From Gammaproteobacteria bacterium (GTDB taxonomy: Bacteria > Pseudomonadota > Gammaproteobacteria > Steroidobacterales > Foliamicaceae), in NCBI GenBank assembly GCA_009844425.1, contig VYBN01000011.1, positions 62,001-126,000 of the forward strand: 64,000 nt of DNA. The letters run 5' to 3'. A program made the translations under genes and the position numbers. Numbering within the stretch: position 1 is the first letter of the stretch; every line of letters starts with the position of its first letter. Shown here piece after piece: positions 1-64,000 of the stretch. The notes beneath the pieces are model-generated. The model did not search any database and was not told the DNA's origin. It saw only the letters and a list, made by a program, of their open reading frames with translations.

Positions 1-725
1 ACAGCCTGGTCATCTATCTGCAGGCGCGCCTCAACCCGGCCAGCGCGCCCAGTTACGGCGTGCAAAGGGTGCCGGTCAAGCGCCGCGTGCAGCTCGTGGT
101 GTTCAACATCATGCCGCTGGGCCTGGTGGTCTTCTGCGTCGTGGGCTTCATCGTGCTCGGCTGGGCAACGCCCTCGGAGGCGGCGGCCTTCGGCGCGCTC
201 AGCGTGGCCGCGCTCGCGGCTTTTTCGCGCAAGCTCTCGGTCAGGGCGCTGCGAGCGTCGCTTGCCAGCACGGTTCGGATTTCCGGCATGGTGTTCCTGC
301 TGATCCTGAGTTCGTCGGTGTTCAGCCAATTGATGGCCTTCTCGGGCGCCAGCACGGCGGTGGTGGAGTGGTCGATCGCCCTGGAGGCGGGGCCGTACGC
401 GAAGTTGCTGCTGATGTTCGCCTTGATGCTGGTGCTGGGCATGTTCATGGACCAGCTTTCGATCATGCTGCTGACCATCCCGGTGTTCTTTCCGCTGGCC
501 ACCCTGATGGGCTTCGACCCGATATGGTTCGGCGTGGTGGTTTTGCTGGCCCTGGAGATGAGCCTGACCACGCCGCCGTTCGGGCTGCTGCTGTTCCTGA
601 TGCAGAGCGTCGCGCCCAAGGGAACCACGCTCGGACAGGTCATCCGCGCCGCCTTGCCTTACCTGGCTTGCGACGCGCTGTTGCTCGGCGTGCTGATCCT
701 GTTCCCCGCCATCACCCTCCGCTGA
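1..725 (+). CDS. dctM: TRAP transporter large membrane subunit (DctM family), 3' part
   Basis: Inner-membrane permease of a TRAP transporter, which imports a carboxylate-type solute with a periplasmic binding protein and a small membrane subunit. The reading frame is open from the window edge, so the N-terminal half is missing. About 240 residues remain with several long hydrophobic segments. Motifs such as GMFMDQLSIMLLTIPVFFP and MSLTTPPFGLLLF match the conserved C-terminal half of DctM proteins. It ends 9 bp before the stop of a convergent methyltransferase gene. The small subunit and binding protein presumably lie upstream, outside the window. Substrate cannot be inferred. Confidence 0.9.
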   Translation, partial: SLVIYLQARLNPASAPSYGVQRVPVKRRVQLVVFNIMPLGLVVFCVVGFIVLGWATPSEAAAFGALSVAALAAFSRKLSVRALRASLASTVRISGMVFLLILSSSVFSQLMAFSGASTAVVEWSIALEAGPYAKLLLMFALMLVLGMFMDQLSIMLLTIPVFFPLATLMGFDPIWFGVVVLLALEMSLTTPPFGLLLFLMQSVAPKGTTLGQVIRAALPYLACDALLLGVLILFPAITLR

Positions 726-734
726 CCCCGGGGG

Positions 735-1463
735 TTATTCGGCGGGTTTGGTGAGCTTGTAGAGGACGCGGTCGGTCTTGCCTCGAATGGCGGGGTCGAA
801 CACCATGATGGTGCGATCGTCGTCCGGGTTGCGAAGAAGGTCCGAACTCTCGATCTCGAAGTCGGCGGCCTCGATTATCGGCAGCGCCGTGGCCACGTTG
901 AGTCGATGCAGCTGTGTGTTGTCCTTGTCGGGGTCGCCGTAGTGGTCGATCACGCCGAGCACGCCGCCGGGCTTGAGCAAATCCTTGACCGCCGCCAGCA
1001 GGATCGCGACGTCCTCGTCACTTCCGAAGTTGTGGCGGTCATGCAGGTTCAGGGCGGTCAGGGCCGCGTCCAGCGAGCCGGGCTCCAGGCCGGTGTCGCC
1101 CTCATCGCGGTCCACCCGGATCACGTTCGGGAGCCGGTTGTCCGCCAGACGGGCCGTAATCGCCTTGTCATAGGCGTTGTCGTTGAAGCCCAGCAACATG
1201 GGAGGATTCTGCGCATAAACGGTGCCCTCCGGTCCCACGGCCACCGAAAGCACCTCGGTGTACCAGCCGCCCGAAGCCAGCAGGTCCATTACGGTCATGC
1301 CCGGCCCGATTCCGAGAAAGTCGAGCACCTCGGCCGGCCTCCTGGCCGCGTCCCGCGCCTTGTCCGCATCCGAACGGCCGCTCGCCGCCAATTGCTCCGC
1401 CAGGTCCGCGGACGCAGACATTGATACCAGGGCCATCAGGACCACTCCCAGCAATTTCTTCAT
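735..1463 (-). CDS. Exported class I SAM-dependent methyltransferase-like protein
   Basis: 242 residues. The first ~20 residues (MKKLLGVVLMALVSMSASA) form a clear Sec signal peptide, so the protein is probably periplasmic. A Rossmann methyltransferase-like core follows: a motif I-like stretch (MTVMDLLASGGWYTEVL, residues ~55-71) and a post-I region ending LKPGGVLGVIDHYGD. This exported methyltransferase-like family is common in marine Proteobacteria. Its substrate is unknown, and activity outside the cytoplasm would require a SAM source, so it may have lost catalysis. A strong GGAGGAGGA ribosome site precedes the ATG, beside a small GC hairpin formed by CCCCCG/CGGGGG at about 1475-1490. Confidence 0.8.
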   Translation of the reverse strand: MKKLLGVVLMALVSMSASADLAEQLAASGRSDADKARDAARRPAEVLDFLGIGPGMTVMDLLASGGWYTEVLSVAVGPEGTVYAQNPPMLLGFNDNAYDKAITARLADNRLPNVIRVDRDEGDTGLEPGSLDAALTALNLHDRHNFGSDEDVAILLAAVKDLLKPGGVLGVIDHYGDPDKDNTQLHRLNVATALPIIEAADFEIESSDLLRNPDDDRTIMVFDPAIRGKTDRVLYKLTKPAE

Positions 1464-1550
1464 TACGGTTCCTCCTCCCCCGATCCGGGGGCCTCAAAGT
1501 GTATCGCGCTCGGTTGGTTGCCTGTCGAAGAAGATGCCTATACTTGCCGT

Positions 1551-1694
1551 ATGGGTGATATATCCATGACGGAGATCGGCGCTCGGCTGGCCACCATCGA
1601 ACGCCTGCTGCACTGGACGCTCGGCCTGATCGGCGGCCTGATACTCGCGGTCTTGACCGGTGCCTTCGCGATCATCGCCTCCTTGCTGCCGTAG
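1551..1694 (+). CDS. Putative 47-residue single-span membrane protein
   Basis: A short frame (ATG at 1551, alternative ATG at 1566) encodes an N-terminal amphipathic stretch (ARLATIERLLHW) followed by one long hydrophobic segment (LGLIGGLILAVLTGAFAIIA) and a stop. The topology resembles many bacterial small membrane proteins and recalls the membrane coiled-coil protein at 4942-5217. It lies where a HigB toxin would be expected upstream of higA, but it has no RelE-like features. No homologue is recognised. The ribosome site is weak (GGGTGA before the second ATG). Support is only the open frame and its composition. Confidence 0.4.
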   Translation: MGDISMTEIGARLATIERLLHWTLGLIGGLILAVLTGAFAIIASLLP

Positions 1695-1773
1695 CATCTT
1701 CATGAGTTTCGGCATCTCCCCGAACCGGTATTCGGCCCGATCGCAGGGAAGTTACCTTTGACGGGGACATAAC

Positions 1774-2043
1774 GTGAGCGATCAACCTGTAGGTTCCTTT
1801 CACCCGGGTGAAATTCTGTTGGAGGAGTTTCTCGAGCCTATGGGACTGACTCAGGCGGCATTCGCCGAGCAGTTGGGCTGGACTCACGCCCGGCTGAATG
1901 AGTTGGTTCGTGGAAAGCGGGGAGTTGCCGCCGAAGCAGCGCTGGACTTGTCGCGAGCTCTGGGGACTTCACCGAAGCTATGGATGAATCTGCAGGCGAC
2001 GTTTGATCTGGACAGAGTTCAACGCGCGCGAAGCGCAGTCTGA
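1774..2043 (+). CDS. higA: HigA-family antitoxin-like XRE regulator (no adjacent toxin)
   Basis: 89 residues, GTG start with a GGGGA ribosome site. An XRE-type helix-turn-helix covers residues ~20-75, with the HigA hallmarks HPGEILLEEFLEPMGLTQ near the start and RALGTSPKLWMNLQATFDL near the end. HigA proteins bind their own operator and neutralise a RelE-fold HigB toxin normally encoded immediately upstream. Here the upstream 280 bp hold only a tiny membrane-protein frame, and the downstream gene is unrelated. It is therefore an orphan antitoxin, a stand-alone regulator, or the regulator of the large fusion gene 125 bp downstream on the same strand (inference from position only). Confidence 0.85.
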   Translation: MSDQPVGSFHPGEILLEEFLEPMGLTQAAFAEQLGWTHARLNELVRGKRGVAAEAALDLSRALGTSPKLWMNLQATFDLDRVQRARSAV

Positions 2044-2167
2044 TTCACTCGGGGCCGCTACAAGCGATTCACCGAGGTATTTTTCCAGGGACAATGGGTA
2101 AGCACTATGCACCGCAGCATTTGCTATTGGTTCCGTCCTTGCCCGCATCCTCGAAGACGAACGGAAC

Positions 2168-4576
2168 ATGATTCCGGCGTTCATCACCAAGATTCATTTA
2201 ACCGAGGCACTGCGGCGCATCGTTCGCGATGGAATTCCGCCTCAACGGCGAAGTCGAAAGTACTGCTTGGTGGCCAACGGCAACCATTTCCCGCCGAAGC
2301 AAGCGATTTCGATTGCTCATGCGGTCGCCACTGGCGAATTCTTAAGCCCGCACCGCTTTTCCGGGGGAGTGGAATCCAACGACTTTCTTCGCCGCCGCGG
2401 TTTTGATGTCGTCAAGTGTGGCTGCGGGGGTGGCGTTGAGCATTCCAGCGTTACGTCCGCGGTCGGGCCATCGTTGCGAAGATACCCCGCGATGGGGAGA
2501 ACGGCGGGGCAGCAGGGCGTCGCCCTGCCTCGCGATCAGTCCTTGGGCACGGAGGAACCCACGATTGGCTCTGTTCGCCACTCCGAGCGGTGTCGCGAAT
2601 GCAAGACTCGGGTGCGCCAGCTTCTGCGGCGCATCTACGGAACTTGTTTGCCCAACTACCGATTTGACTGGGGCACCGGCTTCTCCGCGTACGAGGGAAC
2701 CCCGATGGGTCCCGTTCTACGGGCCGTGGCGGCGGTTCTGGACGCTCATCGAGGATTCGCTGTAGATAACTTCGTGCGAGCCGACACACTAGCGCCATGT
2801 GATTTCTGGGTTCCTGATCCCGGATTCATCGTCGAGTTCGATGAGAGTCAGCACTTCACGGCCCCAAGGAAGCTCGCGCTCCGTGCTTACGCCAGCCAAG
2901 CGCCTCTGGGTTTTTCCGCCGAGCGCTGGGTCGCGCTGTGCGAGCAGCACGATGCGAAGGACAATCATCCGCCCTTCAGAGACGAGCAACGCGCCTGGTA
3001 CGACACGCTACGGGATCTTGTCCCGTCTATCAAGGGCTTCCAACCGACGGTGAGACTCTATGCGCGCGACTGCGCTTGGTGCTCGCTGGATCCGGACAAC
3101 CATCTCGACCGGAAACGCTTCTCGGATCTAATGGGTGGCCCCAGCATTTCGACTACTCGCGGAGCGACGACCGCGCGTCGTAAGGCTCCCGGAAAGACGT
3201 CAACACTGAACGCGGCGATGGTGTTTCCTACGGTAAGCTCAAAATCCTCTAACGGCGTTCCACCCGGTGGATCGGGCGCCCAGCAGCCGGTTGTGCCCGC
3301 TGCGCCGTCATTCGCCGGCGAAGCAATTGACTTCGTACTCTTCCCCGAAGGGTACATACGCGTGTCGGATGTAAGTCGAATCACCTCTTTGAAGCAGCTT
3401 GCGTCTGACTTGGGGGCACCACTGTTGGTTGGTGCGATAGATGATATAGACGCGACCGGGCGCGACTGGCAGGTTCTTCTGCGCTTTGAGTCCGATGGTT
3501 CCGACCCATTCCGCGTTTATGTCAAACACTCCACCGCTGGGGCAGTCGCGTTCGAGTTGCACGATTGGGATTCGCATGACAGGTTGCCCATATTTGAACT
3601 TGGCGGCGTAGGCGCCGGTGCAACGATCTGTCATGATCACTATCTGGGACTGCTTCCTCGCTTTCTCGCCGCACGCGGCGCACGCCTGTGGGTCAATCCC
3701 AGCTTCGACAACGTGACCGACATCAAGTGGTCTTCCGTTCTGCGCTTGAGAGCGGTTGAGAATCGCTTCTTCGCACTATGCACGCTTCATTGCTGCGCGA
3801 ACGGGCGAAGGACTCACCCATTTGGGTTCGCTCCAGACGGTGGGGAATTATCGGCGAGACAACCCGGTGCCGATGCCGCATGGCCGCTGTCGGAATGTTC
3901 CGAGGCCGGGAACATCTACATGATTGAACTCGATATGGACTTGGCGAGCAAACCGCTCGACTGGTCGAAGATCCCGCCAGCCGAACCAAAGCGGCCTGGC
4001 GGGGACATTACGCTTCGCAAGACCGTCCGAATTAAGTTGAAGGACGGAAGGCCCGCAGTGCTCGGGCGCACGGGCTGGAAGAGTATGAAAGCGGACAAAA
4101 GTCGGCTTTGCGTTGAGACAAAATACGGTCCCATACATGTTGGGGTCGTTTCGGGAGAACGGATTCTGGATGCAGCCGATTGCTTTCACGTGCTGGATAG
4201 CGCAAAACGGATCGGAGCCGCTCCGATCATCTGGAACCATTGGGAACGGCTGCCCGCCGATTCGGCGCGTCTGGCGACGCTCATGATGGGAAGGTCTATT
4301 GAGTGTTGTGCGCCGGTCGTGATTTCCGCACGCGAGAGCGACCGGGTTTGCGAACTGGTGGAACTGTCCGGAAATTACAAGATTCCTGTTCGAAGGATCT
4401 TAGAACCGCCTTACGAAGCTGTGGTTGATGTGAGGTATGCGCGAGGTTTGGATCATGCTTTCCAGATTGTCACGAAACATCTTCCAAGGAACATGGGAGC
4501 AAGGGCGCTGGATCGCTATCGGAGCTTGGCCCGCTCGGAAAGCAGTACGCAGCAGCACAGGAGTCCCACGGACTGA
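2168..4576 (+). CDS. Three-part fusion: McrA-like head, PD-(D/E)XK-like nuclease and nitrilase-fold domain
   Basis: 802 residues. Residues ~1-85 (NGNHFPPKQAISIAHAV, FSGGVESNDFLRRRGFDVV) resemble the small head domain that precedes HNH nucleases in some McrA-like restriction enzymes. Residues ~140-310 look like a PD-(D/E)XK or DUF559/Vsr-type nuclease: D217, then IVEFDESQHFTAPR with E223 and D225. This part is bracketed by CREC (142-145) and CAWC (302-305), a possible zinc pair. Residues ~380-600 have the nitrilase-superfamily triad: E394 in LFPEGY, K453 in VYVKHS and C488 in GATICHDHY. A ~200-residue tail is unrecognised. Its neighbours are an antitoxin-like gene upstream and TA and Mrr genes downstream, which suggests a defence role by inference. 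The start has only a weak ribosome site. Confidence 0.7.
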   Translation: MIPAFITKIHLTEALRRIVRDGIPPQRRSRKYCLVANGNHFPPKQAISIAHAVATGEFLSPHRFSGGVESNDFLRRRGFDVVKCGCGGGVEHSSVTSAVGPSLRRYPAMGRTAGQQGVALPRDQSLGTEEPTIGSVRHSERCRECKTRVRQLLRRIYGTCLPNYRFDWGTGFSAYEGTPMGPVLRAVAAVLDAHRGFAVDNFVRADTLAPCDFWVPDPGFIVEFDESQHFTAPRKLALRAYASQAPLGFSAERWVALCEQHDAKDNHPPFRDEQRAWYDTLRDLVPSIKGFQPTVRLYARDCAWCSLDPDNHLDRKRFSDLMGGPSISTTRGATTARRKAPGKTSTLNAAMVFPTVSSKSSNGVPPGGSGAQQPVVPAAPSFAGEAIDFVLFPEGYIRVSDVSRITSLKQLASDLGAPLLVGAIDDIDATGRDWQVLLRFESDGSDPFRVYVKHSTAGAVAFELHDWDSHDRLPIFELGGVGAGATICHDHYLGLLPRFLAARGARLWVNPSFDNVTDIKWSSVLRLRAVENRFFALCTLHCCANGRRTHPFGFAPDGGELSARQPGADAAWPLSECSEAGNIYMIELDMDLASKPLDWSKIPPAEPKRPGGDITLRKTVRIKLKDGRPAVLGRTGWKSMKADKSRLCVETKYGPIHVGVVSGERILDAADCFHVLDSAKRIGAAPIIWNHWERLPADSARLATLMMGRSIECCAPVVISARESDRVCELVELSGNYKIPVRRILEPPYEAVVDVRYARGLDHAFQIVTKHLPRNMGARALDRYRSLARSESSTQQHRSPTD

Positions 4577-4581
4577 AACAG

Positions 4582-4690
4582 TCAAGATAGCGGATTGATC
4601 CACTTGAGTCCGGTGAAACGGGCCATGTCAGCGTTGGTGGAATTGCGAGTTGTGGGCGTGAGCCAGCAGGTTGACCTCCAGAATGATCAC
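4582..4690 (-). pseudogene. vapC (PIN-domain toxin) remnant with an internal deletion
   Basis: Directly after the antitoxin gene and overlapping its stop, a GTG begins the frame VIILEVNLLAHAHNSQFHQR, which matches the first beta strand of a PIN domain (MIILDVNLL-type with the first acidic residue position). It stops after 20 codons. One base out of frame, the next 15 codons read DMARFTGLKWINPLS and stop, which matches the usual C-terminus of VapC proteins. The ~90-100 codons between, with the remaining acidic residues, are absent. The toxin is therefore a deletion remnant and cannot be active. Recognition is from memory of the family, not from an alignment. Confidence 0.65.
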
Positions 4691-4917
4691 CGGTCTAACC
4701 GATTTGCGACCTCGTCCGCTTCCAGTTTGTTCGCAAGCTGGTTGAGGCGGTCCATGTCGATTTCCGGCTTGAAGCCGAAAGCATGAGGCTCCACCTTGAA
4801 GCGGGGAGCGCGCTCCGGTTTGCTTCGATCTCCCGGTCCCAAGCGTGGCGACTTTTTGACCTCGGCTTTCATGCTCCCGCCGGTGCGCCGAATTGCCCGC
4901 CGCGGAAGCCGCTTCAC
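4687..4917 (-). CDS. Probable antitoxin of a decayed VapBC-type pair
   Basis: 76 residues from a GTG at 4917; an ATG at 4872 is an alternative, but its GGGAG is too close. The protein is basic in the first half and ends in an acidic helix (DMDRLNQLANKLEADE). The stretch FKVEPHAFGFKPEIDMDRLNQL is typical of small proteins placed just before PIN-domain toxins. The stop overlaps the start of the vapC remnant, the translational coupling expected for a TA pair. With the toxin broken, the antitoxin would be a relic or a free anti-addiction gene. DNA binding is inferred. Confidence 0.55.
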   Translation of the reverse strand: MKRLPRRAIRRTGGSMKAEVKKSPRLGPGDRSKPERAPRFKVEPHAFGFKPEIDMDRLNQLANKLEADEVANRLDR

Positions 4918-4941
4918 ATCCGGTGCGATTGCGCGGAGCGG

Positions 4942-5217
4942 TTACTCCGCTCTCGGCGAAAACTGGGCAGGCTCTCGTTCCAGCAACCTGCCCTCCATTC
5001 GTGCAACATCCGCCCGAAGGTCGCTCAAGTCGCCACGCACCTCGGCGATAGCGGAGCGATTTGCAGCGATGTCCGCCCGATTGATGGCGATTTCAGCACG
5101 CAGATCGGCGCGAAGATTGGCCTGACCGACCATGATCAGGCTGCCTAGTGCAATGGCCGAACCAACCACCGCTGCACACACCGTAAGAATTCCATTTGCC
5201 GCGCTGGTTAACTTCAT
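4942..5217 (-). CDS. Small membrane-anchored coiled-coil protein
   Basis: 91 residues. Residues ~8-32 are one hydrophobic segment (GILTVCAAVVGSAIALGSLI). They are followed by ~50 residues of heptad-like repeats rich in Ala, Arg, Ile and Asp (RADLRAEIAINRADIAANRS), predicted to form a coiled coil. Small proteins of this plan are frequent near toxin-antitoxin and restriction genes in Proteobacteria, but no function is established. It is followed on the same strand by the antitoxin gene 24 bp downstream. A GGAGGATC ribosome site precedes the ATG. Confidence 0.6.
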   Translation of the reverse strand: MKLTSAANGILTVCAAVVGSAIALGSLIMVGQANLRADLRAEIAINRADIAANRSAIAEVRGDLSDLRADVARMEGRLLEREPAQFSPRAE

Positions 5218-5328
5218 GACATGATCCTCCGTTGATCCAAGGCTCCTCCAAGGAGTATAGCAGCAGGCTTGCCCAGCGTGGCCAGCAGGGCACTCCGCCC
5301 GAAGCGCAGAAATGTGAAGAACTGTCGT

Positions 5329-6219
5329 TCAGACGGTCTCGAACCAATCACGTTGGATCTGCACTTGCTCTATTGTTTCCACGCCAAGTTCGTTTTCTTT
5401 TAGCAGATCGCAGAGACGGTCCCCGTCAATCAGGTCGATCGTGATCGCGCCGGAACGGGTGGCTTCTTCCGACGCCTGACTCGTAAATGATCCTGTAGTT
5501 ATGAAAAGGCCCTTGTCAGCGCGCCCCTGCAAGGCCCCGCGGAAATCTCTGATTTCCCCGGCACCTACACTCGCTTTCCAACGCTTGCACTGGAAATAGA
5601 CATGAAATGACACGAGGTTTACGCGCAGAACGCCCACACCGTCAATTCCGCCGTCGCCAGTTTTTCCCATGACCTCAATCTTGGTAAACCCCGCTTCCCG
5701 CAAAAGTCTGCCCGACAGCCGTTCAAACGCATCCGGAGGTATTTCCCCCAACACCTCCAAGAGTTGCGATTTCCAGCCCATTTCTTCTGGGCTGTCGTCT
5801 ACCGACTCGACATCATCGGGTTTCGCATGCTTGGCGGCAGACCGCTTTGCCTGCGATCGTTCACGCTCCTCCTTCAGTACCTGTACACGAATGGCGCGCG
5901 TCTGGTCGAGCTCGGTAATGGTTTTGCCTTTTGGAGTCAGCATCCAAACACCTCGCGCAGAATTTGCCAGCGCTTCGCCGCGTTTGAGGTGGGTGCGAGC
6001 CCACCCAAGGAAATAGTTCACCCGCGCTGTATTACCGGGACCCGGCATGGTAAAGGCCTGCTCGCTTGCGGTTACGCCTTCCTGCTTGATGACTTCCTGG
6101 TCCAATTCCTGAATGGTGGCGGACCCGCCCAGTTTCCTTAACGCCTCGACCGTAGCCAGCATCATTGCGGCTAAGTCGGGCGTTTTTTTCGCGTCGATCG
6201 TAAAACGTCTTTTTGTCAT
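5329..6219 (-). CDS. mrr: Mrr-type restriction endonuclease
   Basis: 296 residues. Residues ~1-100 form a winged-helix-like Mrr N-terminal domain (LGGSATIQELDQEVIKQEG, VNYFLGWARTHLKRGEAL). Residues ~175-290 are the Mrr catalytic domain: LSGRLLREAGF, then GDGGIDGVGVL with the metal-binding Asp, and VYFQCKRWKASVG giving the Q-x-K part of the PD-(D/E)XK active site. Such enzymes cleave DNA carrying foreign methylation. The start at 6219 was chosen because MTKRRFTID begins the conserved domain; the frame continues upstream only as a phase shadow of acsA. It is the last gene of the 1.5-6.2 kb accessory island. Confidence 0.88.
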   Translation of the reverse strand: MTKRRFTIDAKKTPDLAAMMLATVEALRKLGGSATIQELDQEVIKQEGVTASEQAFTMPGPGNTARVNYFLGWARTHLKRGEALANSARGVWMLTPKGKTITELDQTRAIRVQVLKEERERSQAKRSAAKHAKPDDVESVDDSPEEMGWKSQLLEVLGEIPPDAFERLSGRLLREAGFTKIEVMGKTGDGGIDGVGVLRVNLVSFHVYFQCKRWKASVGAGEIRDFRGALQGRADKGLFITTGSFTSQASEEATRSGAITIDLIDGDRLCDLLKENELGVETIEQVQIQRDWFETV

Positions 6220-6434
6220 GAGGCGCGGTTCCTTTTCGTAAGTATTTTGGGGTAGGAATGACGTAGCCCTGATCGCTTGTCGAGTACGGCAGCCGCAGAG
6301 AGTATTTGGTTTCGCCGCACACTCATGGGCGCGCGAGTCTATAACAGGCGGTCGGGTGTTGATAGCGTGCGCTTCGCTGATAGGTGCGCTAATCGTCGGG
6401 CAAGGGAGGCCGTTCTGGGACGCCTTGTGTGCTG

Positions 6435-8444
<2,010 letters not shown>

Positions 8445-8469
8445 GACACTGACCCGCCGTCCGGGCGAT

Positions 8470-9087
8470 TCAGGCGGCCTGTTCGAAGCGGCTCTGCAGG
8501 CGGCTGTCGCGCGGGAAATGGGCCTTCAGGAACTCCATCTGGTCGGCCAGCACGCGCCGACCCTTCAGATAGATGTACTCGGCATAGGTGGGCACGAAGG
8601 GCACGGCCAGCAACTGCATGCCGGCGTCCTCGGGCAGACGGCCGCCCTTGAAATTGTTGCAGCGCTTGCAGGCCGCCACAACGTTGGCCCAGGCGTCCGA
8701 TCCGCCCATGCTGATCGGGCGCACGTGATCGCGCGTCAGGTCGCGCTTGAGGAAGCGTCCGCCGCAATACATGCAGATCTGCGCGTCGCGGCGGAACAGC
8801 GTGTGGTTGTTGAGCGGCGGCGTGTAATTGTCGAGACGCTTGTTGAGTCCCGCCGACACGCCCTGGGTGGCCACGATCGTGTTGACGTCCACCGCGCTGC
8901 GGTGGCCGGTGCGCGCGCAGATTCCGCCGCGGATCCGGAATAGGGGCCGGCCGCAGTGGTAGGCGACCTGGCCCGCGTGATAGAGCCGCACGGCATCGCG
9001 GTAGTCGATCCAGCCCAGGGGCCGGCCCGCCACGTCGGTGCGCAGCACCCACTGGCGCAAGTCCAAGGCGTCTTCAAGCAGCAGCAT
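8470..9087 (-). CDS. HNH endonuclease family protein
   Basis: 205 residues with an AGGGAG ribosome site before the ATG at 9087. The HNH nuclease core lies at about residues 105-150: CMYCGG (zinc pair), LTRDHVRPISMGG (catalytic DH), then NVVAACKRCNNFKGGR, which has the conserved Asn and second Cys pair. The N-terminal ~100 residues are unassigned but typical of a widespread small HNH family often found in conserved chromosomal positions. It may act in DNA repair or metabolism rather than restriction; its role is unknown. It diverges from the transhydrogenase operon across a 132 bp spacer and precedes acsA. Confidence 0.85.
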   Translation of the reverse strand: MLLLEDALDLRQWVLRTDVAGRPLGWIDYRDAVRLYHAGQVAYHCGRPLFRIRGGICARTGHRSAVDVNTIVATQGVSAGLNKRLDNYTPPLNNHTLFRRDAQICMYCGGRFLKRDLTRDHVRPISMGGSDAWANVVAACKRCNNFKGGRLPEDAGMQLLAVPFVPTYAEYIYLKGRRVLADQMEFLKAHFPRDSRLQSRFEQAA

Positions 9088-9219
9088 CACACGCTCCCTT
9101 TCAGGTGGCCTTATACCTCTAAATTGAGAAATTTCAATGTCCGACGGACAAAATCGGCGCGGCCGGTCGGCTAAAATGCGCGCCAACTCCCGCTTGCTGC
9201 GCAGTATTCCCTCTCCCAG

Positions 9220-10335
9220 ATGCCCCTGACAATCGGCGTTTTGCGCGAGACCGCGCCAGGTGAAAAGCGCGTGGCCGTGGTCCCCAAGGTCTGGGCGCGC
9301 ATGCAGGCTGCGGGGCTGCGCGTCGTCATGGAGAAGGGCGCGGGCCTTGCCGCGAGTTTCGCGGACGGCGATTACAAGGACATTGGGCTGGAGTCTTCGC
9401 CCGCCGCCGTGACGACGACTTGCGATGCCCTGTTCTGCGTGGGGCCGCCGGAGATCGAGCGCATCGGGGAGCTGAAGAAGGGCGCGATGGTGATGGGCCT
9501 GTTGAACGCCTACACGCCATCCGAAACGACGGACGCCCTGCGGGATTCCGGGGTAACGGCGTTTTCGATGGAGCTTGTACCGCGGATCGCACGCGCCCAG
9601 TCCATGGACGTGCTGTCCTCGCAGGCCTCGGTAGCGGGCTACAAGGCGGTCCTGATGGCCGCCGACGAATCGCAGAAGTTCCTGCCCATGCTCACTACCG
9701 CCGCCGGCACGATCAGTCCCGCGCGGGTCCTGGTTCTGGGGGCCGGCGTCGCGGGACTGCAGGCCATCGCCACCGCCCACCGGCTGGGCGCCGTGATCGA
9801 GGCCTACGACGTGCGCGAGGAAACGCGCGAACAGGTGGAGTCCCTGGGCGCCCGCTTCGTTGACTCCGGCGTAAGCGCGACGGGCGAAGGCGGCTATGCG
9901 CGGGAACTGACCGCCGAGGAAAAGGCCATGCAGCAGCAGGCCCTGGATCGCCATATCGCTGCCAGCGACATACTGATCACCACCGCCGCGGTTCCCGGCC
10001 GGCCCTCGCCGCGCATCGTCAGCGCCGCCGCGGTCGAGCAGATGCGGCCGGGTTCGGTCATCGTGGACCTGGCGGCCGAGGGCGGCGGAAACTGCGAGTT
10101 GAGCCGTCCGGGCGAGACGATAGACCACAATGGCGTGCGCATCATGGCGCCGTTGAAAGTGCCGGCGATGATGGCGCGCCACGCCAGCGCCATGTATTCG
10201 CGCAACCTGTTCAATTTCATCAAGCCCGCCATCGATGGCGAGGAGTTTTCACTCGATCTGGACGATCCCGTCTTCGCGGGCACGCTGCTGACCCATGAGG
10301 GCGAGATCCGCTACGCGGGAGCGAGGAGGGACTGA
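9220..10335 (+). CDS. pntAA: NAD(P) transhydrogenase subunit alpha, part 1 (NAD-binding)
   Basis: 371 residues. The soluble NAD(H)-binding domain (dI) of the proton-translocating transhydrogenase, which drives NADP reduction by NADH using proton motive force. The alanine dehydrogenase/PNT N-terminal domain starts at MPLTIGVLRETAPGEKRVA. The Rossmann motif VLVLGAGVAGLQAIATAHRLGA lies at ~residues 168-190 and the RQD-loop region is RIARAQSMDVLSSQA. The subunit is split from its membrane part, the three-gene arrangement known from Rhodospirillum. It is followed by pntAB after 6 bp. A TAAAAT at 9172-9177 upstream is a possible -10 element. Confidence 0.95.
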   Translation: MPLTIGVLRETAPGEKRVAVVPKVWARMQAAGLRVVMEKGAGLAASFADGDYKDIGLESSPAAVTTTCDALFCVGPPEIERIGELKKGAMVMGLLNAYTPSETTDALRDSGVTAFSMELVPRIARAQSMDVLSSQASVAGYKAVLMAADESQKFLPMLTTAAGTISPARVLVLGAGVAGLQAIATAHRLGAVIEAYDVREETREQVESLGARFVDSGVSATGEGGYARELTAEEKAMQQQALDRHIAASDILITTAAVPGRPSPRIVSAAAVEQMRPGSVIVDLAAEGGGNCELSRPGETIDHNGVRIMAPLKVPAMMARHASAMYSRNLFNFIKPAIDGEEFSLDLDDPVFAGTLLTHEGEIRYAGARRD

Positions 10336-10341
10336 ATCGCA

Positions 10342-10644
10342 ATGATCGACGGCTTCGTAGCGTTGTACATCTTCATGCTGGCGGCCTTCGTCGGCTACGA
10401 GGTCATATCAAGGGTGCCGGTAATCCTGCACACGCCGCTGATGTCCGGGTCGAACTTCATTCACGGCATCGTCCTCGTCGGCGCCATGGTGGCCCTGGGG
10501 TTCGCGGACACGACGCTTGAGAAAGTGATCGGCTTTGTCGGCGTGGCCCTGGCCTCGGGCAACGCCGTGGGCGGCTACGTGGTCACCGAGCGGATGCTTG
10601 AGATGTTCAAGCGCAGCAAGGACGGGGACCGGGACGAAGAATGA
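10342..10644 (+). CDS. pntAB: NAD(P) transhydrogenase subunit alpha, part 2 (membrane)
   Basis: 100 residues forming the small membrane domain (dII N-part). Three to four hydrophobic helices are visible: FVALYIFMLAAFVGYEVI, the segment containing HGIVLVGAMVALGFA, and VIGFVGVALASGNAVGGYVV. The motif HTPLMSGSNFIHGIVLVGA is the signature of PntA transmembrane regions. The stop overlaps the start of pntB by 4 bp, so the two are translationally coupled. The C-terminus is short and charged. Confidence 0.95.
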   Translation: MIDGFVALYIFMLAAFVGYEVISRVPVILHTPLMSGSNFIHGIVLVGAMVALGFADTTLEKVIGFVGVALASGNAVGGYVVTERMLEMFKRSKDGDRDEE

Positions 10645-12023
10645 GCCTCGATACCGTCATTGCCGGCAGTTATTTCCTGGCCGCGGTCCTGTTTATTCTC
10701 GGCCTGAAGGCGATGAGTTCGCCGGCCGGGGCGCGGCGCGGTATCGTCTGGGCCGGTCTGGGCATGGTCCTGGCCACTGTCGTGACCTTTTTCTGGCCGG
10801 GAATGAAGCCCGAAAACCTGCTGCTGATCGGGGCGGCCATCATCGTCGGCGGCGTGCCGGCCTGGATCAGCGGCCGCAGGGTAGCGATGACCGGCATGCC
10901 GCAGATGATCGCGCTCTACAACGGCATGGGCGGCGGCGCGGCGGCGGCGATCGCCTGGGTGGAACTGCTTCGCGGCGGACATGGCGGGGAGGAGTTCGGC
11001 TGGACCGTCATCGCCCTGGCGGTCACGGGCGCGCTGATCGGCGCCGTTTCGTTTTCCGGCAGCCTGCTGGCGTTCGCCAAGCTGGAGGGCTGGCTCAAAC
11101 GCTCGCTGCGCTTCGCCGGGCAGAACGTGCTCAATCTCGTGATCCTGCTGGTTGCCGCGGTGGCGGGCGTGCTCGTGATCATGGGCGTGAGCGGGCCCTG
11201 GCTCACGGTGTTCATAGCCCTGGCGCTGTTGCTGGGAATCACGCTGACAATGCCGATCGGCGGCGCCGACATGCCGGTCGTGATTTCGTTGTACAACGCG
11301 CTGACCGGACTGGCGGTCGGCCTGGAAGGCCTGGTTCTGGACAACGCCGCGATGATCATTGCCGGCACCGTGGTCGGCGCGGCGGGCACGCTGCTGACCC
11401 AGTTGATGGCCAAGGCGATGAACCGGTCGCTGGGCAACGTGCTGTTCAGCGCGTTCGGAGAGACCGCCGCCGAGAGCGACGAGATCGAGGGATCCATGAA
11501 ACCGGTGGAGGCGATAGACGCGGCGGTCATGCTCGGTTTCGCCCGCCAGGTCATCATCATCCCCGGTTACGGCATGGCCGTGGCGCAGGCCCAGCACAAG
11601 GTCTGGGAACTGGCCGAGGCGCTGATGAAGCGGGGCGTGCGGGTGAAGTTCGCGATCCACCCGGTGGCCGGCCGCATGCCGGGGCACATGAACGTGCTGC
11701 TGGCCGAGGCGGGCGTGCCCTACGACCTCATTTTCGACGAGGCGGAAATCAACCCGGAGTTTCCCAAGACCGACGTGGCGCTCGTGATCGGCGCCAACGA
11801 TGTCGTCAACACGGCCGCGCGGACCGATACCGCCAGCCCCATCTACGGCATGCCGATACTGGATGCCGACAAGGCCAACAACGCCATCGTGATCAAGCGC
11901 GGCAAGGGCACCGGCTTTTCCGGCATCGAGAACGCGCTCTTCTACGAGGATCGCACCCGCATGCTCTACGGCGACGGGCAGGCCATGTGCGCCGAACTGA
12001 TCCGGGCGGTCCACGAAATCTAG
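10641..12023 (+). CDS. pntB: NAD(P) transhydrogenase subunit beta
   Basis: 460 residues. The N-terminal ~270 residues are membrane helices (dII), including MTGMPQMIALYNGMGGGAAA and the segment containing PIGGADMPVVISLYNALTG. The C-terminal NADP(H)-binding domain (dIII) has IIIPGYGMAVAQAQHKV, IHPVAGRMPGHMNVLLAEA and VIGANDVVNTAARTD. It completes the transhydrogenase with the two preceding genes. It is followed 22 bp later by a VOC gene that may be cotranscribed. Confidence 0.96.
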   Translation: MSLDTVIAGSYFLAAVLFILGLKAMSSPAGARRGIVWAGLGMVLATVVTFFWPGMKPENLLLIGAAIIVGGVPAWISGRRVAMTGMPQMIALYNGMGGGAAAAIAWVELLRGGHGGEEFGWTVIALAVTGALIGAVSFSGSLLAFAKLEGWLKRSLRFAGQNVLNLVILLVAAVAGVLVIMGVSGPWLTVFIALALLLGITLTMPIGGADMPVVISLYNALTGLAVGLEGLVLDNAAMIIAGTVVGAAGTLLTQLMAKAMNRSLGNVLFSAFGETAAESDEIEGSMKPVEAIDAAVMLGFARQVIIIPGYGMAVAQAQHKVWELAEALMKRGVRVKFAIHPVAGRMPGHMNVLLAEAGVPYDLIFDEAEINPEFPKTDVALVIGANDVVNTAARTDTASPIYGMPILDADKANNAIVIKRGKGTGFSGIENALFYEDRTRMLYGDGQAMCAELIRAVHEI

Positions 12024-12045
12024 CCCCGGGAACGGGAGAGCCATC

Positions 12046-12528
12046 ATGAACGACACACCGCAAGTCAGCCGCCTGGTGCGCACCGCACTTTTTGTATCCG
12101 ACCTCGACCGGTCGTCGCGCTTCTACAGGCAGGGCCTTGGCTACCACGAGGTTTACAGCGGCGGGGAACTGACCCACAAGGTCGCGAACGACCTGCTCGG
12201 CGTGCCGGAGGACGCCGCGATCCGCTACGAAATCGTCAAGGCCGAGGGCCCGAGCTTCGGAATGATCGGCCTGTTCGAGGTCATACCGTCGCCCCCGGCG
12301 GTAAACTGCCGGACCGGCGGCGTAAACGTTGGCGAAGGCTGCCTGGTTCTGCTTACAACCGACATTCGCGCCGTGCGCAACCGCCTGGTGGATATGGGCG
12401 CCGAGATCGTTTGCGAACCCCAGCGTCTGATCGTGCGCGGCGACGGCCCCGGCAACCTCGAAATGACCTGCCGCGACCCCGACGGCATGCTCATCAACCT
12501 CATCGACCGCCCCGCCGGCAGCTTCTAA
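12046..12528 (+). CDS. VOC-family (glyoxalase/dioxygenase fold) protein, copy 1
   Basis: 160 residues with a single glyoxalase/bleomycin-resistance/dioxygenase fold: the first half starts VRTALFVSDLDRSSRFYRQGLGY and the second half ends LEMTCRDPDGMLINLIDRP. The C-terminal glutamate of the usual metal site is at LEMTCRDPDG. Enzymatic substrate is unknown. It is strongly similar to the VOC gene at 22067 over the whole length, including the identical start NDTPQVSR. The two copies bracket the 9.4 kb restriction-modification island. A third, more distant member is at 54943. Confidence 0.85.
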   Translation: MNDTPQVSRLVRTALFVSDLDRSSRFYRQGLGYHEVYSGGELTHKVANDLLGVPEDAAIRYEIVKAEGPSFGMIGLFEVIPSPPAVNCRTGGVNVGEGCLVLLTTDIRAVRNRLVDMGAEIVCEPQRLIVRGDGPGNLEMTCRDPDGMLINLIDRPAGSF

Positions 12529-12590
12529 AAGGGAAATTCGCCGCGGCCCGCCGCATCCAGAGTTGTGCGCCTTTTGCCGTGATGGACGTT

Positions 12591-12992
12591 TCAGCGCTTC
12601 TTCGGGGCAGTCTGCGGCAGGCCTATAACCATGGTGCGAACAGCCCCCATTCTGGTTTGCGCTGACATCTCAGCCTCGGCGGGGGCATCGTTTGCATCAG
12701 CATCCGCGCACTTCATGCCTATGAACCGCCAACCCTCTTCTTCAGTCCAGTTTGGCAGCATTAGAGAAGACGTGAAACTGACTTGCGTTAATCCTTTCAG
12801 CGGTTTGCCGCCACAGGTCTCGTACACATGAAGAGCGGCGGCGTATATGGGATCCTCCGCTTCGAATCGAATCCCGGAAATACGTAGCTGATTGTTCCCT
12901 AAAGCCTCCAGCCTGTACCCTGTAGACGCTTGCTGCGACACACAGCCTGTCGCGACAAAGGCCGCAACGAAAAAGAGCCAAAGTACTTTCAT
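12591..12992 (-). CDS. Putative lipoprotein, 133 residues
   Basis: A hydrophobic N-terminus with a lipobox (FVAAFVATGC, Cys at ~17) indicates an outer- or inner-membrane lipoprotein. The remainder, with two further cysteines (ETCGGKPLKG and GMKCADAD), suggests a small disulfide-bonded periplasmic domain. No family is recognised. Its ATG is 1 bp from the stop of the upstream lipoprotein gene, so the pair is an operon. Base composition is visibly less GC-rich than the neighbouring core genes, consistent with an acquired segment. Confidence 0.6.
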   Translation of the reverse strand: MKVLWLFFVAAFVATGCVSQQASTGYRLEALGNNQLRISGIRFEAEDPIYAAALHVYETCGGKPLKGLTQVSFTSSLMLPNWTEEEGWRFIGMKCADADANDAPAEAEMSAQTRMGAVRTMVIGLPQTAPKKR

Positions 12993-12993
12993 G

Positions 12994-13491
12994 CTACTGC
13001 TCCTTTGTCGGATCGGTCACATCGGTGGGCGGATATACGTGCGTGACCCTTACATTGAAGCCTCGACTTTGCGCCACAGGTACCATTGACGCCAAAGCGT
13101 AATCGGCTGTGTAACTGTCTGATTGCCCCGCCGCGCGGACGTTCGCACTGCCGTTCTCCAGAACAACGGAGTGGGCGGTCAGCCAGGGGAACTGGTCGTC
13201 AAGATCATCAATAGCTACTCGCAAATCCTTCAGGTCTTCTTGAGTTACTTTGTCTTTCTTGCTCTCGCTACCCTTTTTCTTTGGACCGAACTTGAATCCC
13301 GCGGTCACCTCCACCGATGTGTCGCTAGGATGGGCTGGCCCGGTGGTATGGCGCACTGTGACATCTACGTGGCCCTCCGTGATCTCAACTCCATCATCCG
13401 CTGAACAGCCCGCCAGAATTATCGCTTCCGTCAATACCAAAGCTGCCAACTTTATCGCACTGCTCTTGCTTCGCCTCTTGAATCGTTTCAT
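12994..13491 (-). CDS. Putative lipoprotein, 165 residues
   Basis: A basic N-terminus (MKRFKRRSKSSAIKLAALV) is followed by a lipobox LAGC (Cys at ~29). A middle stretch is rich in Lys, Ser and Glu (PKKKGSESKKDKVTQEDLKD), and the C-terminal region (VTHVYPPTDVTDPTKEQ) is polar. No domain is recognised. It is the first gene of a two-gene lipoprotein operon. The 190 bp upstream are AT-richer than the surroundings and likely hold the promoter (a TATAGT lies near 13580 on this strand), but no convincing -35 was found. Confidence 0.55.
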   Translation of the reverse strand: MKRFKRRSKSSAIKLAALVLTEAIILAGCSADDGVEITEGHVDVTVRHTTGPAHPSDTSVEVTAGFKFGPKKKGSESKKDKVTQEDLKDLRVAIDDLDDQFPWLTAHSVVLENGSANVRAAGQSDSYTADYALASMVPVAQSRGFNVRVTHVYPPTDVTDPTKEQ

Positions 13492-13683
13492 ACCTTTGCA
13501 CCTCTTTTACTCCCTAAACATTCCTCCATCAACCCACAACCATGTACCAAAAACACCCTCAGTCGTCGCGCACTATAGCACGACCGGCGCTCTACTCTGC
13601 GCCCCTTGAGACTCTTCTATACTGATTGACCGCGTGGGCGAGAATAGTCAGGTAGTTGCAATGCCCACCCCGCCATGCCTCGA

Positions 13684-16600
13684 TCATTTTGCGGCGCGGT
13701 TGTCGTGGATTCGGCGGAAAATCTTGAGTGCCAGGTGCTCGCGGGCGACCGAGCGAAACTCGGGATCGGTCATTACTCTGGCGAAGATTTCTTCGTTGCC
13801 CTCCATTCGCGCGATGAACAATTCATCGAGCAGGCGATCCAGAAACGAGGAGAAGTCCGCAAGGCTATTGGCGTGCGCTGCCTCCGCGATACGCTCATCA
13901 TTTTCCGCCGATGCCCCTATCTGATGGAAGAACAATTGGTCCGCCTGGGTGAAATCGGTGCCGAAACGATCGTTGAGGCGGTCGATCAGGCTTGAGAGCG
14001 CCACTTCCTCATCCTTGATCCCGGCTGTGCCAACATCGGTCGGCCCCTTGAGCGGATAGGCGTCGCCCTCCGCAAGGTCGATGGAGCCCTCGGACATCTG
14101 CTGAAGGCGGAAGAACCGCAGCGCAACTTCGTCGTCCAGAACGAATGCCTTGCCATCGCCTGGGGGCGGCAGCTTCGCGAGGAGCTTTCGCACGAAGGCA
14201 TACAGTCGTTCAAGATCGCTGTCTTGGTAGGGGATGATCTGCGATAGGAAGGCATAAAGGTTACGGAAGGCTTTCAACTGCCCGCGAAACTCCTCGCGCT
14301 CGTCCTCTCCACGGCCCTTGAAGCGTTCGGCCAAGGGATCGAGAACGGCATTCATCCGGCGATGATCGCCCCCCGAGTGGTCGCGCCGGGCGCGATACCA
14401 GATTTCCGCGAACGCGGCCACATCAGCCGGTGCGAAAATCGCCCATTCGAGCAGCCGGTGCTGAAGCTCCGACAGGCGATCAGGATCGGCGTTCTCGCCT
14501 ACCGGCGTGGTCTCGTAGTAGGGCTTGAAGGCTTTGTAGATTTCATCCTCATCATTGGCGAAGTCGAGGACGAAGGTGCGCGATTTGCCGGGCGTGACGC
14601 GGTTGAGCCTTGAGAGGGTTTGCACTGCCTGAACGCCGGCCAGCCGCTTCACCACATACATCGTTTGCAGCATCGGCTGATTGAATCCGGTCTGGTATTT
14701 CTCCGCGACCAGAAGAACCCGGTATTCGTCGCGTCCGAATGTTTCCGGCAGCTCGCGTTCGGCAAGCCCCTCATTCATCGCCACTTCCGTGTACGACAAT
14801 CCCGGAATATCGGGATCCTCCACCGTCCCCGAGAAGGCTACCAGCGAGCGAATGCCGGTATAGCCCCGATCGGCAATGTAGCGGTCGAAGGCGAGCTTGT
14901 ATTTCACGGCGGCGAGGCGCGAGCCGGTCACCACCATCGCCTTCGCCCGACCACCCAGCTCATGCATTACGTAAAGGCGGAAGTGCTCCACGATCACGGA
15001 AACGACCTGCTCGATATTGACGGGATGAAGCTCCAGGTAGCGCGTCAGAGCTTTCGCCGCTCGTCGGCGTGGCACGTCGGGATCGTTTTCGATCTTCTTT
15101 ACCAGGCCGAAGAAGCGCCCATAGGTGATGTAATTCTCAAGCACGTCCAGGATGAAGCCTTCCTCGATGGCCTGGCGCATGGTGTACTCGTGGAATGGCG
15201 ATGCTCCAGAAGGACCCGGCTCGTCGAACAGGGCCTTCGTCTTGAATTTCGGCGTGGCGGTGAACGCGAAGAAACTGAGGTTCGGCTGCCGGGCGCGCTG
15301 CAGCGCGTCGCGCAGCACGGCCGCCTTAGCCTCGTCTGAGAGATCGTCATCCTCCTCGTCGGATAGCTGTGCAGCGATGGCCGCTTCGATCCCTTCCTTG
15401 TTCAGCATGCCCTTGAGCGCAGTTGCGGTCTCGCCGCTCTGCGACGAGTGCGCCTCATCGACCAGGACCGCGAATCGCTTGCCCGCAGTATCTATCGTCA
15501 CGCCGGCGCCCTTCCTTTCAAGGGTCGAGAGCGCCTGCGAGATGAATGGGAACTTCTGGATGGTCGTGATCACGATAGGCGTTCCCTGGGAAAGCGCCTT
15601 GGCGAGTTGCCGGGTGTCCTCGTCGATCTTCTCGACCACGCCGGTCTTGTGCTCGAACTGATAGACGGTGGACTGCAATTGCTGGTCAAGGACCAGCCGG
15701 TCAGTCACGACGACGACCGAGTGAAACACCTTCCGGTCGCGCTCGTCGTGCAGGCTGGCCAGCCGGTGCGCGAGCCATGCGATGGAGTTCGACTTGCCGG
15801 AACCGGCGGAATGCTGGATCAGGTAGTTCCGGCCTGCGCCTTGCACCCTGGCGTGCGCAACGAGTTTTCGGACTGCATCGAGTTGGTGATAGCGCGGAAA
15901 GATCATCTTTTCCTTCCGAACGGTTCGCACGCCTTTGCTGGTCTTGACCTGCCTCTCCTTCACTTCCATATGCATGAAGCGTTGCAGGATTTCCAGGAGG
16001 CTGTCGGCCTGCAGCGCGTCGTCCCAGAGGTAATGCGTCTTCCAGTTACCATCGACCGGCGGATTGCCCGCGCCCTGATCGTTGCCCCGGTTGAAAGGCA
16101 GGAAGTAGGTGTCTTTGCCCATAAGCCGGGTGGTCATCCAGACCTCGTCCGGGTCCACGGCGAAATGAACCAGGGCGCGTTTCTTGAACGCGAACAGAAG
16201 GTCCCGTCCGTCGCGATCGACCTTGTACTGATGAATCGCATCGGCGGCGCGCTGGCCGGTCAGCGGGTTCTTGAGTTCGGCGGTGACGACAGGGATGCCG
16301 TTGACCGCGAGGGTCACGTCAATGATGCAGCGGCGATTCCTTCCGTCCGGCTTCTTCATAACCGACGTGAATTTGACCTGGCGTGTGATCGTCAGCCGGT
16401 TCCTGGCGTAGTTCTCCGCCGCCTCGGGATTCATGGTTGTGTTCGGCCGGAACCAGGCCATGCGGAACGTTTTGCCGTAGCACTTGAATCCGTGACGCAG
16501 GACATGCAGTGTGCCCTTGAGTTCCAGCTCTTTCGACAGGCTGTCCAGCACAGTCGCCGCGGTCCTCGCGCCAAGCAGCGCATCAAGCGCTTTCCACTTG

Positions 16601-16758
16601 ACGGGTTGGCTGTCCTTCAGGAAACCGGTGATGTCATCGGGGAAGAGGGCGAGGGCCTCGTCATAGGCTTTCGGGATGCGCTTCTCATAGCCGCCGGAGC
16701 GGGTCAACCCGACTTCGATGGCCGTCTCGAAAGCATATTCCGTGTGATTCGGCATCAA
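13684..16758 (-). CDS. hsdR: Type I restriction enzyme, R (motor/nuclease) subunit
   Basis: 1024 residues. It translocates DNA and cuts it at a distance when bound to HsdM and HsdS at an unmethylated site. The N-terminal nuclease motif is IDVTLAVNGIPVVTAELKNPL (Asp, then E-x-K, at ~residues 150-170). The helicase motifs follow: Walker A HSAGSGKSNS (~320), DEAH in VDEAHSSQSGE (~440), FFAFTATP (~520), and motif VI QTLSRLNR (~760). The C-terminal third is helical and would contact HsdM. It is the last gene of the locus, 117 bp after a small unknown gene. Confidence 0.95.
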   Translation of the reverse strand: MMPNHTEYAFETAIEVGLTRSGGYEKRIPKAYDEALALFPDDITGFLKDSQPVKWKALDALLGARTAATVLDSLSKELELKGTLHVLRHGFKCYGKTFRMAWFRPNTTMNPEAAENYARNRLTITRQVKFTSVMKKPDGRNRRCIIDVTLAVNGIPVVTAELKNPLTGQRAADAIHQYKVDRDGRDLLFAFKKRALVHFAVDPDEVWMTTRLMGKDTYFLPFNRGNDQGAGNPPVDGNWKTHYLWDDALQADSLLEILQRFMHMEVKERQVKTSKGVRTVRKEKMIFPRYHQLDAVRKLVAHARVQGAGRNYLIQHSAGSGKSNSIAWLAHRLASLHDERDRKVFHSVVVVTDRLVLDQQLQSTVYQFEHKTGVVEKIDEDTRQLAKALSQGTPIVITTIQKFPFISQALSTLERKGAGVTIDTAGKRFAVLVDEAHSSQSGETATALKGMLNKEGIEAAIAAQLSDEEDDDLSDEAKAAVLRDALQRARQPNLSFFAFTATPKFKTKALFDEPGPSGASPFHEYTMRQAIEEGFILDVLENYITYGRFFGLVKKIENDPDVPRRRAAKALTRYLELHPVNIEQVVSVIVEHFRLYVMHELGGRAKAMVVTGSRLAAVKYKLAFDRYIADRGYTGIRSLVAFSGTVEDPDIPGLSYTEVAMNEGLAERELPETFGRDEYRVLLVAEKYQTGFNQPMLQTMYVVKRLAGVQAVQTLSRLNRVTPGKSRTFVLDFANDEDEIYKAFKPYYETTPVGENADPDRLSELQHRLLEWAIFAPADVAAFAEIWYRARRDHSGGDHRRMNAVLDPLAERFKGRGEDEREEFRGQLKAFRNLYAFLSQIIPYQDSDLERLYAFVRKLLAKLPPPGDGKAFVLDDEVALRFFRLQQMSEGSIDLAEGDAYPLKGPTDVGTAGIKDEEVALSSLIDRLNDRFGTDFTQADQLFFHQIGASAENDERIAEAAHANSLADFSSFLDRLLDELFIARMEGNEEIFARVMTDPEFRSVAREHLALKIFRRIHDNRAAK

Positions 16759-16874
16759 GTCACCCGGCTACAAAACGAGCATCGCCTGCTCGATGTATAT
16801 GGAAGTTCGGCTGCGAGAAGAAAGCCGCTCCAAGTGACGGCTGATGCAAACGGCTGAATAGATCGACTGGAAGG

Positions 16875-17111
16875 TTATGAGGCGGTGCTGAGGAGGGACG
16901 ATCGGACACGCTCTGGCAGGGTGATGGCGACGAAAGCTGAGGCGGGAAACAGGTAGTCCTCGCCGCTTTCATCAATGATACGCAGATCGCCATCAGCGAG
17001 CGCGTCCTCGTCAGGTAGCGTGCGATAAATCTTGTGCAGTTCCAGGGAAACCGGGTAACCGTCGTTTTCGACGCACACGACGTATTCGGGGTTGGCGGTT
17101 CGTGCAGTCAT
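16875..17111 (-). CDS. Small conserved protein of unknown function in the RM locus
   Basis: 78 residues, beginning MTARTANPEYVVCVENDGYP. The core LELHKIYRTLPDEDALADGD and IDESGEDYLFPASAFVAI is a common small protein found in mobile regions of many Proteobacteria; its fold and role are not established. It sits between hsdS and hsdR. Its start is next to the end of a truncated partner-like frame (17114-17209), suggesting that a two-gene cassette was inserted or trimmed here. Confidence 0.7.
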   Translation of the reverse strand: MTARTANPEYVVCVENDGYPVSLELHKIYRTLPDEDALADGDLRIIDESGEDYLFPASAFVAITLPERVRSSLLSTAS

Positions 17112-17113
17112 GG

Positions 17114-17209
17114 TCAGTCCAGATAGCGTTTTCGTTTAACCTCGCGGCGACCGATGCCGTGAGCCTCATACCAGTGTAGTTCGGCAAGGCGGATGTCACC
17201 ATTGTCCAA
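17114..17209 (-). pseudogene. Fragment of a small gene usually paired with the following one
   Basis: An open frame ending 2 bp before the next ATG reads DNGDIRLAELHWYEAHGIGR and ends EVKRKRYLD. I recognise this as the C-terminus of a small conserved protein often found just before the family at 16875-17111. No ATG or GTG starts it; only a TTG at 17209 is available, and the frame continues upstream into hsdS in another phase. It is probably a 5'-truncated remnant, though translation from TTG cannot be excluded. Confidence 0.45.
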
Positions 17210-17231
17210 TTGTATGCATGGATAGTGGCCG

Positions 17232-18515
17232 CTATAGCAGTTCTTCGATCTGGCCGGTCACGGCTGCAGTGATCAGTGCCGTACGATATTCGTGAAGGAG
17301 CTCAACGCTCTCTGCAACTCTTTCGGCTCGTTCATTCTCATTCTTCAGGCGACGGTCAATGTATTCGGCGATTTGCCGCTGCTCCTCTCTCGGCGGAAAT
17401 GCAACCGTTAATTCCTGTGAGGTTTCCACGTTGAAGTGAAGCTGCAATGCACCTTCCGAGCCAATTGCATATTGGACCTTGGAAACATCGCTATTCAGGA
17501 ACCAACCAAGGAAGCGTGAAGATGCGTTAGGTGATTTGCGGATAATCACGAGATCAACACAGTTGGTCCCTTCCAAGTCTGCCGAGATCACCGAAGTGGT
17601 GCCTGGCTCGCCGGTTCGAACGGCTACGAGGTCGCCCTCGTGAAGTTCTGATTTCAGATGTAGTTCGTGCCCTTTATCGCTGATCTTCACCGAGTCTGAG
17701 AAGTCAAAACCCATCGGTCTTAGGTTGAGTCCGCGGATAGCGAGCACGCCCTCATCAGCATAGTACGCGGCAGGCGTAACGACGATACCAACGCTGATCC
17801 GCGGACTTATGTTCTTTAGCGGCTTCACCTCCCAATGCGCAGGAATGTCGCCGAGCCAGTCGATGCCGGAGGGTTTCATGGGAGCGTCGGGATTGAGGCC
17901 CTTGGTAACGGCGCGGGTGATGAGCGCCTGCCGTTTCTCGGCCAGCCGATCCAGAAGTTCACGCTTCTTCTCGATTAGCCCATCGATCCGCGCTGTCTTC
18001 TCGTCCAGAAACCGCACGATCCGTCGCTGGGTTTCGAGAGGTGGGAAAGCCAAAGGTGCTGCCTTCACCTTCTCGGCTGTGAAGTGTGGAATAGTGGCCA
18101 CATTGCACATCATCTCGACATAGCCTGCGGCCTTAAGAAAGGTGAACCAATAGTAGATGTAATCTGGTTCTATCTTGCCGCGATGGTCTGGACGTACACG
18201 ATTAATCGCGTTCTGGAAATAGTACTCGCCGTCGGCATCAAAGATCGCAGTGCGTCCGGCATCACCACCCTCACTTACAAGAATGTCTCCCTTTATGAGA
18301 CGGAATCGCTCAGTTTCCTTAGGGCGAATCCACATGCTGAACTCATAACTAAGATCCAATCCCTTCTTTCCGATATTGATTGCTCGGAGATAAGGCTTGA
18401 ATTCATCTTTTTCTGAGAATGGTTCGTTCTGCAGCATCTTCCCAAGTTGTACGTCGCAGAATTTGCCGACGGTTGCCCGTGTCCAGTTGCCAGGTGTTAG
18501 CGCGACAATTCTCAT
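17232..18515 (-). CDS. hsdS: Type I restriction enzyme, S (specificity) subunit
   Basis: 427 residues. It recognises the bipartite DNA target for the HsdM/HsdR complex. Two target-recognition halves are visible, each ending in a helical conserved region: PPLETQRRIVRFLDEKTARIDGLIEKKRELLDRL-type at ~residues 150-190, and PPREEQRQIAEYIDRRLKNE at ~375-395. The short linker PSGIDWLGDIPAHWEVKPL marks the start of the second recognition domain. The start overlaps the stop of a 46-codon frame (ATGA), so translation is coupled. The target sequence cannot be read from the protein. Confidence 0.93.
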   Translation of the reverse strand: MRIVALTPGNWTRATVGKFCDVQLGKMLQNEPFSEKDEFKPYLRAINIGKKGLDLSYEFSMWIRPKETERFRLIKGDILVSEGGDAGRTAIFDADGEYYFQNAINRVRPDHRGKIEPDYIYYWFTFLKAAGYVEMMCNVATIPHFTAEKVKAAPLAFPPLETQRRIVRFLDEKTARIDGLIEKKRELLDRLAEKRQALITRAVTKGLNPDAPMKPSGIDWLGDIPAHWEVKPLKNISPRISVGIVVTPAAYYADEGVLAIRGLNLRPMGFDFSDSVKISDKGHELHLKSELHEGDLVAVRTGEPGTTSVISADLEGTNCVDLVIIRKSPNASSRFLGWFLNSDVSKVQYAIGSEGALQLHFNVETSQELTVAFPPREEQRQIAEYIDRRLKNENERAERVAESVELLHEYRTALITAAVTGQIEELL

Positions 18516-18652
18516 GTCGGCAGCTCCCTCAACAGCCTCGCAGTACTTTCTTCCGGCTTTGAGATTTCCGCCTCGATCTCATTGAAAGGGCAGGTAGTCT
18601 CGTAGACGTAGAGATACTGATAGATCCAAGCTTCGTAGACGAGCCTGATCAT
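18512..18652 (-). CDS. 46-residue duplicate of the HsdM C-terminus upstream of hsdS
   Basis: The frame begins MIRLVYEAWIYQYLYVYETT and ends ARLLRELPT. Its part YLYVYETTCPFNEIEAEI aligns with the last residues of HsdM (HFYVYKPPRPLNEIEADI). It overlaps rhuM at its start (ATGA) and hsdS at its stop (ATGA), so it bridges the operon by coupling at both ends. The simplest reading is a leftover HsdM tail retained when rhuM entered between hsdM and hsdS. Whether the peptide has a function is unknown. Confidence 0.6.
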   Translation of the reverse strand: MIRLVYEAWIYQYLYVYETTCPFNEIEAEISKPEESTARLLRELPT

Positions 18653-19734
18653 GTTCTCCCCCTCCCGTTTTCGCGGCCCCCTCCCGTTTTCTTCCCTGCT
18701 TGCTTGCGAGCATTGCCTAGCAGTCTCGCTGAAGACTTCAAGTCATCGACATACCGGGCGTCAGCCTTAGCCTCCAGAGCCGTTCGACGGCGCTCCGCAA
18801 AGGCTGCATATTGTCGGTTGGCGTGGTCGAGGGCGTCCTGATGGCTGATGTGGCCCGCGCCTTCAAGGATGGGCAATTCGGTACCCGTGAGGAATTTGTC
18901 AAGAAAGTTCTCCCAATCGCTCATCCGAATGTCCTGCCGCCGTCCGGCGCGAAATTCGGCCTGATCGAGGAACATGACAGTGATCCGATTCAACGTGTCG
19001 ATCTCCCGGTGGTCGAGGTAGTTCTTGGCCGTGCCGACGTCGCGCTTGAGTACTCGGCGACCTTTCCAGTTTGTTGCGCCCATGTTGGGTTTCCCGGCAT
19101 CGGCCCGCTTGTGGATGATCTCCGCCGCAGTAAGGCCAGTGGCCGCGAAGTGCATCTTGTTTTGCATGGTGGCAAAGAAAAGCCGGGTTTCGCGCTCGCC
19201 TTCGTGGTAATCGCTGGCGAGGGCGAAAGTGTCGCGGATACGCTGGTAAACCCGCGCTTCGCTGGCGCGGATGTCGCGGATGCGCGCCAGAAGTTCGTCG
19301 AAGTAATCGATCGTACTGGAAGTTCCTTTGAGCCGCTCATCGTCGAGCGTGAACCCCTTGACCAGGTACTCGCTGAGACGCTCGGTGGCCCACTGCCGGA
19401 ATTGAGTGCCGCGGGTGGAGCGCACGCGGTATCCGACAGCGATGATCATCTCCAGGTTGTAGTGCTCAACGAGGCGTTTGACTTCTCGTTCACCCTCCAA
19501 TTGAACTATTAAGTATTTCTTAAGAGTTGCCTCCGGTTGCAGTTCTCCCTGTTTGTAGATCGCTTTAATGTGCTGGCTGATATTGGGAACCGACGTGTTG
19601 TAGAGATCTGCGATCAAGCGTTGCGTCAACCATACCGTTTCGCCTTCGAGCAGCACGCGAATGGGTGTTGCTTCTTTGCTGGTCGGGTACATCAATAGCT
19701 CACCGCCAGGCTTGGCTTGGTTCTGTCCGCTCAT
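18649..19734 (-). CDS. RhuM-family protein inserted in the type I RM operon
   Basis: 361 residues. It begins with the RhuM hallmark region (VLLEGETVWLTQRLIADLYN, then VPNISQHIKAIYKQGEL, ~residues 25-65), a KilA-N/Bro-like DNA-binding-type start. The conserved NLEMIIAVGYRVRSTRGTQF and QWATERLSEYLVKGF follow, and a C-terminal Fic-like/Doc-like region may lie after residue 180 (weak). RhuM was named from a Salmonella pathogenicity island; its molecular function is unknown. It is common inside type I RM operons. ATGA overlaps link it to hsdM upstream and to the HsdM-tail frame downstream. Confidence 0.85.
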   Translation of the reverse strand: MSGQNQAKPGGELLMYPTSKEATPIRVLLEGETVWLTQRLIADLYNTSVPNISQHIKAIYKQGELQPEATLKKYLIVQLEGEREVKRLVEHYNLEMIIAVGYRVRSTRGTQFRQWATERLSEYLVKGFTLDDERLKGTSSTIDYFDELLARIRDIRASEARVYQRIRDTFALASDYHEGERETRLFFATMQNKMHFAATGLTAAEIIHKRADAGKPNMGATNWKGRRVLKRDVGTAKNYLDHREIDTLNRITVMFLDQAEFRAGRRQDIRMSDWENFLDKFLTGTELPILEGAGHISHQDALDHANRQYAAFAERRRTALEAKADARYVDDLKSSARLLGNARKQAGKKTGGGRENGRGRT

Positions 19735-21908
19735 GCCGTCAACCCTTTCAGCAAACCGGCGACCTCGCTTTCGAGCCGGTTGATGTCTGCCTCAATCTCA
19801 TTGAGCGGACGGGGCGGCTTGTAAACGTAGAAGTGGCGATTGATCGGGATTTCGTAGCCGACTTTGGTCTTGGTGTAATCCACCCAGGCATCGGCCGCGT
19901 GGGGCAGCACCTCGCGAGCAATGTAGGCGTCGATTTCGTCGCGAAGGGTTTCAATCAGCCGGTCGTTGGGCTTGTCCGGCCCGAAATCCATCGGCAGGGG
20001 CAGCGCAGTTTCCGGCGGCAAAGGGATGTTCTCGGTATCGCGAAGCTCGCTGTCGGGCTCAGCATGTCCCTTGGCGTCGCGGCATGTTTCGGCGTCTGGA
20101 TCGCGCTTCCCGAGTGCCATGAAAACGGCCTTCCTGATCGCAGCAGGAATCTTGACGCCAGCATGCTCTGCCGCCTCGGCCATGTCGGCCGCGAACGCTG
20201 CGCGGTCCATATAGCGTCCACTGTCTTTGAGCGTCGAAAGGACGGTACGGACCGCGTCCTGCTGCTTTCGCCCTTCCTCGGCCTCGCGTTGAGCCGCTGC
20301 CGTGTCCTTGCGCTTCTTCGATTTCGCCAGATTGGCGAAGGCGGTCTGTTCGTCGAGCTTGGCAATCCGTTCGGGCGTCGCCTCGAAGTTCATCCGCAAG
20401 GGACGCTCCACCGTAACCTTGAGAAAGCCGAACTCCCGGTTTTCGAAGATGCGGGAGACAACGCGGGTCTCGGTTTCGCCGTCGATCTGGACCTTGGCCG
20501 TCTCGCCGTCCTTGTTGTTACCGTAGATTTGGGTCAGCTGCCGGATTTGCTCCTCGCCGATCTCGTTGCGCTTGTTGTTGAGGCTCTTCTTCATTTTCCT
20601 GAAGAGGCGCGTGCCGTCGATGAGCTGCACCTTGCCTCTTCTCTCCGGCGGCTTGCGATTCGTGACCAGCCAGACATAGGTAAAGATGCCGGTGTTGTAG
20701 AAGAGCTGATCCGGCAGCGCCACGATGGCGTCCAGCCAGTCGTTCTCGATGATCCAACGGCGGATGTTGGACGGCCCCGATCCGGCGTCACCTGAAAAGA
20801 GCGGCGAACCGTTGAACACAATGGCGATCTTCGAGCCGGGCTGGTCCTCGTCTCCTTCCTTGTGGGGGTACATCTTGGAAATCATGTGCTGAAGGAAGAG
20901 TAGCGAGCCATCATTGATGGCCGGCAGGCCCGCGCCAAACCGGCCCGAGAAGCCGAGTGTCTCGTGCTCGCCTCGGACAACGTGCTTCTGGTCCTTCCAT
21001 TCGACGCCGAAAGGCGGATTGGCCATCAGGTAATGGAACTGCTTGCCCTCGAAGCCGTCCCTTGTCTTGCCGTCGCCGAGAGTGTCGCCGAGAACGACAT
21101 TGCCGGTGTCCTCGTCCTTGATCAGCATGTCCGAGCAACAGATCGCCCAGGACTCGTCGTTGTATTCCTGACCGTAAAGGGCCAGTGACGCCCGCGAGTT
21201 CTGATCGAGAATCAGCTTGGCGGATTCGGAAAGCATGCCGCCTGTTCCGCAGGCCGGATCGAAGATCGTGCGGTAGATACCAGGTTTATAGACATCGCGT
21301 TCCCCGGTGTAGATGAGGTTCGCCATCAGGCGGATGACTTCGCGCGGCGTGAAGTGATCTCCCGCCTCCTCATTGGCCTGTTCGTTGAAGCGCATTACCA
21401 GATGCTCGAACAGGTAACCCATTTGCAGGTTGTCGATCCTGTCCGGGTGAAGATCAAGATCGGCCATCGCCTTGACCACATTGAAGAGGCGGTTACTGGA
21501 GTCGAGCTTTTCGATCTGCTCGGCGAACTTGAATCGCTCGAAGATGTGCCGCGCGGTAAGGGAAAAGCCGTTGATATACGCCGCGAGGTTCTGTGCTATG
21601 TCCTCGGGGTCACCGAGCAATTTGGCGAAGGTGTAGGAGCTCGTGTTGTAAAGCGGATATTTCCGATTTGGATCGGCTGCCTTGCCGAGCAGGCGTTCCA
21701 TGGCAGGGTCGGGCATCTGCTTCGACTCAAGCTCGTCGCGCTTCTTGAGAACAGCAGCCTTGGTGGGCTCAAGGACGCAGTCGAGCCGCCGCAACACGAC
21801 CATGGGCAGCATCACAAGGCGATACTGGGGAGGGCGGTACGGTCCCCGCAGCCGGTTCGCGATCTCCCAGATCTTGGCCTTCAGCTCTTCGTGCGTCTGA
21901 ACGTTCAT
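19731..21908 (-). CDS. hsdM: Type I restriction enzyme, M (methyltransferase) subunit
   Basis: 725 residues. An N6-adenine DNA methyltransferase that modifies the host target. The N-terminal helical HsdM domain (LKAKIWEIANRLRGPYRPPQ) is followed by the SAM-binding motif DPACGTGGMLSE (~residue 218) and the catalytic NPPF in YLMANPPFGVEW (~300). It is longer than classical ~500-residue HsdM, with a charged helical extension in the last third. The start at 21908 was chosen because MNVQTHEELKAKIW begins the conserved domain and has an AGGGAT site; the 48 upstream codons look non-coding. It is the first gene of the RM operon. Confidence 0.94.
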   Translation of the reverse strand: MNVQTHEELKAKIWEIANRLRGPYRPPQYRLVMLPMVVLRRLDCVLEPTKAAVLKKRDELESKQMPDPAMERLLGKAADPNRKYPLYNTSSYTFAKLLGDPEDIAQNLAAYINGFSLTARHIFERFKFAEQIEKLDSSNRLFNVVKAMADLDLHPDRIDNLQMGYLFEHLVMRFNEQANEEAGDHFTPREVIRLMANLIYTGERDVYKPGIYRTIFDPACGTGGMLSESAKLILDQNSRASLALYGQEYNDESWAICCSDMLIKDEDTGNVVLGDTLGDGKTRDGFEGKQFHYLMANPPFGVEWKDQKHVVRGEHETLGFSGRFGAGLPAINDGSLLFLQHMISKMYPHKEGDEDQPGSKIAIVFNGSPLFSGDAGSGPSNIRRWIIENDWLDAIVALPDQLFYNTGIFTYVWLVTNRKPPERRGKVQLIDGTRLFRKMKKSLNNKRNEIGEEQIRQLTQIYGNNKDGETAKVQIDGETETRVVSRIFENREFGFLKVTVERPLRMNFEATPERIAKLDEQTAFANLAKSKKRKDTAAAQREAEEGRKQQDAVRTVLSTLKDSGRYMDRAAFAADMAEAAEHAGVKIPAAIRKAVFMALGKRDPDAETCRDAKGHAEPDSELRDTENIPLPPETALPLPMDFGPDKPNDRLIETLRDEIDAYIAREVLPHAADAWVDYTKTKVGYEIPINRHFYVYKPPRPLNEIEADINRLESEVAGLLKGLTA

Positions 21909-22066
21909 CTCAATCCCTTGAGGATAGCAATTGACGATCAGTAAAGCGTGGCACAAGATTCTCCGCGTTGGAGTTGGGAAAGATGCAATCCTAAAGAACT
22001 TGTCTCCCAATGCCCATATTTTCCGTCGGGCGGGATACCGCTTGCAATCCATAAGGGAGGTCTGAA

Positions 22067-22561
22067 GTGAATGACACGCCGCAAGTCAGCCGCATTGTGC
22101 GCACGGCCATTTTCGTATCCGATCTGGAAAGATCGGTTCGCTTCTATAGGGAGGCTCTGGGCTATCGCGAGGTTTATGCCAACGGGGTGCTTGAGCACAA
22201 GGTGGGGCATGCGCTGATCGGGGTTCCGGAAGACAGCGTGATCCGCTACGAGATCGTGAAGGCCGACGAATTCAACTTCGGAATGGTGGGTTTGTTCGAG
22301 GCGAAGCCTTCACCCCCTTCGTTCAGACGAGAGAACCGGGGAGCCAATCTGGGCGAGGGCTGCATGGTGTTCTTCGCCACGGACATTCATGCGGTGCGCG
22401 ACCGCATCGTGGAACTGGGCGGCGAGGTCGTGTGCGAACCGCAACTGCTCGCGGTGCACACGTTGCGCCAGCTTGAAATGACTTGCCGCGATCCGGACGG
22501 GATGATGATCAACATCATCGAGCGCCCGACCGAAAACTGGAACGCGGACGTCGTTCAATAG
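22067..22561 (+). CDS. VOC-family protein, copy 2
   Basis: 164 residues, GTG start with a strong GGAGG site. The domain plan is the same as in the gene at 12046: VRTAIFVSDLERSVRFYREALGY in the first half and LEMTCRDPDGMMINIIERP in the second. Similarity covers the full length, so the two are recent paralogues. The gene diverges from hsdM across a 158 bp spacer. Substrate is unknown. Confidence 0.85.
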   Translation: MNDTPQVSRIVRTAIFVSDLERSVRFYREALGYREVYANGVLEHKVGHALIGVPEDSVIRYEIVKADEFNFGMVGLFEAKPSPPSFRRENRGANLGEGCMVFFATDIHAVRDRIVELGGEVVCEPQLLAVHTLRQLEMTCRDPDGMMINIIERPTENWNADVVQ

Positions 22562-22622
22562 GGCCCCAACGCGCCTCTTTTTTGAACTGCGCCAGCCGCA
22601 AAGTCCGGGATATGCTCCGGTC

Positions 22623-24824
22623 ATGTCGTCCGGTTCTCTTTTGAGGGTGGCGGTGGGGCCGCGCTTCGCGGCCCCCTTGCTGGACTATCTCGCGCCCGCC
22701 GAGGGTCCCGTCCCCCCCGTGGGGGCGCGTGTTTCGGCGCCGCTGGGCAAGGGGAGGCGTACCGGTTTCGTGCTTGAGCACCTCGACAAATCGGAGGTAC
22801 CGGCCGAACGCCTGCGGCCGGTACTGGAGGCGCTGGATGCCGAGCCGCTCTGGGACACGGTCACACTGGAAGTGCTGTGCTGGGCCGCGAACTACTACGG
22901 CCATCCGCTCGGGCAGGTTCTCGCCTACGCACTGCCGCAGCAATTGCGCAGCGGCGGCCGACTGCCGGCGCCGCCGCTGCGCTGGCGGGCCTGCGGGATC
23001 GCCTCGGACGAAGCGCCGAAGCTGCTGGCGCGCGCGCCCAGGCAGCGCGAGTTCCGGGACAGGCTGCTGGAAGCCGGGCGGGGCGGCCTGGCGGAGCAGG
23101 CGCTCGCCTCGCTTACGCCCGACTGGCGGAGGATTGTCCGGATACTTGAAGAGAAGGGGCTGGCCGAACCGTTCGAGCCCGAGGTCCCGGAACCCGCGGA
23201 CATGCTGCGCGAGGAACCGCTTGCGCTGAGCGGCGAGCAGTCCGCCGCGGTGAGCGCCATGTCGATGGACCGGGGCTTTGCCTGTCATCTCCTCGATGGC
23301 GTTACGGCGAGCGGCAAGACGGAGGTCTATCTACACCTGGTGGAGCAAGTGTTGGCCTCGGGCCGGCAATGCCTGCTGCTGGCGCCGGAAATAGGGTTGA
23401 CCCCGCAGCTCGCCGAGCGGCTGAAGGCCCGTTTCAGCGTGCCCGCGGCGGTGCTGCATTCGGGCTTGAATGACGGCGAGCGCCTGAACGCCTGGGCGGA
23501 TGCGCGCGCCGGGCGGGCGCGGCTGGTGGTCGGCACCCGCTCGGCCGTATTCGTGCCCTGCCGTGAACTCGGTTTGATCGTGGTGGACGAAGAGCACGAT
23601 CCGTCCTACAAGCAGCAGGACGGCTTCCGCTATCAGGCCCGCGACCTGGCGGTCATGCGCGCATCCCGATCCGGCATTCCGATCGTTCTGGGCTCCGCCA
23701 CGCCGGCGCTGGAGTCCCTGCTGAACGTGCAGCGGGGGCGCTATGCGCACCGGCGACTGACGAAGAAGGTCACCGGCACGCGGCCTCCGCTGGCCCGATT
23801 GGTGGACCTCAACCGGCATCCGCCCGAGCATGGACTGAGCGCACCGCTTCTGGAAGCCATGTCGGAACAGCTCGAGTCGGGTTCGCAGGTGCTGCTGTAT
23901 CTCAACCGCCGCGGTTTCGCGCCGGTGCTGATGTGTCCGGATTGCCGCCGGACGGAGGAATGCGCCCACTGCGACGCCCGCCTGGTGTTCTATCGCAGGC
24001 GCGACCTGCTTCTCTGCCATCACTGCGGCGCCAGACGCCGGCCTCCGCCCGCTTGCGAGAACTGCGGCTCGCCGCTTCAGACCATCGGGCGCGGAACGGA
24101 ACGGCTGGAGGAGGAACTTCAGGCGCGCTTCGAGGACTACCCGGTGGCCCGGATGGATCGCGACAACGTGCGCGGCCGGCGCAGGCTGGAGCACATCCTG
24201 GGCGGAATTCGCGAGCGGCATTACCGTATCCTGCTCGGCACCCAGATGCTCACCAAGGGCCATGACTTCCCGAGCCTGGGGCTGGTGGGGGTGATCGACG
24301 CCGACCAGGGCATGTTTTCACAGGAATTCCGCGGCCCCGAACGCCTGGCGCAGACGCTGGTGCAGGTTGCCGGCAGGGCGGGACGGCGCGAGCAGCCTGG
24401 CCTGCTGGTATTGCAGACCCGCTTCCCCCAGCACCCCCTGCTTCAACAGTTGCTGAAGGAGGGTTACGGTGGCTTTGCCGCCTCGGCGCTGGACCTGCGC
24501 CGGCTCAGCGGCTGGCCGCCGTTCGCGCACCTTGCAGTGCTGCGGGCCAACGCGCCGGAAGCGGCGAGCGCCCGTGAGTTCCTCGATCGAGCGAAAGCGG
24601 CCGTCCCGGAAAGCGGCGCCGGGTCCGCGGTGGAGGTGCTGGGTCCGGCCCCCGCCCTGATGGAGCGCCGGCGCGACCGCAACCACGCGCACCTGCTGGC
24701 GCGCTCGACCGACCGCGCCCGCCTTCAGGCTTTCCTCGGCCGCTGGATACAGGCTGTTCGCGAACTCAAGCGTCCGCGCCGCGTCAGCTGGTCCGTCGAC
24801 GTAGACCCGGCCGAAATCGGCTAG
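22623..24824 (+). CDS. priA: Primosomal replication restart helicase PriA
   Basis: 733 residues. It reloads the replicative helicase at stalled forks. The N-terminal DNA-binding domain is followed by Walker A GVTASGKTEVY (~residue 228) and the DEEH box in VDEEHDPSYKQQDGFRY. The zinc-binding insertion has four Cys pairs (CPDC, CAHC, CHHC, CENC, ~440-485), and the C-terminal helicase motifs include GTQMLTKGHDFPSLGLVGV and QVAGRAGR. Length is normal for the family. The stop abuts the convergent cytochrome gene with no spacer. Confidence 0.97.
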   Translation: MSSGSLLRVAVGPRFAAPLLDYLAPAEGPVPPVGARVSAPLGKGRRTGFVLEHLDKSEVPAERLRPVLEALDAEPLWDTVTLEVLCWAANYYGHPLGQVLAYALPQQLRSGGRLPAPPLRWRACGIASDEAPKLLARAPRQREFRDRLLEAGRGGLAEQALASLTPDWRRIVRILEEKGLAEPFEPEVPEPADMLREEPLALSGEQSAAVSAMSMDRGFACHLLDGVTASGKTEVYLHLVEQVLASGRQCLLLAPEIGLTPQLAERLKARFSVPAAVLHSGLNDGERLNAWADARAGRARLVVGTRSAVFVPCRELGLIVVDEEHDPSYKQQDGFRYQARDLAVMRASRSGIPIVLGSATPALESLLNVQRGRYAHRRLTKKVTGTRPPLARLVDLNRHPPEHGLSAPLLEAMSEQLESGSQVLLYLNRRGFAPVLMCPDCRRTEECAHCDARLVFYRRRDLLLCHHCGARRRPPPACENCGSPLQTIGRGTERLEEELQARFEDYPVARMDRDNVRGRRRLEHILGGIRERHYRILLGTQMLTKGHDFPSLGLVGVIDADQGMFSQEFRGPERLAQTLVQVAGRAGRREQPGLLVLQTRFPQHPLLQQLLKEGYGGFAASALDLRRLSGWPPFAHLAVLRANAPEAASAREFLDRAKAAVPESGAGSAVEVLGPAPALMERRRDRNHAHLLARSTDRARLQAFLGRWIQAVRELKRPRRVSWSVDVDPAEIG

Positions 24825-25340
24825 CTAGCGCGTTTCCTGTTCGAGGTAGTCGATCAACGCCGCGCGATCGGCGCCTCTCTCTATCCCGATGAAGACCATG
24901 GCGGTACCCGGAACGAGTTCGTAAGGGTCCGCCAGGAAACGGCTGAGGTTCTGCCGCGACCAGACGATTCCCGAATCCTTCAGGGAGTCCGTGTAGTTGT
25001 AGTCTGGCTTGTGCGCGGCCGGAGCCCCGATCACGCGATGAAGATTGGGGCCGACCTTGTGCTCCTCGCCCTCCTTCAGGGAATGACAGGCCGTGCACTG
25101 CAGAAACAGGATGCGCCCGCGCCGCATCGCTGCCGGGTCCTGTTGGACCTGCGGCTGTTCCGAAGCGGCCTTGGGCGCATCGGCGGACTCGCCGGTGACG
25201 GCATCGGAAACCTGTCCCAGCGGCCCTGCGGCCGGGCCGGGCACGTCCGCGCCGGCGGCCAGCGCCAGCATCAGGACGGCAAGCAATGCCGTCGCGGCGG
25301 TTCGACCGAACGCGGTCGGGTAAAGGTACTTCCCGGGCAT
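24825..25340 (-). CDS. Class I cytochrome c, exported
   Basis: 171 residues. A hydrophobic signal (TAATALLAVLMLALAAGA, ~residues 14-31) is followed by a linker rich in Pro, Gln and Ala and a single-heme cytochrome c domain. The heme motif is CTACH in FLQCTACHSLKEGEEHKVGP. The sixth ligand is probably the Met in LVPGTAMVFIGI, as in mitochondrial-type cytochromes c. The start at 25340 (MPGKYLYP) precedes the signal. It lies 1 bp downstream of the CpcT-like gene, so it is the last gene of a likely three-gene operon and may accept electrons in the periplasm. Confidence 0.88.
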   Translation of the reverse strand: MPGKYLYPTAFGRTAATALLAVLMLALAAGADVPGPAAGPLGQVSDAVTGESADAPKAASEQPQVQQDPAAMRRGRILFLQCTACHSLKEGEEHKVGPNLHRVIGAPAAHKPDYNYTDSLKDSGIVWSRQNLSRFLADPYELVPGTAMVFIGIERGADRAALIDYLEQETR

Positions 25341-25341
25341 C

Positions 25342-26355
25342 TCAGCGCTCCCCGCCGGCGATCGCCAACTCCTCCAGCGACTCACGGAATTCGTAACCGT
25401 CCCGAAAGCAGGAGGCCACCAAGTCTCCGGTGTTCACGGCCAGCGAGCGCGAATCCGGGTCGTTGACGGTAAACACGACTGAGGCGAGTTCTCCCTTGCG
25501 GCGGATCGAGAAATAGATGAAATCCGGCCGGGTCGAGTAATACGGGTATTCCTTGTCGCGCATCAGGAGCGTGAACTCCTGGCCATCGCGTATCCGCGTT
25601 ATGTCGGCCGATCCGCCCTGGCTGTGCAGCGGGATGTCCGCGATCTCCTGGGGTTCCGGTCCGCGCGGGTCGAACGTGATGCCGCAGGTAAAGCGTTTCA
25701 CGCGGCGCAACTCGAAGGGCTGGTCCGCCGGCATCCCGATATGAAGGCTGTCGTCGGCGACCAGGAAGGTGGAATCCACTCTCCAGTACTTGGTCTCGGA
25801 AAGATAGAGATCGTGGACCGAATAGCGGCGCAACTCGCCCTCGCCGAACACGCAGGCTTTCGGCCGCATGCCGCCTTCGAACTGCCCGGCCACGCGTTTC
25901 CAGTAGACGTCGCACTCGTCCAGGAAAAACGCGTCCCCGGCCGTGAGATCGTCGAAGAGGCCAGGCTTGTGCTGGGCGCCGAGAAAGCGCTCCGGCTCAT
26001 TGAAGAAGCCCTGCCGCATGCGGATCCCGCCGTCCTCCGGGGCCGAGGAAAAGATCACCAGGCGCTGGCGGTAGACCCTCTCGGGGTCGCCGTGGGTGTA
26101 CTCCTCCACGTAGAAGACGTGCTCGCCGAAGTCCGGCGCGCCAATGCGCTTGTGCGTCGTGTGAATGCGAACATGCCGTTCTTCCTCGGGTGTATTCGAA
26201 CGCGGATCCGCCTGGAACCAGCGCTGCTCCTCGTTGTCAAACTCGCCTTCGAACCAGTCGGTGAGGACGAGCAGGTCGCGCGCGAACGGATCATTCTCGG
26301 GCGCCGCGGCCGCGGCCAATGGAGCGCACAGGAGCGCTAAGAGCAGAACTCTCAT
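25342..26355 (-). CDS. CpcT/CpeT-like chromophore-binding family protein, exported
   Basis: 337 residues with an N-terminal signal (MRVLLLALLCAPLAAAAA). The body matches the CpcT/CpeT (DUF1001) family: DLLVLTDWFEGEFDNEEQRW near the start, then YRQRLVIFSSAPEDGGIRMR and FLDECDVYWKRVAGQFEGGM. In cyanobacteria these are bilin lyases for phycobiliproteins. Here no phycobiliprotein is expected, so the protein may bind another tetrapyrrole or lipid in the periplasm (inference). It lies between a flavin oxidase gene (8 bp upstream) and cytochrome c. Confidence 0.75.
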   Translation of the reverse strand: MRVLLLALLCAPLAAAAAPENDPFARDLLVLTDWFEGEFDNEEQRWFQADPRSNTPEEERHVRIHTTHKRIGAPDFGEHVFYVEEYTHGDPERVYRQRLVIFSSAPEDGGIRMRQGFFNEPERFLGAQHKPGLFDDLTAGDAFFLDECDVYWKRVAGQFEGGMRPKACVFGEGELRRYSVHDLYLSETKYWRVDSTFLVADDSLHIGMPADQPFELRRVKRFTCGITFDPRGPEPQEIADIPLHSQGGSADITRIRDGQEFTLLMRDKEYPYYSTRPDFIYFSIRRKGELASVVFTVNDPDSRSLAVNTGDLVASCFRDGYEFRESLEELAIAGGER

Positions 26356-26363
26356 GGCGGGAC

Positions 26364-27869
26364 TCAGGAACGGAGCAGCGCGTCCACCGCCGCGCGCTCG
26401 CCCGACTCGAAGGCGCCTTCCATGCCGCGCTCCATCAGGGCCGTGTGTTCTCCGGCGAAATGAATATTGCCGTGGGCTTCGCGCATGTGGGCGGCGAACT
26501 GTCCGACCTGGCCGGGGCGCCAGAACACCCAGTCGCCGCCGCCGTGGACTTCGCGATGGCAGGACTGGATCCCGATCGGTTCGAGCGCGCCCTTGAGCGA
26601 AGGCCTCACCCGTTCGAGTTCCCGCATCGTGTATTCGCTGACCTGCTCGTCGCTCATGAAGTCGTACTTGTAGGCTTCGTTGCCGTTGATGAAGGCGACC
26701 GCGGAGGTCGCCTCGCCGTTCGGACCGCGGTGATGGACGCCGAAGCGCTCGAAAGGTTCGTCGGTCCACATGCTGCCGGGCATTTCGTCAAGCTCCCAGA
26801 AGTTCTTCTTGAGCAGGAAGTGCACCTGGATGGACGTGCCGTAGTCGATTTCGTCGATCGCCCGTTCCATCCGCGCCGGCAGGCGTGGCGTGAACTTGAC
26901 CTTGCGCAGGACCGGCCAGGGCGTCGAGCAGATAACCTGGCGGGCGGTGTAGCGCGTGCCGTCCATGCAATGCACGGTCACCTCATTGCCCTTGTCCTCG
27001 AAAGCATAAACGGTCTTGTTCAGTTCCACGGGGTTGTCCAGGGACGCGGCCATGGCTTCCGGCAGGTTCGAGTTGCCGCCCTTGATCTGCACCCAGGCGG
27101 GCTGGCCCGCCATTGCGAGGGCTCGCGAGGCGTTGAATTCTCCCACCGCATAGCGGCGCATTTCGTGCAGGGCCGAGGTGTTGTCCATGTGGTCGGTATG
27201 GATCACCACGTTCATCAGGCGGATCGTTTCGTCGTCGAAACCGAGATACTCCTTGAGGTAGTGCGTCTGGGGTATATCGAAGCGCGCGAACTCCGGCGTG
27301 ATCCAGGCATCCAGGGGCTGGCCCGACAGCGGATTGTTCTTGTGCGACAGTTCGAACAGCATGCGGTGGGGCAGGATCCGCCGGTCGTCGCCCTCCGTGG
27401 GGTTGAGCGGATGGCTTTCCCAGTCCGAGGCCAGGATGTATTCGCCCCGGATGCGGTAGCACCACTCGCGAATGTCGCTCGCTTCGTCGGGCCCCAGCAT
27501 TTCCAGTCCAAGCCTGTTGGCCGTGTCGATCATGCGGGCGTAGTTGGCGCCCATCCATTCGCCGCCGGCCTCCGGCTTGCCCGGCACGTCCATGAGCGTG
27601 TAGACGCGGCCGCCGATCCGGTTCCGCCCCTCCAGCGTTAGCACGTCAAGCCCCTGCTCCTGCAGGATGCAGGCGGCGTACAGGCCCGACAGGCCGGCGC
27701 CCACCACGATGACGTCATGACCCTTGTAGTTCGTGACCGCGCGCGCCGCGGCCGGCAGCCCGGCCAATGCCAGCGCGCCCGCGCCGGATCCGATGAAGCG
27801 CCTGCGCGAATAACCGCCAGCGTCCATGGACAGGTGACGGGGTTTTCCGGGAAGTGCTTGCTCGGGCAT
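26364..27869 (-). CDS. Tat-exported flavin monoamine oxidase-like protein, copy 1
   Basis: 501 residues. The twin-arginine signal SRRRFIGSGAGALALAGLP (~residues 21-40) means export of a folded, FAD-loaded protein. The FAD-binding motif is VIVVGAGLSGLYAACILQEQ (~53-72), followed by the GG motif RIGGRVYTL. The C-terminal FAD motif is NIHFAGEHTALMERGMEGAF, typical of monoamine oxidase/L-amino-acid oxidase proteins. The start at 27869 has GGAGGTG. The gene heads the likely operon with the CpcT-like and cytochrome genes and diverges from a paralogue. Substrate is unknown; an amine or carotenoid-like compound is possible. Confidence 0.88.
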   Translation of the reverse strand: MPEQALPGKPRHLSMDAGGYSRRRFIGSGAGALALAGLPAAARAVTNYKGHDVIVVGAGLSGLYAACILQEQGLDVLTLEGRNRIGGRVYTLMDVPGKPEAGGEWMGANYARMIDTANRLGLEMLGPDEASDIREWCYRIRGEYILASDWESHPLNPTEGDDRRILPHRMLFELSHKNNPLSGQPLDAWITPEFARFDIPQTHYLKEYLGFDDETIRLMNVVIHTDHMDNTSALHEMRRYAVGEFNASRALAMAGQPAWVQIKGGNSNLPEAMAASLDNPVELNKTVYAFEDKGNEVTVHCMDGTRYTARQVICSTPWPVLRKVKFTPRLPARMERAIDEIDYGTSIQVHFLLKKNFWELDEMPGSMWTDEPFERFGVHHRGPNGEATSAVAFINGNEAYKYDFMSDEQVSEYTMRELERVRPSLKGALEPIGIQSCHREVHGGGDWVFWRPGQVGQFAAHMREAHGNIHFAGEHTALMERGMEGAFESGERAAVDALLRS

Positions 27870-28067
27870 TCGCCACCTCCGGCGTAGAGCGATCCTGCGG
27901 GAAATATAACTGAACGCTCCGGGAGCCCGGTCGAAAACCTCCGAATGGACAGCGGACCCGGCAGCAGGCGTTGGATTCATGCCCGTCCATGGTGCAAACT
28001 CAACTGGGGATCCGGGCGACCACGTCCGAGTGGGAAGAATCAATATGCGAAATACAGGAATTCCGAG

Positions 28068-29573
28068 ATGACCAGGGCAATAAACATGACAGCGCCGAAG
28101 GGGGTCGGGCGCACTACGCGCCGGCGGTTTCTGGCCGGTGGAACCGCGCTGGCCGGTTCGTGGATGCTGCCGCGTGGCTTGCGGGGCGCACAGACGGGGG
28201 GTGGCCTCGATGCGGAAGTGATCGTGATCGGCGCCGGCCTGGCCGGGCTGAACGCGGCGCTGCTGCTGGAGGAACTGGGCGTGAGCGTGATGGTGGTGGA
28301 GGCGACGTCGCGGTTCGGCGGCCGGCTCCATACCGTTGCCGACGACATCGTTCCCGGGTATCCGGAGCTGGGTGCAAGCGGAATGGGTGGCGGTTATGCG
28401 CGGCTGCTGAACGCGGCGAGGCAGTACGGCGTCGAGATCGGGCCCGTGCGCCCGCGCACCGAGCCCCGCGAGGGCGAGATGCTGTACTGCGTTCAGGACC
28501 AGCTGATCAGTGAAGACGACTGGCCCGGTCATGCGCTCAATCCGTACCGGCAGGACTGGGCCCGGCAAATGATGCCGTCGCGACCGCCCTACCAGGTCTA
28601 TGCAGAGCTGAACCCGTATCCGGAATCGGACCTGGGCGCCTGGCGGCGGCCGGAGTTCGCCGAATGGGACCGGCCGGTCGGCGAGGTGCTCACCGAGGCC
28701 GGCCTGGCTGAAGCCGGCGTCGAGCTCGGAGTCGGACACAATTCGAGTTACGGAACCGATCATCACGACCTGTCCGCCCTGATGATGTTTCACACGATCA
28801 GTTTTGCGATCCATCAGGCCAACTGGCCGGACCAGGGCGGGGCCGCAAAGGGCGGTAACCAGCGGATTCCGGAGGCGATGGCGCGCAACCTGACCGGCGA
28901 CGTGCTGCTGGACAGCCCCGTTGCGGCGATCGCCGACGAGGGCGATCGGGTGCGAATCAGCCTGGAGGACGGGCGCCGACTGAATGCCGCGCGCGCAATC
29001 ATCGCCATTCCGTTTTCGGCGTTGCGGAGGATCGCGCTCGATCCCGAGCCGCCGGCCGCGCAGAAAGCCGCGATCGACGAGCTCGGCTATACCCCGTGCA
29101 CGCAGATCCACTACGCGGTGAAGCAACCCTACTGGGAACAGGACGGATTGGCGCCGAGCATGTGGACGGACGCGCTGCCCGGACGGTTCATGGCGCTGAA
29201 GAACGACCCGGGCAGCCCCGACTCGGTCACCAGTTGCCTGGCCTACGTTAATGGCCATTCGGCGTTGAAGCTTGCGCAGATGGAAGAGGAGGCCGCGATC
29301 GCCGAAGTGACGGCGGAGCTGTTCCGGCTGCGCCCGTCACTCAAGGACGCGCTCGAACCGGTCTACCTGTGGAAATGGTCCAACAATCCGTATGCCGGCG
29401 GCGCCTACGCCTACTGGAAGCCCGGTCAGATCACCGCGTTCGCCCAGACGATCGCCGAGCCGCATGGCCGCATTCACTTTGCCGGAGAGCACACCGCGCA
29501 ATTGAATCGCGGCATGGAGGGCGCAATGGAGTCCGGCGAACGCGCCGCGATCGAAATACTGGAATATCTGTAG
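28068..29573 (+). CDS. Tat-exported flavin monoamine oxidase-like protein, copy 2
   Basis: 501 residues from the ATG at 28068, with an AGGA site; ATG 28086 is an alternative. Tat signal TTRRRFLAGGTALAGSW. FAD motif VIVIGAGLAGLNAALLLEEL, then RFGGRLHTVADD, and the C-terminal motif IHFAGEHTAQLNRGMEGAME. The same fold and length as the divergent neighbour, but clearly different in the substrate half, so an old duplication. The gene stands alone on its strand and ends 28 bp before hairpin element A. Confidence 0.88.
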   Translation: MTRAINMTAPKGVGRTTRRRFLAGGTALAGSWMLPRGLRGAQTGGGLDAEVIVIGAGLAGLNAALLLEELGVSVMVVEATSRFGGRLHTVADDIVPGYPELGASGMGGGYARLLNAARQYGVEIGPVRPRTEPREGEMLYCVQDQLISEDDWPGHALNPYRQDWARQMMPSRPPYQVYAELNPYPESDLGAWRRPEFAEWDRPVGEVLTEAGLAEAGVELGVGHNSSYGTDHHDLSALMMFHTISFAIHQANWPDQGGAAKGGNQRIPEAMARNLTGDVLLDSPVAAIADEGDRVRISLEDGRRLNAARAIIAIPFSALRRIALDPEPPAAQKAAIDELGYTPCTQIHYAVKQPYWEQDGLAPSMWTDALPGRFMALKNDPGSPDSVTSCLAYVNGHSALKLAQMEEEAAIAEVTAELFRLRPSLKDALEPVYLWKWSNNPYAGGAYAYWKPGQITAFAQTIAEPHGRIHFAGEHTAQLNRGMEGAMESGERAAIEILEYL

Positions 29574-29600
29574 CGTGCAGTGGGTCGCGCACCTGCCGTA

Positions 29601-29709
29601 GCCTTCACTTTGACCCTTTCTTCCGGGAATTTGTGAGCCATGGATGGCGGAACCAAGCCCCATGGATGGGTTCCATGCGTTTCCCGGAAGAAAGGGTCAA
29701 AGTGAAGGC
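29601..29709 (+). repeat. Covarying hairpin element, copy A
   Basis: Arms 29601-29629 and 29681-29709 are perfect 29-nt complements. The 51-nt centre contains GCCATGGATGGC and CCCATGGATGGG, each able to fold, and ends ATGCGT. It is preceded by CCGTA and followed by GAGGG. It lies between the convergent flavin oxidase and adaptor genes. Confidence 0.85.
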
Positions 29710-29731
29710 GAGGGTTGGCGACAAAGTCACG

Positions 29732-31117
29732 TTAGCCGATGCCGGGGAGGCCGCCGGCGCGCCGGCGCATCCAGTTGCGCAGGTTGGACTGCGATTCGTA
29801 CAGCCCCGCGCTGGGCAGCAGCAGAACCTCGTCGTTTTCTTCGAGCCCCGCAATCACGACCGAGTACTCGAAGTCGCTCAAGCCCGTGCGGACCCAGGCC
29901 GGCGACGGCCCGTCGTCGCGCATGACCAGCACCCAATATTCCGCCCTGAAGTCGTAATCCGGCTCCTGCCTCAGGAAGCGCCGGCCGGGATCGCTGCCCG
30001 GTCTCGCGCCGCCGGTCTCTTCCCGTTTCTTCATGACCGCGTCGTGGAGGTTGCCGTGCGGCCAGTTCAGCATGTGCGCCGTCGCCTCGATGTCGTCGAT
30101 CGTGCGCAGCGCCGCCATCGGCACGGCAGGCGCCTCGAGTTCCTCGGCGATCTTGATCTGAACCTCGGCGTTCATGCCCGGCAGCAGCAGCGAGTCGGGG
30201 TTGTCGAGCAGGATCAGGACCGAGAACATCGTGACGTTCTGTTCGACCACGGCCAGCGGCTCGATCTTCTCCACGTAACCGGTGAATTCGCGGGCGGGAT
30301 AGGCCGCCACCCTGACCTGCGCCTGCATGCCGGCGTTGATCTTGCCGATGTCGGTCTCGTCCACGCGGGTGCGCACCAGCACCCTGCGCAGGTCGGCCAT
30401 GCGCAACAGCAGCGTGCCGCCGCCCACGTCCTGGGTCGGCGAGGAAATGACCTGTCCGGGCTCGACATTGCGCTCGATGATGGTGCCGTCGATCGGCGCC
30501 AGCACGTCGGTGTCGTCCAGCGCGATGCGGGCGTTTTCCACGTCCACGCGGGCGCGAACCAGTTGCGCCTCGGCTTCCGAAAGCGACAGCGCCGTCTCTT
30601 CGAACTCGCTGTCGGTGATGGTGTTGTCGGCCACCAGCCTCTCCGCCCGCTCCATCTGCAGTTCGGCGATGGACTGGCGCGATTCCGCGGCCTTGAGCGC
30701 CGCCTCGGCCTGGGCCAGGTTGTTGGTGGGGATGCGCTTGTCGATCCGCACCAGAAGGGCGGAGCGCTCAACCGGATCGCCGTTCTCGGCGTTGATCGCG
30801 AGTATCTCGCCGGAAGCCTTGGATTTCAGTTCGACGGTGCGCAGCGGTTCGACCGCGCCGGCGGCCTCCACGAACACGCGGATGTCGCGAAGCTCCACGG
30901 GCGCCTGGTCGTAGGCCTGCGGTTCGGGCGCCGGTTCTTCGGCGCAGCCGGCCATGACCAGCACTAGCCCGAAAGCCGCGCCGACGCGCCAGAGCGTTCT
31001 CGTGGTCCCTCGCCGGTGCGTGATTCCCCCCTTGCGTGGAGACGCATGAACCCGTCCATGGGGCTCGGCGGCGGCTGTCCTGCCGCCGACGCTCCACGCA
31101 AAGGGGGATTCACGCAC
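29732..31117 (-). CDS. RND/MacA-type periplasmic adaptor lipoprotein
   Basis: About 460 residues. A lipoprotein signal ([20 protein letters not shown]) is followed by the membrane-fusion plan: a biotinyl-lipoyl half ([21 protein letters not shown]), a long coiled coil (~residues 100-180 of the mature protein), the second lipoyl half ([20 protein letters not shown]), and beta-barrel domains. It would link an inner-membrane ABC exporter to an outer-membrane channel. No ATG, GTG or TTG lies between hairpin element B and the signal peptide. The nearest usable start is the GTG at 31117 inside the element, which would add ~37 element-encoded residues. The true start is therefore uncertain. Confidence 0.8.
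31016..31117 (-). repeat. Covarying hairpin element, copy B
   Basis: Arms 31016-31041 and 31092-31117 pair over 26 nt with two mismatches. The centre, read on the minus strand, holds CGGCGGC/GCCGCCG as the first inner hairpin and ends ATGCGT. Outer flanks on the minus strand are GCTAAAGCC and GGCGAGGG, as in other copies. It overlaps the last codons of the ABC ATPase gene (supplying its TGA) and the only available start of the adaptor gene. Confidence 0.8.
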
Positions 31118-31814
31118 TGGCTTTAGCCGTGGGGCCGCTGTCGGCCGTGATTCTGCCGTCCAGCATCTCGATCCTGCGCCCGGCCCGCGCGGCGATGCCG
31201 GCGTCATGGGTAACCACGATCAGCGTGTGACCGTCAGTGTGCAGGGAATCGAACAATGTCAGGACTTCCGCTCCGGTCGCGGAGTCCAGATTACCCGTGG
31301 GTTCGTCCGCCAGCAAGATGCTCGGCCGGGTCACCAGCGCGCGCGCAATGGCCACTCTTTGCCGTTGCCCTCCCGACAGCTGGCTGGGCCGGTGCGCAAG
31401 ACGGTCGGCCAGCCCGACCCGCTCCAGGGCCTCGGTCGCCCGCTTCAGGCGTTCGCGGCGGCGCATCCGGGCATAGATCAGGGGCGCCTCCACGTTTTGC
31501 ACGGCGCTGCAGCGCTCCAGCAGATTGAAGGTCTGAAACACGAAACCCACCTGCCGGTTGCGCACCCTGGCCAGCTCCCGGCCGTTCATGCGCGACACGT
31601 GCACGCCGTTCAGCCAGTAGTCCCCCGCGGTGGGCGTCTCCAGGCAGCCGAGAAGGTTCATCAGCGTCGATTTTCCCGATCCGGACGGGCCCGTAACCGC
31701 CAGGTACTCGTTCGGCCGCACCGCCAGGCTCACATCGCGCAAGGCGACCACCGTAGCGCTTCCCATCCGGTAGGTCCGCGTCAGTTCCCGCGTACGTATC
31801 GCCGACGTGCTCAT
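31110..31814 (-). CDS. MacB/LolD-type ABC transporter ATP-binding protein
   Basis: 234 residues. Nucleotide-binding subunit with Walker [18 protein letters not shown] (~residue 40), Q-loop FVFQTFNLL, signature [16 protein letters not shown], Walker [14 protein letters not shown] and H-loop VVTHD. The closest type is the MacB/FtsE/LolD group, which pumps substrates through a periplasmic adaptor. The adaptor gene follows, but no membrane permease gene (four-helix MacB type) is present in the window. The last codons (AKASA and stop) lie inside hairpin element B, so the original C-terminus was probably slightly different. Confidence 0.93.
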
Positions 31815-31843
31815 CTACCCACCCTCGCTCCACCGCTACCGTA

Positions 31844-31949
31844 GCCCTTCATTGCCCCTTTCCTCTGGGGGCTTGTGAGCCAGGGATGGCGGAACCGAGC
31901 TCCATGGATGGATTTATGCGTCCCCCGGAGGAAAGGGGCAATGAAGGGC
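31844..31949 (+). repeat. Covarying hairpin element, copy C
   Basis: Arms 31844-31871 and 31922-31949 pair over 28 nt with one T/G pair (wobble in RNA). The 50-nt centre has GCCAGGGATGGC and TCCATGGATGGA and ends ATGCGT. The right flank GGGCGATATCGAAGCG closely matches that of copy E. It lies between the start of the ABC ATPase gene and the end of gatB. Confidence 0.85.
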
Positions 31950-31974
31950 GATATCGAAGCGCCATGTCATGCTG

Positions 31975-33402
31975 CTACAGGCGTTCACGCAGCATTTGAT
32001 TGACGAGCTGTGGGTTGGCCTGGCCCCGGGTGGCGCGCATGACCTGGCCGACCAGGAAACCGAACACGCGTGTGTTGCCTTCGCGGTACTGCCCGACCTG
32101 TTCGGCGTGCTTCTCCATGACTTCTTTGATGACGCCTTCAAGCGATCCGGCGTCCGATATCTGGCGAAGCCCGCGTTTCCTGATGACGTCGTCTGCGCTC
32201 CCTTCGCCCGCCCACATCGCCTGAAACACCTCCTTGCCCAGTTTGCCCGAAAGCGAACCGTCGCGCAGACGGGACAGCAACAATCCCAGCTCGCCGGCGC
32301 TCACCCGGCTGTCGGCGATGTCAAGCCCGTCGCGGTTCAGCGCGGCGGCCAGTTCTCCGCTGGTCCAGCGCGCCGCCAGCTGCATGTCCCCGCAGGCCTC
32401 GCCGGCGCTCTCGAAATAGTCGGCCGTCGCCCGGCTCTCGCACAGCCGCCGGGCGTCTTCGGCGGACAGACCGTAGTCCGAACGGAACCGGGCGCGGCGT
32501 TCGCGCGGCAGTTCGGGAAGAGTAGCGCGCAATTCCTCCAGAAAGCCCGGCTCCAGCGCCAGCGGCGGCAGGTCCGGGTCGGGGAAATAGCGATAATCGT
32601 TGGCCTGCTCCTTGTCGCGCATCGGCCGGGTCGTATCCAGCACCGAGTCGTAAAGCCGGGTTTCCTGCGCGATGGTTCCTCCCTGGCGCAGCACCTCGGC
32701 CTGGCGCAGGATTTCACAGTGCAGCGCGCGTTCCACGAACCGGAACGAATTGAGATTCTTGATTTCCGTGCGCGTCCCCAACTCCGTGTCCCCGGGCTTC
32801 TTCAGCGAGATATTAGCGTCGCAGCGCAACGAACCCTCCTGCATCGCGCCGTCGGAGATCCCGATCCAAGTGACGAGCTGGTGGATGCCGCGCATGCATG
32901 CGGAGGCCTCTTCCGGGGATTGCAGTTGCGGCTCGGTCACGATTTCGAGCAGCGGAGCGCCCGCCCGGTTCAGGTCCACGCCGGTGGCGTTGGGCATGGC
33001 GTCGTGCAGGGACTTTCCGGCGTCCTCCTCGAGATGCGCGCGGGTCAGTTCGATCTGCCGGGCCGGCGAGCCGGGAACGGCCACCTCCACCGAACCGCCG
33101 CTCACGATGGGCAGTTCGAACTGCGAAATCTGGTAGCCCTTGGGCAGGTCGGGATAGAAGTAATTCTTGCGCGCAAACACCGAACGGCGCGCGACCTCGC
33201 CGCCGGTCGCCAGTCCGAACCGGGCGGCCATGGCCACGGCCTCGCGGTTCGCGACCGGCAGCGTGCCCGGAAACCCGAGGTCGACCAGGCAGGCCTGGGT
33301 GTTGGGGCTGGCCCCGAACACCGTCGATGCGCCCGAGAACATCTTGCTGCGCGTGGCGAGCTGGACGTGTATTTCCAGCCCGATGACCACCTCGAATTCC
33401 AT
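31975..33402 (-). CDS. gatB: Aspartyl/glutamyl-tRNA amidotransferase subunit B
   Basis: 475 residues. It binds tRNA and activates the mischarged Glu or Asp for amidation to Gln or Asn. The N-terminal domain is conserved (FEVVIGLEIHVQLATRSKMF, FYPDLPKGYQISQFELPI, LEEDAGKSLHD). The kinase-like part contains NRAGAPLLEIVTEPQ and TRTEIKNLNSFRF, and the C-terminal YqeY-like helical domain ends LVNQMLRERL. The start at 33402 (MEFEVVIG) is 14 bp after the gatA stop. It is the last gene of gatCAB. Confidence 0.96.
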   Translation of the reverse strand: MEFEVVIGLEIHVQLATRSKMFSGASTVFGASPNTQACLVDLGFPGTLPVANREAVAMAARFGLATGGEVARRSVFARKNYFYPDLPKGYQISQFELPIVSGGSVEVAVPGSPARQIELTRAHLEEDAGKSLHDAMPNATGVDLNRAGAPLLEIVTEPQLQSPEEASACMRGIHQLVTWIGISDGAMQEGSLRCDANISLKKPGDTELGTRTEIKNLNSFRFVERALHCEILRQAEVLRQGGTIAQETRLYDSVLDTTRPMRDKEQANDYRYFPDPDLPPLALEPGFLEELRATLPELPRERRARFRSDYGLSAEDARRLCESRATADYFESAGEACGDMQLAARWTSGELAAALNRDGLDIADSRVSAGELGLLLSRLRDGSLSGKLGKEVFQAMWAGEGSADDVIRKRGLRQISDAGSLEGVIKEVMEKHAEQVGQYREGNTRVFGFLVGQVMRATRGQANPQLVNQMLRERL

Positions 33403-33416
33403 CGCGCGATCCCCCG

Positions 33417-34895
33417 TCAAGCCGAGCCGACGGGCGCCGACTCGCCGGGCGGCCACAGTCGATGCCAGTCCGTTTCCAGTTGGTAGGCGTGCGCGGCGCG
33501 CAATACGTCCACCTCGGCAAACGGCCGGCCCATGAGCTGCAATCCCACCGGCAGCCCGTCCACCGTACCGGCGGGAATCGAAATGGCGGGGATTCCGGCC
33601 AGGCTGGCGCCGATGGTATAGACGTCGTTCAAGTACATCTGGATCGGGTCGTCGATCTTCTCGCCGATCCCGAACGCCGGAGCGGGTGCGGTCGGTCCCG
33701 CCAGCAGGTCCACCGTTTCGAAGGCCTTGCCGAAATCGGCCGCGACCAGCCGGCGCACACGCTGCGCCTGCAGGTAATAGGCGTCGAAGTAACCCTTGGA
33801 CAGCACCCACCCACCCACCAGTATGCGGCGCCGGACCTCCTCGCCGAAGCCCGCCCGGCGGGTCCTCGTATACAGTTCCTCCAGACTGTCCGCGCCCGCT
33901 TCGCGGAGACCGAATCGCACGCCGTCGAAGCGCGACAGGTTGGACGAGCACTCGGCGGGCGCGACGACGTAATAGACCGGAACCGAGAGCGGCAGCCGCG
34001 GCAGCGAAACTTCGGTAACGGCCGCCCCCATGCCGCGCAGGGTTTCCATGTTGTCGACGAACACCTGCCGGCAGCGGGCGTCCAGGCCCTCGTCCATGAA
34101 CTCCTTCACGATACCTACGCGCACGCCCTTGAGCACATTGCCCTTCATACCCTGCAGGGAGCCCGAGTAGTCCTCGCCGTCGCGCTCCGCGCAGGTCGAG
34201 TCACGCGGATCGTGGCCGGCCATGCTGTCCAGCAGCAGGGCCGCGTCCTCGGCCGTGCGAGTAATAGAGCCGGCCTGGTCCAGGCTCGAGGCGAACGCGA
34301 TCATTCCGTAGCGCGAAATCCGCCCGTAGCTCGGCCGGAAGCCGGTCAGCCCGCACATGGCCGCCGGCTGGCGCACCGATCCGCCGGTGTCCGTGCCGGT
34401 CGCCGCCGGAACCAGGCCGGCGGCTACGGCGGCGGCCGATCCGCCCGACGATCCGCCCGGCGAGCGGGAAGGGTTCCAGGGATTGCGAACCGGCCCGGCA
34501 TAGCTCGTCTCGTTGGACGAGCCCATCGCGAATTCGTCCATGTTGGTCTTGCCGATCAGCAACGCCCCGTCCGCCGCCAGCCGTTCCACGACGGTGGCGT
34601 CGTAGGGCGGAACGAAGTTGTCCAGGATTCGCGATCCGGCCGTGGTGCGCACGCCCCGGGTACAGAAGATGTCCTTGTGGGCTATGGGTATCCCCGCCAG
34701 GGCCCCGCCGTTCGCGCGGCCGGCATCGGCCCGGCGCGCCCCGTCGAGCGCCGCTTCGCCGCACACGGTCAGGAACGCGTTCAGCTCGGGGTTCCGTTCC
34801 TCTATGCGGTCCAGGCATGCCTGCGTGAGTTCGACGCTGCCGATGCCGCCCGTGTCCAGCGCGCGTCGAAGACCGCTCAGGGAAAAGTCGATCAT
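33417..34895 (-). CDS. gatA: Aspartyl/glutamyl-tRNA amidotransferase subunit A
   Basis: 492 residues. Amidase-signature enzyme that releases ammonia from glutamine for GatB. The catalytic Ser-cisSer-Lys region is complete: IPIAHKDIFCTRGVRTTAGS (Lys), SPGGSSGGSAAAVAAGL, and GTDTGGSVRQPAAMCG. Length is standard. It lies 15 bp after gatC and 14 bp before gatB in a compact operon. Confidence 0.97.
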   Translation of the reverse strand: MIDFSLSGLRRALDTGGIGSVELTQACLDRIEERNPELNAFLTVCGEAALDGARRADAGRANGGALAGIPIAHKDIFCTRGVRTTAGSRILDNFVPPYDATVVERLAADGALLIGKTNMDEFAMGSSNETSYAGPVRNPWNPSRSPGGSSGGSAAAVAAGLVPAATGTDTGGSVRQPAAMCGLTGFRPSYGRISRYGMIAFASSLDQAGSITRTAEDAALLLDSMAGHDPRDSTCAERDGEDYSGSLQGMKGNVLKGVRVGIVKEFMDEGLDARCRQVFVDNMETLRGMGAAVTEVSLPRLPLSVPVYYVVAPAECSSNLSRFDGVRFGLREAGADSLEELYTRTRRAGFGEEVRRRILVGGWVLSKGYFDAYYLQAQRVRRLVAADFGKAFETVDLLAGPTAPAPAFGIGEKIDDPIQMYLNDVYTIGASLAGIPAISIPAGTVDGLPVGLQLMGRPFAEVDVLRAAHAYQLETDWHRLWPPGESAPVGSA

Positions 34896-34910
34896 GAGGG
34901 TCCGTTCCGG

Positions 34911-35237
34911 CTATTCGATGACTTTCGGCACGCGGTACAGGCCGTCCACGACATCCGGCGCACAGGCCTGGGCGTCCGCGCGCACGTCGGCCTCGGTCAC
35001 TTCGTCGGCGCGCAGGGGGAGCGCGAGATCCAGCGGATGCACCATGGGTTCCACGCCCCCGGTGTCGAGTTGCTGCAATACCTGCACGAATCCGATGATC
35101 CGGCGCAGGGTGCCGACCAGCTCTTCCTTCTCGCCTTCCTCCAGCGCAAGGCGGGTCAGTTGCGCCACGCGCAGCAGTTCCTCGTCCGAGAAATCATCGG
35201 CCGGCTGAGGGTCCCTGGGTGTCTGGAGGTTGTTCAT
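34911..35237 (-). CDS. gatC: Aspartyl/glutamyl-tRNA amidotransferase subunit C
   Basis: 108 residues, slightly longer than usual because of a polar N-terminal extension (NNLQTPRDPQPADD). The core is typical: LLRVAQLTRLALEEGEKEEL, then LQQLDTGGVEPMVHPLDLAL with the conserved VxPM-like segment. It wraps around GatA and stabilises the complex. It is the first gene of the operon and is transcribed divergently from mreB. Confidence 0.93.
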   Translation of the reverse strand: MNNLQTPRDPQPADDFSDEELLRVAQLTRLALEEGEKEELVGTLRRIIGFVQVLQQLDTGGVEPMVHPLDLALPLRADEVTEADVRADAQACAPDVVDGLYRVPKVIE

Positions 35238-35329
35238 TTCGCGGCGAATACTATAGGGCTGTTTTGCCCGATCTGCTATGATTTGGGGGATTTCAAGGGA
35301 GTGTCCGCTCCCGGGGATGCGCTGCGCCG
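35238..35329. promoter_or_regulatory. Divergent gatC / mreB promoter region
   Basis: The 92 bp spacer holds TGCTATGAT (extended -10, TATGAT at 35277-35282) facing mreB and a TATAGT (minus strand, 35250-35255) facing gatC. No clear -35 was found for either, so the assignment rests on the -10 hexamers and position. The run of T and A here contrasts with the GC-rich surroundings. Confidence 0.45.
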
Positions 35330-36397
35330 ATGAGCAATTTTGTCCGTGGTTTATCTGAGCGGCTGGCCGTGGATCTGGCCATAGATCTGGGCACCGCCAA
35401 CACCCTTGTGTACGCCGGCGGAAGGGGAATTGTCGTGAACGAACCTTCCATAGTCGCGCTTCGACGCGGCGCCGACATCCGTTCGGGCGGTGTGCTGGCC
35501 ATCGGCACAGAAGCCTTCGGCATGCTGGGACGCACGCCGCGCGACCTGCAAATCGTCATGCCCTTGAAGGATGGCGTCATCGCCAACTACGAAGTCGCCG
35601 AGCAGATGCTCAGGCATTTCATGATCAAGGCTTTGGGCAGTGGTTTCTTCCGCCCGGCGGTCCGGCGTCTGGTGATCTGCGTGCCTCATGGCGCCACGCC
35701 GGTGGATCGCCGGGCCATTGAGGAATCGGCCCGCGACGCGGGCGCGCGCGAGGTGTTCGTTGTGGACGAGCCCATGGTCGCGGCCATCGGCGCGGGGCTG
35801 CCGGTGCACCGCCCCTGCGGCAACATGGTGGTGGACATCGGCGGCGGCACCTCCGAAGTCGCGGTCCTGTCGATGTCAAGCGTGGTCTATGCGCGCTCCG
35901 TGAAGGCTGGCGGAACCCGCATGGACGAGGCCATCGTGCAGTACGTGCGGCGCAACCACGGCATGTCGATCGGGATGAGTCAGGCGGAAACGATCAAGCG
36001 GGAGGTGGCCAGCGCTTACCCGGGCGAGGAAATTGGGGAGATCAAACTCCATGGGCGCAGCCTGTCGCGCGGCCTGCACTCGCAGTTCACGCTGAACAGC
36101 AACGAGGTGCGTGACGCCCTTAACGATACGCTGGAGGAAATCGTGCAGGCGGTGCTGGATGTCCTCTCGCATACCCCGCCGGAACTGGGCGCCGACATCA
36201 GTCAGCGCGGCCTGGTGCTGGCCGGCGGCGGCGCGCTGCTGCCGAAGCTGGATGCGCTCATTCGGGAACGCGCCGCAGTGCCCGCTTTCCTGGCCGAAGA
36301 TCCGTTGACCTGCGTTGTGCGTGGTTGCGGTCACCTGGTTGAAGCCCGGGGCATGGTGGGTTTTGCCAGCCGGATCAACGGCGCGCAGTGGACTTGA
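35330..36397 (+). CDS. mreB: Rod-shape determining protein MreB
   Basis: 355 residues. Actin-like ATPase that guides the elongasome. Phosphate-1 motif AIDLGTANTLVYAGG (~residues 17-31), phosphate-2 region NMVVDIGGGTSEVAVLSMS, adenosine motif GLVLAGGGALLPKLDAL, and the family signature VPHGATPVDRRAIEES are present. It heads the + strand envelope cluster mreBCD-mrdA-rodA-mltB-rlpA-dacA-lipB, and mreC follows 18 bp later. Confidence 0.97.
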   Translation: MSNFVRGLSERLAVDLAIDLGTANTLVYAGGRGIVVNEPSIVALRRGADIRSGGVLAIGTEAFGMLGRTPRDLQIVMPLKDGVIANYEVAEQMLRHFMIKALGSGFFRPAVRRLVICVPHGATPVDRRAIEESARDAGAREVFVVDEPMVAAIGAGLPVHRPCGNMVVDIGGGTSEVAVLSMSSVVYARSVKAGGTRMDEAIVQYVRRNHGMSIGMSQAETIKREVASAYPGEEIGEIKLHGRSLSRGLHSQFTLNSNEVRDALNDTLEEIVQAVLDVLSHTPPELGADISQRGLVLAGGGALLPKLDALIRERAAVPAFLAEDPLTCVVRGCGHLVEARGMVGFASRINGAQWT

Positions 36398-36415
36398 GGG
36401 GTCCGATGTCCTAGT

Positions 36416-37333
36416 GTGACCCAGGAGACCGCAACGCTTACGACGGATCGCTTCCGAAGGCGAAAAGGTCCGGCCCGGGCGGGCCAATGCCTCCTGATCT
36501 GCCTTTTGAGTTTCGGTCTGCTGGTAGTCGAGGCGAACATTCCCGCCGTCCAGAAGGTGCGCGGGATCGGCGAATTGATGCTTGTGCCGGTTCAGGCGGC
36601 GGTGCGCCTCGTTTCCGGCGGTTTTCGCGGTGTGCAGGGCTATTTCCGCGATCAGTCGTCGCTGATGAGTGAAAACCAGGAGATGCGCACGCAACTGTTG
36701 CGGCAGGAGGTGGATCTGCAGCAAATGGCGTCGCTGAAATCCGAGAACGAAGTGTTGCGTTCACTGCACGAGCTGAACGCCCAGCTCGGCTCGGAAAATC
36801 TCACGGCCGAGACCCTGCCTGGAAATCCGGATCCCTCCCGTCACCGCGTGACCCTGAACAAGGGCAGCCGGCAGGGAGCGTATGTCGGTCAGCCGGTAGT
36901 CGGTTCCGGCGGGGTGGTCGGCCAGGTCACGCGCGATTACCTGGTCACTTCGGAGGCGCTGTTGATCAGCGACGCCAGTCACGCTCTGCCGGTGATGTTC
37001 GAGCGAACGGGACTGCAGGCGATCGCGCTGGGCACCGGCCGCAGGGATCACCGGCTGCTGCTTCCCTTTATGCCGTTCCATGCCGATGTGATCCGGGGAG
37101 ATACGGTGGTCAGCTCCGGGGCCGGCGGCCTGTTTCCGGCGGGATTGAGGGTCGGCGTGGTGGAGAATGTTCGTAACTCTTCGGGCGAGGCTTTCCTGGA
37201 GGCGTTCGTGTCGCCTTCCGCCAACCTCGAAAGTCTCCGCCAGGTTCTGTTGCTGCGTTCCCAGGCGCGGCCGCCGGGACGGGAAACGGCGCCGGGCGCG
37301 GAGTTGCCCGGCGCCGCGGCTGCGGGATCATGA
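36416..37333 (+). CDS. mreC: Rod-shape determining protein MreC
   Basis: 305 residues from a GTG. One N-terminal membrane helix (CLLICLLSFGLLVVEANIP) leads into a periplasmic coiled coil (SENQEMRTQLLRQEVDLQQM). A beta-domain follows with RVTLNKGSRQGAYVGQPVVG and DTVVSSGAGGLFPAGLRVG, both characteristic of MreC. The tail is Pro/Gly-rich. MreC activates the PBP2-RodA synthase encoded downstream. The stop overlaps the mreD start by 4 bp. Confidence 0.95.
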   Translation: MTQETATLTTDRFRRRKGPARAGQCLLICLLSFGLLVVEANIPAVQKVRGIGELMLVPVQAAVRLVSGGFRGVQGYFRDQSSLMSENQEMRTQLLRQEVDLQQMASLKSENEVLRSLHELNAQLGSENLTAETLPGNPDPSRHRVTLNKGSRQGAYVGQPVVGSGGVVGQVTRDYLVTSEALLISDASHALPVMFERTGLQAIALGTGRRDHRLLLPFMPFHADVIRGDTVVSSGAGGLFPAGLRVGVVENVRNSSGEAFLEAFVSPSANLESLRQVLLLRSQARPPGRETAPGAELPGAAAAGS

Positions 37334-37785
37334 CGGAAGGCGCCGTTATGCGGAATTACGCGCTTTTGGGCGCAGCTTTGCTTATGAGCGTCGTGCCGTT
37401 GCCGCAGCTTTTGGGCCTGTGGCAGCCTCCGTGGCTTGCCGTCGCGCTGATCTGGCTGGTCCTTGCCGCTCCGGAGGACGCACGGCTCACGGTGGCTGCA
37501 GCAGCCGGGCTGCTACAGGACCTGCTGGTGGGCTCGCCTTTGGGTCTGCACGCCCTGACGGCCACTGTCCTGGTTTTCCTTGCCGGCAATATGCGCCAGC
37601 GGATCGTCACCTCGCCGCCCTGGCTCAGGTTTTTCCTGGCGATGCTGATCATGACGGCGTACCTGGGTCTGGCGGCGCTGATCGGAGGCTGGTTCGATTA
37701 CGCCGGCTCCTGGGCCGGTATCGCAAACAGCCTGATGAGCGGGGGCGTGCTGATCCTGATCGCGTTCCTTTTCCTCAAGGTCTAG
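37330..37785 (+). CDS. mreD: Rod-shape determining protein MreD
   Basis: 151 residues, nearly all hydrophobic, with about five membrane helices and the typical MreD stretch LLQDLLVGSPLGLHALTATV. An ATG at 37348 is a possible later start. MreD is an integral inner-membrane partner of MreC in the elongasome. It is translationally coupled to mreC and followed 34 bp later by mrdA. Confidence 0.93.
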   Translation: MTEGAVMRNYALLGAALLMSVVPLPQLLGLWQPPWLAVALIWLVLAAPEDARLTVAAAAGLLQDLLVGSPLGLHALTATVLVFLAGNMRQRIVTSPPWLRFFLAMLIMTAYLGLAALIGGWFDYAGSWAGIANSLMSGGVLILIAFLFLKV

Positions 37786-37819
37786 GGCCTGCCCGCGCCA
37801 GGTTACGCGGAGCCCGCGC

Positions 37820-39700
37820 ATGGCGACCAGACTGGAAGGCGAACTCGTCGAGCCGGGAACGCTTGTTCGGCGGGCGATCTACATGGCCTTTTTGCTCGGC
37901 GTGCTGTCGCTGGTGCTGCTTGCACGCCTCAGTTACCTGCAATTGGTCCAGCACGGCTATTACGCCGGGCAGGCCCTGGGCAACCGGGCGCAGGGCCGCA
38001 AGGTTCCGCCGCGCCGCGGAATCATTCTCGACCGCAACGGCGAAGTATTGGCGGCGAACCGCGCCGGATTCCGGCTGATCGTAGTGCCGGAACAGGTCGA
38101 TGACATGGCCGGGACGCTCGGGCGTCTGGCGAATTCCGGAATTCTGAAACCGGAGAACCAATCCGAACTGGTTGATATATTAAGACGCTCGCAGCCCTTT
38201 GAGGCTGTCCCGGTTCGGAGCCGCCTGAGCGATGAAATCGTCGCCCGGTTTGCCGTTGTGCGCCACCAATTCACCGGCGTGGACATTGAAGGATTGCTCC
38301 TCAGGCAATATCCTCTGGGTGCGGCCGGCGCTCACGCACTGGGTTACGTGACCGCGGTCAGCGTCGAGGACAAGGTTGGCCTGGAACCGGAGCGGTACGC
38401 CGGAATCTCCCACCTCGGCAAGACCGGCGTGGAGCGCAGCTACGAGGACTACCTGCGGGGGAGTGCCGGCAGCGAGCAGATCGTTACCAACGCTTACGGG
38501 CGGCCGCTTTCCCGCAGGCGCGAGCTCGAGCCCGAACCGGGATCCGACCTGCTCCTGGCAATCGACAGGAACCTCCAGACGGAAGCGTACGCCGCCATGG
38601 ATTCGCGCCGGGGCGCCGTGGTCGCCATCGATCCCAACGGCGGCGGCGTTCTGGCTCTGGTGAGCAGCCCGGCTTTTGATCCGGACGATTTCGTCGTTGG
38701 CATGGGCCGCGGCGCCTTTGCCGAACTGACCCGCAACACGGACCGGCCGATGTTCAACCGGGCGGTGCGTGGAGCCTATCCTCCCGGTTCGACCATCAAG
38801 CCGATGCTGGCCTTTACGGCGTTAACCACAGGCCGCCGCGATGCCGGCCACACCATTGACTGCCGGGGGAGTTTCCGGCTGCCGGGCAGCAGACGGCTCT
38901 TTCGGGACTGGAAGCGCGAGGGTCATGGCGCGATGAACCTTCATGACGCCATCGCCCAGTCCTGCGACGTGTACTTCTACCAGTTGGCGCGTGACATGAA
39001 TGTCGAGGGACTGAACGAGAGTCTCGTTCAGTTCGGATTCGGGGCGCCGACCGGCGTGGACCTGGTCGGCGAGGGCGCCGGGATCGTGCCGTCCAGGGCC
39101 TGGAAAAGGGCCAATTTCAGCGATCCGGCGCAGCAGCCGTGGTTCCCCGGCGATACGGTGGTCGCCGGCATAGGACAGGGCTATCTGACGGTGACGCCCC
39201 TGCAGCTCGCTCAGGCGGCCGCGCAGCTTGCGATGCGCGGGAAACGTTATAAACCGCGATTGGTGGAGGCCATCCGTGATCCGGCAAGCGGCAGCCTGGT
39301 GCGGATGCCGCCGATACAGACCGGTTCGCTTGCTCCGCAAGCGGTGGAGCATTGGAACACAGTGGTCGATTCCATGGTTGCCGTCGCGCATGGTCCGCTC
39401 GGGACGGCCAGGACTACCGGCGGGCGGCTCGACTTCCGGATCGCGGGAAAGACCGGCACCTCGCAGGTAAGGGCGCTGCCGCAGGATGGCGAACAGGTTC
39501 CCGAAGAGGTGGAGGAGCGCTTCCGGGACCATTCGCTTTTCGTGGCGTTCGCCCCGGTTCACGACCCCGTCATCGCCCTTGCCGTGATAGTGGAGAACGG
39601 CGGCTCCGGGTCGGGAGCGGCCGCCCAGGTCGCCAGCCGCCTTCTGGAGACCTACCTGGCGGGCAATGCGCCGCCGGACCTGGTGGCGCGGGCGCAATGA
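37820..39700 (+). CDS. mrdA: Penicillin-binding protein 2 (elongation transpeptidase)
   Basis: 626 residues. One N-terminal membrane anchor (~residues 20-42), then a pedestal domain (PPRRGIILDRNGEVLAANR). The transpeptidase domain has all three motifs: the catalytic S324-x-x-K327 in YPPGSTIKPML, S381-x-D383 in QSCDVYFYQ, and K544-T-G in AGKTGTSQ. It crosslinks peptidoglycan during lateral growth together with RodA, whose gene overlaps its stop by 4 bp. Confidence 0.97.
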   Translation: MATRLEGELVEPGTLVRRAIYMAFLLGVLSLVLLARLSYLQLVQHGYYAGQALGNRAQGRKVPPRRGIILDRNGEVLAANRAGFRLIVVPEQVDDMAGTLGRLANSGILKPENQSELVDILRRSQPFEAVPVRSRLSDEIVARFAVVRHQFTGVDIEGLLLRQYPLGAAGAHALGYVTAVSVEDKVGLEPERYAGISHLGKTGVERSYEDYLRGSAGSEQIVTNAYGRPLSRRRELEPEPGSDLLLAIDRNLQTEAYAAMDSRRGAVVAIDPNGGGVLALVSSPAFDPDDFVVGMGRGAFAELTRNTDRPMFNRAVRGAYPPGSTIKPMLAFTALTTGRRDAGHTIDCRGSFRLPGSRRLFRDWKREGHGAMNLHDAIAQSCDVYFYQLARDMNVEGLNESLVQFGFGAPTGVDLVGEGAGIVPSRAWKRANFSDPAQQPWFPGDTVVAGIGQGYLTVTPLQLAQAAAQLAMRGKRYKPRLVEAIRDPASGSLVRMPPIQTGSLAPQAVEHWNTVVDSMVAVAHGPLGTARTTGGRLDFRIAGKTGTSQVRALPQDGEQVPEEVEERFRDHSLFVAFAPVHDPVIALAVIVENGGSGSGAAAQVASRLLETYLAGNAPPDLVARAQ

Positions 39701-40803
39701 ACGTGCTGGCGGTTCAGCAGGGCACAGGCGTGCTGCAGCGCCTGAATCTGGACGGTTGGCTGCTTGTTTGGCTCCTGTTGCTGATTGCGGGCGGCTTGGC
39801 GATTCAGTTCAGCGCATCCGGCGGCAGCGGCGCCGTTTTGCTTTTTCAAACCTCGCGTCTCTTGATCGGGTTCGGGCTGATGCTGGTTCTGGCCCAGATT
39901 TCCCCTCGAATCATGCTTCGCGCCACGCCCTGGGCATACGGCGCGGTAACCGCGCTTCTGGTGCTGGTGCTGCTGATCGGTAAGGAAGGCGGCGGGGCCA
40001 ACCGCTGGCTGGACCTCGGGGTTCGCTTTCAGCCGTCCGAATTCGCCAAGCTGGCGATACCGCTGATGCTGGCCTGCTTTTTCCATGCTTCGAGAGAGCG
40101 CCCAGATTTTGGGAAGACCCTGCTGGCCTTGCTGCTGATCGCGGCGCCGGTGGGCCTGGTTATTGTCCAGCCCGACCTGGGAACCGCGGTCGTGATCGGG
40201 TGTTTCGGTATGATCGCCCTGCTGTTGGCCGGCCTGAAACGCAGGTTCATTTTTGGCGGCGCGCTGCTCGGCGCGCTGGCGATTCCGGGGCTGTGGGTAA
40301 GTCTGCGCGATTATCAGCGCGAGCGAATCCTGAACTTGCTGAACCCGGAATCCGACCCGCTGGGCGCCGGCTACCACATCATTCAGTCGAAAATCGCCAT
40401 CGGTTCCGGCGGTGCTTTCGGCAAGGGCTTCATGCAGAGCAGCCAGGCGCAGTTCGGATTTCTCCCCGAACCGACGACGGACTTCATATTCGCGGTAATC
40501 AGCGAGGAGTTCGGCTTTGTGGGCGTTGTCGTGGCGATGCTGCTGTTCATCGCCATTACGGTGCGCATGCTGCAGATCGCATTCGCCGCGCAGTGGCGCT
40601 ACTCCCGCATCGCGGCCGCCAGCCTGGCGCTGGGATTCTTCTTCAGTTTTGCCCTGAACGCAGCCATGACGACCGGGCTGTTGCCGGTGGTAGGATTGCC
40701 GCTGCCGCTGGTCAGTGTTGCCGGAAGCGCAAATGTGACTTTCCTGGCCGGCTTCGGTATCCTCATGGCCATTCGTTCCGATCGACGTTATCTCGCCCGC
40801 TAG
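39697..40803 (+). CDS. rodA: Peptidoglycan glycosyltransferase RodA
   Basis: 368 residues with about ten membrane helices (SEDS family). Diagnostic segments: GGANRWLDLGVRFQPSEFAK, QPDLGTAVVIGCFGMIALLL, SKIAIGSGGAFGKGFMQSSQ and FLPEPTTDFIFAVISEEFGF. It polymerises glycan strands as the partner of PBP2. ATGA overlap with mrdA. It is followed 7 bp later by mltB. Confidence 0.97.
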   Translation: MNVLAVQQGTGVLQRLNLDGWLLVWLLLLIAGGLAIQFSASGGSGAVLLFQTSRLLIGFGLMLVLAQISPRIMLRATPWAYGAVTALLVLVLLIGKEGGGANRWLDLGVRFQPSEFAKLAIPLMLACFFHASRERPDFGKTLLALLLIAAPVGLVIVQPDLGTAVVIGCFGMIALLLAGLKRRFIFGGALLGALAIPGLWVSLRDYQRERILNLLNPESDPLGAGYHIIQSKIAIGSGGAFGKGFMQSSQAQFGFLPEPTTDFIFAVISEEFGFVGVVVAMLLFIAITVRMLQIAFAAQWRYSRIAAASLALGFFFSFALNAAMTTGLLPVVGLPLPLVSVAGSANVTFLAGFGILMAIRSDRRYLAR

Positions 40804-40810
40804 TCAGTCC

Positions 40811-41785
40811 GTGTTGCACAAATATTTCCTTTTGGCCGTCCTGTGCGCGCCGCTCGCGGCGGGCGCCATCGATGTGGACGCTCCCGAGGTTCGCGCGTTC
40901 ATCGACGAACTGGTGCGCGACGAGGGCCTGGACCGGGAGGCTGCCAGCGAGCTGCTCGCGTCGGCGCAGTTCCGCCCCGAAGTGATCGAAGCCATGAGCC
41001 GCGCTCCAGAGCGCACGGTCGAATGGCGCGATTACCGGGCGATATTCATGGACTCGGGAAGGATCTCCTCGGGCAAGGCCTTCGCACGCCTGCACGCCGG
41101 GACACTGGCCAAGGTGGAAAGCGACACCGGGGTTCCGGCTTCGGTGGTGCTGGGCATACTCGGCGTCGAAACCCGTTATGGGCGGATCACCGGCAGGCAT
41201 CTGGTGCTGGATTCGCTGGCCACGCTGGCGTTTCGTCATCCGCGGCGCGGCGATTTTTTCCGCCGCGAACTGAAGGACTTTCTGGTGCTGCACAACGAGG
41301 ACGCGCTCGACGCGGCGGAAGTCCTGGGGTCCTATGCCGGGGCCATGGGCCGCGCGCAGTTCATACCGTCCAGCTACCGCCGCTATGCGGTCGACGGCGA
41401 CGGCGACGGCCGTCGCGACCTTTTTTCCAATTGGCGCGACGTGCTCAGCAGCGTGGCCGGCTACCTGAGCGATCACGGCTGGCGCCGCGGCGGCGCGGTA
41501 GCGATGCCGGCAACGCTGGCCGCGAACAGCCGTGCCGTGCCCCAGGAACGGGGCCTGTCTCCACCCACGACCCTCGGAGCACTGCGCTCGGACGGCGTTC
41601 TGTTCGATGGCGCTCTGCCGGACGAGACCCCTGCCGGGCTGTTGATGATGCAGGGCGCGGACGGTCCCGGGTACTGGGTGGCGCTTCCCAATTTCTACGT
41701 GATCACGCGCTACAACCGCAGCTATATGTACGCCCTCGTCGTGCATCAACTCGGACAGGCAATCACCTCACCGGCCACGGGATGA
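40811..41785 (+). CDS. mltB: Membrane-bound/secreted lytic murein transglycosylase B
   Basis: 324 residues, GTG start, signal FLLAVLCAPLAAGA without an obvious lipobox Cys, so probably soluble periplasmic. Catalytic Glu is in VVLGILGVETRYGRITGRH. Other MltB features are GSYAGAMGRAQFIPSSYRRY, VDGDGDGRRDLFSNWRDVLS, and the C-terminal NFYVITRYNRSYMYA. It cleaves glycan strands with 1,6-anhydro product formation. The stop overlaps the rlpA start by 4 bp. Confidence 0.93.
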   Translation: MLHKYFLLAVLCAPLAAGAIDVDAPEVRAFIDELVRDEGLDREAASELLASAQFRPEVIEAMSRAPERTVEWRDYRAIFMDSGRISSGKAFARLHAGTLAKVESDTGVPASVVLGILGVETRYGRITGRHLVLDSLATLAFRHPRRGDFFRRELKDFLVLHNEDALDAAEVLGSYAGAMGRAQFIPSSYRRYAVDGDGDGRRDLFSNWRDVLSSVAGYLSDHGWRRGGAVAMPATLAANSRAVPQERGLSPPTTLGALRSDGVLFDGALPDETPAGLLMMQGADGPGYWVALPNFYVITRYNRSYMYALVVHQLGQAITSPATG

Positions 41786-42522
41786 AATCAGCCTATAGGG
41801 TGCTGCTCCTTGCGGGCTGCATGACTCTTGCAGCGGGCTGTTCGGCAATCGTGGGCATGGTCGGCGGACCCTGGGGCGGTTCGTCCGGCGGCCGTCCCGG
41901 ACAGGACTGCTACAACCAGTTCGGCAAGACCTATTGCCCGTTGATCTCGGCCGAAGGATTCGTGGAAACCGGAATCGCGTCCTGGTACGGCGAGGACTTT
42001 CACGGCAGGCCCACCGCGCTTGGCGAGCCCTACAACATGTACGCGATGACCGCCGCGCACAAGACGCTGCCCCTTCCGACGCGCGTTCGGGTAACCAATC
42101 TCGAGAACGGCCGCAGCGCCGAGTTGCGGGTGAACGACCGCGGGCCGTTCGTTGACGATCGGGTGATCGACCTGTCGTACAGCGCCGCGAGGGAACTTGG
42201 CGTATATCGGCGCGGGACGGCCAGGGTCCGGGTCGAGGCGCTGGAGGCGGGCGGTTCGCCGGAACCGTCGCCCGCGGCGGGCGGCTACGCTTATCTGCAG
42301 ACCGGCGCTTTCGCCTATCGCGAGAACGCCTCCAGGCTCTATAACCGAATTCGCCAGGCCGGGATATCCGGCGTATATCTGCGCCGCAAGGGGAATGGCG
42401 TGTATGCCGTTTGGGTGGGTCCGCTCGACGACGCAAGGCACGCGGCCCGGCTCAGGCGCCAATTGGCCAATATCGGCATTTCGGGAACCGTCCGTGTGCA
42501 GGGTGTCGCTCCGCCCGGCTGA
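41782..42522 (+). CDS. rlpA: Septal ring lytic transglycosylase-like lipoprotein RlpA
   Basis: 246 residues. Lipobox LAAGC (Cys at ~19) predicts a lipoprotein. The double-psi beta-barrel domain (~residues 70-145) has ASWYGEDFHGRPTALGEPYN and AELRVNDRGPFVDDRVIDLS, which contains the catalytic Asp. The C-terminal ~75 residues (YLQTGAFAYRENASRLYNRI) form a SPOR domain for binding denuded glycan at the septum. It lies between mltB and dacA. Confidence 0.95.
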   Translation: MKSAYRVLLLAGCMTLAAGCSAIVGMVGGPWGGSSGGRPGQDCYNQFGKTYCPLISAEGFVETGIASWYGEDFHGRPTALGEPYNMYAMTAAHKTLPLPTRVRVTNLENGRSAELRVNDRGPFVDDRVIDLSYSAARELGVYRRGTARVRVEALEAGGSPEPSPAAGGYAYLQTGAFAYRENASRLYNRIRQAGISGVYLRRKGNGVYAVWVGPLDDARHAARLRRQLANIGISGTVRVQGVAPPG

Positions 42523-42550
42523 ACCGGGCACAACAGACGAGAAGAATTCA

Positions 42551-43705
42551 ATGAGAAGGACCAGCGTATTCGCCATTCTGCTCACGGCCGCCCTGGCGGC
42601 TGGTTCGGCCGCCGCCCAGTCGCCGCGGCCGGTCGCCGGGCTGCCGAGCCCGCCTGCCCTGAGCGTTTCGTCGTTCGTTCTGATGGAGCAGGAAACCGGA
42701 ACGATTCTGGCCTCGCTGGAGCCGGACCTGAGGGTCGAGCCCGCCAGCATCACCAAGATCATGAGCGCCTACGCCGTGTTCGAGGCGCTGGCCGCGGGAG
42801 AAACCTCGCTGGACGAAGAGGCGGTCATCAGCGAAGAGGCCTGGCGCATGCAGGGTTCGAGGACTTTCCTGGACCTCAACAGCCGGGTCAGCGTGGAGAA
42901 CCTGCTGCTTGGGATGATCGTCCAGTCCGGCAACGACGCCAGCGTCGCACTGGCCGAGCACCTGGCCGGCGCCGAGGAGGACTTCGCGGTCCTGATGAAC
43001 TCGATCGCGCAGCGTCTGGGGATGTCCGGCACGAACTTCGAGAACTCCACGGGCTGGCCCGGCGAAAACCATTACACGACCGCGCTGGATACGGCAATTC
43101 TCACCCGGGCCATGGTCCGGGACTACCCGACCCTGTACGGCATGCATGCGCTGCGCGAGTTCACCTGGAACGACATACGGCAACCGAACCGCAATTCGCT
43201 GCTGAACCGTGACGCGACGGTGGACGGCGTCAAGACCGGGCACACCGAGTCGGCCGGATACTGCCTGGTGGCCTCGGCGGTGCGCGACGGCATGCGCCTG
43301 ATCGCCGTAGTCATGGGTGCGGCCAGCGAGTCGCAACGGTCACAGGACGCGTTGCGGCTGCTGAGCTACGGGTTCCGCTACTTCGAGACCCGCACGCTGC
43401 TGGAAGCAGGCGCCGATTTCGGATCTGCGCGCGTATGGAAGGGCGAGGACACTGTGGTCGGCCTGACGGTGGAGGACGATGTGATCATGACCCTGCCCAA
43501 GCGCGCAAGTGACGGGATGGAGACCAGGGTGACGGTGAACGAGCCCCTGATTGCACCGCTCGAGGCCGGCCGGCCGGTCGGCCGGGTGGCCCTGATCCGG
43601 GACGGCGAGACGCTCGCGGAACTGCCGCTTGTGCCCGAACGCGCCGTGCCGTCGGGGGGCTTGTGGCAGCGCACCCGGGATGCCGTCCTGCTGTGGTTCG
43701 AGTAG
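42551..43705 (+). CDS. dacA: D-alanyl-D-alanine carboxypeptidase (class A low-mass PBP)
   Basis: 384 residues with a signal peptide (AILLTAALAAGSAAAQ). It trims the terminal D-Ala of peptidoglycan pentapeptides. Catalytic motifs: SITK in VEPASITKIMSAY, SGN in VQSGNDASVALAEH, and KTG in DGVKTGHTESAGYC. The C-terminal PBP5-like beta domain and an end with RTRDAVLLWFE, an amphipathic membrane anchor, are present. Its 3' end overlaps the likely lipB start. Confidence 0.96.
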   Translation: MRRTSVFAILLTAALAAGSAAAQSPRPVAGLPSPPALSVSSFVLMEQETGTILASLEPDLRVEPASITKIMSAYAVFEALAAGETSLDEEAVISEEAWRMQGSRTFLDLNSRVSVENLLLGMIVQSGNDASVALAEHLAGAEEDFAVLMNSIAQRLGMSGTNFENSTGWPGENHYTTALDTAILTRAMVRDYPTLYGMHALREFTWNDIRQPNRNSLLNRDATVDGVKTGHTESAGYCLVASAVRDGMRLIAVVMGAASESQRSQDALRLLSYGFRYFETRTLLEAGADFGSARVWKGEDTVVGLTVEDDVIMTLPKRASDGMETRVTVNEPLIAPLEAGRPVGRVALIRDGETLAELPLVPERAVPSGGLWQRTRDAVLLWFE

Positions 43706-44373
43706 GCCACGACACTAGAATCAGGTGGCTGGGGCGCCTGCCCTGGAGGGAGGCCGTCGAACGCATGCAGCGGTTTACCGCCGAACGCGGCGATCGCACG
43801 AACGACGAGATCTGGTTGTGCGAGCATCCGCCGGTCTTCACCCTGGGCGTCAAGAGCGAACCTTCCCATGTCCTCGATCCCGGCGATATTCCCGTGGAAC
43901 AGTCCGACCGCGGCGGTCAGGTCACCTACCACGGCCCCGGGCAATTGATGGTTTACCCGCTGGTGTCCCTGCGCCGCGCCGCGCTTGGGCCCCGGACCCT
44001 GGTCTGCGCCCTGGAAGCCTCGGTGATGGATTGCGCCGCGGGATACGGAATCGACGCATCGCGCCGGTCCGGAGCGCCCGGCGTATACGTGGCCGGCGCC
44101 AAGCTGGCCGCCATCGGCCTGCGCATACGGCGCGGGTGTTCGTATCACGGCATGGCGATGAATGTCTGCGCCGACCTGGATCCGTTCTCCCGGATCAATC
44201 CCTGCGGCTTCGAGGGTCTGGGCGCGGTCAATTTCGCAAGCCTCGGCGGCCCGGACAACCTCGCCGACGCGGCCGCCGAACTGCAGCCTTGCCTGCTGTC
44301 CCGCCTTTACGCTTCGGGCGGCCGGCGCCGGATCGCTTCCAGCCGCTCGACCGTGCCGGCGTCCGCCCAGTAG
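43663..44373 (+). CDS. lipB: Octanoyl-ACP:protein octanoyltransferase
   Basis: 236 residues from GTG 43663, which has a G-rich site; GTG 43693 is an alternative, and both lie inside the end of dacA. It transfers octanoate from ACP to lipoyl domains. Motifs: DRGGQVTYHGPGQLMVYPLV, GVYVAGAKLAAIGLRI with the catalytic Lys, and RINPCGFEGL with the catalytic Cys. The last 12 residues (RSTVPASAQ) extend beyond the family and overlap the convergent murU by 67 bp. No lipA is present in the window. Confidence 0.94.
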   Translation: MAAHPGCRPAVVRVGHDTRIRWLGRLPWREAVERMQRFTAERGDRTNDEIWLCEHPPVFTLGVKSEPSHVLDPGDIPVEQSDRGGQVTYHGPGQLMVYPLVSLRRAALGPRTLVCALEASVMDCAAGYGIDASRRSGAPGVYVAGAKLAAIGLRIRRGCSYHGMAMNVCADLDPFSRINPCGFEGLGAVNFASLGGPDNLADAAAELQPCLLSRLYASGGRRRIASSRSTVPASAQ

Positions 44374-44999
44374 CCTTCGTACAGCGCGCCCGCAACGCGC
44401 CCTTCATCGGCGGCCGTGCGCAGCAGCGGGGCGAGGCCGAATACTTTCTCCGCGGAGTCCCGGAACAGTTCGGGGGCCAGGATGCTTACGCCGCCGAAGG
44501 TATAGCGTGGTCCGTCCTTGCCGACCCGCTCCTCCCTCAGGTGGAAATCGCCTGCCGGATTGTGCTCCGGGTTGGGCACCAGCATCAGCCAGGCCAGATC
44601 GCCCGCCCGGGGATTGGCCGCCGGGAACGGAAAAGACGTGCGGACGTCGGCGTTGACTACCCAGAAGGGCTCCTCTCCCAGCAAGGGCAAGGCCCGTCTT
44701 ATGCCGCCTCCGGTGTCCCACACCGACTCGCCTTCCTCGCTGTAGCGAATTCTCAAGCCATGCCGGGACCCGTCGCCGAGTCTGGCGCGGATCATCCCGC
44801 CGAGCCAGGAAAGATTGACTACTGCCTCCCGTACTCCTGCGGCGGCCAGGGCCGCCAGCAGATGTTCAATCAGCGGCTTCCCTTCAACCTCCATCAGCGC
44901 CTTGGGCAGGCGGTCGCTCAACGGCCGCAGGCGCCGGCCGCGGCCGGCCGCCAGAATCATCGCCCTCGTGGGCCGGAACTCGTTTCGCGCGCTGGTCAT
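44307..44999 (-). CDS. murU: Nucleotidyltransferase, N-acetylmuramate-1-phosphate uridylyltransferase type
   Basis: 230 residues from ATG 44999; ATG 45056 would add 19 residues. Signature AMILAAGRGRRLRPLSDRLPKAL with the GRG-x(2)-RLRPL pattern, then WDTGGGIRRALPLLG and VVNADVRTSF. MurU makes UDP-MurNAc in the cell-wall recycling route that bypasses de novo fosfomycin-sensitive synthesis. In Pseudomonas it follows amgK, which lies divergent to lptD; here murU sits in that place without amgK. A related mannose-1-phosphate guanylyltransferase activity is the alternative. Confidence 0.82.
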   Translation of the reverse strand: MTSARNEFRPTRAMILAAGRGRRLRPLSDRLPKALMEVEGKPLIEHLLAALAAAGVREAVVNLSWLGGMIRARLGDGSRHGLRIRYSEEGESVWDTGGGIRRALPLLGEEPFWVVNADVRTSFPFPAANPRAGDLAWLMLVPNPEHNPAGDFHLREERVGKDGPRYTFGGVSILAPELFRDSAEKVFGLAPLLRTAADEGRVAGALYEGYWADAGTVERLEAIRRRPPEA

Positions 45000-45209
45000 G
45001 GTGTCCCGAGTGGCGATTTTCGCACGCTGAAAGGCAATTAACTCATGGGACAGCACTCTGCGTCACGCCGGAAAGCTGCCTTCGCATCGGCGCGAACAAA
45101 CCGCACACGGAGCGGGCTTTTCGGTAAAGTGAAGGTTCAGCCCATGAAAGCAAATCCCCATTCGCGCGCCGTTGCGCCGCTGCCCGCCTGACCCTCGGGG
45201 ACCAGCCGC

Positions 45210-47384
45210 GTGCCGATTTCATTGCTCGCCCCGCTGGCTGCGGCCTGTATCGCGCCGGCGCAGTCCGGCATCTGGGAGGAGAGCCCCGGCGCCGATCTGG
45301 CATGCGAGATTGCCGCGCAGCGTTCGGACACCACGATCGGCCTTACCGCGCAAAACGGCATACGCTGGAAGGTCGGCGATCGCGTGGAATTCCTGGGCGA
45401 TGTGTCCTTCTGCCTGGGCAATAACAGGCTGGACGTGCGGAACGCCAGCCTGCTGCAGGACAGCAACCGGGTGGAATTCGGCGGAGAAGTGATGTATTCG
45501 GGGGACTCGGTCCGCGTGCGGGCCATGGACGCCACGCTCGACCTGAATCAGGACAGGCTCCGGTTCGGCTCCGCCGAGTACGCGCTGCGGGACAGCCTGG
45601 CGCGGGGCAGCGCCGAGGAAATCGTTCTGGACGCGCAGCAGGACCGTGTGCGCATGGAGGAAGTCAGCTACACGAGTTGCCTGCCCGGCCGCAACCACTG
45701 GGAACTGCGCGCCGGTTCGATAGAGGTGGAACAGGAGAATGGCTTCGGCCGGGCGCGGAGGATTCGCCTGGAACTGCTGGACGTGCCGATCCTGTACCTG
45801 CCGTCGCTGTCCTTTTCGGCCCGGGGCGCCCGCAAGTCGGGTTTCCTGGTGCCCGAGATCGGAAGCTCCAGCCGCCGGGGGCTGGAGCTGGACGCGCCCT
45901 GGTACTGGAACATGGCGCCCAACATGGACGCCACGTTCACGCCGCGCTACCTGTCGCGCCTGGGCTTTTTTGCCGGCGCCGAGTACCGCTACATCACGCG
46001 AAATTCGTCGGGCCGGATCGAACTCGGCTACCTGCCCCAGGACAAGCTGCGAAACCGCTCGCGCTACGACGTCAACCTGGAGACGCAGACCACCCTTTCC
46101 GACAGGTGGAGCCTGCTCGCCGATGGCCGCTGGGTGTCCGACGATCTCTACATCGAGGATATCGGGCGCGGTTTCTGGGAACAGGCCCAGACCCACCTGC
46201 GCCGGGAACTGGCGGCCACCTACAGCGGCGAGCGCATGGATGTCCTGTTCCGGGTGACCGGACACCAGGTCGTGCATCCCGACGTGGAGCGCCTGTTTCG
46301 CCCGCATGTGCGGCTGCCCGAGATCCGGTTGCACGGCCGGTGGCCGGAACTGCTGCCCCGGGTGGACGGGCGCCTGTGGATGGAAACGGGCTGGTTCGAG
46401 CATTCGCAAAGGACCTCGGGCGGCCGGGTCCATTTCGAACCGGAGTTGACGGCCCGCTACCGCGCGGGTCCGGTCGAGGTGAATCCGTCCCTGTCGCTGA
46501 TGGTGACCGGCTACCACGTGAAAGAACCGTTTCGGAATGATGCCGACAACTACTACCGGTTGTTGCCGATCGCGACCGTGGACGCCAGCGCCGGCCTCTG
46601 GCGGCGTTTCGGGTCGCAGGCGCTGGACGTGACGCTGCGTCCGCGGGCCATGCTGAGCATCATTCCCACGGTGAACCAGGACTATCTCCCGGTCTTCGAT
46701 ACGATCATTCCGGACTTCAATTACGTGCAGCTCTTCCGCCCCAACCGCTACCTGGGGTTCGACCGGGTCGGCGACTCGGTGCACCTGAGCGCGGGGGTCC
46801 AGGGCGTTCTGCAGCGCGGCTCCGACGGCAAGGAGCTGTTGCGCTTTACCCTGGGGCAGCGCTACAACTTCCGCGGACGCAAGGTCAGTCTCGAGGGGCT
46901 GAGTTCGCACGAGGACGCGGCCTCGGATTACATCGCCGAGTTCGCGTATGGCCTGGGCAAGGACTGGCAGGTGGACATGCGTTACCTGTGGGACGCCGAA
47001 ATCGACAACGCCAGCCGGTCCGAGATCGCCGTGCTCTACCGAAGGGACCCGCGCCGGACCGTGCGCCTGGCCTACCGCAGCCGCTGGGCGCGGACCGAGA
47101 ACGTGGACCTGGCGTTCCGGTGGGCCGTCAATGACCGGTGGACCGCGGTGGGCCGCTACAACTACTCGTTTGCCGAAGACGTGGAGCTGGAACGCTACCT
47201 CGGATTCGAATACGAGTCCTGCTGCATCAACGTCGCGTTGCTGTGGCGCAGGCATGTCGAGCGCGACGCCACGCTGGGCGGTGCGTCGGTCTATCTGCAG
47301 GTCACTCTGAAGGGCCTGACGAGCCTCGGAGGGGACGCCAGGGCGATGATCGAGCGTGGTATGCTCGGCTACCCCAGCCGCTGA
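45210..47384 (+). CDS. lptD: LPS-assembly outer-membrane protein LptD
   Basis: 724 residues from a GTG. It inserts lipopolysaccharide into the outer leaflet with LptE. A short signal precedes the OstA-like N-terminal domain (~residues 40-170), followed by a large beta-barrel with aromatic C-terminal strands. Four family cysteines are visible: one near the mature N-terminus (ADLACEIAAQ), one in VSYTSCLPGRNHW, and the pair in YESCCINVAL, matching the disulfide pattern of E. coli LptD. It begins the lptD-surA-pdxA-rsmA run and diverges from murU. Confidence 0.94.
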   Translation: MPISLLAPLAAACIAPAQSGIWEESPGADLACEIAAQRSDTTIGLTAQNGIRWKVGDRVEFLGDVSFCLGNNRLDVRNASLLQDSNRVEFGGEVMYSGDSVRVRAMDATLDLNQDRLRFGSAEYALRDSLARGSAEEIVLDAQQDRVRMEEVSYTSCLPGRNHWELRAGSIEVEQENGFGRARRIRLELLDVPILYLPSLSFSARGARKSGFLVPEIGSSSRRGLELDAPWYWNMAPNMDATFTPRYLSRLGFFAGAEYRYITRNSSGRIELGYLPQDKLRNRSRYDVNLETQTTLSDRWSLLADGRWVSDDLYIEDIGRGFWEQAQTHLRRELAATYSGERMDVLFRVTGHQVVHPDVERLFRPHVRLPEIRLHGRWPELLPRVDGRLWMETGWFEHSQRTSGGRVHFEPELTARYRAGPVEVNPSLSLMVTGYHVKEPFRNDADNYYRLLPIATVDASAGLWRRFGSQALDVTLRPRAMLSIIPTVNQDYLPVFDTIIPDFNYVQLFRPNRYLGFDRVGDSVHLSAGVQGVLQRGSDGKELLRFTLGQRYNFRGRKVSLEGLSSHEDAASDYIAEFAYGLGKDWQVDMRYLWDAEIDNASRSEIAVLYRRDPRRTVRLAYRSRWARTENVDLAFRWAVNDRWTAVGRYNYSFAEDVELERYLGFEYESCCINVALLWRRHVERDATLGGASVYLQVTLKGLTSLGGDARAMIERGMLGYPSR

Positions 47385-47429
47385 GTATCAGCCCCAGAAA
47401 CCGCCGTGATCCACGCACCGCCTGCCGGA

Positions 47430-47539
47430 GCAGTTTCCTCCCCCCCGTCCTTCAGGGAGTGTTGGAGGCAGGGATGCCGGAACCAAGCTCAATGGATGGA
47501 TTTATGCGTCTCCCGGAAGGACGGGGGGGAGGAAACTGC
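47430..47539 (+). repeat. Covarying hairpin element, copy D
   Basis: Arms 47430-47459 and 47510-47539 pair over 30 nt with one mismatch. The centre holds GGCAGGGATGCC (inner stem reversed relative to copies A and C) and ends ATGGATTTATGCGT. It lies at the 5' end of surA: the ATG at 47496 within the centre is the most probable surviving start of that frame. The TAAGCC/GGCGA flanks of other copies are absent here. Confidence 0.85.
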
Positions 47540-48839
47540 GCACCCGCGCACCCTGCGCGGCGCGCTGGTGCTGGTGTGTCTGGCGGTGGTTGCGGGGCCG
47601 GCGTGGGGGCAGCTCAGCGATGATGGCGAGTTTCTGGAAGGCATCGTGGCCGTGGTCAATGACGGCGTTGTCCTGACCAGTGAACTGGACCAGGAACTGG
47701 CTGGCGTGCGCGCGAACATTCGCGCCCAGGGCCTCAGGTCACCGCCCTCGGCGGTGCTCGAATCGCAGGTGCTGGAGCGGCTGGTTCTGCGGGAAATACA
47801 ACTGCAGCGCGCCAGACGCCTGGGCATCGAGATTTCCGACGAACAGGTCAACCGGGCGCTCGGCTTCGTGGCCCAGCAGAACGGGGTCGAGCTGAGCGAT
47901 CTTCCCGACGCGCTGGCCGATCAGGGCATCGAGTACGCCCGCTACCGCGAGGAGCTCAGGGCGCAGATCGAACTGGACACGCTCAGGCAACGCGACGTCG
48001 TTGCGCGGGTGTACCTCAACCCAAGGGAAGTGGACGATTTCCTGCGCGGCGCCGAAGCCGGAGAGGAGGCGAACCGGGAGTACCTGGTGTCGCACATTCT
48101 GATCGGCACGCCGCTCAACGCCACCGCGGGTCAGCGCGACGCGGCCCGCGAGCGCGCGGAGAGGTTGCGTGAACGCGTGCTGGAAGGGGAGAACTTCGCC
48201 GAACTGGCGATCGCCTATTCGGAGGCGCAGAATGCGCTGCAGGGCGGCAGCCTGGGCTGGCGCAAACGCAATGCGCTGCCCACGGCATTCGTCGCGCATG
48301 TTCTTCAGCTCGAACCCGGCGGCGTGGCCGAGCTGATCACCACGGGCAGCGGGGTGCACGTGGTGCGCCTGGACGAAACGCGCGGCGGGGACCCCATCAT
48401 TCAGGAGCAGTGGGAACTCAGGCACATACTGCTTCAGCCGAACGAGATACGCGACGACGACGCGACCCGCGGCGAGATCGCCGAGATTCGCGGGCAGATC
48501 CTGGCCGGTGAGAGCTTCGGCGCCCTGGCCCGCGCTTACTCCGCCGACCCCGGTTCCGCCGGCGAAGGCGGCATGCTCGGTTGGGTTTCTCCCGAGGACC
48601 TCGATCCCGCATTCGCCGCCGGCGTGGCGGAACTTGAGGGCGAAGAGATCAGCGAACCCATACGCAGCTCCTTCGGATGGCATATCGCGCAACGTTCCGG
48701 TACCCGCATGCAGGACGTGAGCGAGGACGTGCGCCGGCAGCGCGCCGCGCTGGCCTTGCGGGAACGCAAGGTGCAGGAGGAAACCCAGCTTTGGCTGCAA
48801 AGGCTGCGGGCCGAGGCGTTCGTGGAATACAAGAAGTAG
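47496..48839 (+). CDS. surA: Periplasmic chaperone / peptidyl-prolyl isomerase SurA
   Basis: 447 residues from the ATG at 47496; GTG 47406 would add 30 residues, all or mostly encoded by the hairpin element. The signal TLRGALVLVCLAVVAGPAWG is followed by the N-terminal chaperone domain starting GIVAVVNDGVVLTSELDQEL. Two parvulin domains follow (YLVSHILIGTPLN at ~215 and WELRHILLQPNE at ~320), then the C-terminal helix. SurA escorts outer-membrane proteins such as LptD, encoded just upstream. The first ~17 residues (MDLCVSRKDGG) are element-derived in either case. Confidence 0.92.
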   Translation: MDLCVSRKDGGEETAHPRTLRGALVLVCLAVVAGPAWGQLSDDGEFLEGIVAVVNDGVVLTSELDQELAGVRANIRAQGLRSPPSAVLESQVLERLVLREIQLQRARRLGIEISDEQVNRALGFVAQQNGVELSDLPDALADQGIEYARYREELRAQIELDTLRQRDVVARVYLNPREVDDFLRGAEAGEEANREYLVSHILIGTPLNATAGQRDAARERAERLRERVLEGENFAELAIAYSEAQNALQGGSLGWRKRNALPTAFVAHVLQLEPGGVAELITTGSGVHVVRLDETRGGDPIIQEQWELRHILLQPNEIRDDDATRGEIAEIRGQILAGESFGALARAYSADPGSAGEGGMLGWVSPEDLDPAFAAGVAELEGEEISEPIRSSFGWHIAQRSGTRMQDVSEDVRRQRAALALRERKVQEETQLWLQRLRAEAFVEYKK

Positions 48840-48857
48840 CAAGGGCCTGCAAGCACA

Positions 48858-49856
48858 ATGCGCTGCCCTAAACTGGCGGTCAGCGTGGGCGAACCGGCCG
48901 GAATCGGGCCGGACATCGTAATCAAGGCGGCCCGCGAACTGAGCCGGTTCAATACCGTGCTGCTCGCCGATCCGCGTGTGCTGCGCGAACGCGCGGAAAT
49001 GCTGGACCGCGACTTCCGGGCGCGTTCGTACGACCCCGGAGATCGGGCGCGCGGCCTGAGCGTCGCGCACATGCCGTTCGCTCATTCATGCCGGGCGGGC
49101 CGGGCGGATGCCCGCAACGCGCCGGCCGTGCTGGCGGCCCTGGAGCGGGGAGCGAAGGGGTGCCTGAGCGGCGAGTTCGATGCGCTCGTGACCGGACCGG
49201 TCAACAAGGCGCTGATGCGCAAGGCCGGACTCGATTTCATGGGACATACGGAATACCTGGCGCGGCTCAGCGGCGCACCCATGCCGGTCATGCTGCTGGC
49301 GGGCAAGACGGGGTCCGGTCGCACGCCGCTGAGGGTGGCCCTGGCCACGACCCATATTCCGTTGAGCGCGGTGCCCGGGGCCGTCACCCGCGAGCGCCTG
49401 GCGGCCGTCCTCGAAGTGCTGGTGCAGGGACTGAAGCGCGATTTCGGAATAGAGAAACCGCGGGTGGCGGTTCTCGGTCTCAATCCACACGCCGGGGAGG
49501 GTGGCGAACTGGGCGCCGAGGACCGCGATGTCGTGGCGCGGGCGATCGCGGAATTCGGCGATCCCGGCGTGACCGGTCCCTGGCCGGCCGACACGGCCTT
49601 CACGCGGGCCAATCTCGCCGGACAGGACGCGGTGCTGGCGATGTATCACGATCAGGGCTTGCCGGTGGTCAAGCACGCCGGTTTCGGCGCGACGGTGAAC
49701 GTGACGCTTGGTCTGCCGTTCGTGCGCACGTCCGTGGACCATGGCACGGCGTTCGATCTTGCCGGCACCGGGAAGGCCGACGAAGGCAGCCTTGTCCGGG
49801 CCGTGGAGGCGGCGGCGCGCATGGTGCGGCGCAGGACCGGTCACAAGCCGCAATGA
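48858..49856 (+). CDS. pdxA: 4-hydroxythreonine-4-phosphate dehydrogenase
   Basis: 332 residues. Pyridoxal phosphate pathway enzyme, metal- and NAD-dependent. Start AVSVGEPAGIGPDIVIKA, the metal-binding GHTEYLARLSG and TTHIPLSAVPGAVT, NPHAGEGGELGAEDRDVV, and the C-terminal MYHDQGLPVVKHAGFGATVN and TSVDHGTAFDLAG are all conserved. The stop overlaps the rsmA start (ATGA). Confidence 0.97.
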   Translation: MRCPKLAVSVGEPAGIGPDIVIKAARELSRFNTVLLADPRVLRERAEMLDRDFRARSYDPGDRARGLSVAHMPFAHSCRAGRADARNAPAVLAALERGAKGCLSGEFDALVTGPVNKALMRKAGLDFMGHTEYLARLSGAPMPVMLLAGKTGSGRTPLRVALATTHIPLSAVPGAVTRERLAAVLEVLVQGLKRDFGIEKPRVAVLGLNPHAGEGGELGAEDRDVVARAIAEFGDPGVTGPWPADTAFTRANLAGQDAVLAMYHDQGLPVVKHAGFGATVNVTLGLPFVRTSVDHGTAFDLAGTGKADEGSLVRAVEAAARMVRRRTGHKPQ

Positions 49857-50623
49857 AGCGGCGGCCCAGGCTGGGGCAGCACTTCCTTACCGACGCCTCG
49901 GTCATTCAGCAGATCATCTCGACGGCGGCGCCCGGCGCCGGCGAACACTTCGTGGAGATCGGTCCGGGTCGCGGTGCGCTGACCGGGCCCCTGCTCTCGC
50001 GGGGCGCGGTCGTTCACGCCGTCGAGATCGATCCGGCGCTGGCGCAGGAACTGCGCGAGCGTTTCCCCCACGAGCGGCTGAGCGTGCACCTGGCGGACGC
50101 GCTGGAGTTCGATTATTCGGCGCTGGAGGGCATCGGGGTTCCCGATGCGCGCCTGCGCCTGATCGGCAATCTGCCCTATTACCTGAGCACGCCCCTGCTG
50201 TTCCGCCTGCTTCAGAGCGCGGCCGGGTTCCGCGACATGACCGTCATGCTGCAGCGCGAGGTGGCCGAGCGGCTGTGCGCGTCTCCGGGCAGCGGCCGCT
50301 ACGGCCGCCTGTCGGTCACGGCGGCGGCCCGCTGCCACGCCGAACCGTGCTTTTCCGTTGCGCCCCGCGCGTTCGAACCCCGCCCCAGGGTGCATTCCAT
50401 GGTGGTCAGGCTGACGCCGAATTCGCGCTACCGCATCCGCCGCCCCGACGCCTTCGATCGCGTGGTGCGCCAGGCCTTCTCGCAGCGCCGAAAGACCATC
50501 GCCAACGCCCTGCGCGGCCTGGCGAACAAAGAGCAGATCACCGCCGCCGGCATCGACCCCACCCAACGCCCCGAACAAATCCCCGTGAAAGCGTATCTAC
50601 GCCTTTCCGAGCACCTCGACTAG
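49853..50623 (+). CDS. rsmA: 16S rRNA dimethyladenosine transferase RsmA
   Basis: 256 residues. It dimethylates the two adenines in helix 45 of 16S rRNA (positions 1518/1519 in E. coli). Motifs: PRLGQHFLTDASV, FVEIGPGRGALTGPLL (SAM binding), and the catalytic NLPYYLSTPLLFR. The C-terminal RRKTIANALRG is typical. It is coupled to pdxA and followed 13 bp later by hairpin elements F and E, then by convergent apaH. Confidence 0.97.
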   Translation: MKRRPRLGQHFLTDASVIQQIISTAAPGAGEHFVEIGPGRGALTGPLLSRGAVVHAVEIDPALAQELRERFPHERLSVHLADALEFDYSALEGIGVPDARLRLIGNLPYYLSTPLLFRLLQSAAGFRDMTVMLQREVAERLCASPGSGRYGRLSVTAAARCHAEPCFSVAPRAFEPRPRVHSMVVRLTPNSRYRIRRPDAFDRVVRQAFSQRRKTIANALRGLANKEQITAAGIDPTQRPEQIPVKAYLRLSEHLD

Positions 50624-50635
50624 CCGCAGTCCCTC

Positions 50636-50744
50636 GGTTTCTCTTGCACCCCGGTTCCGGGAACCGCCAGCAAGCACATCCCTGTGGGCTCGGCGTCGGC
50701 ATCCATGCCTCCGACGTTCCCGGAACAGGGGCGCAAGAGAAACC
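50636..50744 (-). repeat. Covarying hairpin element, copy F
   Basis: Arms 50636-50663 and 50717-50744 pair over 28 nt with two mismatches. On the minus strand the centre has the inner hairpin GGCATGGATGCC, extended by CGTCGG/CCGACG, and a second small hairpin CACA/TGTG. The outer flank GCTAAAGG matches the consensus. It is the most divergent copy, separated by 34 bp from copy E in the opposite orientation. Confidence 0.75.
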
Positions 50745-50778
50745 TTTAGCTGACGGCGCCGCGAGCGTGTCGGCGTAA

Positions 50779-50885
50779 GCCCTACTTTGGCCCCCTTCCT
50801 CTGGGGGTATTGGAGGCAGGGATGCCGGAGCAAGCTCCATGGATGGATTCATGCGTCCCCCGGAGGAAGGGGGCCAAAGTAGGGC
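50779..50885 (+). repeat. Covarying hairpin element, copy E
   Basis: Arms 50779-50807 and 50857-50885 pair over 29 nt with one T/G pair at the same place as in copy C. The centre has GGCAGGGATGCC and TCCATGGATGGA and ends ATGCGT. Left flank GTAA, right flank GAGATCGAAGCG. It lies between rsmA/element F and the stop of convergent apaH. Confidence 0.88.
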
Positions 50886-50897
50886 GAGATCGAAGCG

Positions 50898-51668
50898 TCA
50901 AACGCAGGGCAGGCTGACGCACTGGGGTGGGCCATCCAGCCGGACCGCGGAGAGCGCCCTGCCCCAGACGCAGCCCGAATCCAACGCAATATGCCGATCG
51001 GTAACGAAGCACCCCAGCGCCGACCAGTGCCCAAACACGACCCGGCACCCGGACGGCAGTCTCCCCGCACGCGTGAACCAGGGAGCGAGATAGGGCGGCT
51101 GCCCGCCGGGCGGCCCCTTGTAGGAAAAATCCAGCCGGCCCCGCGCATCCACCATCCGCATCCGCGTGAAGGCGTTGACGATCATGCGCAGGCGCCGGGT
51201 TCCCGATAGCCCGTCCTGCCAGCAGTTGGGCGCGTTTCCGTACATCTCGGCCAGGAAGTCCCGATAGTGCGCCCCCCGCAGAACGCTCTCCACCTCCGCC
51301 GCTCGCGCCAGCGCCTGCTCCAGGCCCCAGCCGGGCAATACCCCGGCATGCACCAGCAGGCAGTTCAGGTCCCGGTCGAAATGCGCCAGCGGCCGCCGGC
51401 GCAGCCATTCGGCATGCGCGCTCACCTCGGAGTACCGTTCGTGGGCCTGTTGCGCCAGCCAGTGCAGGTCGTGGTTGCCGAGCACGATGATGGCCGAGTC
51501 CTCCAGTTCGCGAACCCGCGTCAGCACGCCCTCCGAGTCCGGCCCGCGGTTGACCAAGTCTCCGCAGAACCAGAGCCGGTCGCGCCCCGGCTCGAACCCG
51601 ATCCGGTTCAGCAGCGCATTCAGGGGTTCGAGACACCCCTGCACATCCCCCACCGCCCATACCGCCAC
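50898..51668 (-). CDS. apaH: Bis(5'-nucleosyl)-tetraphosphatase, symmetrical
   Basis: 256 residues. It hydrolyses Ap4A to two ADP. Metallophosphatase motifs: VWAVGDVQGCLEPL, FCGDLVNRGPDSEGVL, VLGNHDLHWLA, LVHAGVLPGW and VVFGHWSALG. In E. coli it follows apaG on the rsmA strand; here apaH and apaG face rsmA, as if that block had been inverted. Hairpin elements border it on both sides (F and E, H). Confidence 0.96.
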   Translation of the reverse strand: MAVWAVGDVQGCLEPLNALLNRIGFEPGRDRLWFCGDLVNRGPDSEGVLTRVRELEDSAIIVLGNHDLHWLAQQAHERYSEVSAHAEWLRRRPLAHFDRDLNCLLVHAGVLPGWGLEQALARAAEVESVLRGAHYRDFLAEMYGNAPNCWQDGLSGTRRLRMIVNAFTRMRMVDARGRLDFSYKGPPGGQPPYLAPWFTRAGRLPSGCRVVFGHWSALGCFVTDRHIALDSGCVWGRALSAVRLDGPPQCVSLPCV

Positions 51669-51692
51669 TTAGCCCACCCTGAAAGCAGTGCT

Positions 51693-51824
51693 CCGCCTGT
51701 CCCTGCACCGCCCCTTCCGGGAGACGCATGAATCCATCCATGGAGCTTGGTTCGTTCGCGCCGGGACAGCGGCGCTCACCCCTGCCTCCAACACTCCCGG
51801 AAGGGGCGGTGCAGGGACAGGCGG
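51693..51824 (-). repeat. Covarying hairpin element, copy H (enlarged centre)
   Basis: Arms 51693-51723 and 51794-51824 are perfect 31-nt complements, the longest of the set. On the minus strand the 70-nt centre starts TGTTGGAGGCAGGGGTGAGC and ends GATGGATTCATGCGT. It carries about 20 extra bases where other copies have the short inner hairpin (GATGCC). It lies between the start of apaH and the stop of apaG. Confidence 0.85.
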
Positions 51825-51832
51825 GCAACCAC

Positions 51833-52204
51833 TCAGTGGAGGACGCCGGGGGTCTGAAGGCGGAAGATGGGTATCGGCGCCTTGAAGTCCTGGCCGCCGT
51901 CGGTGACCATGCCGTAGCTGCCCTGCATCGTCCCGAACGGCGTGTCGATAATCGCGCCGCTCGTGTAGCGGTGGCTCTCGCCCGGGAGCAGCCGGGGCTG
52001 CTCGCCCACCACGCCGTCCCCGAACACCTCCTCCACGTGCCCGTTGCCGTCGGTGATGATCCAGTGCCGCGTCAGCAGCCGGGCGGGCTCCCCGCCCCGG
52101 TTCAAGATCGTGATCGTGTAGCTGAATACGTAGCGGTCGCCCTGCGAATCCTGCCCCAGGTAGGCCGGCTCAACCTCGACGTGAATGTCCTCGCCCGAGA
52201 TCAT
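51833..52204 (-). CDS. apaG: ApaG protein
   Basis: 123 residues with the immunoglobulin-like ApaG fold: DIHVEVEPAYLGQDSQ, FSYTITILNRG, LLTRHWIITDGNGHVEEVFG, GVVGEQPRLLPGESHRYTSG and GTMQGSYGMV are all conserved. It is involved in Co2+ resistance and Mg2+ efflux in enterobacteria through an unclear mechanism. The start overlaps the stop of the DUF1838-like gene (ATGA), an unusual operon partner. Confidence 0.95.
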   Translation of the reverse strand: MISGEDIHVEVEPAYLGQDSQGDRYVFSYTITILNRGGEPARLLTRHWIITDGNGHVEEVFGDGVVGEQPRLLPGESHRYTSGAIIDTPFGTMQGSYGMVTDGGQDFKAPIPIFRLQTPGVLH

Positions 52205-53151
52205 TCTTCCGGCTCGACCGACGCGGGCGTTCGGTTCTTCATGAATTCCACCATGTCGTCCCTCACCTCGGTCCAGTTCTCGAGGTCGAACATTTCCGGC
52301 GCGTGCTCCTCCAGGGTGCCGCGCAGGTTGGCGGGCATCTCGTCGAGACTGTCCAGTTTGCAGCCGTAGCCTCGGGAGAGCTGGCGCCCGGGCCGCTGGC
52401 CCATCAGCATCCAGTGGTTCCAGTTCAGGGTTTCCTGGTAGTGGCTGATTGCCGGCGCCCTGGACAGTTCCGGGTTCTCGACGTCGGCGAGTTCCGCCAT
52501 CAGGAACATGAACGAGTCCCAGTGAAAGATGGGCCCCACCGAGGCCTTGGGCCAGACTTCCGGACGCAGCGGGTTGGGAAACCTGAATTGCGAGCGAATC
52601 GGAATGAACAGCCTGCCGCCCACCGTCCACCATTCCATGTTCTTCGGCTTCATCGTTGCCGTCTCGTCGGTGATCGTTCCTTCCAGCGTGTTCTCGACGG
52701 TGATCGGCCCGGTGAAGTAGTGCTGGACTTCGACCGTTTCTCCGGTGTAGATGTTGTCCCACTCTTCGATCACCTCGTCGGTGTCGAAGCGGGTAAAGAG
52801 CGCCGTTTCGTTCATCGTGGCCACGTACTTGTGCTCTTCCGCCTGCCGCCAGCGGGTCACGTTGTAGTTGATCATGCTGAACAGCGGCTCAAGGTTGCCC
52901 TCGTGGACATAGCCCCAGACGTGACCGCGCGAGACGCGGTGCACCGTTTCCTCGGCCAGAGACCCGAACACCTTGACCCGTGCGCGAAAGCGCGCAACGG
53001 GGTCGTTGAGGTCCAGCGGTTCGCGTGGAACGCCTTGCTCGGCCGCGCATCCGGACAGCGCCGGCGCGCCCAGCGCGCCCGCTCCCAGGCCCTTCAGGAT
53101 CGTGCGCCTGTCGAGGCCGGATTGGTTCACGGGGTCTGGCTTGTTGCTCAT
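52201..53151 (-). CDS. DUF1838-family Tat-exported protein
   Basis: 316 residues from ATG 53151, preceded by AGGAG. The Tat signal LDRRTILKGLGAGALGAP is followed by a Cys-containing lipobox-like SGCAAEQ. The body matches DUF1838: VWGYVHEGNLEPLFSMINYN, HKYVATMNETALFTRFDTDE and NWNHWMLMGQRPGRQLSRGY. The family is frequent in marine and soil bacteria and has no known function. It is coupled to apaG downstream and lies 24 bp after thyA, an odd position among housekeeping genes. Confidence 0.85.
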   Translation of the reverse strand: MSNKPDPVNQSGLDRRTILKGLGAGALGAPALSGCAAEQGVPREPLDLNDPVARFRARVKVFGSLAEETVHRVSRGHVWGYVHEGNLEPLFSMINYNVTRWRQAEEHKYVATMNETALFTRFDTDEVIEEWDNIYTGETVEVQHYFTGPITVENTLEGTITDETATMKPKNMEWWTVGGRLFIPIRSQFRFPNPLRPEVWPKASVGPIFHWDSFMFLMAELADVENPELSRAPAISHYQETLNWNHWMLMGQRPGRQLSRGYGCKLDSLDEMPANLRGTLEEHAPEMFDLENWTEVRDDMVEFMKNRTPASVEPEE

Positions 53152-53174
53152 CTTGTTCTCCTGTCTGATGTACT

Positions 53175-53969
53175 TCATACCGAAATAGGCGCCGGAATAT
53201 GGGGGTGCGGATCGTAGCCGATCAGCTCGAAGTCGGTTTCCACGTAGTCGTCGATGGATACTCGTCCCGCCCTGATCCTGAGTTCGGGAAGGGGGCGCGG
53301 TTCGCGGGACAGTTGCTCGCGTGCCTGTTCCCAGTGGTTGCTGTAGAGGTGGCAGTCGCCGCCGGTCCAGACGAAATCTCCGGGTTCCAGCGCCGTCTGT
53401 TCCGCCATCATGGAAAGCAGCAGGGCATACGATGCGATATTGAAGGGAACGCCCAGGAACAGGTCGGCGCTGCGCTGGTAAAGCTGGCCCGACAGCCTGC
53501 CGCCGCTGACGTGCAGTTGCAGCAGCATGTGGCAGGGCGGAAGTTTCATTCGCGGGATCTCGGCTACGTTCCAGGCGTTGATGATGATTCTTCGGGAGTG
53601 AGGGTCGTTTCGGATCATTTCCAGGGCCTGTTCCACCTGGTCGATCGCGCCGCCGTTGCCGTCCGGCCAGCGCCGCCATTGCGCCCCGTAAACCGGCCCC
53701 AGGTTGCCGTCCTCGTCGGCCCACTCGTTCCAGATCTTCACGCCGCGCTCCTGCAGCCAGCGCACGTTGGTGCCGCCGCGCAGGAACCACAGCAGTTCGA
53801 CCGCGATCACCCGCAGCGGAAGCCTCTTGGTGGTGAGCATCGGAAAGCCGGCGGCCAGGTCGAAGCGGAGCTGCCGCCCGAACAGCGCCCGGGTGCCCGT
53901 GCCGGTGCGGTCGCGGCGCTCGGTTCCGGTTTCCAGCACCTCCTCGAGAAGACTGAGGTATTGCCGCAT
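53175..53969 (-). CDS. thyA: Thymidylate synthase
   Basis: 264 residues, the standard short-form length. It methylates dUMP to dTMP with methylenetetrahydrofolate. The catalytic Cys is in [13 protein letters not shown]. Also present: [20 protein letters not shown], the dUMP-binding [33 protein letters not shown] and the end [13 protein letters not shown]. It follows lgt as in enterobacteria. Confidence 0.97.
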
Positions 53970-53982
53970 GCGCCTATACCGG

Positions 53983-54765
53983 CTACGGCGCGCGCCGGGC
54001 GAGCAGCCACAGGCCGAAGCCGATCATCGGCAGGCTCAAAAGCTGTCCCATGGTCAGCCAGTTGAAGGCGAGGTAACCGAGGTGCGCGTCCGGCACGCGC
54101 AGGAACTCCACCAGGAGCCGGAAAATCCCGTAGCCGGCCAGGAACAATCCGGTGGCGCGTCCCAGGCCGCGCCGCGCGCCGGACGGCAAGGGCCGCGCCG
54201 TATACCACCAAAGCACGACAAACAGCACCAGTCCCTCGAGAAAAGCCTCGTACAACTGAGTTGGATGCCGGCCGACGCCGTCCACGATGAATGCCCACGG
54301 CGCATCGCTGGGCTTGCCCCAGAGTTCGCCGTTGATGAAGTTGCCGATACGCCCGGCGCCCAGGCCGATCGGCACCAGCGGAACGACGAAATCCGCGGTT
54401 TCGACAAACGTCCTGGAGTGCTTGCGGGCGAACAGGAGAACGGCGGCGCACACGCCCAGCAGCCCGCCGTGAAACGACATGCCGCCTTCCCAGATCCGTA
54501 CGATATAGAGCGGATCGTCGAGTATCTGCTGCCAGCCGTAAAAGAGGAGGTAGCCCAGGCGCCCGCCCGCGATCACGCCCAGGCACGAATAGAAGATCAG
54601 GTCCTGCACCATGATCGGCGTGAACGTGCTGCCGGGCCGGCGGGCCTGCCGGTGCGCGAGCCACCAGGCGGCGACGAAGCCGAACAGGTACATCAACCCG
54701 TACCACCGTATCGCCAGCGACCCGATGCGCAGGGCCACGGGATCGAACTGCGGATATTCGATCAT
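53983..54765 (-). CDS. lgt: Prolipoprotein diacylglyceryl transferase
   Basis: 260 residues with seven membrane helices. It attaches diacylglycerol to the lipobox Cys of prolipoproteins, such as RlpA and the adaptor encoded in this window. Signature [14 protein letters not shown] with the essential Arg, Asn and Glu; also [15 protein letters not shown] and [16 protein letters not shown]. It precedes thyA and starts 60 bp from hairpin element G. Confidence 0.96.
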
Positions 54766-54825
54766 CTCGCCCGAAGTCTAGCAGCCTCTATCGACGCGCA
54801 TCGCCTGGCCTGCTCACCCGCTAAA

Positions 54826-54925
54826 GCCTGTTCTCCTACCCCTCCCTGTGGGGAGCGTTGGAGCCAGGATGGCGGAACCGAGCCAAGGATGGCGCCTCCC
54901 CACAGGGAGGGGTAGGAGAACAGGC
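54826..54925 (+). repeat. Covarying hairpin element, copy G
   Basis: Arms 54826-54855 and 54896-54925 are perfect 30-nt complements. The centre is the shortest (40 nt) and has GCCAGGATGGC and GCCAAGGATGGC as inner hairpins. Left flank GCTAAA, right flank GAGG. It lies between lgt and the third VOC gene. Confidence 0.87.
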
Positions 54926-54942
54926 GAGGAAGGTCGACAACG

Positions 54943-55437
54943 CTATTCGGGATCGTCGATTCGCAGCACCTGGTTGCACTCGTAAAAGTAGCCGTCCGGA
55001 TCGAATATCGCGCACCCCAGCAGATGCCGCGTTTCGCCCTTCGACCCCGTGACCTTGAAGGTCCTTTCCGGCGTATGCACTCGCGTGCCCAGCTCGGCGG
55101 CCCGGCGCGCGACCTCGGCCGCGTCTTCCGTATCGACCACGAAAACCGGCGTCCCGTACCCAACCGAGGTTGGAATCTCCGGCGCCGGAAGCGGCGGATC
55201 CACCCACTGCAGCAGGCCGATCATTCCGATCCTGGGGTCTTCGCACTGCATGATCACCAGATGGGTGACGTCGCCCTTCTTGCCGGCGGCTATGCCCTTC
55301 CCCGAAAGCGTGTAGGGCATGTCGATCCAGGTCTTCATGCCCAGCACGTGCTCGTACCAGCGGCGGCTCTTCTCCATGTCCCGGACGATCAGCGTGGTGC
55401 GCTTGACGATGTTCCGGATGCGGGGTGCTGAATTCAT
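54943..55437 (-). CDS. VOC-family protein, distant third copy
   Basis: 164 residues from ATG 55437, which has GGGAGGATC upstream. A single VOC fold: VKRTTLIVRDMEKSRRWYEH in the first half and GCAIFDPDGYFYECNQVL in the second, with the C-terminal Glu of the metal site. It is clearly related to the VOC genes at 12046 and 22067 but much more distant than these are from each other. Substrate is unknown. Confidence 0.85.
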   Translation of the reverse strand: MNSAPRIRNIVKRTTLIVRDMEKSRRWYEHVLGMKTWIDMPYTLSGKGIAAGKKGDVTHLVIMQCEDPRIGMIGLLQWVDPPLPAPEIPTSVGYGTPVFVVDTEDAAEVARRAAELGTRVHTPERTFKVTGSKGETRHLLGCAIFDPDGYFYECNQVLRIDDPE

Positions 55438-55514
55438 GAGTGATCCTCCCTTGTTGAAGTGCGCGTTTATACCACGCCTTACGAGAGGTGGTGCTTCGAT
55501 TCCGCCTTGTTCTT

Positions 55515-55552
55515 GCGGCAAGCGTTTTCGCCACGGCGAAAACGCTTGCCGC
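55515..55552. repeat. Perfect 18-bp inverted repeat with a 2-bp centre
   Basis: Arms 55515-55532 and 55535-55552 are exact complements around AC. It lies 5 bp after the stop of the DUF255 gene and upstream of the VOC gene. It could act as a transcription terminator for the former, but no T-run follows on either strand. It is unrelated in sequence to the covarying element family. Confidence 0.6.
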
Positions 55553-55557
55553 CGGGA

Positions 55558-57339
<1,782 letters not shown>

Positions 57340-57412
57340 TCGCGCGCCATCCTTGCAGCCGCTTGAGGAAGCCTGTTATTCGGAAGGCCGTGGGAGTTCA
57401 AGGCAACACTCC

Positions 57413-57690
57413 TCAGTACTTCCAGTTCGCGTGCGCCAGCGGCGCACGATTGAGTGCGTCCCGGTGCAATTGCCATTGCGGCATGAACTGGCTCATCAAT
57501 TCGTAAAAGCGATCATTATGGCGGCGCTCAATCAGGTGAACCATTTCGTGCACAAGCACGTAAGCCATGCAGGACACCGGCTTCTTCGCCAATTCCAGAT
57601 TCAGCCAGATGCGCCTGGCGTCAACATTGCAGGATCCCCACAGCGTTTTCATCTTCTTGTCTCGAATCTCATTGACCCGCAGCCTCCACC
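57413..57690 (-). pseudogene. 5'-truncated M48/YgjP-type metallopeptidase
   Basis: The frame encodes the C-terminal ~90 residues: VNEIRDKKMKTLWGSCN, then RIWLNLELAKKP, the zinc-binding HEMVHL and MPQWQLHRDALNRAPLA. Full-length YgjP/DUF45 proteins have another ~130 residues upstream, including more of the fold. Homology in this frame continues upstream to about 57690 and then ends inside a different gene fragment. The active-site helix is present but the N-terminus is lost. An ATG at 57652 could still start a 79-residue product. Confidence 0.6.
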
Positions 57691-57986
57691 TTCGGCTCCA
57701 GCGACTCTAGCTGTGACTCTGGCCGCGACTCTGGCTCCCACACTGGCCGCGTCAAGCCGGACTGCGTACTGCCGATGCTTTGGGCTATGAGGCGCTGCGA
57801 GATTTCCGATTTTGCGCGAAGCAAGGCCAGGATTTTTTCTTGGGTAGTCGGATCGGTTTCTTGGGTAGTTTCTTGGGCAGTCACCCCCATTTCTTGGGTA
57901 GTGTGATCAGATTCTCGGGCACTAGCTTGCCGGGTTACGCATGCTTCAAGCCCAGAACTACCGTGCCCTTGCGTCCGGCTATGCAT
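57669..57986 (-). pseudogene. Winged-helix C-terminus of an AlbA_2/RecG-like ATP-binding protein (remnant)
   Basis: About 105 residues. It has repeated TTQE-type segments (HTTQEMG, AQETTQET, PTTQEKILALL) followed by a winged-helix-like stretch (LLRAKSEISQRLIAQSIGST). This resembles the C-terminal tails of AlbA_2-domain proteins that often accompany type I RM genes. The N-terminal ATP-binding domain is absent. The repeats arise from four copies of TTCTTGGGTAGT or a near variant on the plus strand (57837-57902). It is probably non-functional. Confidence 0.45.
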
Positions 57987-58061
57987 CTGGTTCTTGTGGC
58001 GGATCTTCCTGATTCACATTGCGGCGCTTGGGATTCGGCTGCTCGGCCAGACTTTTCTGGA

Positions 58062-58358
58062 TCAGCCAAGCTCAAGCCGTAGTTCTCGCCCGACCGCTTT
58101 CGCGGCGCGCGAAAGGGTGCTGATCGTTACTCCGTCATGCGCCGGATCAAGCAGACGGTCGATCTGCGACCGGCTCGTGCACAGGCGGCGCGCCATCTCC
58201 ACCTTGGAGATACCTTGCCGTTTCATTGCTTCCGTGAGCTGGAAGGCCAGTACGCGCTTCACGGCTTGCTCCGTGGTTTTCTCATAGGCGCCCTGATCCC
58301 TTAGAAAGTCATCGAAGGTCTGCCCGGGGCGCCCTTTCTCTGCATTGCCGTGTGTCAT
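58062..58358 (-). CDS. XRE-family antitoxin of a HigB/HigA-type pair
   Basis: 98 residues. A helix-turn-helix domain occupies residues ~35-95 (AFQLTEAMKRQGISKVEMAR, RLCTSRSQIDRLLDPAHDG, ISTLSRAAKAVGRELRLEL). The Arg/Leu-rich end is typical of antitoxins paired with Gp49-like toxins. The start overlaps the toxin stop (ATGA), so it is the second gene of a coupled pair and probably represses the promoter at 58711-58738 with the toxin. Confidence 0.88.
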   Translation of the reverse strand: MTHGNAEKGRPGQTFDDFLRDQGAYEKTTEQAVKRVLAFQLTEAMKRQGISKVEMARRLCTSRSQIDRLLDPAHDGVTISTLSRAAKAVGRELRLELG

Positions 58359-58705
58359 TCCAAACCTCTCATTCTCTTCGTCGCCAGGTCGAGATCGGCT
58401 TTGGGGGTCTTCTGCGCTTTCTTGACGAAGCCATGGAGGAGGATCATTTCGCGCTTGTAAGCACAGAAGAGAACACGAGCGGTTCTGTTGCCCGGCAGGG
58501 TCGTGCGTACTTCCCATAGCCCCTTGTGGCTTGAGATGCTGCGGCAAAGGGGCATCCCGACAGGCCAACCGAATTCCGCTGTTCGAATATCATCTCCAAT
58601 ACGCTTTCGCTCGTCTCTCGCCAGATCGAGAAGCCATTCTCGAACCGGCATCCGTCCACTGTCGGACTCGAAGAAACGAGCCGGCAGCCTTTTGACGCTA
58701 TTCAC
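58355..58705 (-). CDS. HigB/Gp49-like (RelE-superfamily) toxin
   Basis: 116 residues from a GTG. Gp49-like features: FFESDSGRMPVREWLLDL, GMPLCRSISSHKGLWEVRTT and RVLFCAYKREMILLHGFVKK, ending QKTPKADLDLATKRM. RelE-type toxins cut ribosome-bound mRNA. The ARVLFC/HGFVKK region carries the basic residues expected of the active site. It is the first gene of the TA operon, preceded by a promoter with an embedded palindrome. Confidence 0.9.
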   Translation of the reverse strand: MNSVKRLPARFFESDSGRMPVREWLLDLARDERKRIGDDIRTAEFGWPVGMPLCRSISSHKGLWEVRTTLPGNRTARVLFCAYKREMILLHGFVKKAQKTPKADLDLATKRMRGLE

Positions 58706-58710
58706 AGTCT

Positions 58711-58738
58711 AACGTACCATATATGGTGCATTCGTCAA
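58711..58738 (-). promoter_or_regulatory. TA operon promoter with a palindromic operator
   Basis: On the minus strand TTGACG (58733-58738) and TACGTT (58711-58716) are spaced by 16 bp, a near-consensus sigma-70 promoter 6 bp upstream of the toxin start. The palindrome ACCATATATGGT (58716-58727) occupies the spacer, the usual place for TA autorepression. Confidence 0.6.
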
Positions 58739-58970
58739 GCCAAATTCTCGCCACCATTTCTCGAATTTCTATGAGGAATTGCGCCCGGTATGAGGCCTTT
58801 TGTCTCAAAAGCGTTGAGTGAGCCGCATCCGCCCACATCGGGACGGGGCGCGAATTTCCCGACCGGCGCCGCGATAGTGTCCGCCGCAGGCAACTAGGAC
58901 CGCTGCCTATGTATCCGGTGCGAATACAATCCGGGCTTTCTCGGGTCCGAACGGCTGCTTGGATGATCGC

Positions 58971-59570
58971 GTGAACAGAGGCAAGGCGGCAACGGTCGGC
59001 GCTTCGCCTGCGTCCGGCCCCGCAATCCTCGAGCGGATTGCGGACGGCGACCCGCTCGCCATGAACGAACTCGTCGACCAGTACGGCGACCTGGTCTGGT
59101 CGCTGGCGCGGCGCTATTTCGGCGCCTCCCCGATCGCCCAGGAGTCGGTGCAGGAAGCCTTCCTTTCGCTCTGGTCCAGCGCCGGGCGGTTCCGCCCCGA
59201 ACGCGGCAGCGAACTAACCTTCGTGCTCACGGTTGCGCGCCGGCGGATCGTGGACCAGGTGCGGCACGAGGCCCGTTTTTCCGGAGCCGTGCCGCTGGTG
59301 GGCGACGAGGTGGATCAGAACAGCAGCGACCAGGCCCGGCTGGACGCGCAGCTCGAAATGATGCGGGTCGAACCGCTGCTGCGCGAGCTGTCCGGGAACG
59401 AAAGGGAAATCCTTTCGCTGTCCCTTTACGAAGGCTATTCACATAGCGAGATCGCGAAGCGCCTGAATATGCCGTTGGGAACGGTCAAGACGCGTATCCG
59501 CCGCAGCCTTATCCGGCTGCGGGCAGCGCTCAAAGTGGAGCGAGGGGAGGTTGAAAGTGACGCCCGCTGA
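58971..59570 (+). CDS. ECF-family RNA polymerase sigma factor
   Basis: 199 residues from GTG 58971; TTG 58959 is possible. Region 2 (ELVDQYGDLVWSLARRYFGA, then ESVQEAFLSLWSSAGRF) and region 4 (EREILSLSLYEGYSHSEIAK, then LNMPLGTVKTRIRRSLIRLR) are both complete, as in the RskA-controlled SigK/ECF group. The gene overlaps the anti-sigma gene by 20 bp. It presumably drives its own operon; no promoter motif could be fixed in the 250 bp upstream. Confidence 0.92.
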   Translation: MNRGKAATVGASPASGPAILERIADGDPLAMNELVDQYGDLVWSLARRYFGASPIAQESVQEAFLSLWSSAGRFRPERGSELTFVLTVARRRIVDQVRHEARFSGAVPLVGDEVDQNSSDQARLDAQLEMMRVEPLLRELSGNEREILSLSLYEGYSHSEIAKRLNMPLGTVKTRIRRSLIRLRAALKVERGEVESDAR

Positions 59571-60330
59571 CAGAATCCGCGAATTGCTCGCCGACGAGGC
59601 CGTGGGGGAGCGGCTCGATGACGCGGAGTTCGGCGAGTTGCGGAAATTGCTGGCCAACATGCCCGCCGCCGACCGTATCCGCGAACGCGACGCCATGCGC
59701 GAGGCCGCGGCCCTGGGTCAGGCCGCGTTCCTGGCGCAGGACCGCGAGGCATGGCGGCCGATGCCCGGGGATTTGCGCGAACGCCTGCTGGGCATGGCCC
59801 GCGCCCGCGCCGTGGACAGCGCCCCGCGCGCAAGGCGGGCCAACTGGCCGGCCCGCTGGGGATGGGCCGCGGCCACGGCCATGGTGATCGTCTGGGTCGT
59901 CAGCACCGTGCTGCTGCCGCGCCAGCCAGGCGTCCCGGACAGCATGTCGGTGCAGTCGGCGCCGGACGTCGTCAGGCTGCCCTGGCGCTCGGACATCAGC
60001 GGTTACGAGGAGGTGAGCGGCGAAATCGTCTGGAGCGATACGCTGCAGGCCGGCGAGATGCATTTCGCCGGGTTGCCGCCGAACGATCCCGAATCGCAGC
60101 AATACCAGTTGTGGATCGTGGACCCGGACCGCTCCGGGCATCCGGTGGACGGCGGCGTATTTGACGCCTCCGCCGATGGCGATATCGTTGTCCCCGTGGA
60201 CGCAAAGCTGAACGTGGTTGAGCCGGTGGCCTTCGCCGTGACGCTGGAACAGCGCGGCGGCGTGGTGGTGTCCGAAGGGCCGCTGCTGCTGGTGGCCGCC
60301 GAGGGTCCGCGCCCGGGACAACCCCTTTGA
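59551..60330 (+). CDS. RskA-type anti-sigma factor
   Basis: 259 residues; TTG 59551 or GTG 59557 start. A cytoplasmic helical domain (residues ~1-95, DRIRELLADEAVGERLDDAE) is followed by one membrane span (WAAATAMVIVWVVSTVLL) and a periplasmic RskA domain (YQLWIVDPDRSGHPVDGGVF and VEPVAFAVTLEQRGGVVVSE). The plan allows a signal outside the membrane to release the sigma factor, probably through proteolysis. Overlaps with the sigma gene upstream and the hydrolase downstream show translational coupling. Confidence 0.9.
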   Translation: MKVTPADRIRELLADEAVGERLDDAEFGELRKLLANMPAADRIRERDAMREAAALGQAAFLAQDREAWRPMPGDLRERLLGMARARAVDSAPRARRANWPARWGWAAATAMVIVWVVSTVLLPRQPGVPDSMSVQSAPDVVRLPWRSDISGYEEVSGEIVWSDTLQAGEMHFAGLPPNDPESQQYQLWIVDPDRSGHPVDGGVFDASADGDIVVPVDAKLNVVEPVAFAVTLEQRGGVVVSEGPLLLVAAEGPRPGQPL

Positions 60331-61328
60331 GGATTCTGCGCGGTATTTTTCTGGCGCTCGCCTGGACCGCCGGCGGGCTGATCGCTCTTACGCTGATCGG
60401 GTTCGGCGTTGCCGCCTGGATCTGGCGGGACATCCCGGCCGAGACGCTGGAAGCCCGCTACGGCACGCCGTCGTCGCAATTCGCGGAGATCGACGGGGCC
60501 CGCATCCACTACCGCGACGAGGGCCAGGGCCCGGCGGTGGTGCTGATCCACGCCAACTTCGCCAGCCTGATCGGCTGGGACCCCTGGGTGGACGCGCTCA
60601 AGGACCGCTATCGCGTCGTTCGCTTCGACATGACCAGTCACGGCCTGTCCGGCGCCGACGCGACGGGCGATTACAGCCTGCCCCGCACGGTGGACCTGAT
60701 GGAGCGGCTGCTCGATCGCCTGGGCGTGGAGCGCTGCGCGATCGTCGGGACTTCGCTGGGCGGCACCGTCGCCATACACTACACGGTCCGCAATCCGCAC
60801 AAGGTGGCCGGCCTGGGCCTGATTTCGCCCGGCTCGCTGGAGCCCGGCGTTCGCGGTCGCGAGGCGCCGCCAAGCATTTCGCCGGTTGCCGCCCTGGTTC
60901 GCTGGATCACGCCCCGCGCGCTTCCGGAATTCATGCTGAAGGGCGGCTTCAGCGACCCGGAGCGGGTTTCGCCCGAACTCGTCGACCGCTGGCACGACCT
61001 GTGGCGGCTGGAAGGACAGCGCCCGGCGCACCTGGAACGTCTGCGCCAGTACATTTCCGGCAACATCGAGGAACTGATCGGGCAGGTGTCGGCGCCCGTC
61101 CTGATCCAGTGGGGCGAGGACAATCCGCAGGTGCGCGTGGAACTGGCCGCCGAACTGGCCCGGCTGCTGACGAGCGCGCCTTCGGTTGAGACTATCATTT
61201 ACCCCGGCGTGGGGCACATGGCGATACAGGAAGCGCCGCGCGAAACCGCCGTTGACGCGCGCGCCTGGCTGGACCGCGTGCCGTTCGCCCGGGGCGCCGA
61301 TTCACTTCGCGAACAGCGGGAGAGTTGA
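60327..61328 (+). CDS. Membrane-anchored alpha/beta hydrolase
   Basis: 333 residues, TTG start overlapping the anti-sigma stop. One N-terminal membrane segment (LIALTLIGFGVAAWIW) places the enzyme in the periplasm or at the membrane face. Oxyanion stretch GPAVVLIHANFASLIGWDPW, nucleophile elbow VGTSLGGTVAIHY (Ser), and the final catalytic His in IIYPGVGHMAIQEAPRETA define a classical alpha/beta hydrolase fold. Substrate is unknown. It is followed 4 bp later by the chelatase-like gene. Confidence 0.9.
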   Translation: MRILRGIFLALAWTAGGLIALTLIGFGVAAWIWRDIPAETLEARYGTPSSQFAEIDGARIHYRDEGQGPAVVLIHANFASLIGWDPWVDALKDRYRVVRFDMTSHGLSGADATGDYSLPRTVDLMERLLDRLGVERCAIVGTSLGGTVAIHYTVRNPHKVAGLGLISPGSLEPGVRGREAPPSISPVAALVRWITPRALPEFMLKGGFSDPERVSPELVDRWHDLWRLEGQRPAHLERLRQYISGNIEELIGQVSAPVLIQWGEDNPQVRVELAAELARLLTSAPSVETIIYPGVGHMAIQEAPRETAVDARAWLDRVPFARGADSLREQRES

Positions 61329-61332
61329 AAAG

Positions 61333-62895
61333 ATGAAGATGCTGCTTAAGGTGCTGGTCGTGGCCGTGATCGCGGTCTTTACGCTCGCGGTGGCCGGCTT
61401 CGGCGTGTTTCAGTACATGAACCGCACTCCGCCGCAACTGGCGGAGCCGAACTATTTCGAGTACTACAAGGCCCAGGACACCGTGCCCGAGGGCCGCGTG
61501 GGAATCTTCATCTCGCACCTCATCCAGCCGGAGGAACTGCGTTTCGAGGACTACTACGTGCTGTCGAAAAAGAGCCTGCAGTACATTCCCTGGCCGATCC
61601 GCAATATCGCCGGCGCCGACCGGGGCGTGGTGCTCATGGACGCCGAGCGCTACTACGAGTTCGAGGAATTCACGCCCACCCGGCTGATCGATCACATGGG
61701 GCGCGATACGGATTACGACGGCGTGCCCTATGCGGACAAGTACCCGACCGGCGAAGTCGTCTGGTCGCCGCCCTCCACCGCCACCTACATGTCCCAGGGG
61801 TTCTTCCTGCTTCCCGGCCGCAAGGCCGGCATGTCCACCTCGGCGGCCAGGCTGATCACCAAGTGCCGGGTGTTCTACTACGCGCCCGGCAAGGGATTCA
61901 TGGACGGCCGGGTACCTCACGAGGAAGGCAGCCGCCTCCTCGCCGAGGACGCGATGCAGCGGGTGCACGAAAAGTACGGCGACATCCCCTGGGCCTGGGT
62001 GACCGCCGAACACTTCGGCATGGCGCGCAAGGCCATGTACGACCTGCTCGACACCGGCGTGGACACGGTATTGCTGGCCATCCCGCGGCCGGTCTATTCG
62101 CACCACGAGGAATTCAACGGCAGCGTCAAGCACGCCATGCATTACATCCACGAGTGGGAGGAGCGCAACGGCAAGCACATCAAGGTGATCATCACTCCGC
62201 AACTCGGCGACATCCCGGTCATTCGCACCGCCTACATCAAGATGCTGAGGGACCGGCTGGACACGTTTTCGCCCGCGGATTCCGTAAACGTGGTGATATC
62301 GAGCCACGGAATGCCCTGGGACAACGTTCCGCACGAGGCCTGGCTGGAACTGGGCCCGCCGTATCTCGAAGCGGTTGAGAACGACGTCCGCGAAGTGCTG
62401 GAGAGTTACGGCTTTTCCCGCAGCGAGGTGGTGGTGAGCCAGGAGAATTTCGCCGATCCGCTGAACGATCCCGACGACCGGTACCTGTCGACCAACGAGG
62501 CGTACTGGAACGGCATCAACGCCGGCTACGACTACGTCGTGAACCTACCCGTTTCCTTCTTCGCTGAAAACACCGACACCGCCTTCGGACACGCCATGGT
62601 CAATTACGAGGGTTTCGACGAATACAGCCGCTACGATCCCATCGACTATCCCGACTGGAACGAGCCCCTGGTGCGCGAGTTCGTGCAGGACGGGACGCGG
62701 GTCATCTACAACGGCACGCCGGTGGGCCGCTACGGCGAACCGGTCGTCGAGGCGTTCTTCCAGGCCATGGATACGATCCTGTCGCAGCATCCCGGCAATC
62801 CCGCACCCGGGGGGGAGGGCGTCCCGCCCTCCGGGAAGACGGGACGTCTTCCCTCCCAGGTTGATCCCGCCGGGGCCCAGTCCGGCGCCCAATGA
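61333..62895 (+). CDS. Membrane-anchored chelatase-like (HemH/CbiK-like) protein
   Basis: 520 residues from ATG 61333, with a GGAGAG site. The N-terminal helix LKVLVVAVIAVFTLAVAGFG anchors the protein. The body has two Rossmann-like halves reminiscent of class II chelatases: GRVGIFISHLIQPEELRFED near the start and VNVVISSHGMPWDNVPHEAW late (compare SAHGLP in ferrochelatase). Whether the metal-handling residues are intact is unclear. The last ~45 residues (GGEGVPPSGKTGRLPS) are encoded by the palindromic repeat at 62815. It is coupled to the RND adaptor gene. Confidence 0.55.
   Translation: MKMLLKVLVVAVIAVFTLAVAGFGVFQYMNRTPPQLAEPNYFEYYKAQDTVPEGRVGIFISHLIQPEELRFEDYYVLSKKSLQYIPWPIRNIAGADRGVVLMDAERYYEFEEFTPTRLIDHMGRDTDYDGVPYADKYPTGEVVWSPPSTATYMSQGFFLLPGRKAGMSTSAARLITKCRVFYYAPGKGFMDGRVPHEEGSRLLAEDAMQRVHEKYGDIPWAWVTAEHFGMARKAMYDLLDTGVDTVLLAIPRPVYSHHEEFNGSVKHAMHYIHEWEERNGKHIKVIITPQLGDIPVIRTAYIKMLRDRLDTFSPADSVNVVISSHGMPWDNVPHEAWLELGPPYLEAVENDVREVLESYGFSRSEVVVSQENFADPLNDPDDRYLSTNEAYWNGINAGYDYVVNLPVSFFAENTDTAFGHAMVNYEGFDEYSRYDPIDYPDWNEPLVREFVQDGTRVIYNGTPVGRYGEPVVEAFFQAMDTILSQHPGNPAPGGEGVPPSGKTGRLPSQVDPAGAQSGAQ
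62815..62860 (+). repeat. In-frame palindromic repeat at the 3' end of the chelatase-like gene
   Basis: GAGGGCGTCCCGCCCTCC (62815-62832) is followed by the near-palindrome GGAAGACGGGACGTCTTCC (62834-62852) and CTCCCAGG. Its reverse complement shares CCTGGGAG and GACGTCCCGT-type stretches with the repeat in acsA. Both copies are read through in frame, adding Pro/Gly-rich residues to the C-terminus here. Confidence 0.5.
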
Positions 62896-64000
62896 GCGAG
62901 ACGGGCGACCGCCCGAGCCTCGAGGGGCTGCGCATTCCGCGGGATGAGCAGCCCCCGGAAAGCCGCTTCAAGCGATTCCTTTGGCCGGCCATCGGCACGG
63001 TCTGCGTGGCCGGCGCACTTGCATTGCTGGCCGCCTGGTTCTGGCCCGACTCCGCCACGGCAGTGCGGGTCGAAACGGTGCGTTCGTCGTCGGCGGGCGC
63101 TGCCGCCAGCGTTCTGGACGCCAGCGGCTACGTGACCGCGCGTCGAGCCGCCACCGTTTCGTCCCAGCGCACCGGAAGAATCCGCAGGGTGCTCGTGGAG
63201 GAAGGCATGACCGTGGAAGAGGGCCAGGTGGTGGCCGAACTGGACGACGCGGCGGAACTGGCGCAGTTGCGCCTGGCCGAAGCGCAGCTGACTTCGGCGC
63301 GCAGCGCGCTGGGCGAGACCCGCGCCGAGCTTCACGAAGCCGAACTGTCCTACACTCGGCTGTCGGAATTGCACGACCGGGGGCTCGCCAGCGAAGCCGA
63401 GCTGGACGCCGCCACGGCCGCCCGCGACCGGCTGAGCGCCCGCCTTGAATCCAACGACGCTGCGGTGACGGTCGCGGAGCGCGCGGTGGCGGTGCAGCGG
63501 CAGGCGCACAGCGAAACGGTCATTCGCGCTCCCTTTGCCGGCGTGGTCATCGACAAGAACGCACAGCCGGGCGAAATGGTTTCCCCCGTTTCCGCGGGAG
63601 GCGGTTTCACGCGCACCGGCATCTGCACGCTGGTGGACATGGAATCGCTGGAAATCGAGGTGGACGTCAACGAGGCCTACCTGCAGCGGGTGCAGCCCGG
63701 CGGCGCGGTGACGGCGCGGCTGGACGCCTATCCTTCCTGGCGCATTCCGGCGGAGGTGATCGCGATCGTGCCGGCGGCCAACCGCGAGAAGGCCACGGTG
63801 CGGGTGCGGGTGGGCATTCTCCAGCGCGACCCGCGCATTCTTCCGGACATGGGCGCAAAGGTATCGTTCATCGAGCCGGGACAGCCGGCTCCGGCTGCCG
63901 TGGCCGGCCCGGACCGCCTGAGCATTGCCTCTTCGGCCCTGCAGGGACCGGCGGACAATCACTGGGTGTACGTGGCGGAAGACGGACGGGCCGTGCGCCG
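62892..64000 (+). CDS. RND/ABC efflux periplasmic adaptor (partial, cut by window end)
   Basis: At least 369 residues; the 3' end is missing. A cytoplasmic N-terminus leads to one membrane anchor (LWPAIGTVCVAGALALLAAW). The adaptor plan follows: lipoyl half (ASGYVTARRAATVSSQRTGR), a coiled coil of ~90 residues (LAEAQLTSARSALGETRAEL), lipoyl return (VIRAPFAGVVIDKNAQPGEM), and barrel domains (LDAYPSWRIPAEVIAIVPAA). It overlaps the chelatase-like gene by 4 bp. Permease and ATPase genes probably follow outside the window. Confidence 0.9.
   Translation, partial: MSETGDRPSLEGLRIPRDEQPPESRFKRFLWPAIGTVCVAGALALLAAWFWPDSATAVRVETVRSSSAGAAASVLDASGYVTARRAATVSSQRTGRIRRVLVEEGMTVEEGQVVAELDDAAELAQLRLAEAQLTSARSALGETRAELHEAELSYTRLSELHDRGLASEAELDAATAARDRLSARLESNDAAVTVAERAVAVQRQAHSETVIRAPFAGVVIDKNAQPGEMVSPVSAGGGFTRTGICTLVDMESLEIEVDVNEAYLQRVQPGGAVTARLDAYPSWRIPAEVIAIVPAANREKATVRVRVGILQRDPRILPDMGAKVSFIEPGQPAPAAVAGPDRLSIASSALQGPADNHWVYVAEDGRAVR

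Follow-up and report, generated by a model that had tools for sequence, protein, structure and literature searches.

The window, that is, the whole 64-kb stretch of DNA under analysis, carries genes for an amine oxidase, an HlyD-type protein, an ABC transporter and GatB as well as lptD and surA, and eight long-armed hairpin elements are placed between genes in both orientations (Table 1), as the first-pass annotation had described. These hairpins almost certainly belong to one dispersed repeat family, found in a genus of sponge symbionts and in many other bacteria. The claim of a single design was confirmed, and all eight elements were recovered by an unbiased scan for hairpins with any motif (span <260, score >=15), which detected nine hairpins in the 64 kb, the ninth being a small stem-loop. 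Hairpins of score >=18 numbered 23 in the real 201-kb contig and 0 in three Markov shuffles of it.

Table 1. Hairpins of the window, with positions counted from its first nucleotide.
Feature	Span	GGA strand	Arms	Stem	Centre	Placement
Element 1	29601..29709	+	29601-29629 / 29681-29709	29 bp, 0 mismatches	29630-29680, loop 51	between the stop codons of the convergent amine oxidase and HlyD-type genes
Element 2	31012..31121	-	31012-31041 / 31092-31121	30 bp, 3 mismatches	31042-31091, loop 50	HlyD-type gene on one side, ABC-transporter gene on the other
Element 3	31844..31949	+	31844-31871 / 31922-31949	28 bp, 1 mismatch	31872-31921, loop 50	ABC-transporter gene on one side, GatB gene on the other
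Element 4	47430..47539	+	47430-47459 / 47510-47539	30 bp, 1 mismatch	47460-47509, loop 50	lptD-surA intergenic
Element 5	50636..50744	-	50636-50664 / 50716-50744	29 bp, 2 mismatches	50665-50715, loop 51	left member of head-to-head doublet with element 6
Element 6	50779..50885	+	50779-50807 / 50857-50885	29 bp, 1 mismatch	50808-50856, loop 49	right member of doublet, 34 nt from element 5
Element 7	51693..51824	-	51693-51723 / 51794-51824	31 bp, perfect	51724-51793, 70 nt	
Element 8	54826..54925	+	54826-54855 / 54896-54925	30 bp, perfect	54856-54895, 40 nt	
Ninth hairpin (small stem-loop, same scan)	55515-55552			18 bp	loop 2 nt	

Some details of the earlier description had to be amended. The start of element 2, previously set at 31016, was corrected to 31012 (the other seven starts stand), and arm mismatches range from 0 to 3 instead of 0 to 2. 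The tail ATGGATT(T/C)ATGCGT, which had been reported for most copies, was exact in four of the eight (31844, 47430, 50779 and 51693), carried an extra base at 29601 and was lacking at 50636 and 54826. A 20-nt core was present at <=3 mismatches in five of the eight elements, with 0.00 expected.

Further copies were searched for and found, both in the genome of the window (93 core matches vs. 0 in a reversed control) and in all eight congeners searched. An absence of further copies, which the first-pass annotation had named as a refutation, was not borne out. The own genome held 34 copies in 512 kb, or approximately 200 by extrapolation. Outside the genus, the 49 further genomes of the order that were searched gave core matches at 1 mismatch in a single case, while a model built from 61 copies, whose E-values are rough, matched 48 of the 274 sampled genomes of the class. 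All 40 model-matched loci that were fetched shared the same build, these being the better-scoring matches of 17 genomes and thus a non-random sample. A plasmid search with a 2.6-kb stretch yielded matches to the ABC-transporter part of the query among the best 10 of 192, none of them on an element. The filter used to collect elements admitted three misfits, namely two other repeats (G000C50 161200 and G000C19 227265) and a true element with its arm shortened by the scan (G006C9 86406); the cleaned sets retained 167 of 170 elements, or 86 of 89 on contigs, and the conclusions were unchanged.

The conserved part of the element is its centre. Two A(N)GGA motifs, spaced 17-20 nt apart, were present in 163 of 167 elements, and 83 of 85 hairpins collected without regard to motif carried both on one strand (one of the 83 being an unrelated repeat). 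The second loop base was often G or missing, rather than the Y of AYGGAY. In element 7 a longer GC-rich insert takes the place of one GGA loop. In minimum-energy folds of single sequences, apical loops contained both GGA motifs for 48 of 170 elements, one of them for 54 and none for 68. The two fixed GGA loops are probably recognised by a protein. Among the non-pairing cells, read on the GGA strand, G.T exceeded C.A (49 vs. 13, p 5e-6) and purine-purine exceeded pyrimidine-pyrimidine combinations (59 vs. 11), suggesting either selection on the GGA strand or its strand-specific mutation.

The arms, as had been proposed, are specific to each copy: their outer 19 nt shared a mean identity of 0.42 among copies of genome G000 (0.34 when shuffled), against 0.73 for loops of 47-53 nt, in a set that still held two unrelated hairpins. 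Pairing was nevertheless kept, and in an alignment of 61 copies two-sided changes occurred at 26 of 28 stem pairs, with 567 two-sided vs. 15 one-sided (G-U) cells summed over pairs. Between orthologous sites with arm identity >=0.70 there were 72 double compensatory changes, 28 single and 5 other ones (25 pairs, from the set including misfits). The 25 and 32 ortholog pairs compared are non-independent, and the 12 sites were each counted once. Taken once per site, arm changes comprised 19 transitions and 23 transversions, with respect to 990 and 1010 in the flanks. This flank-like ratio gives no sign of a path through G-U pairs. In the genus of the window, partial conservation between copies extended over the GCC at the outer end of the arms and the bases beyond it, which indicates that the arms travel with the element.

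Comparison of orthologous sites revealed both gain and loss of elements and changes within them. Sites were empty in 136 of 219 comparisons, and empty alleles held an arm in 3 of 138, all at one G007 locus resembling a deletion remnant. The site of element 2 was filled in G006 and G003, whereas G007 kept an arm remnant only. The counterpart of element 3 in G006 had the same arms and a different centre, and centres of different types were found at the site of element 6 in G006 and G002. The centre of element 8 was nearly unchanged in G006 (39/40 identical) while both arms had been rewritten. Clean inversion of the centre was observed at two of 12 sites: the centre of element 4 reads in the opposite direction to those of G001, G002 and G006, the G001 centre being its reverse complement at 96% identity, and the G006 counterpart of element 7 combines the same arms (31/31 bases on one side) with an inverted, 50-nt centre. 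Other inverted pairs either had arm identities of 0.38-0.67 or involved a doublet neighbour. At some sites the change was wholesale (e.g., 165883 vs. 13710, and 145356 vs. 33963), which could mean that one copy was lost and another inserted, or that copies exchanged sequence, instead of one arm being copied from its partner. No target-site duplication was seen by eye in 16 alignments of filled and empty alleles, and no direct repeat dominated the element flanks (set including misfits).

Elements were dispersed near gene 3' ends, mostly close to stop codons, without preference for gene orientation: 22 were sense and 23 antisense to tandem genes (crude gene caller; 84 elements, two of them later dropped). 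Close pairs were head-to-head (-+ order) in 15 of 17 cases, at distances of 29-48 nt (set including misfits). No clear strand preference was detected relative to GC skew, the GGA strand being the G-rich one in 48 of 85 elements over seven contigs summed. In the 16 positions to the right of the stem on the GGA strand, T never exceeded 0.29 (70 elements), and an intrinsic terminator was rejected for want of a T run.

The closest Rfam relative of the family is TwoAYGGAY (RF01731; Weinberg et al. 2010, PMC2864571), with which it may share an outer stem around two hairpins with (A)YGGAY-like loops. An element of the cultured Reinekea marinisedimentorum DSM 15388 (L067:4697-4808) scored 45.2 bits with RF01731, above the gathering score of 43, and 90.6 bits with the window-family model; its centre matched those of the window genus at >=42 of about 50 positions. 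Other scores with RF01731 fell below the gathering score (L022, 33.5; L007, 31.0). Element 1 was the sole window element listed at E up to 1 (29594-29716, 30.4 bits, E 0.43), and a search of G000 gave no match at E <=0.001 (strict filters, nine candidates scored). The window elements being under the gathering score, the family is filed as a relative of TwoAYGGAY and not as a member. The window-family model recovered three of 20 RF01731 loci, and three of 17 RF01731-positive genomes were also positive for it. Matches to microRNA families in Rfam were taken as chance matches to any long hairpin. In the published passages covered, from freely available main texts that name it, TwoAYGGAY is portrayed as an RNA whose external stem is poorly conserved, and no mention was found of high copy number, gain and loss, concerted arms or mobility; a literature search for loops that stay conserved while their stems compensate returned nothing. 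What is new here is that the window family is a DNA repeat of many copies whose presence varies from species to species, with frequent head-to-head doublets and no gene-orientation preference.

As an overall explanation we lean towards a hairpin repeat of DNA, dispersed, non-autonomous and related to TwoAYGGAY, whose arms are kept complementary mainly at the DNA level. That its copies are gained and lost through a mobile process is very likely, and the suggestion of a trans-mobilised miniature element, made in the first-pass annotation, is favoured by the present and absent sites and by dispersal over many genera; the RNA structure offered beside it is represented by a known relative, TwoAYGGAY, but the arms evolve unlike an RNA stem. 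For the third suggestion, a chromosomal structural site, the analysis covered orientation, which showed no preference relative to genes; the three suggestions are thus separated in part. Template switching is considered the likely main means by which the arms are upheld. Homogenised arms and inverted spacers are described as its signatures, with transversions reportedly favoured in bacteria (PMC8604942), and it is reported to restore or maintain hairpins (PMC8794818). The inverted repeats of the former study resemble the present elements in their identical arms and inverted spacers, and the RNA stems of the latter in multi-base compensatory changes and loop inversions; those cases are short repeats within yeast genes and stems of rRNA or microRNA, whereas the present family is a single dispersed one in which the pattern recurs at many sites, with arms of 28-31 bp and spacers of 40-70 nt.

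In this explanation, the functional part would be the centre, one strand of which carries the pair of A(N)GGA motifs, each flanked by a short inverted repeat, to be read single-stranded by some protein. During replication, the nascent strand would fold back or cross to the sister template, with either arm serving as the pattern for its partner, so that a mutation in a single arm is erased or transferred and the centre is flipped now and then. Through such copying the arms would drift or be rewritten with pairing intact, and thereby become copy-specific. Species differ in the copies that they have gained or lost, and the placement of copies near stop codons may reflect the little harm done there. 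The concerted arms, the few G-U pairs, the flank-like transition/transversion ratio and the centre inversions fit template switching better than selection on an RNA. Several observations count against this explanation: template switching alone does not predict the strand bias of the mismatches, some sites changed wholesale, both GGA motifs lay in apical loops in a minority of the folds, clean inversions were limited to two of the 12 sites, and target-site duplications were not found.

Another explanation sees in the elements transcribed RNAs that bind CsrA, as sponges or as mRNA tails, with an outer stem kept by ordinary compensatory selection. TwoAYGGAY is predicted to bind CsrA (PMC4333381), and the spacing of the A(N)GGA motifs suits the distance of 10-63 nt, optimum >18, over which CsrA is described to bridge sites (PMC7652899). 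Some centres carry UACAGGGAUGU, matching the SELEX consensus RUACARGGAUGU (PMC7652899), csrA was present in 9/9 genomes of the genus, and the excess of G.T over C.A on the GGA strand points the same way. However, that bias also appears in antisense copies (G.T 8 / C.A 2, set including misfits), orientation to tandem genes is even, the centre was inverted at two sites, and outside the inner 9 pairs G-U was five times rarer in arms than in stems of 28 tRNAs from the same contigs (33/3409 vs. 31/587; Fisher p 1e-10; element set including misfits). Moreover, four of the 48 model-positive genomes (G065, G125, G156 and G251) had no csrA match, including G251, which is 98% complete and whose three fetched copies carry both GGA motifs. 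The presence of csrA in 17/17 RF01731-positive genomes is uninformative, since it was found in 235 of the 274 genomes of the class. CsrB, RsmY and RsmZ, the CsrA/Rsm-binding RNAs, likewise have paired GGA at bridging distance, in short hairpins that the present centres may share, but each is one sRNA gene, whereas the present family runs to hundreds of copies, scattered and oriented either way. Transcribed RNAs of this kind are an unlikely explanation, and binding of the GGA loops by CsrA in the cell is put forward tentatively.

It also seems rather unlikely that the family is a transposable element carrying its recognition centre only and rebuilding, or continually rewriting, its perfectly matching arms by DNA synthesis, a hairpin inherited as shape and not as sequence, whose dispersal would spread CsrA-type GGA pairs through many bacterial genera. 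Quite improbable is the proposal that arms are made anew at every insertion, through snap-back synthesis or an inverted duplication of the DNA on the flank, the element proper being the centre and a few inner bases. Genome G294, whose nearest congener is ~70% identical, speaks for it: 20 copies in 400 kb have arms of 28-49 bp, 15 of them mismatch-free, and the 20 nt beside the inner GTGAC share 0.33 identity (0.28 shuffled), compared with 0.83 for the centres. Some of these arms nonetheless form a related subgroup (by eye), and the partly conserved outer arm end in the window genus tells against self-made arms. So do the empty alleles of that genus, with an arm at one G007 locus only, by which inverted target duplication was rejected there as the origin of the arms.

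Very improbable is the view of the elements as ordinary REP/REPIN sequences that depend on a RAYT (Y1 HUH transposase) for movement. REP, BIME and REPIN sequences are likewise short, palindromic, extragenic and present in many copies with doublets of inverted order, and the head-to-head pairs recall REPINs; the dispersal near gene 3' ends also speaks for this view. PF01797 was present in 38 of the 47 other model-positive genomes and in 14 of 17 RF01731-positive ones, as raw counts. However, a REP family keeps the sequence of its stems, while the present family has a variable stem and a conserved centre, in line with the earlier opinion that it is not ordinary REP. The absence of a RAYT, noted for the window, extends to nine genomes of the genus (PF01797 in 0/9, E. 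coli control positive), leaving RAYT mobilisation unsupported, and PF01797 was also absent from nine of the 47 others, including G294 with its 20 copies. A MITE is not supported, given the variable arms and the absence of a target-site duplication from the 16 filled/empty alignments.

If the DNA-repeat reading is right, then TwoAYGGAY, catalogued as a candidate RNA and predicted to act as a CsrA sponge, is related to DNA repeats of many copies, and its covariation should not be taken to prove RNA function. The family would also offer many natural replicates, at known sites in related genomes, of hairpin upkeep by template switching, of arm turnover and of the flip rate of a 50-nt spacer. Were the GGA loops bound by CsrA, a mobile repeat would have supplied some bacteria with a few hundred additional binding sites.

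The hairpin family is real and abundant. All eight elements that the first-pass annotation had reported in the window were recovered by a motif-blind hairpin scan, together with one unrelated short stem-loop, and further genomic copies were also found: the 17-nt core had 93 matches in the same genome (up to 2 mismatches; 0 for a reversed control). Whole elements numbered 34 in 512 kb of this genome, which extrapolates to approximately 200 in the 3.03-Mb assembly assuming even density. In 1.63 Mb of contig sequence, taken from six genomes of the genus, strong hairpins (score of 18 or more) numbered 92. Loops of 34-62 nt were present in 85 of them, of which 83 had two A(N)GGA motifs on the same strand (one of the 83 being another repeat), vs. 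1159 of 20000 random stretches of the same lengths. At one mismatch, the core was matched in all eight congeners (G001-G008) but in just one of the 49 genomes searched elsewhere in the order.

Arm pairing extends over 28-31 bp in most copies, with the inner approximately four pairs kept (GGAG/CTCC-like) and the outer part variable. Several centre subtypes exist, 39-54 nt long, and element 51693 has a further form of 70 nt (elements are named by their start in the window); the spacing of the A(N)GGA motifs was 17-20 nt in 163 of 167 elements. By inspection, inner stems vary by subtype yet stay self-complementary in most; single-sequence folding (n = 170) showed two loops in 48 cases, one in 54 and none in 68. 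Flanks were partly conserved (GCTAAA or GTA before the arms, GAGGAAGC or GGATCGAAGCG after them), and therefore the full element probably extends past its arms. In a longer-centre variant (61-71 nt; Table), a GC-rich insert, of similar form in several copies, stands instead of one GGA hairpin loop.

The copy-specific arms are best explained by concerted change at the DNA level. In an alignment of 61 copies, two-sided changes were present at 26 of 28 stem pairs, summing to 567 two-sided vs. 15 one-sided (G-U) cells, and the share of G-U among arm pairs outside the inner nine was 1.0%, compared with 5.3% for 28 tRNAs encoded on the same contigs. Orthologous sites with still-similar arms showed 72 paired, 28 single and 5 other changes. 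Counted once per site, paired changes comprised 19 transitions and 23 transversions, a ratio close to that of the flanks (990 and 1010), whereas a G-U route would yield transitions. The centre was cleanly inverted at two of 12 sites with arm identity of at least 0.70, namely 51693 (in G006, with arms identical except for one base) and 47430 (in G001, G002 and G006); two more sites gave an inverted pair solely through matching to a doublet neighbour. At 31844 and 50779 the arms stay and the centre subtype changes, while at 54826 the centre is kept (39/40) and both arms are rewritten. PMC8604942 links polymerase template switching to homogenised arms and inverted spacers, and notes that in bacteria it favours transversions; PMC8794818 also proposes it for RNA stems, rating compensatory change plus loop inversion as the strongest support, and very rare. 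At certain orthologous sites, arms and centre both differ so strongly that copying and replacement by a different copy are equally likely.

Template switching does not explain the strand bias of mismatches. On the strand carrying the GGA motifs, non-pairing cells were G.T in 49 cases vs. C.A in 13, and purine-purine in 59 vs. pyrimidine-pyrimidine in 11. Outside the inner nine pairs the former bias persisted (33 vs. 7), while the latter was not significant (15 vs. 8, or vs. 7 in another count, p 0.13). The G.T bias was also found in copies antisense to both neighbours (8 to 2). Therefore, the GGA strand is either important in single-stranded form or subject to different mutation; both an RNA and an intermediate of mobilisation are compatible with this. 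Y1 transposase (RAYT, PF01797) was detected neither in genomes of the genus nor in G294, a genome of the class outside the genus, so that there is currently no need to invoke a RAYT.

The window family is a multicopy DNA relative of TwoAYGGAY (Rfam RF01731, gathering score 43 bits). One window element came near it in an Rfam search (E 0.43, under gathering), and a Reinekea element of similar centre scored 45.2 bits with TwoAYGGAY, passing gathering, and 90.6 bits with R1, the model of the window family. R1 found only 3 of 20 RF01731 loci, and only three of 17 RF01731-positive genomes (G129, G241 and G273) were R1-positive; intermediates link the two as relatives, but by score they do not form a single family. 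Of 274 genomes of the class, 48 were positive for R1; this count includes the own genome, and no more than 14 candidates were scored in any genome. The 40 matches fetched (17 genomes) all had arms of 23-51 bp with 0-6 mismatches and a centre of 46-54 nt with two or more A(N)GGA motifs. G294 had 20 copies in 400 kb, with arms of 28-49 bp (15 mismatch-free) nearly unrelated to one another and a centre agreement of 0.83. Exact core matches, among those listed, included Colwellia, Reinekea, Desulfuromonas, Malonomonas and others, and R1 matched 17 of 18 loci tried among these records. Since it is spread over many genera, the family predates the genus. The hairpin row of a cultured Reinekea strain (Table) is a convenient test object.

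A CsrA role, put forward for TwoAYGGAY in 2014 (PMC4333381), seems doubtful as a general function of the elements. The motif spacing is compatible with CsrA bridging as treated in PMC7652899, and csrA is found in the genus with Leu4 and Arg44, to which the same paper assigns a role, retained; however, loop folding is imperfect, a csrA match is missing in 4 of 48 R1-positive genomes, and orientation to genes shows no preference (22 sense and 23 antisense among tandem-placed elements). Elements are intergenic, frequently at most 50 nt from a stop codon. With crude gene calling, 84 elements were placed between convergent (28), divergent (7) or tandem genes (45) or within predicted genes (4), compared with 94, 164 and 521 for all convergent, divergent and tandem intergenic gaps. 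Close pairs were head-to-head (-+) in 15 of 17 cases, with gaps of 29-48 nt, the window doublet 50636 + 50779 being of this type. The surA frame remains open through an element (Table), and an automatic caller could therefore take the repeat for the SurA N-terminus; the SurA_N match begins only at residue 78 of this open frame.

Element sites were occupied in 83 of 219 comparisons with congeners and not in 136. Losses by internal deletion were seen at three places (G007 115165, G003 95897 and G006 28701). That arms are copies of target sequence is ruled out for the window genus, because empty alleles hold an arm-like stretch in only 3 of 138 comparisons, every one at G007 115165. Other dispersed hairpin repeats, unrelated to the GGA family, were also observed, some with near-perfect inverted ends of approximately 33 bp lying approximately 200 nt apart (Table).

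Table. Location of individual features (G000, own genome; G001-G008, congeners; C, contig; L, locus).
Feature	Location	Observation
surA frame	window 47406-48839	open upstream through element 47430
Element 47430	window 47430-47539	not present in G003, G004, G005, G007, G008
Element 51693	window 51693-51824	longer-centre variant; not present in G001, G002, G003, G007
Element 54826	window 54826 (start)	not present in G001, G002, G003, G004, G007
Other longer-centre copies	L006, L025, L028, L030; G006C9 197209	
Stem-loop outside the family	window 55515-55552	18-bp perfect stem, 2-nt loop
Reinekea marinisedimentorum hairpin row	L067 4389-4808	three TwoAYGGAY-like hairpins, arms unrelated
Unrelated hairpin repeats	L025 269-533; L055 1762-2030; G006C9 74441-74639; G000C50 146534 and 161200; G000C19 227265
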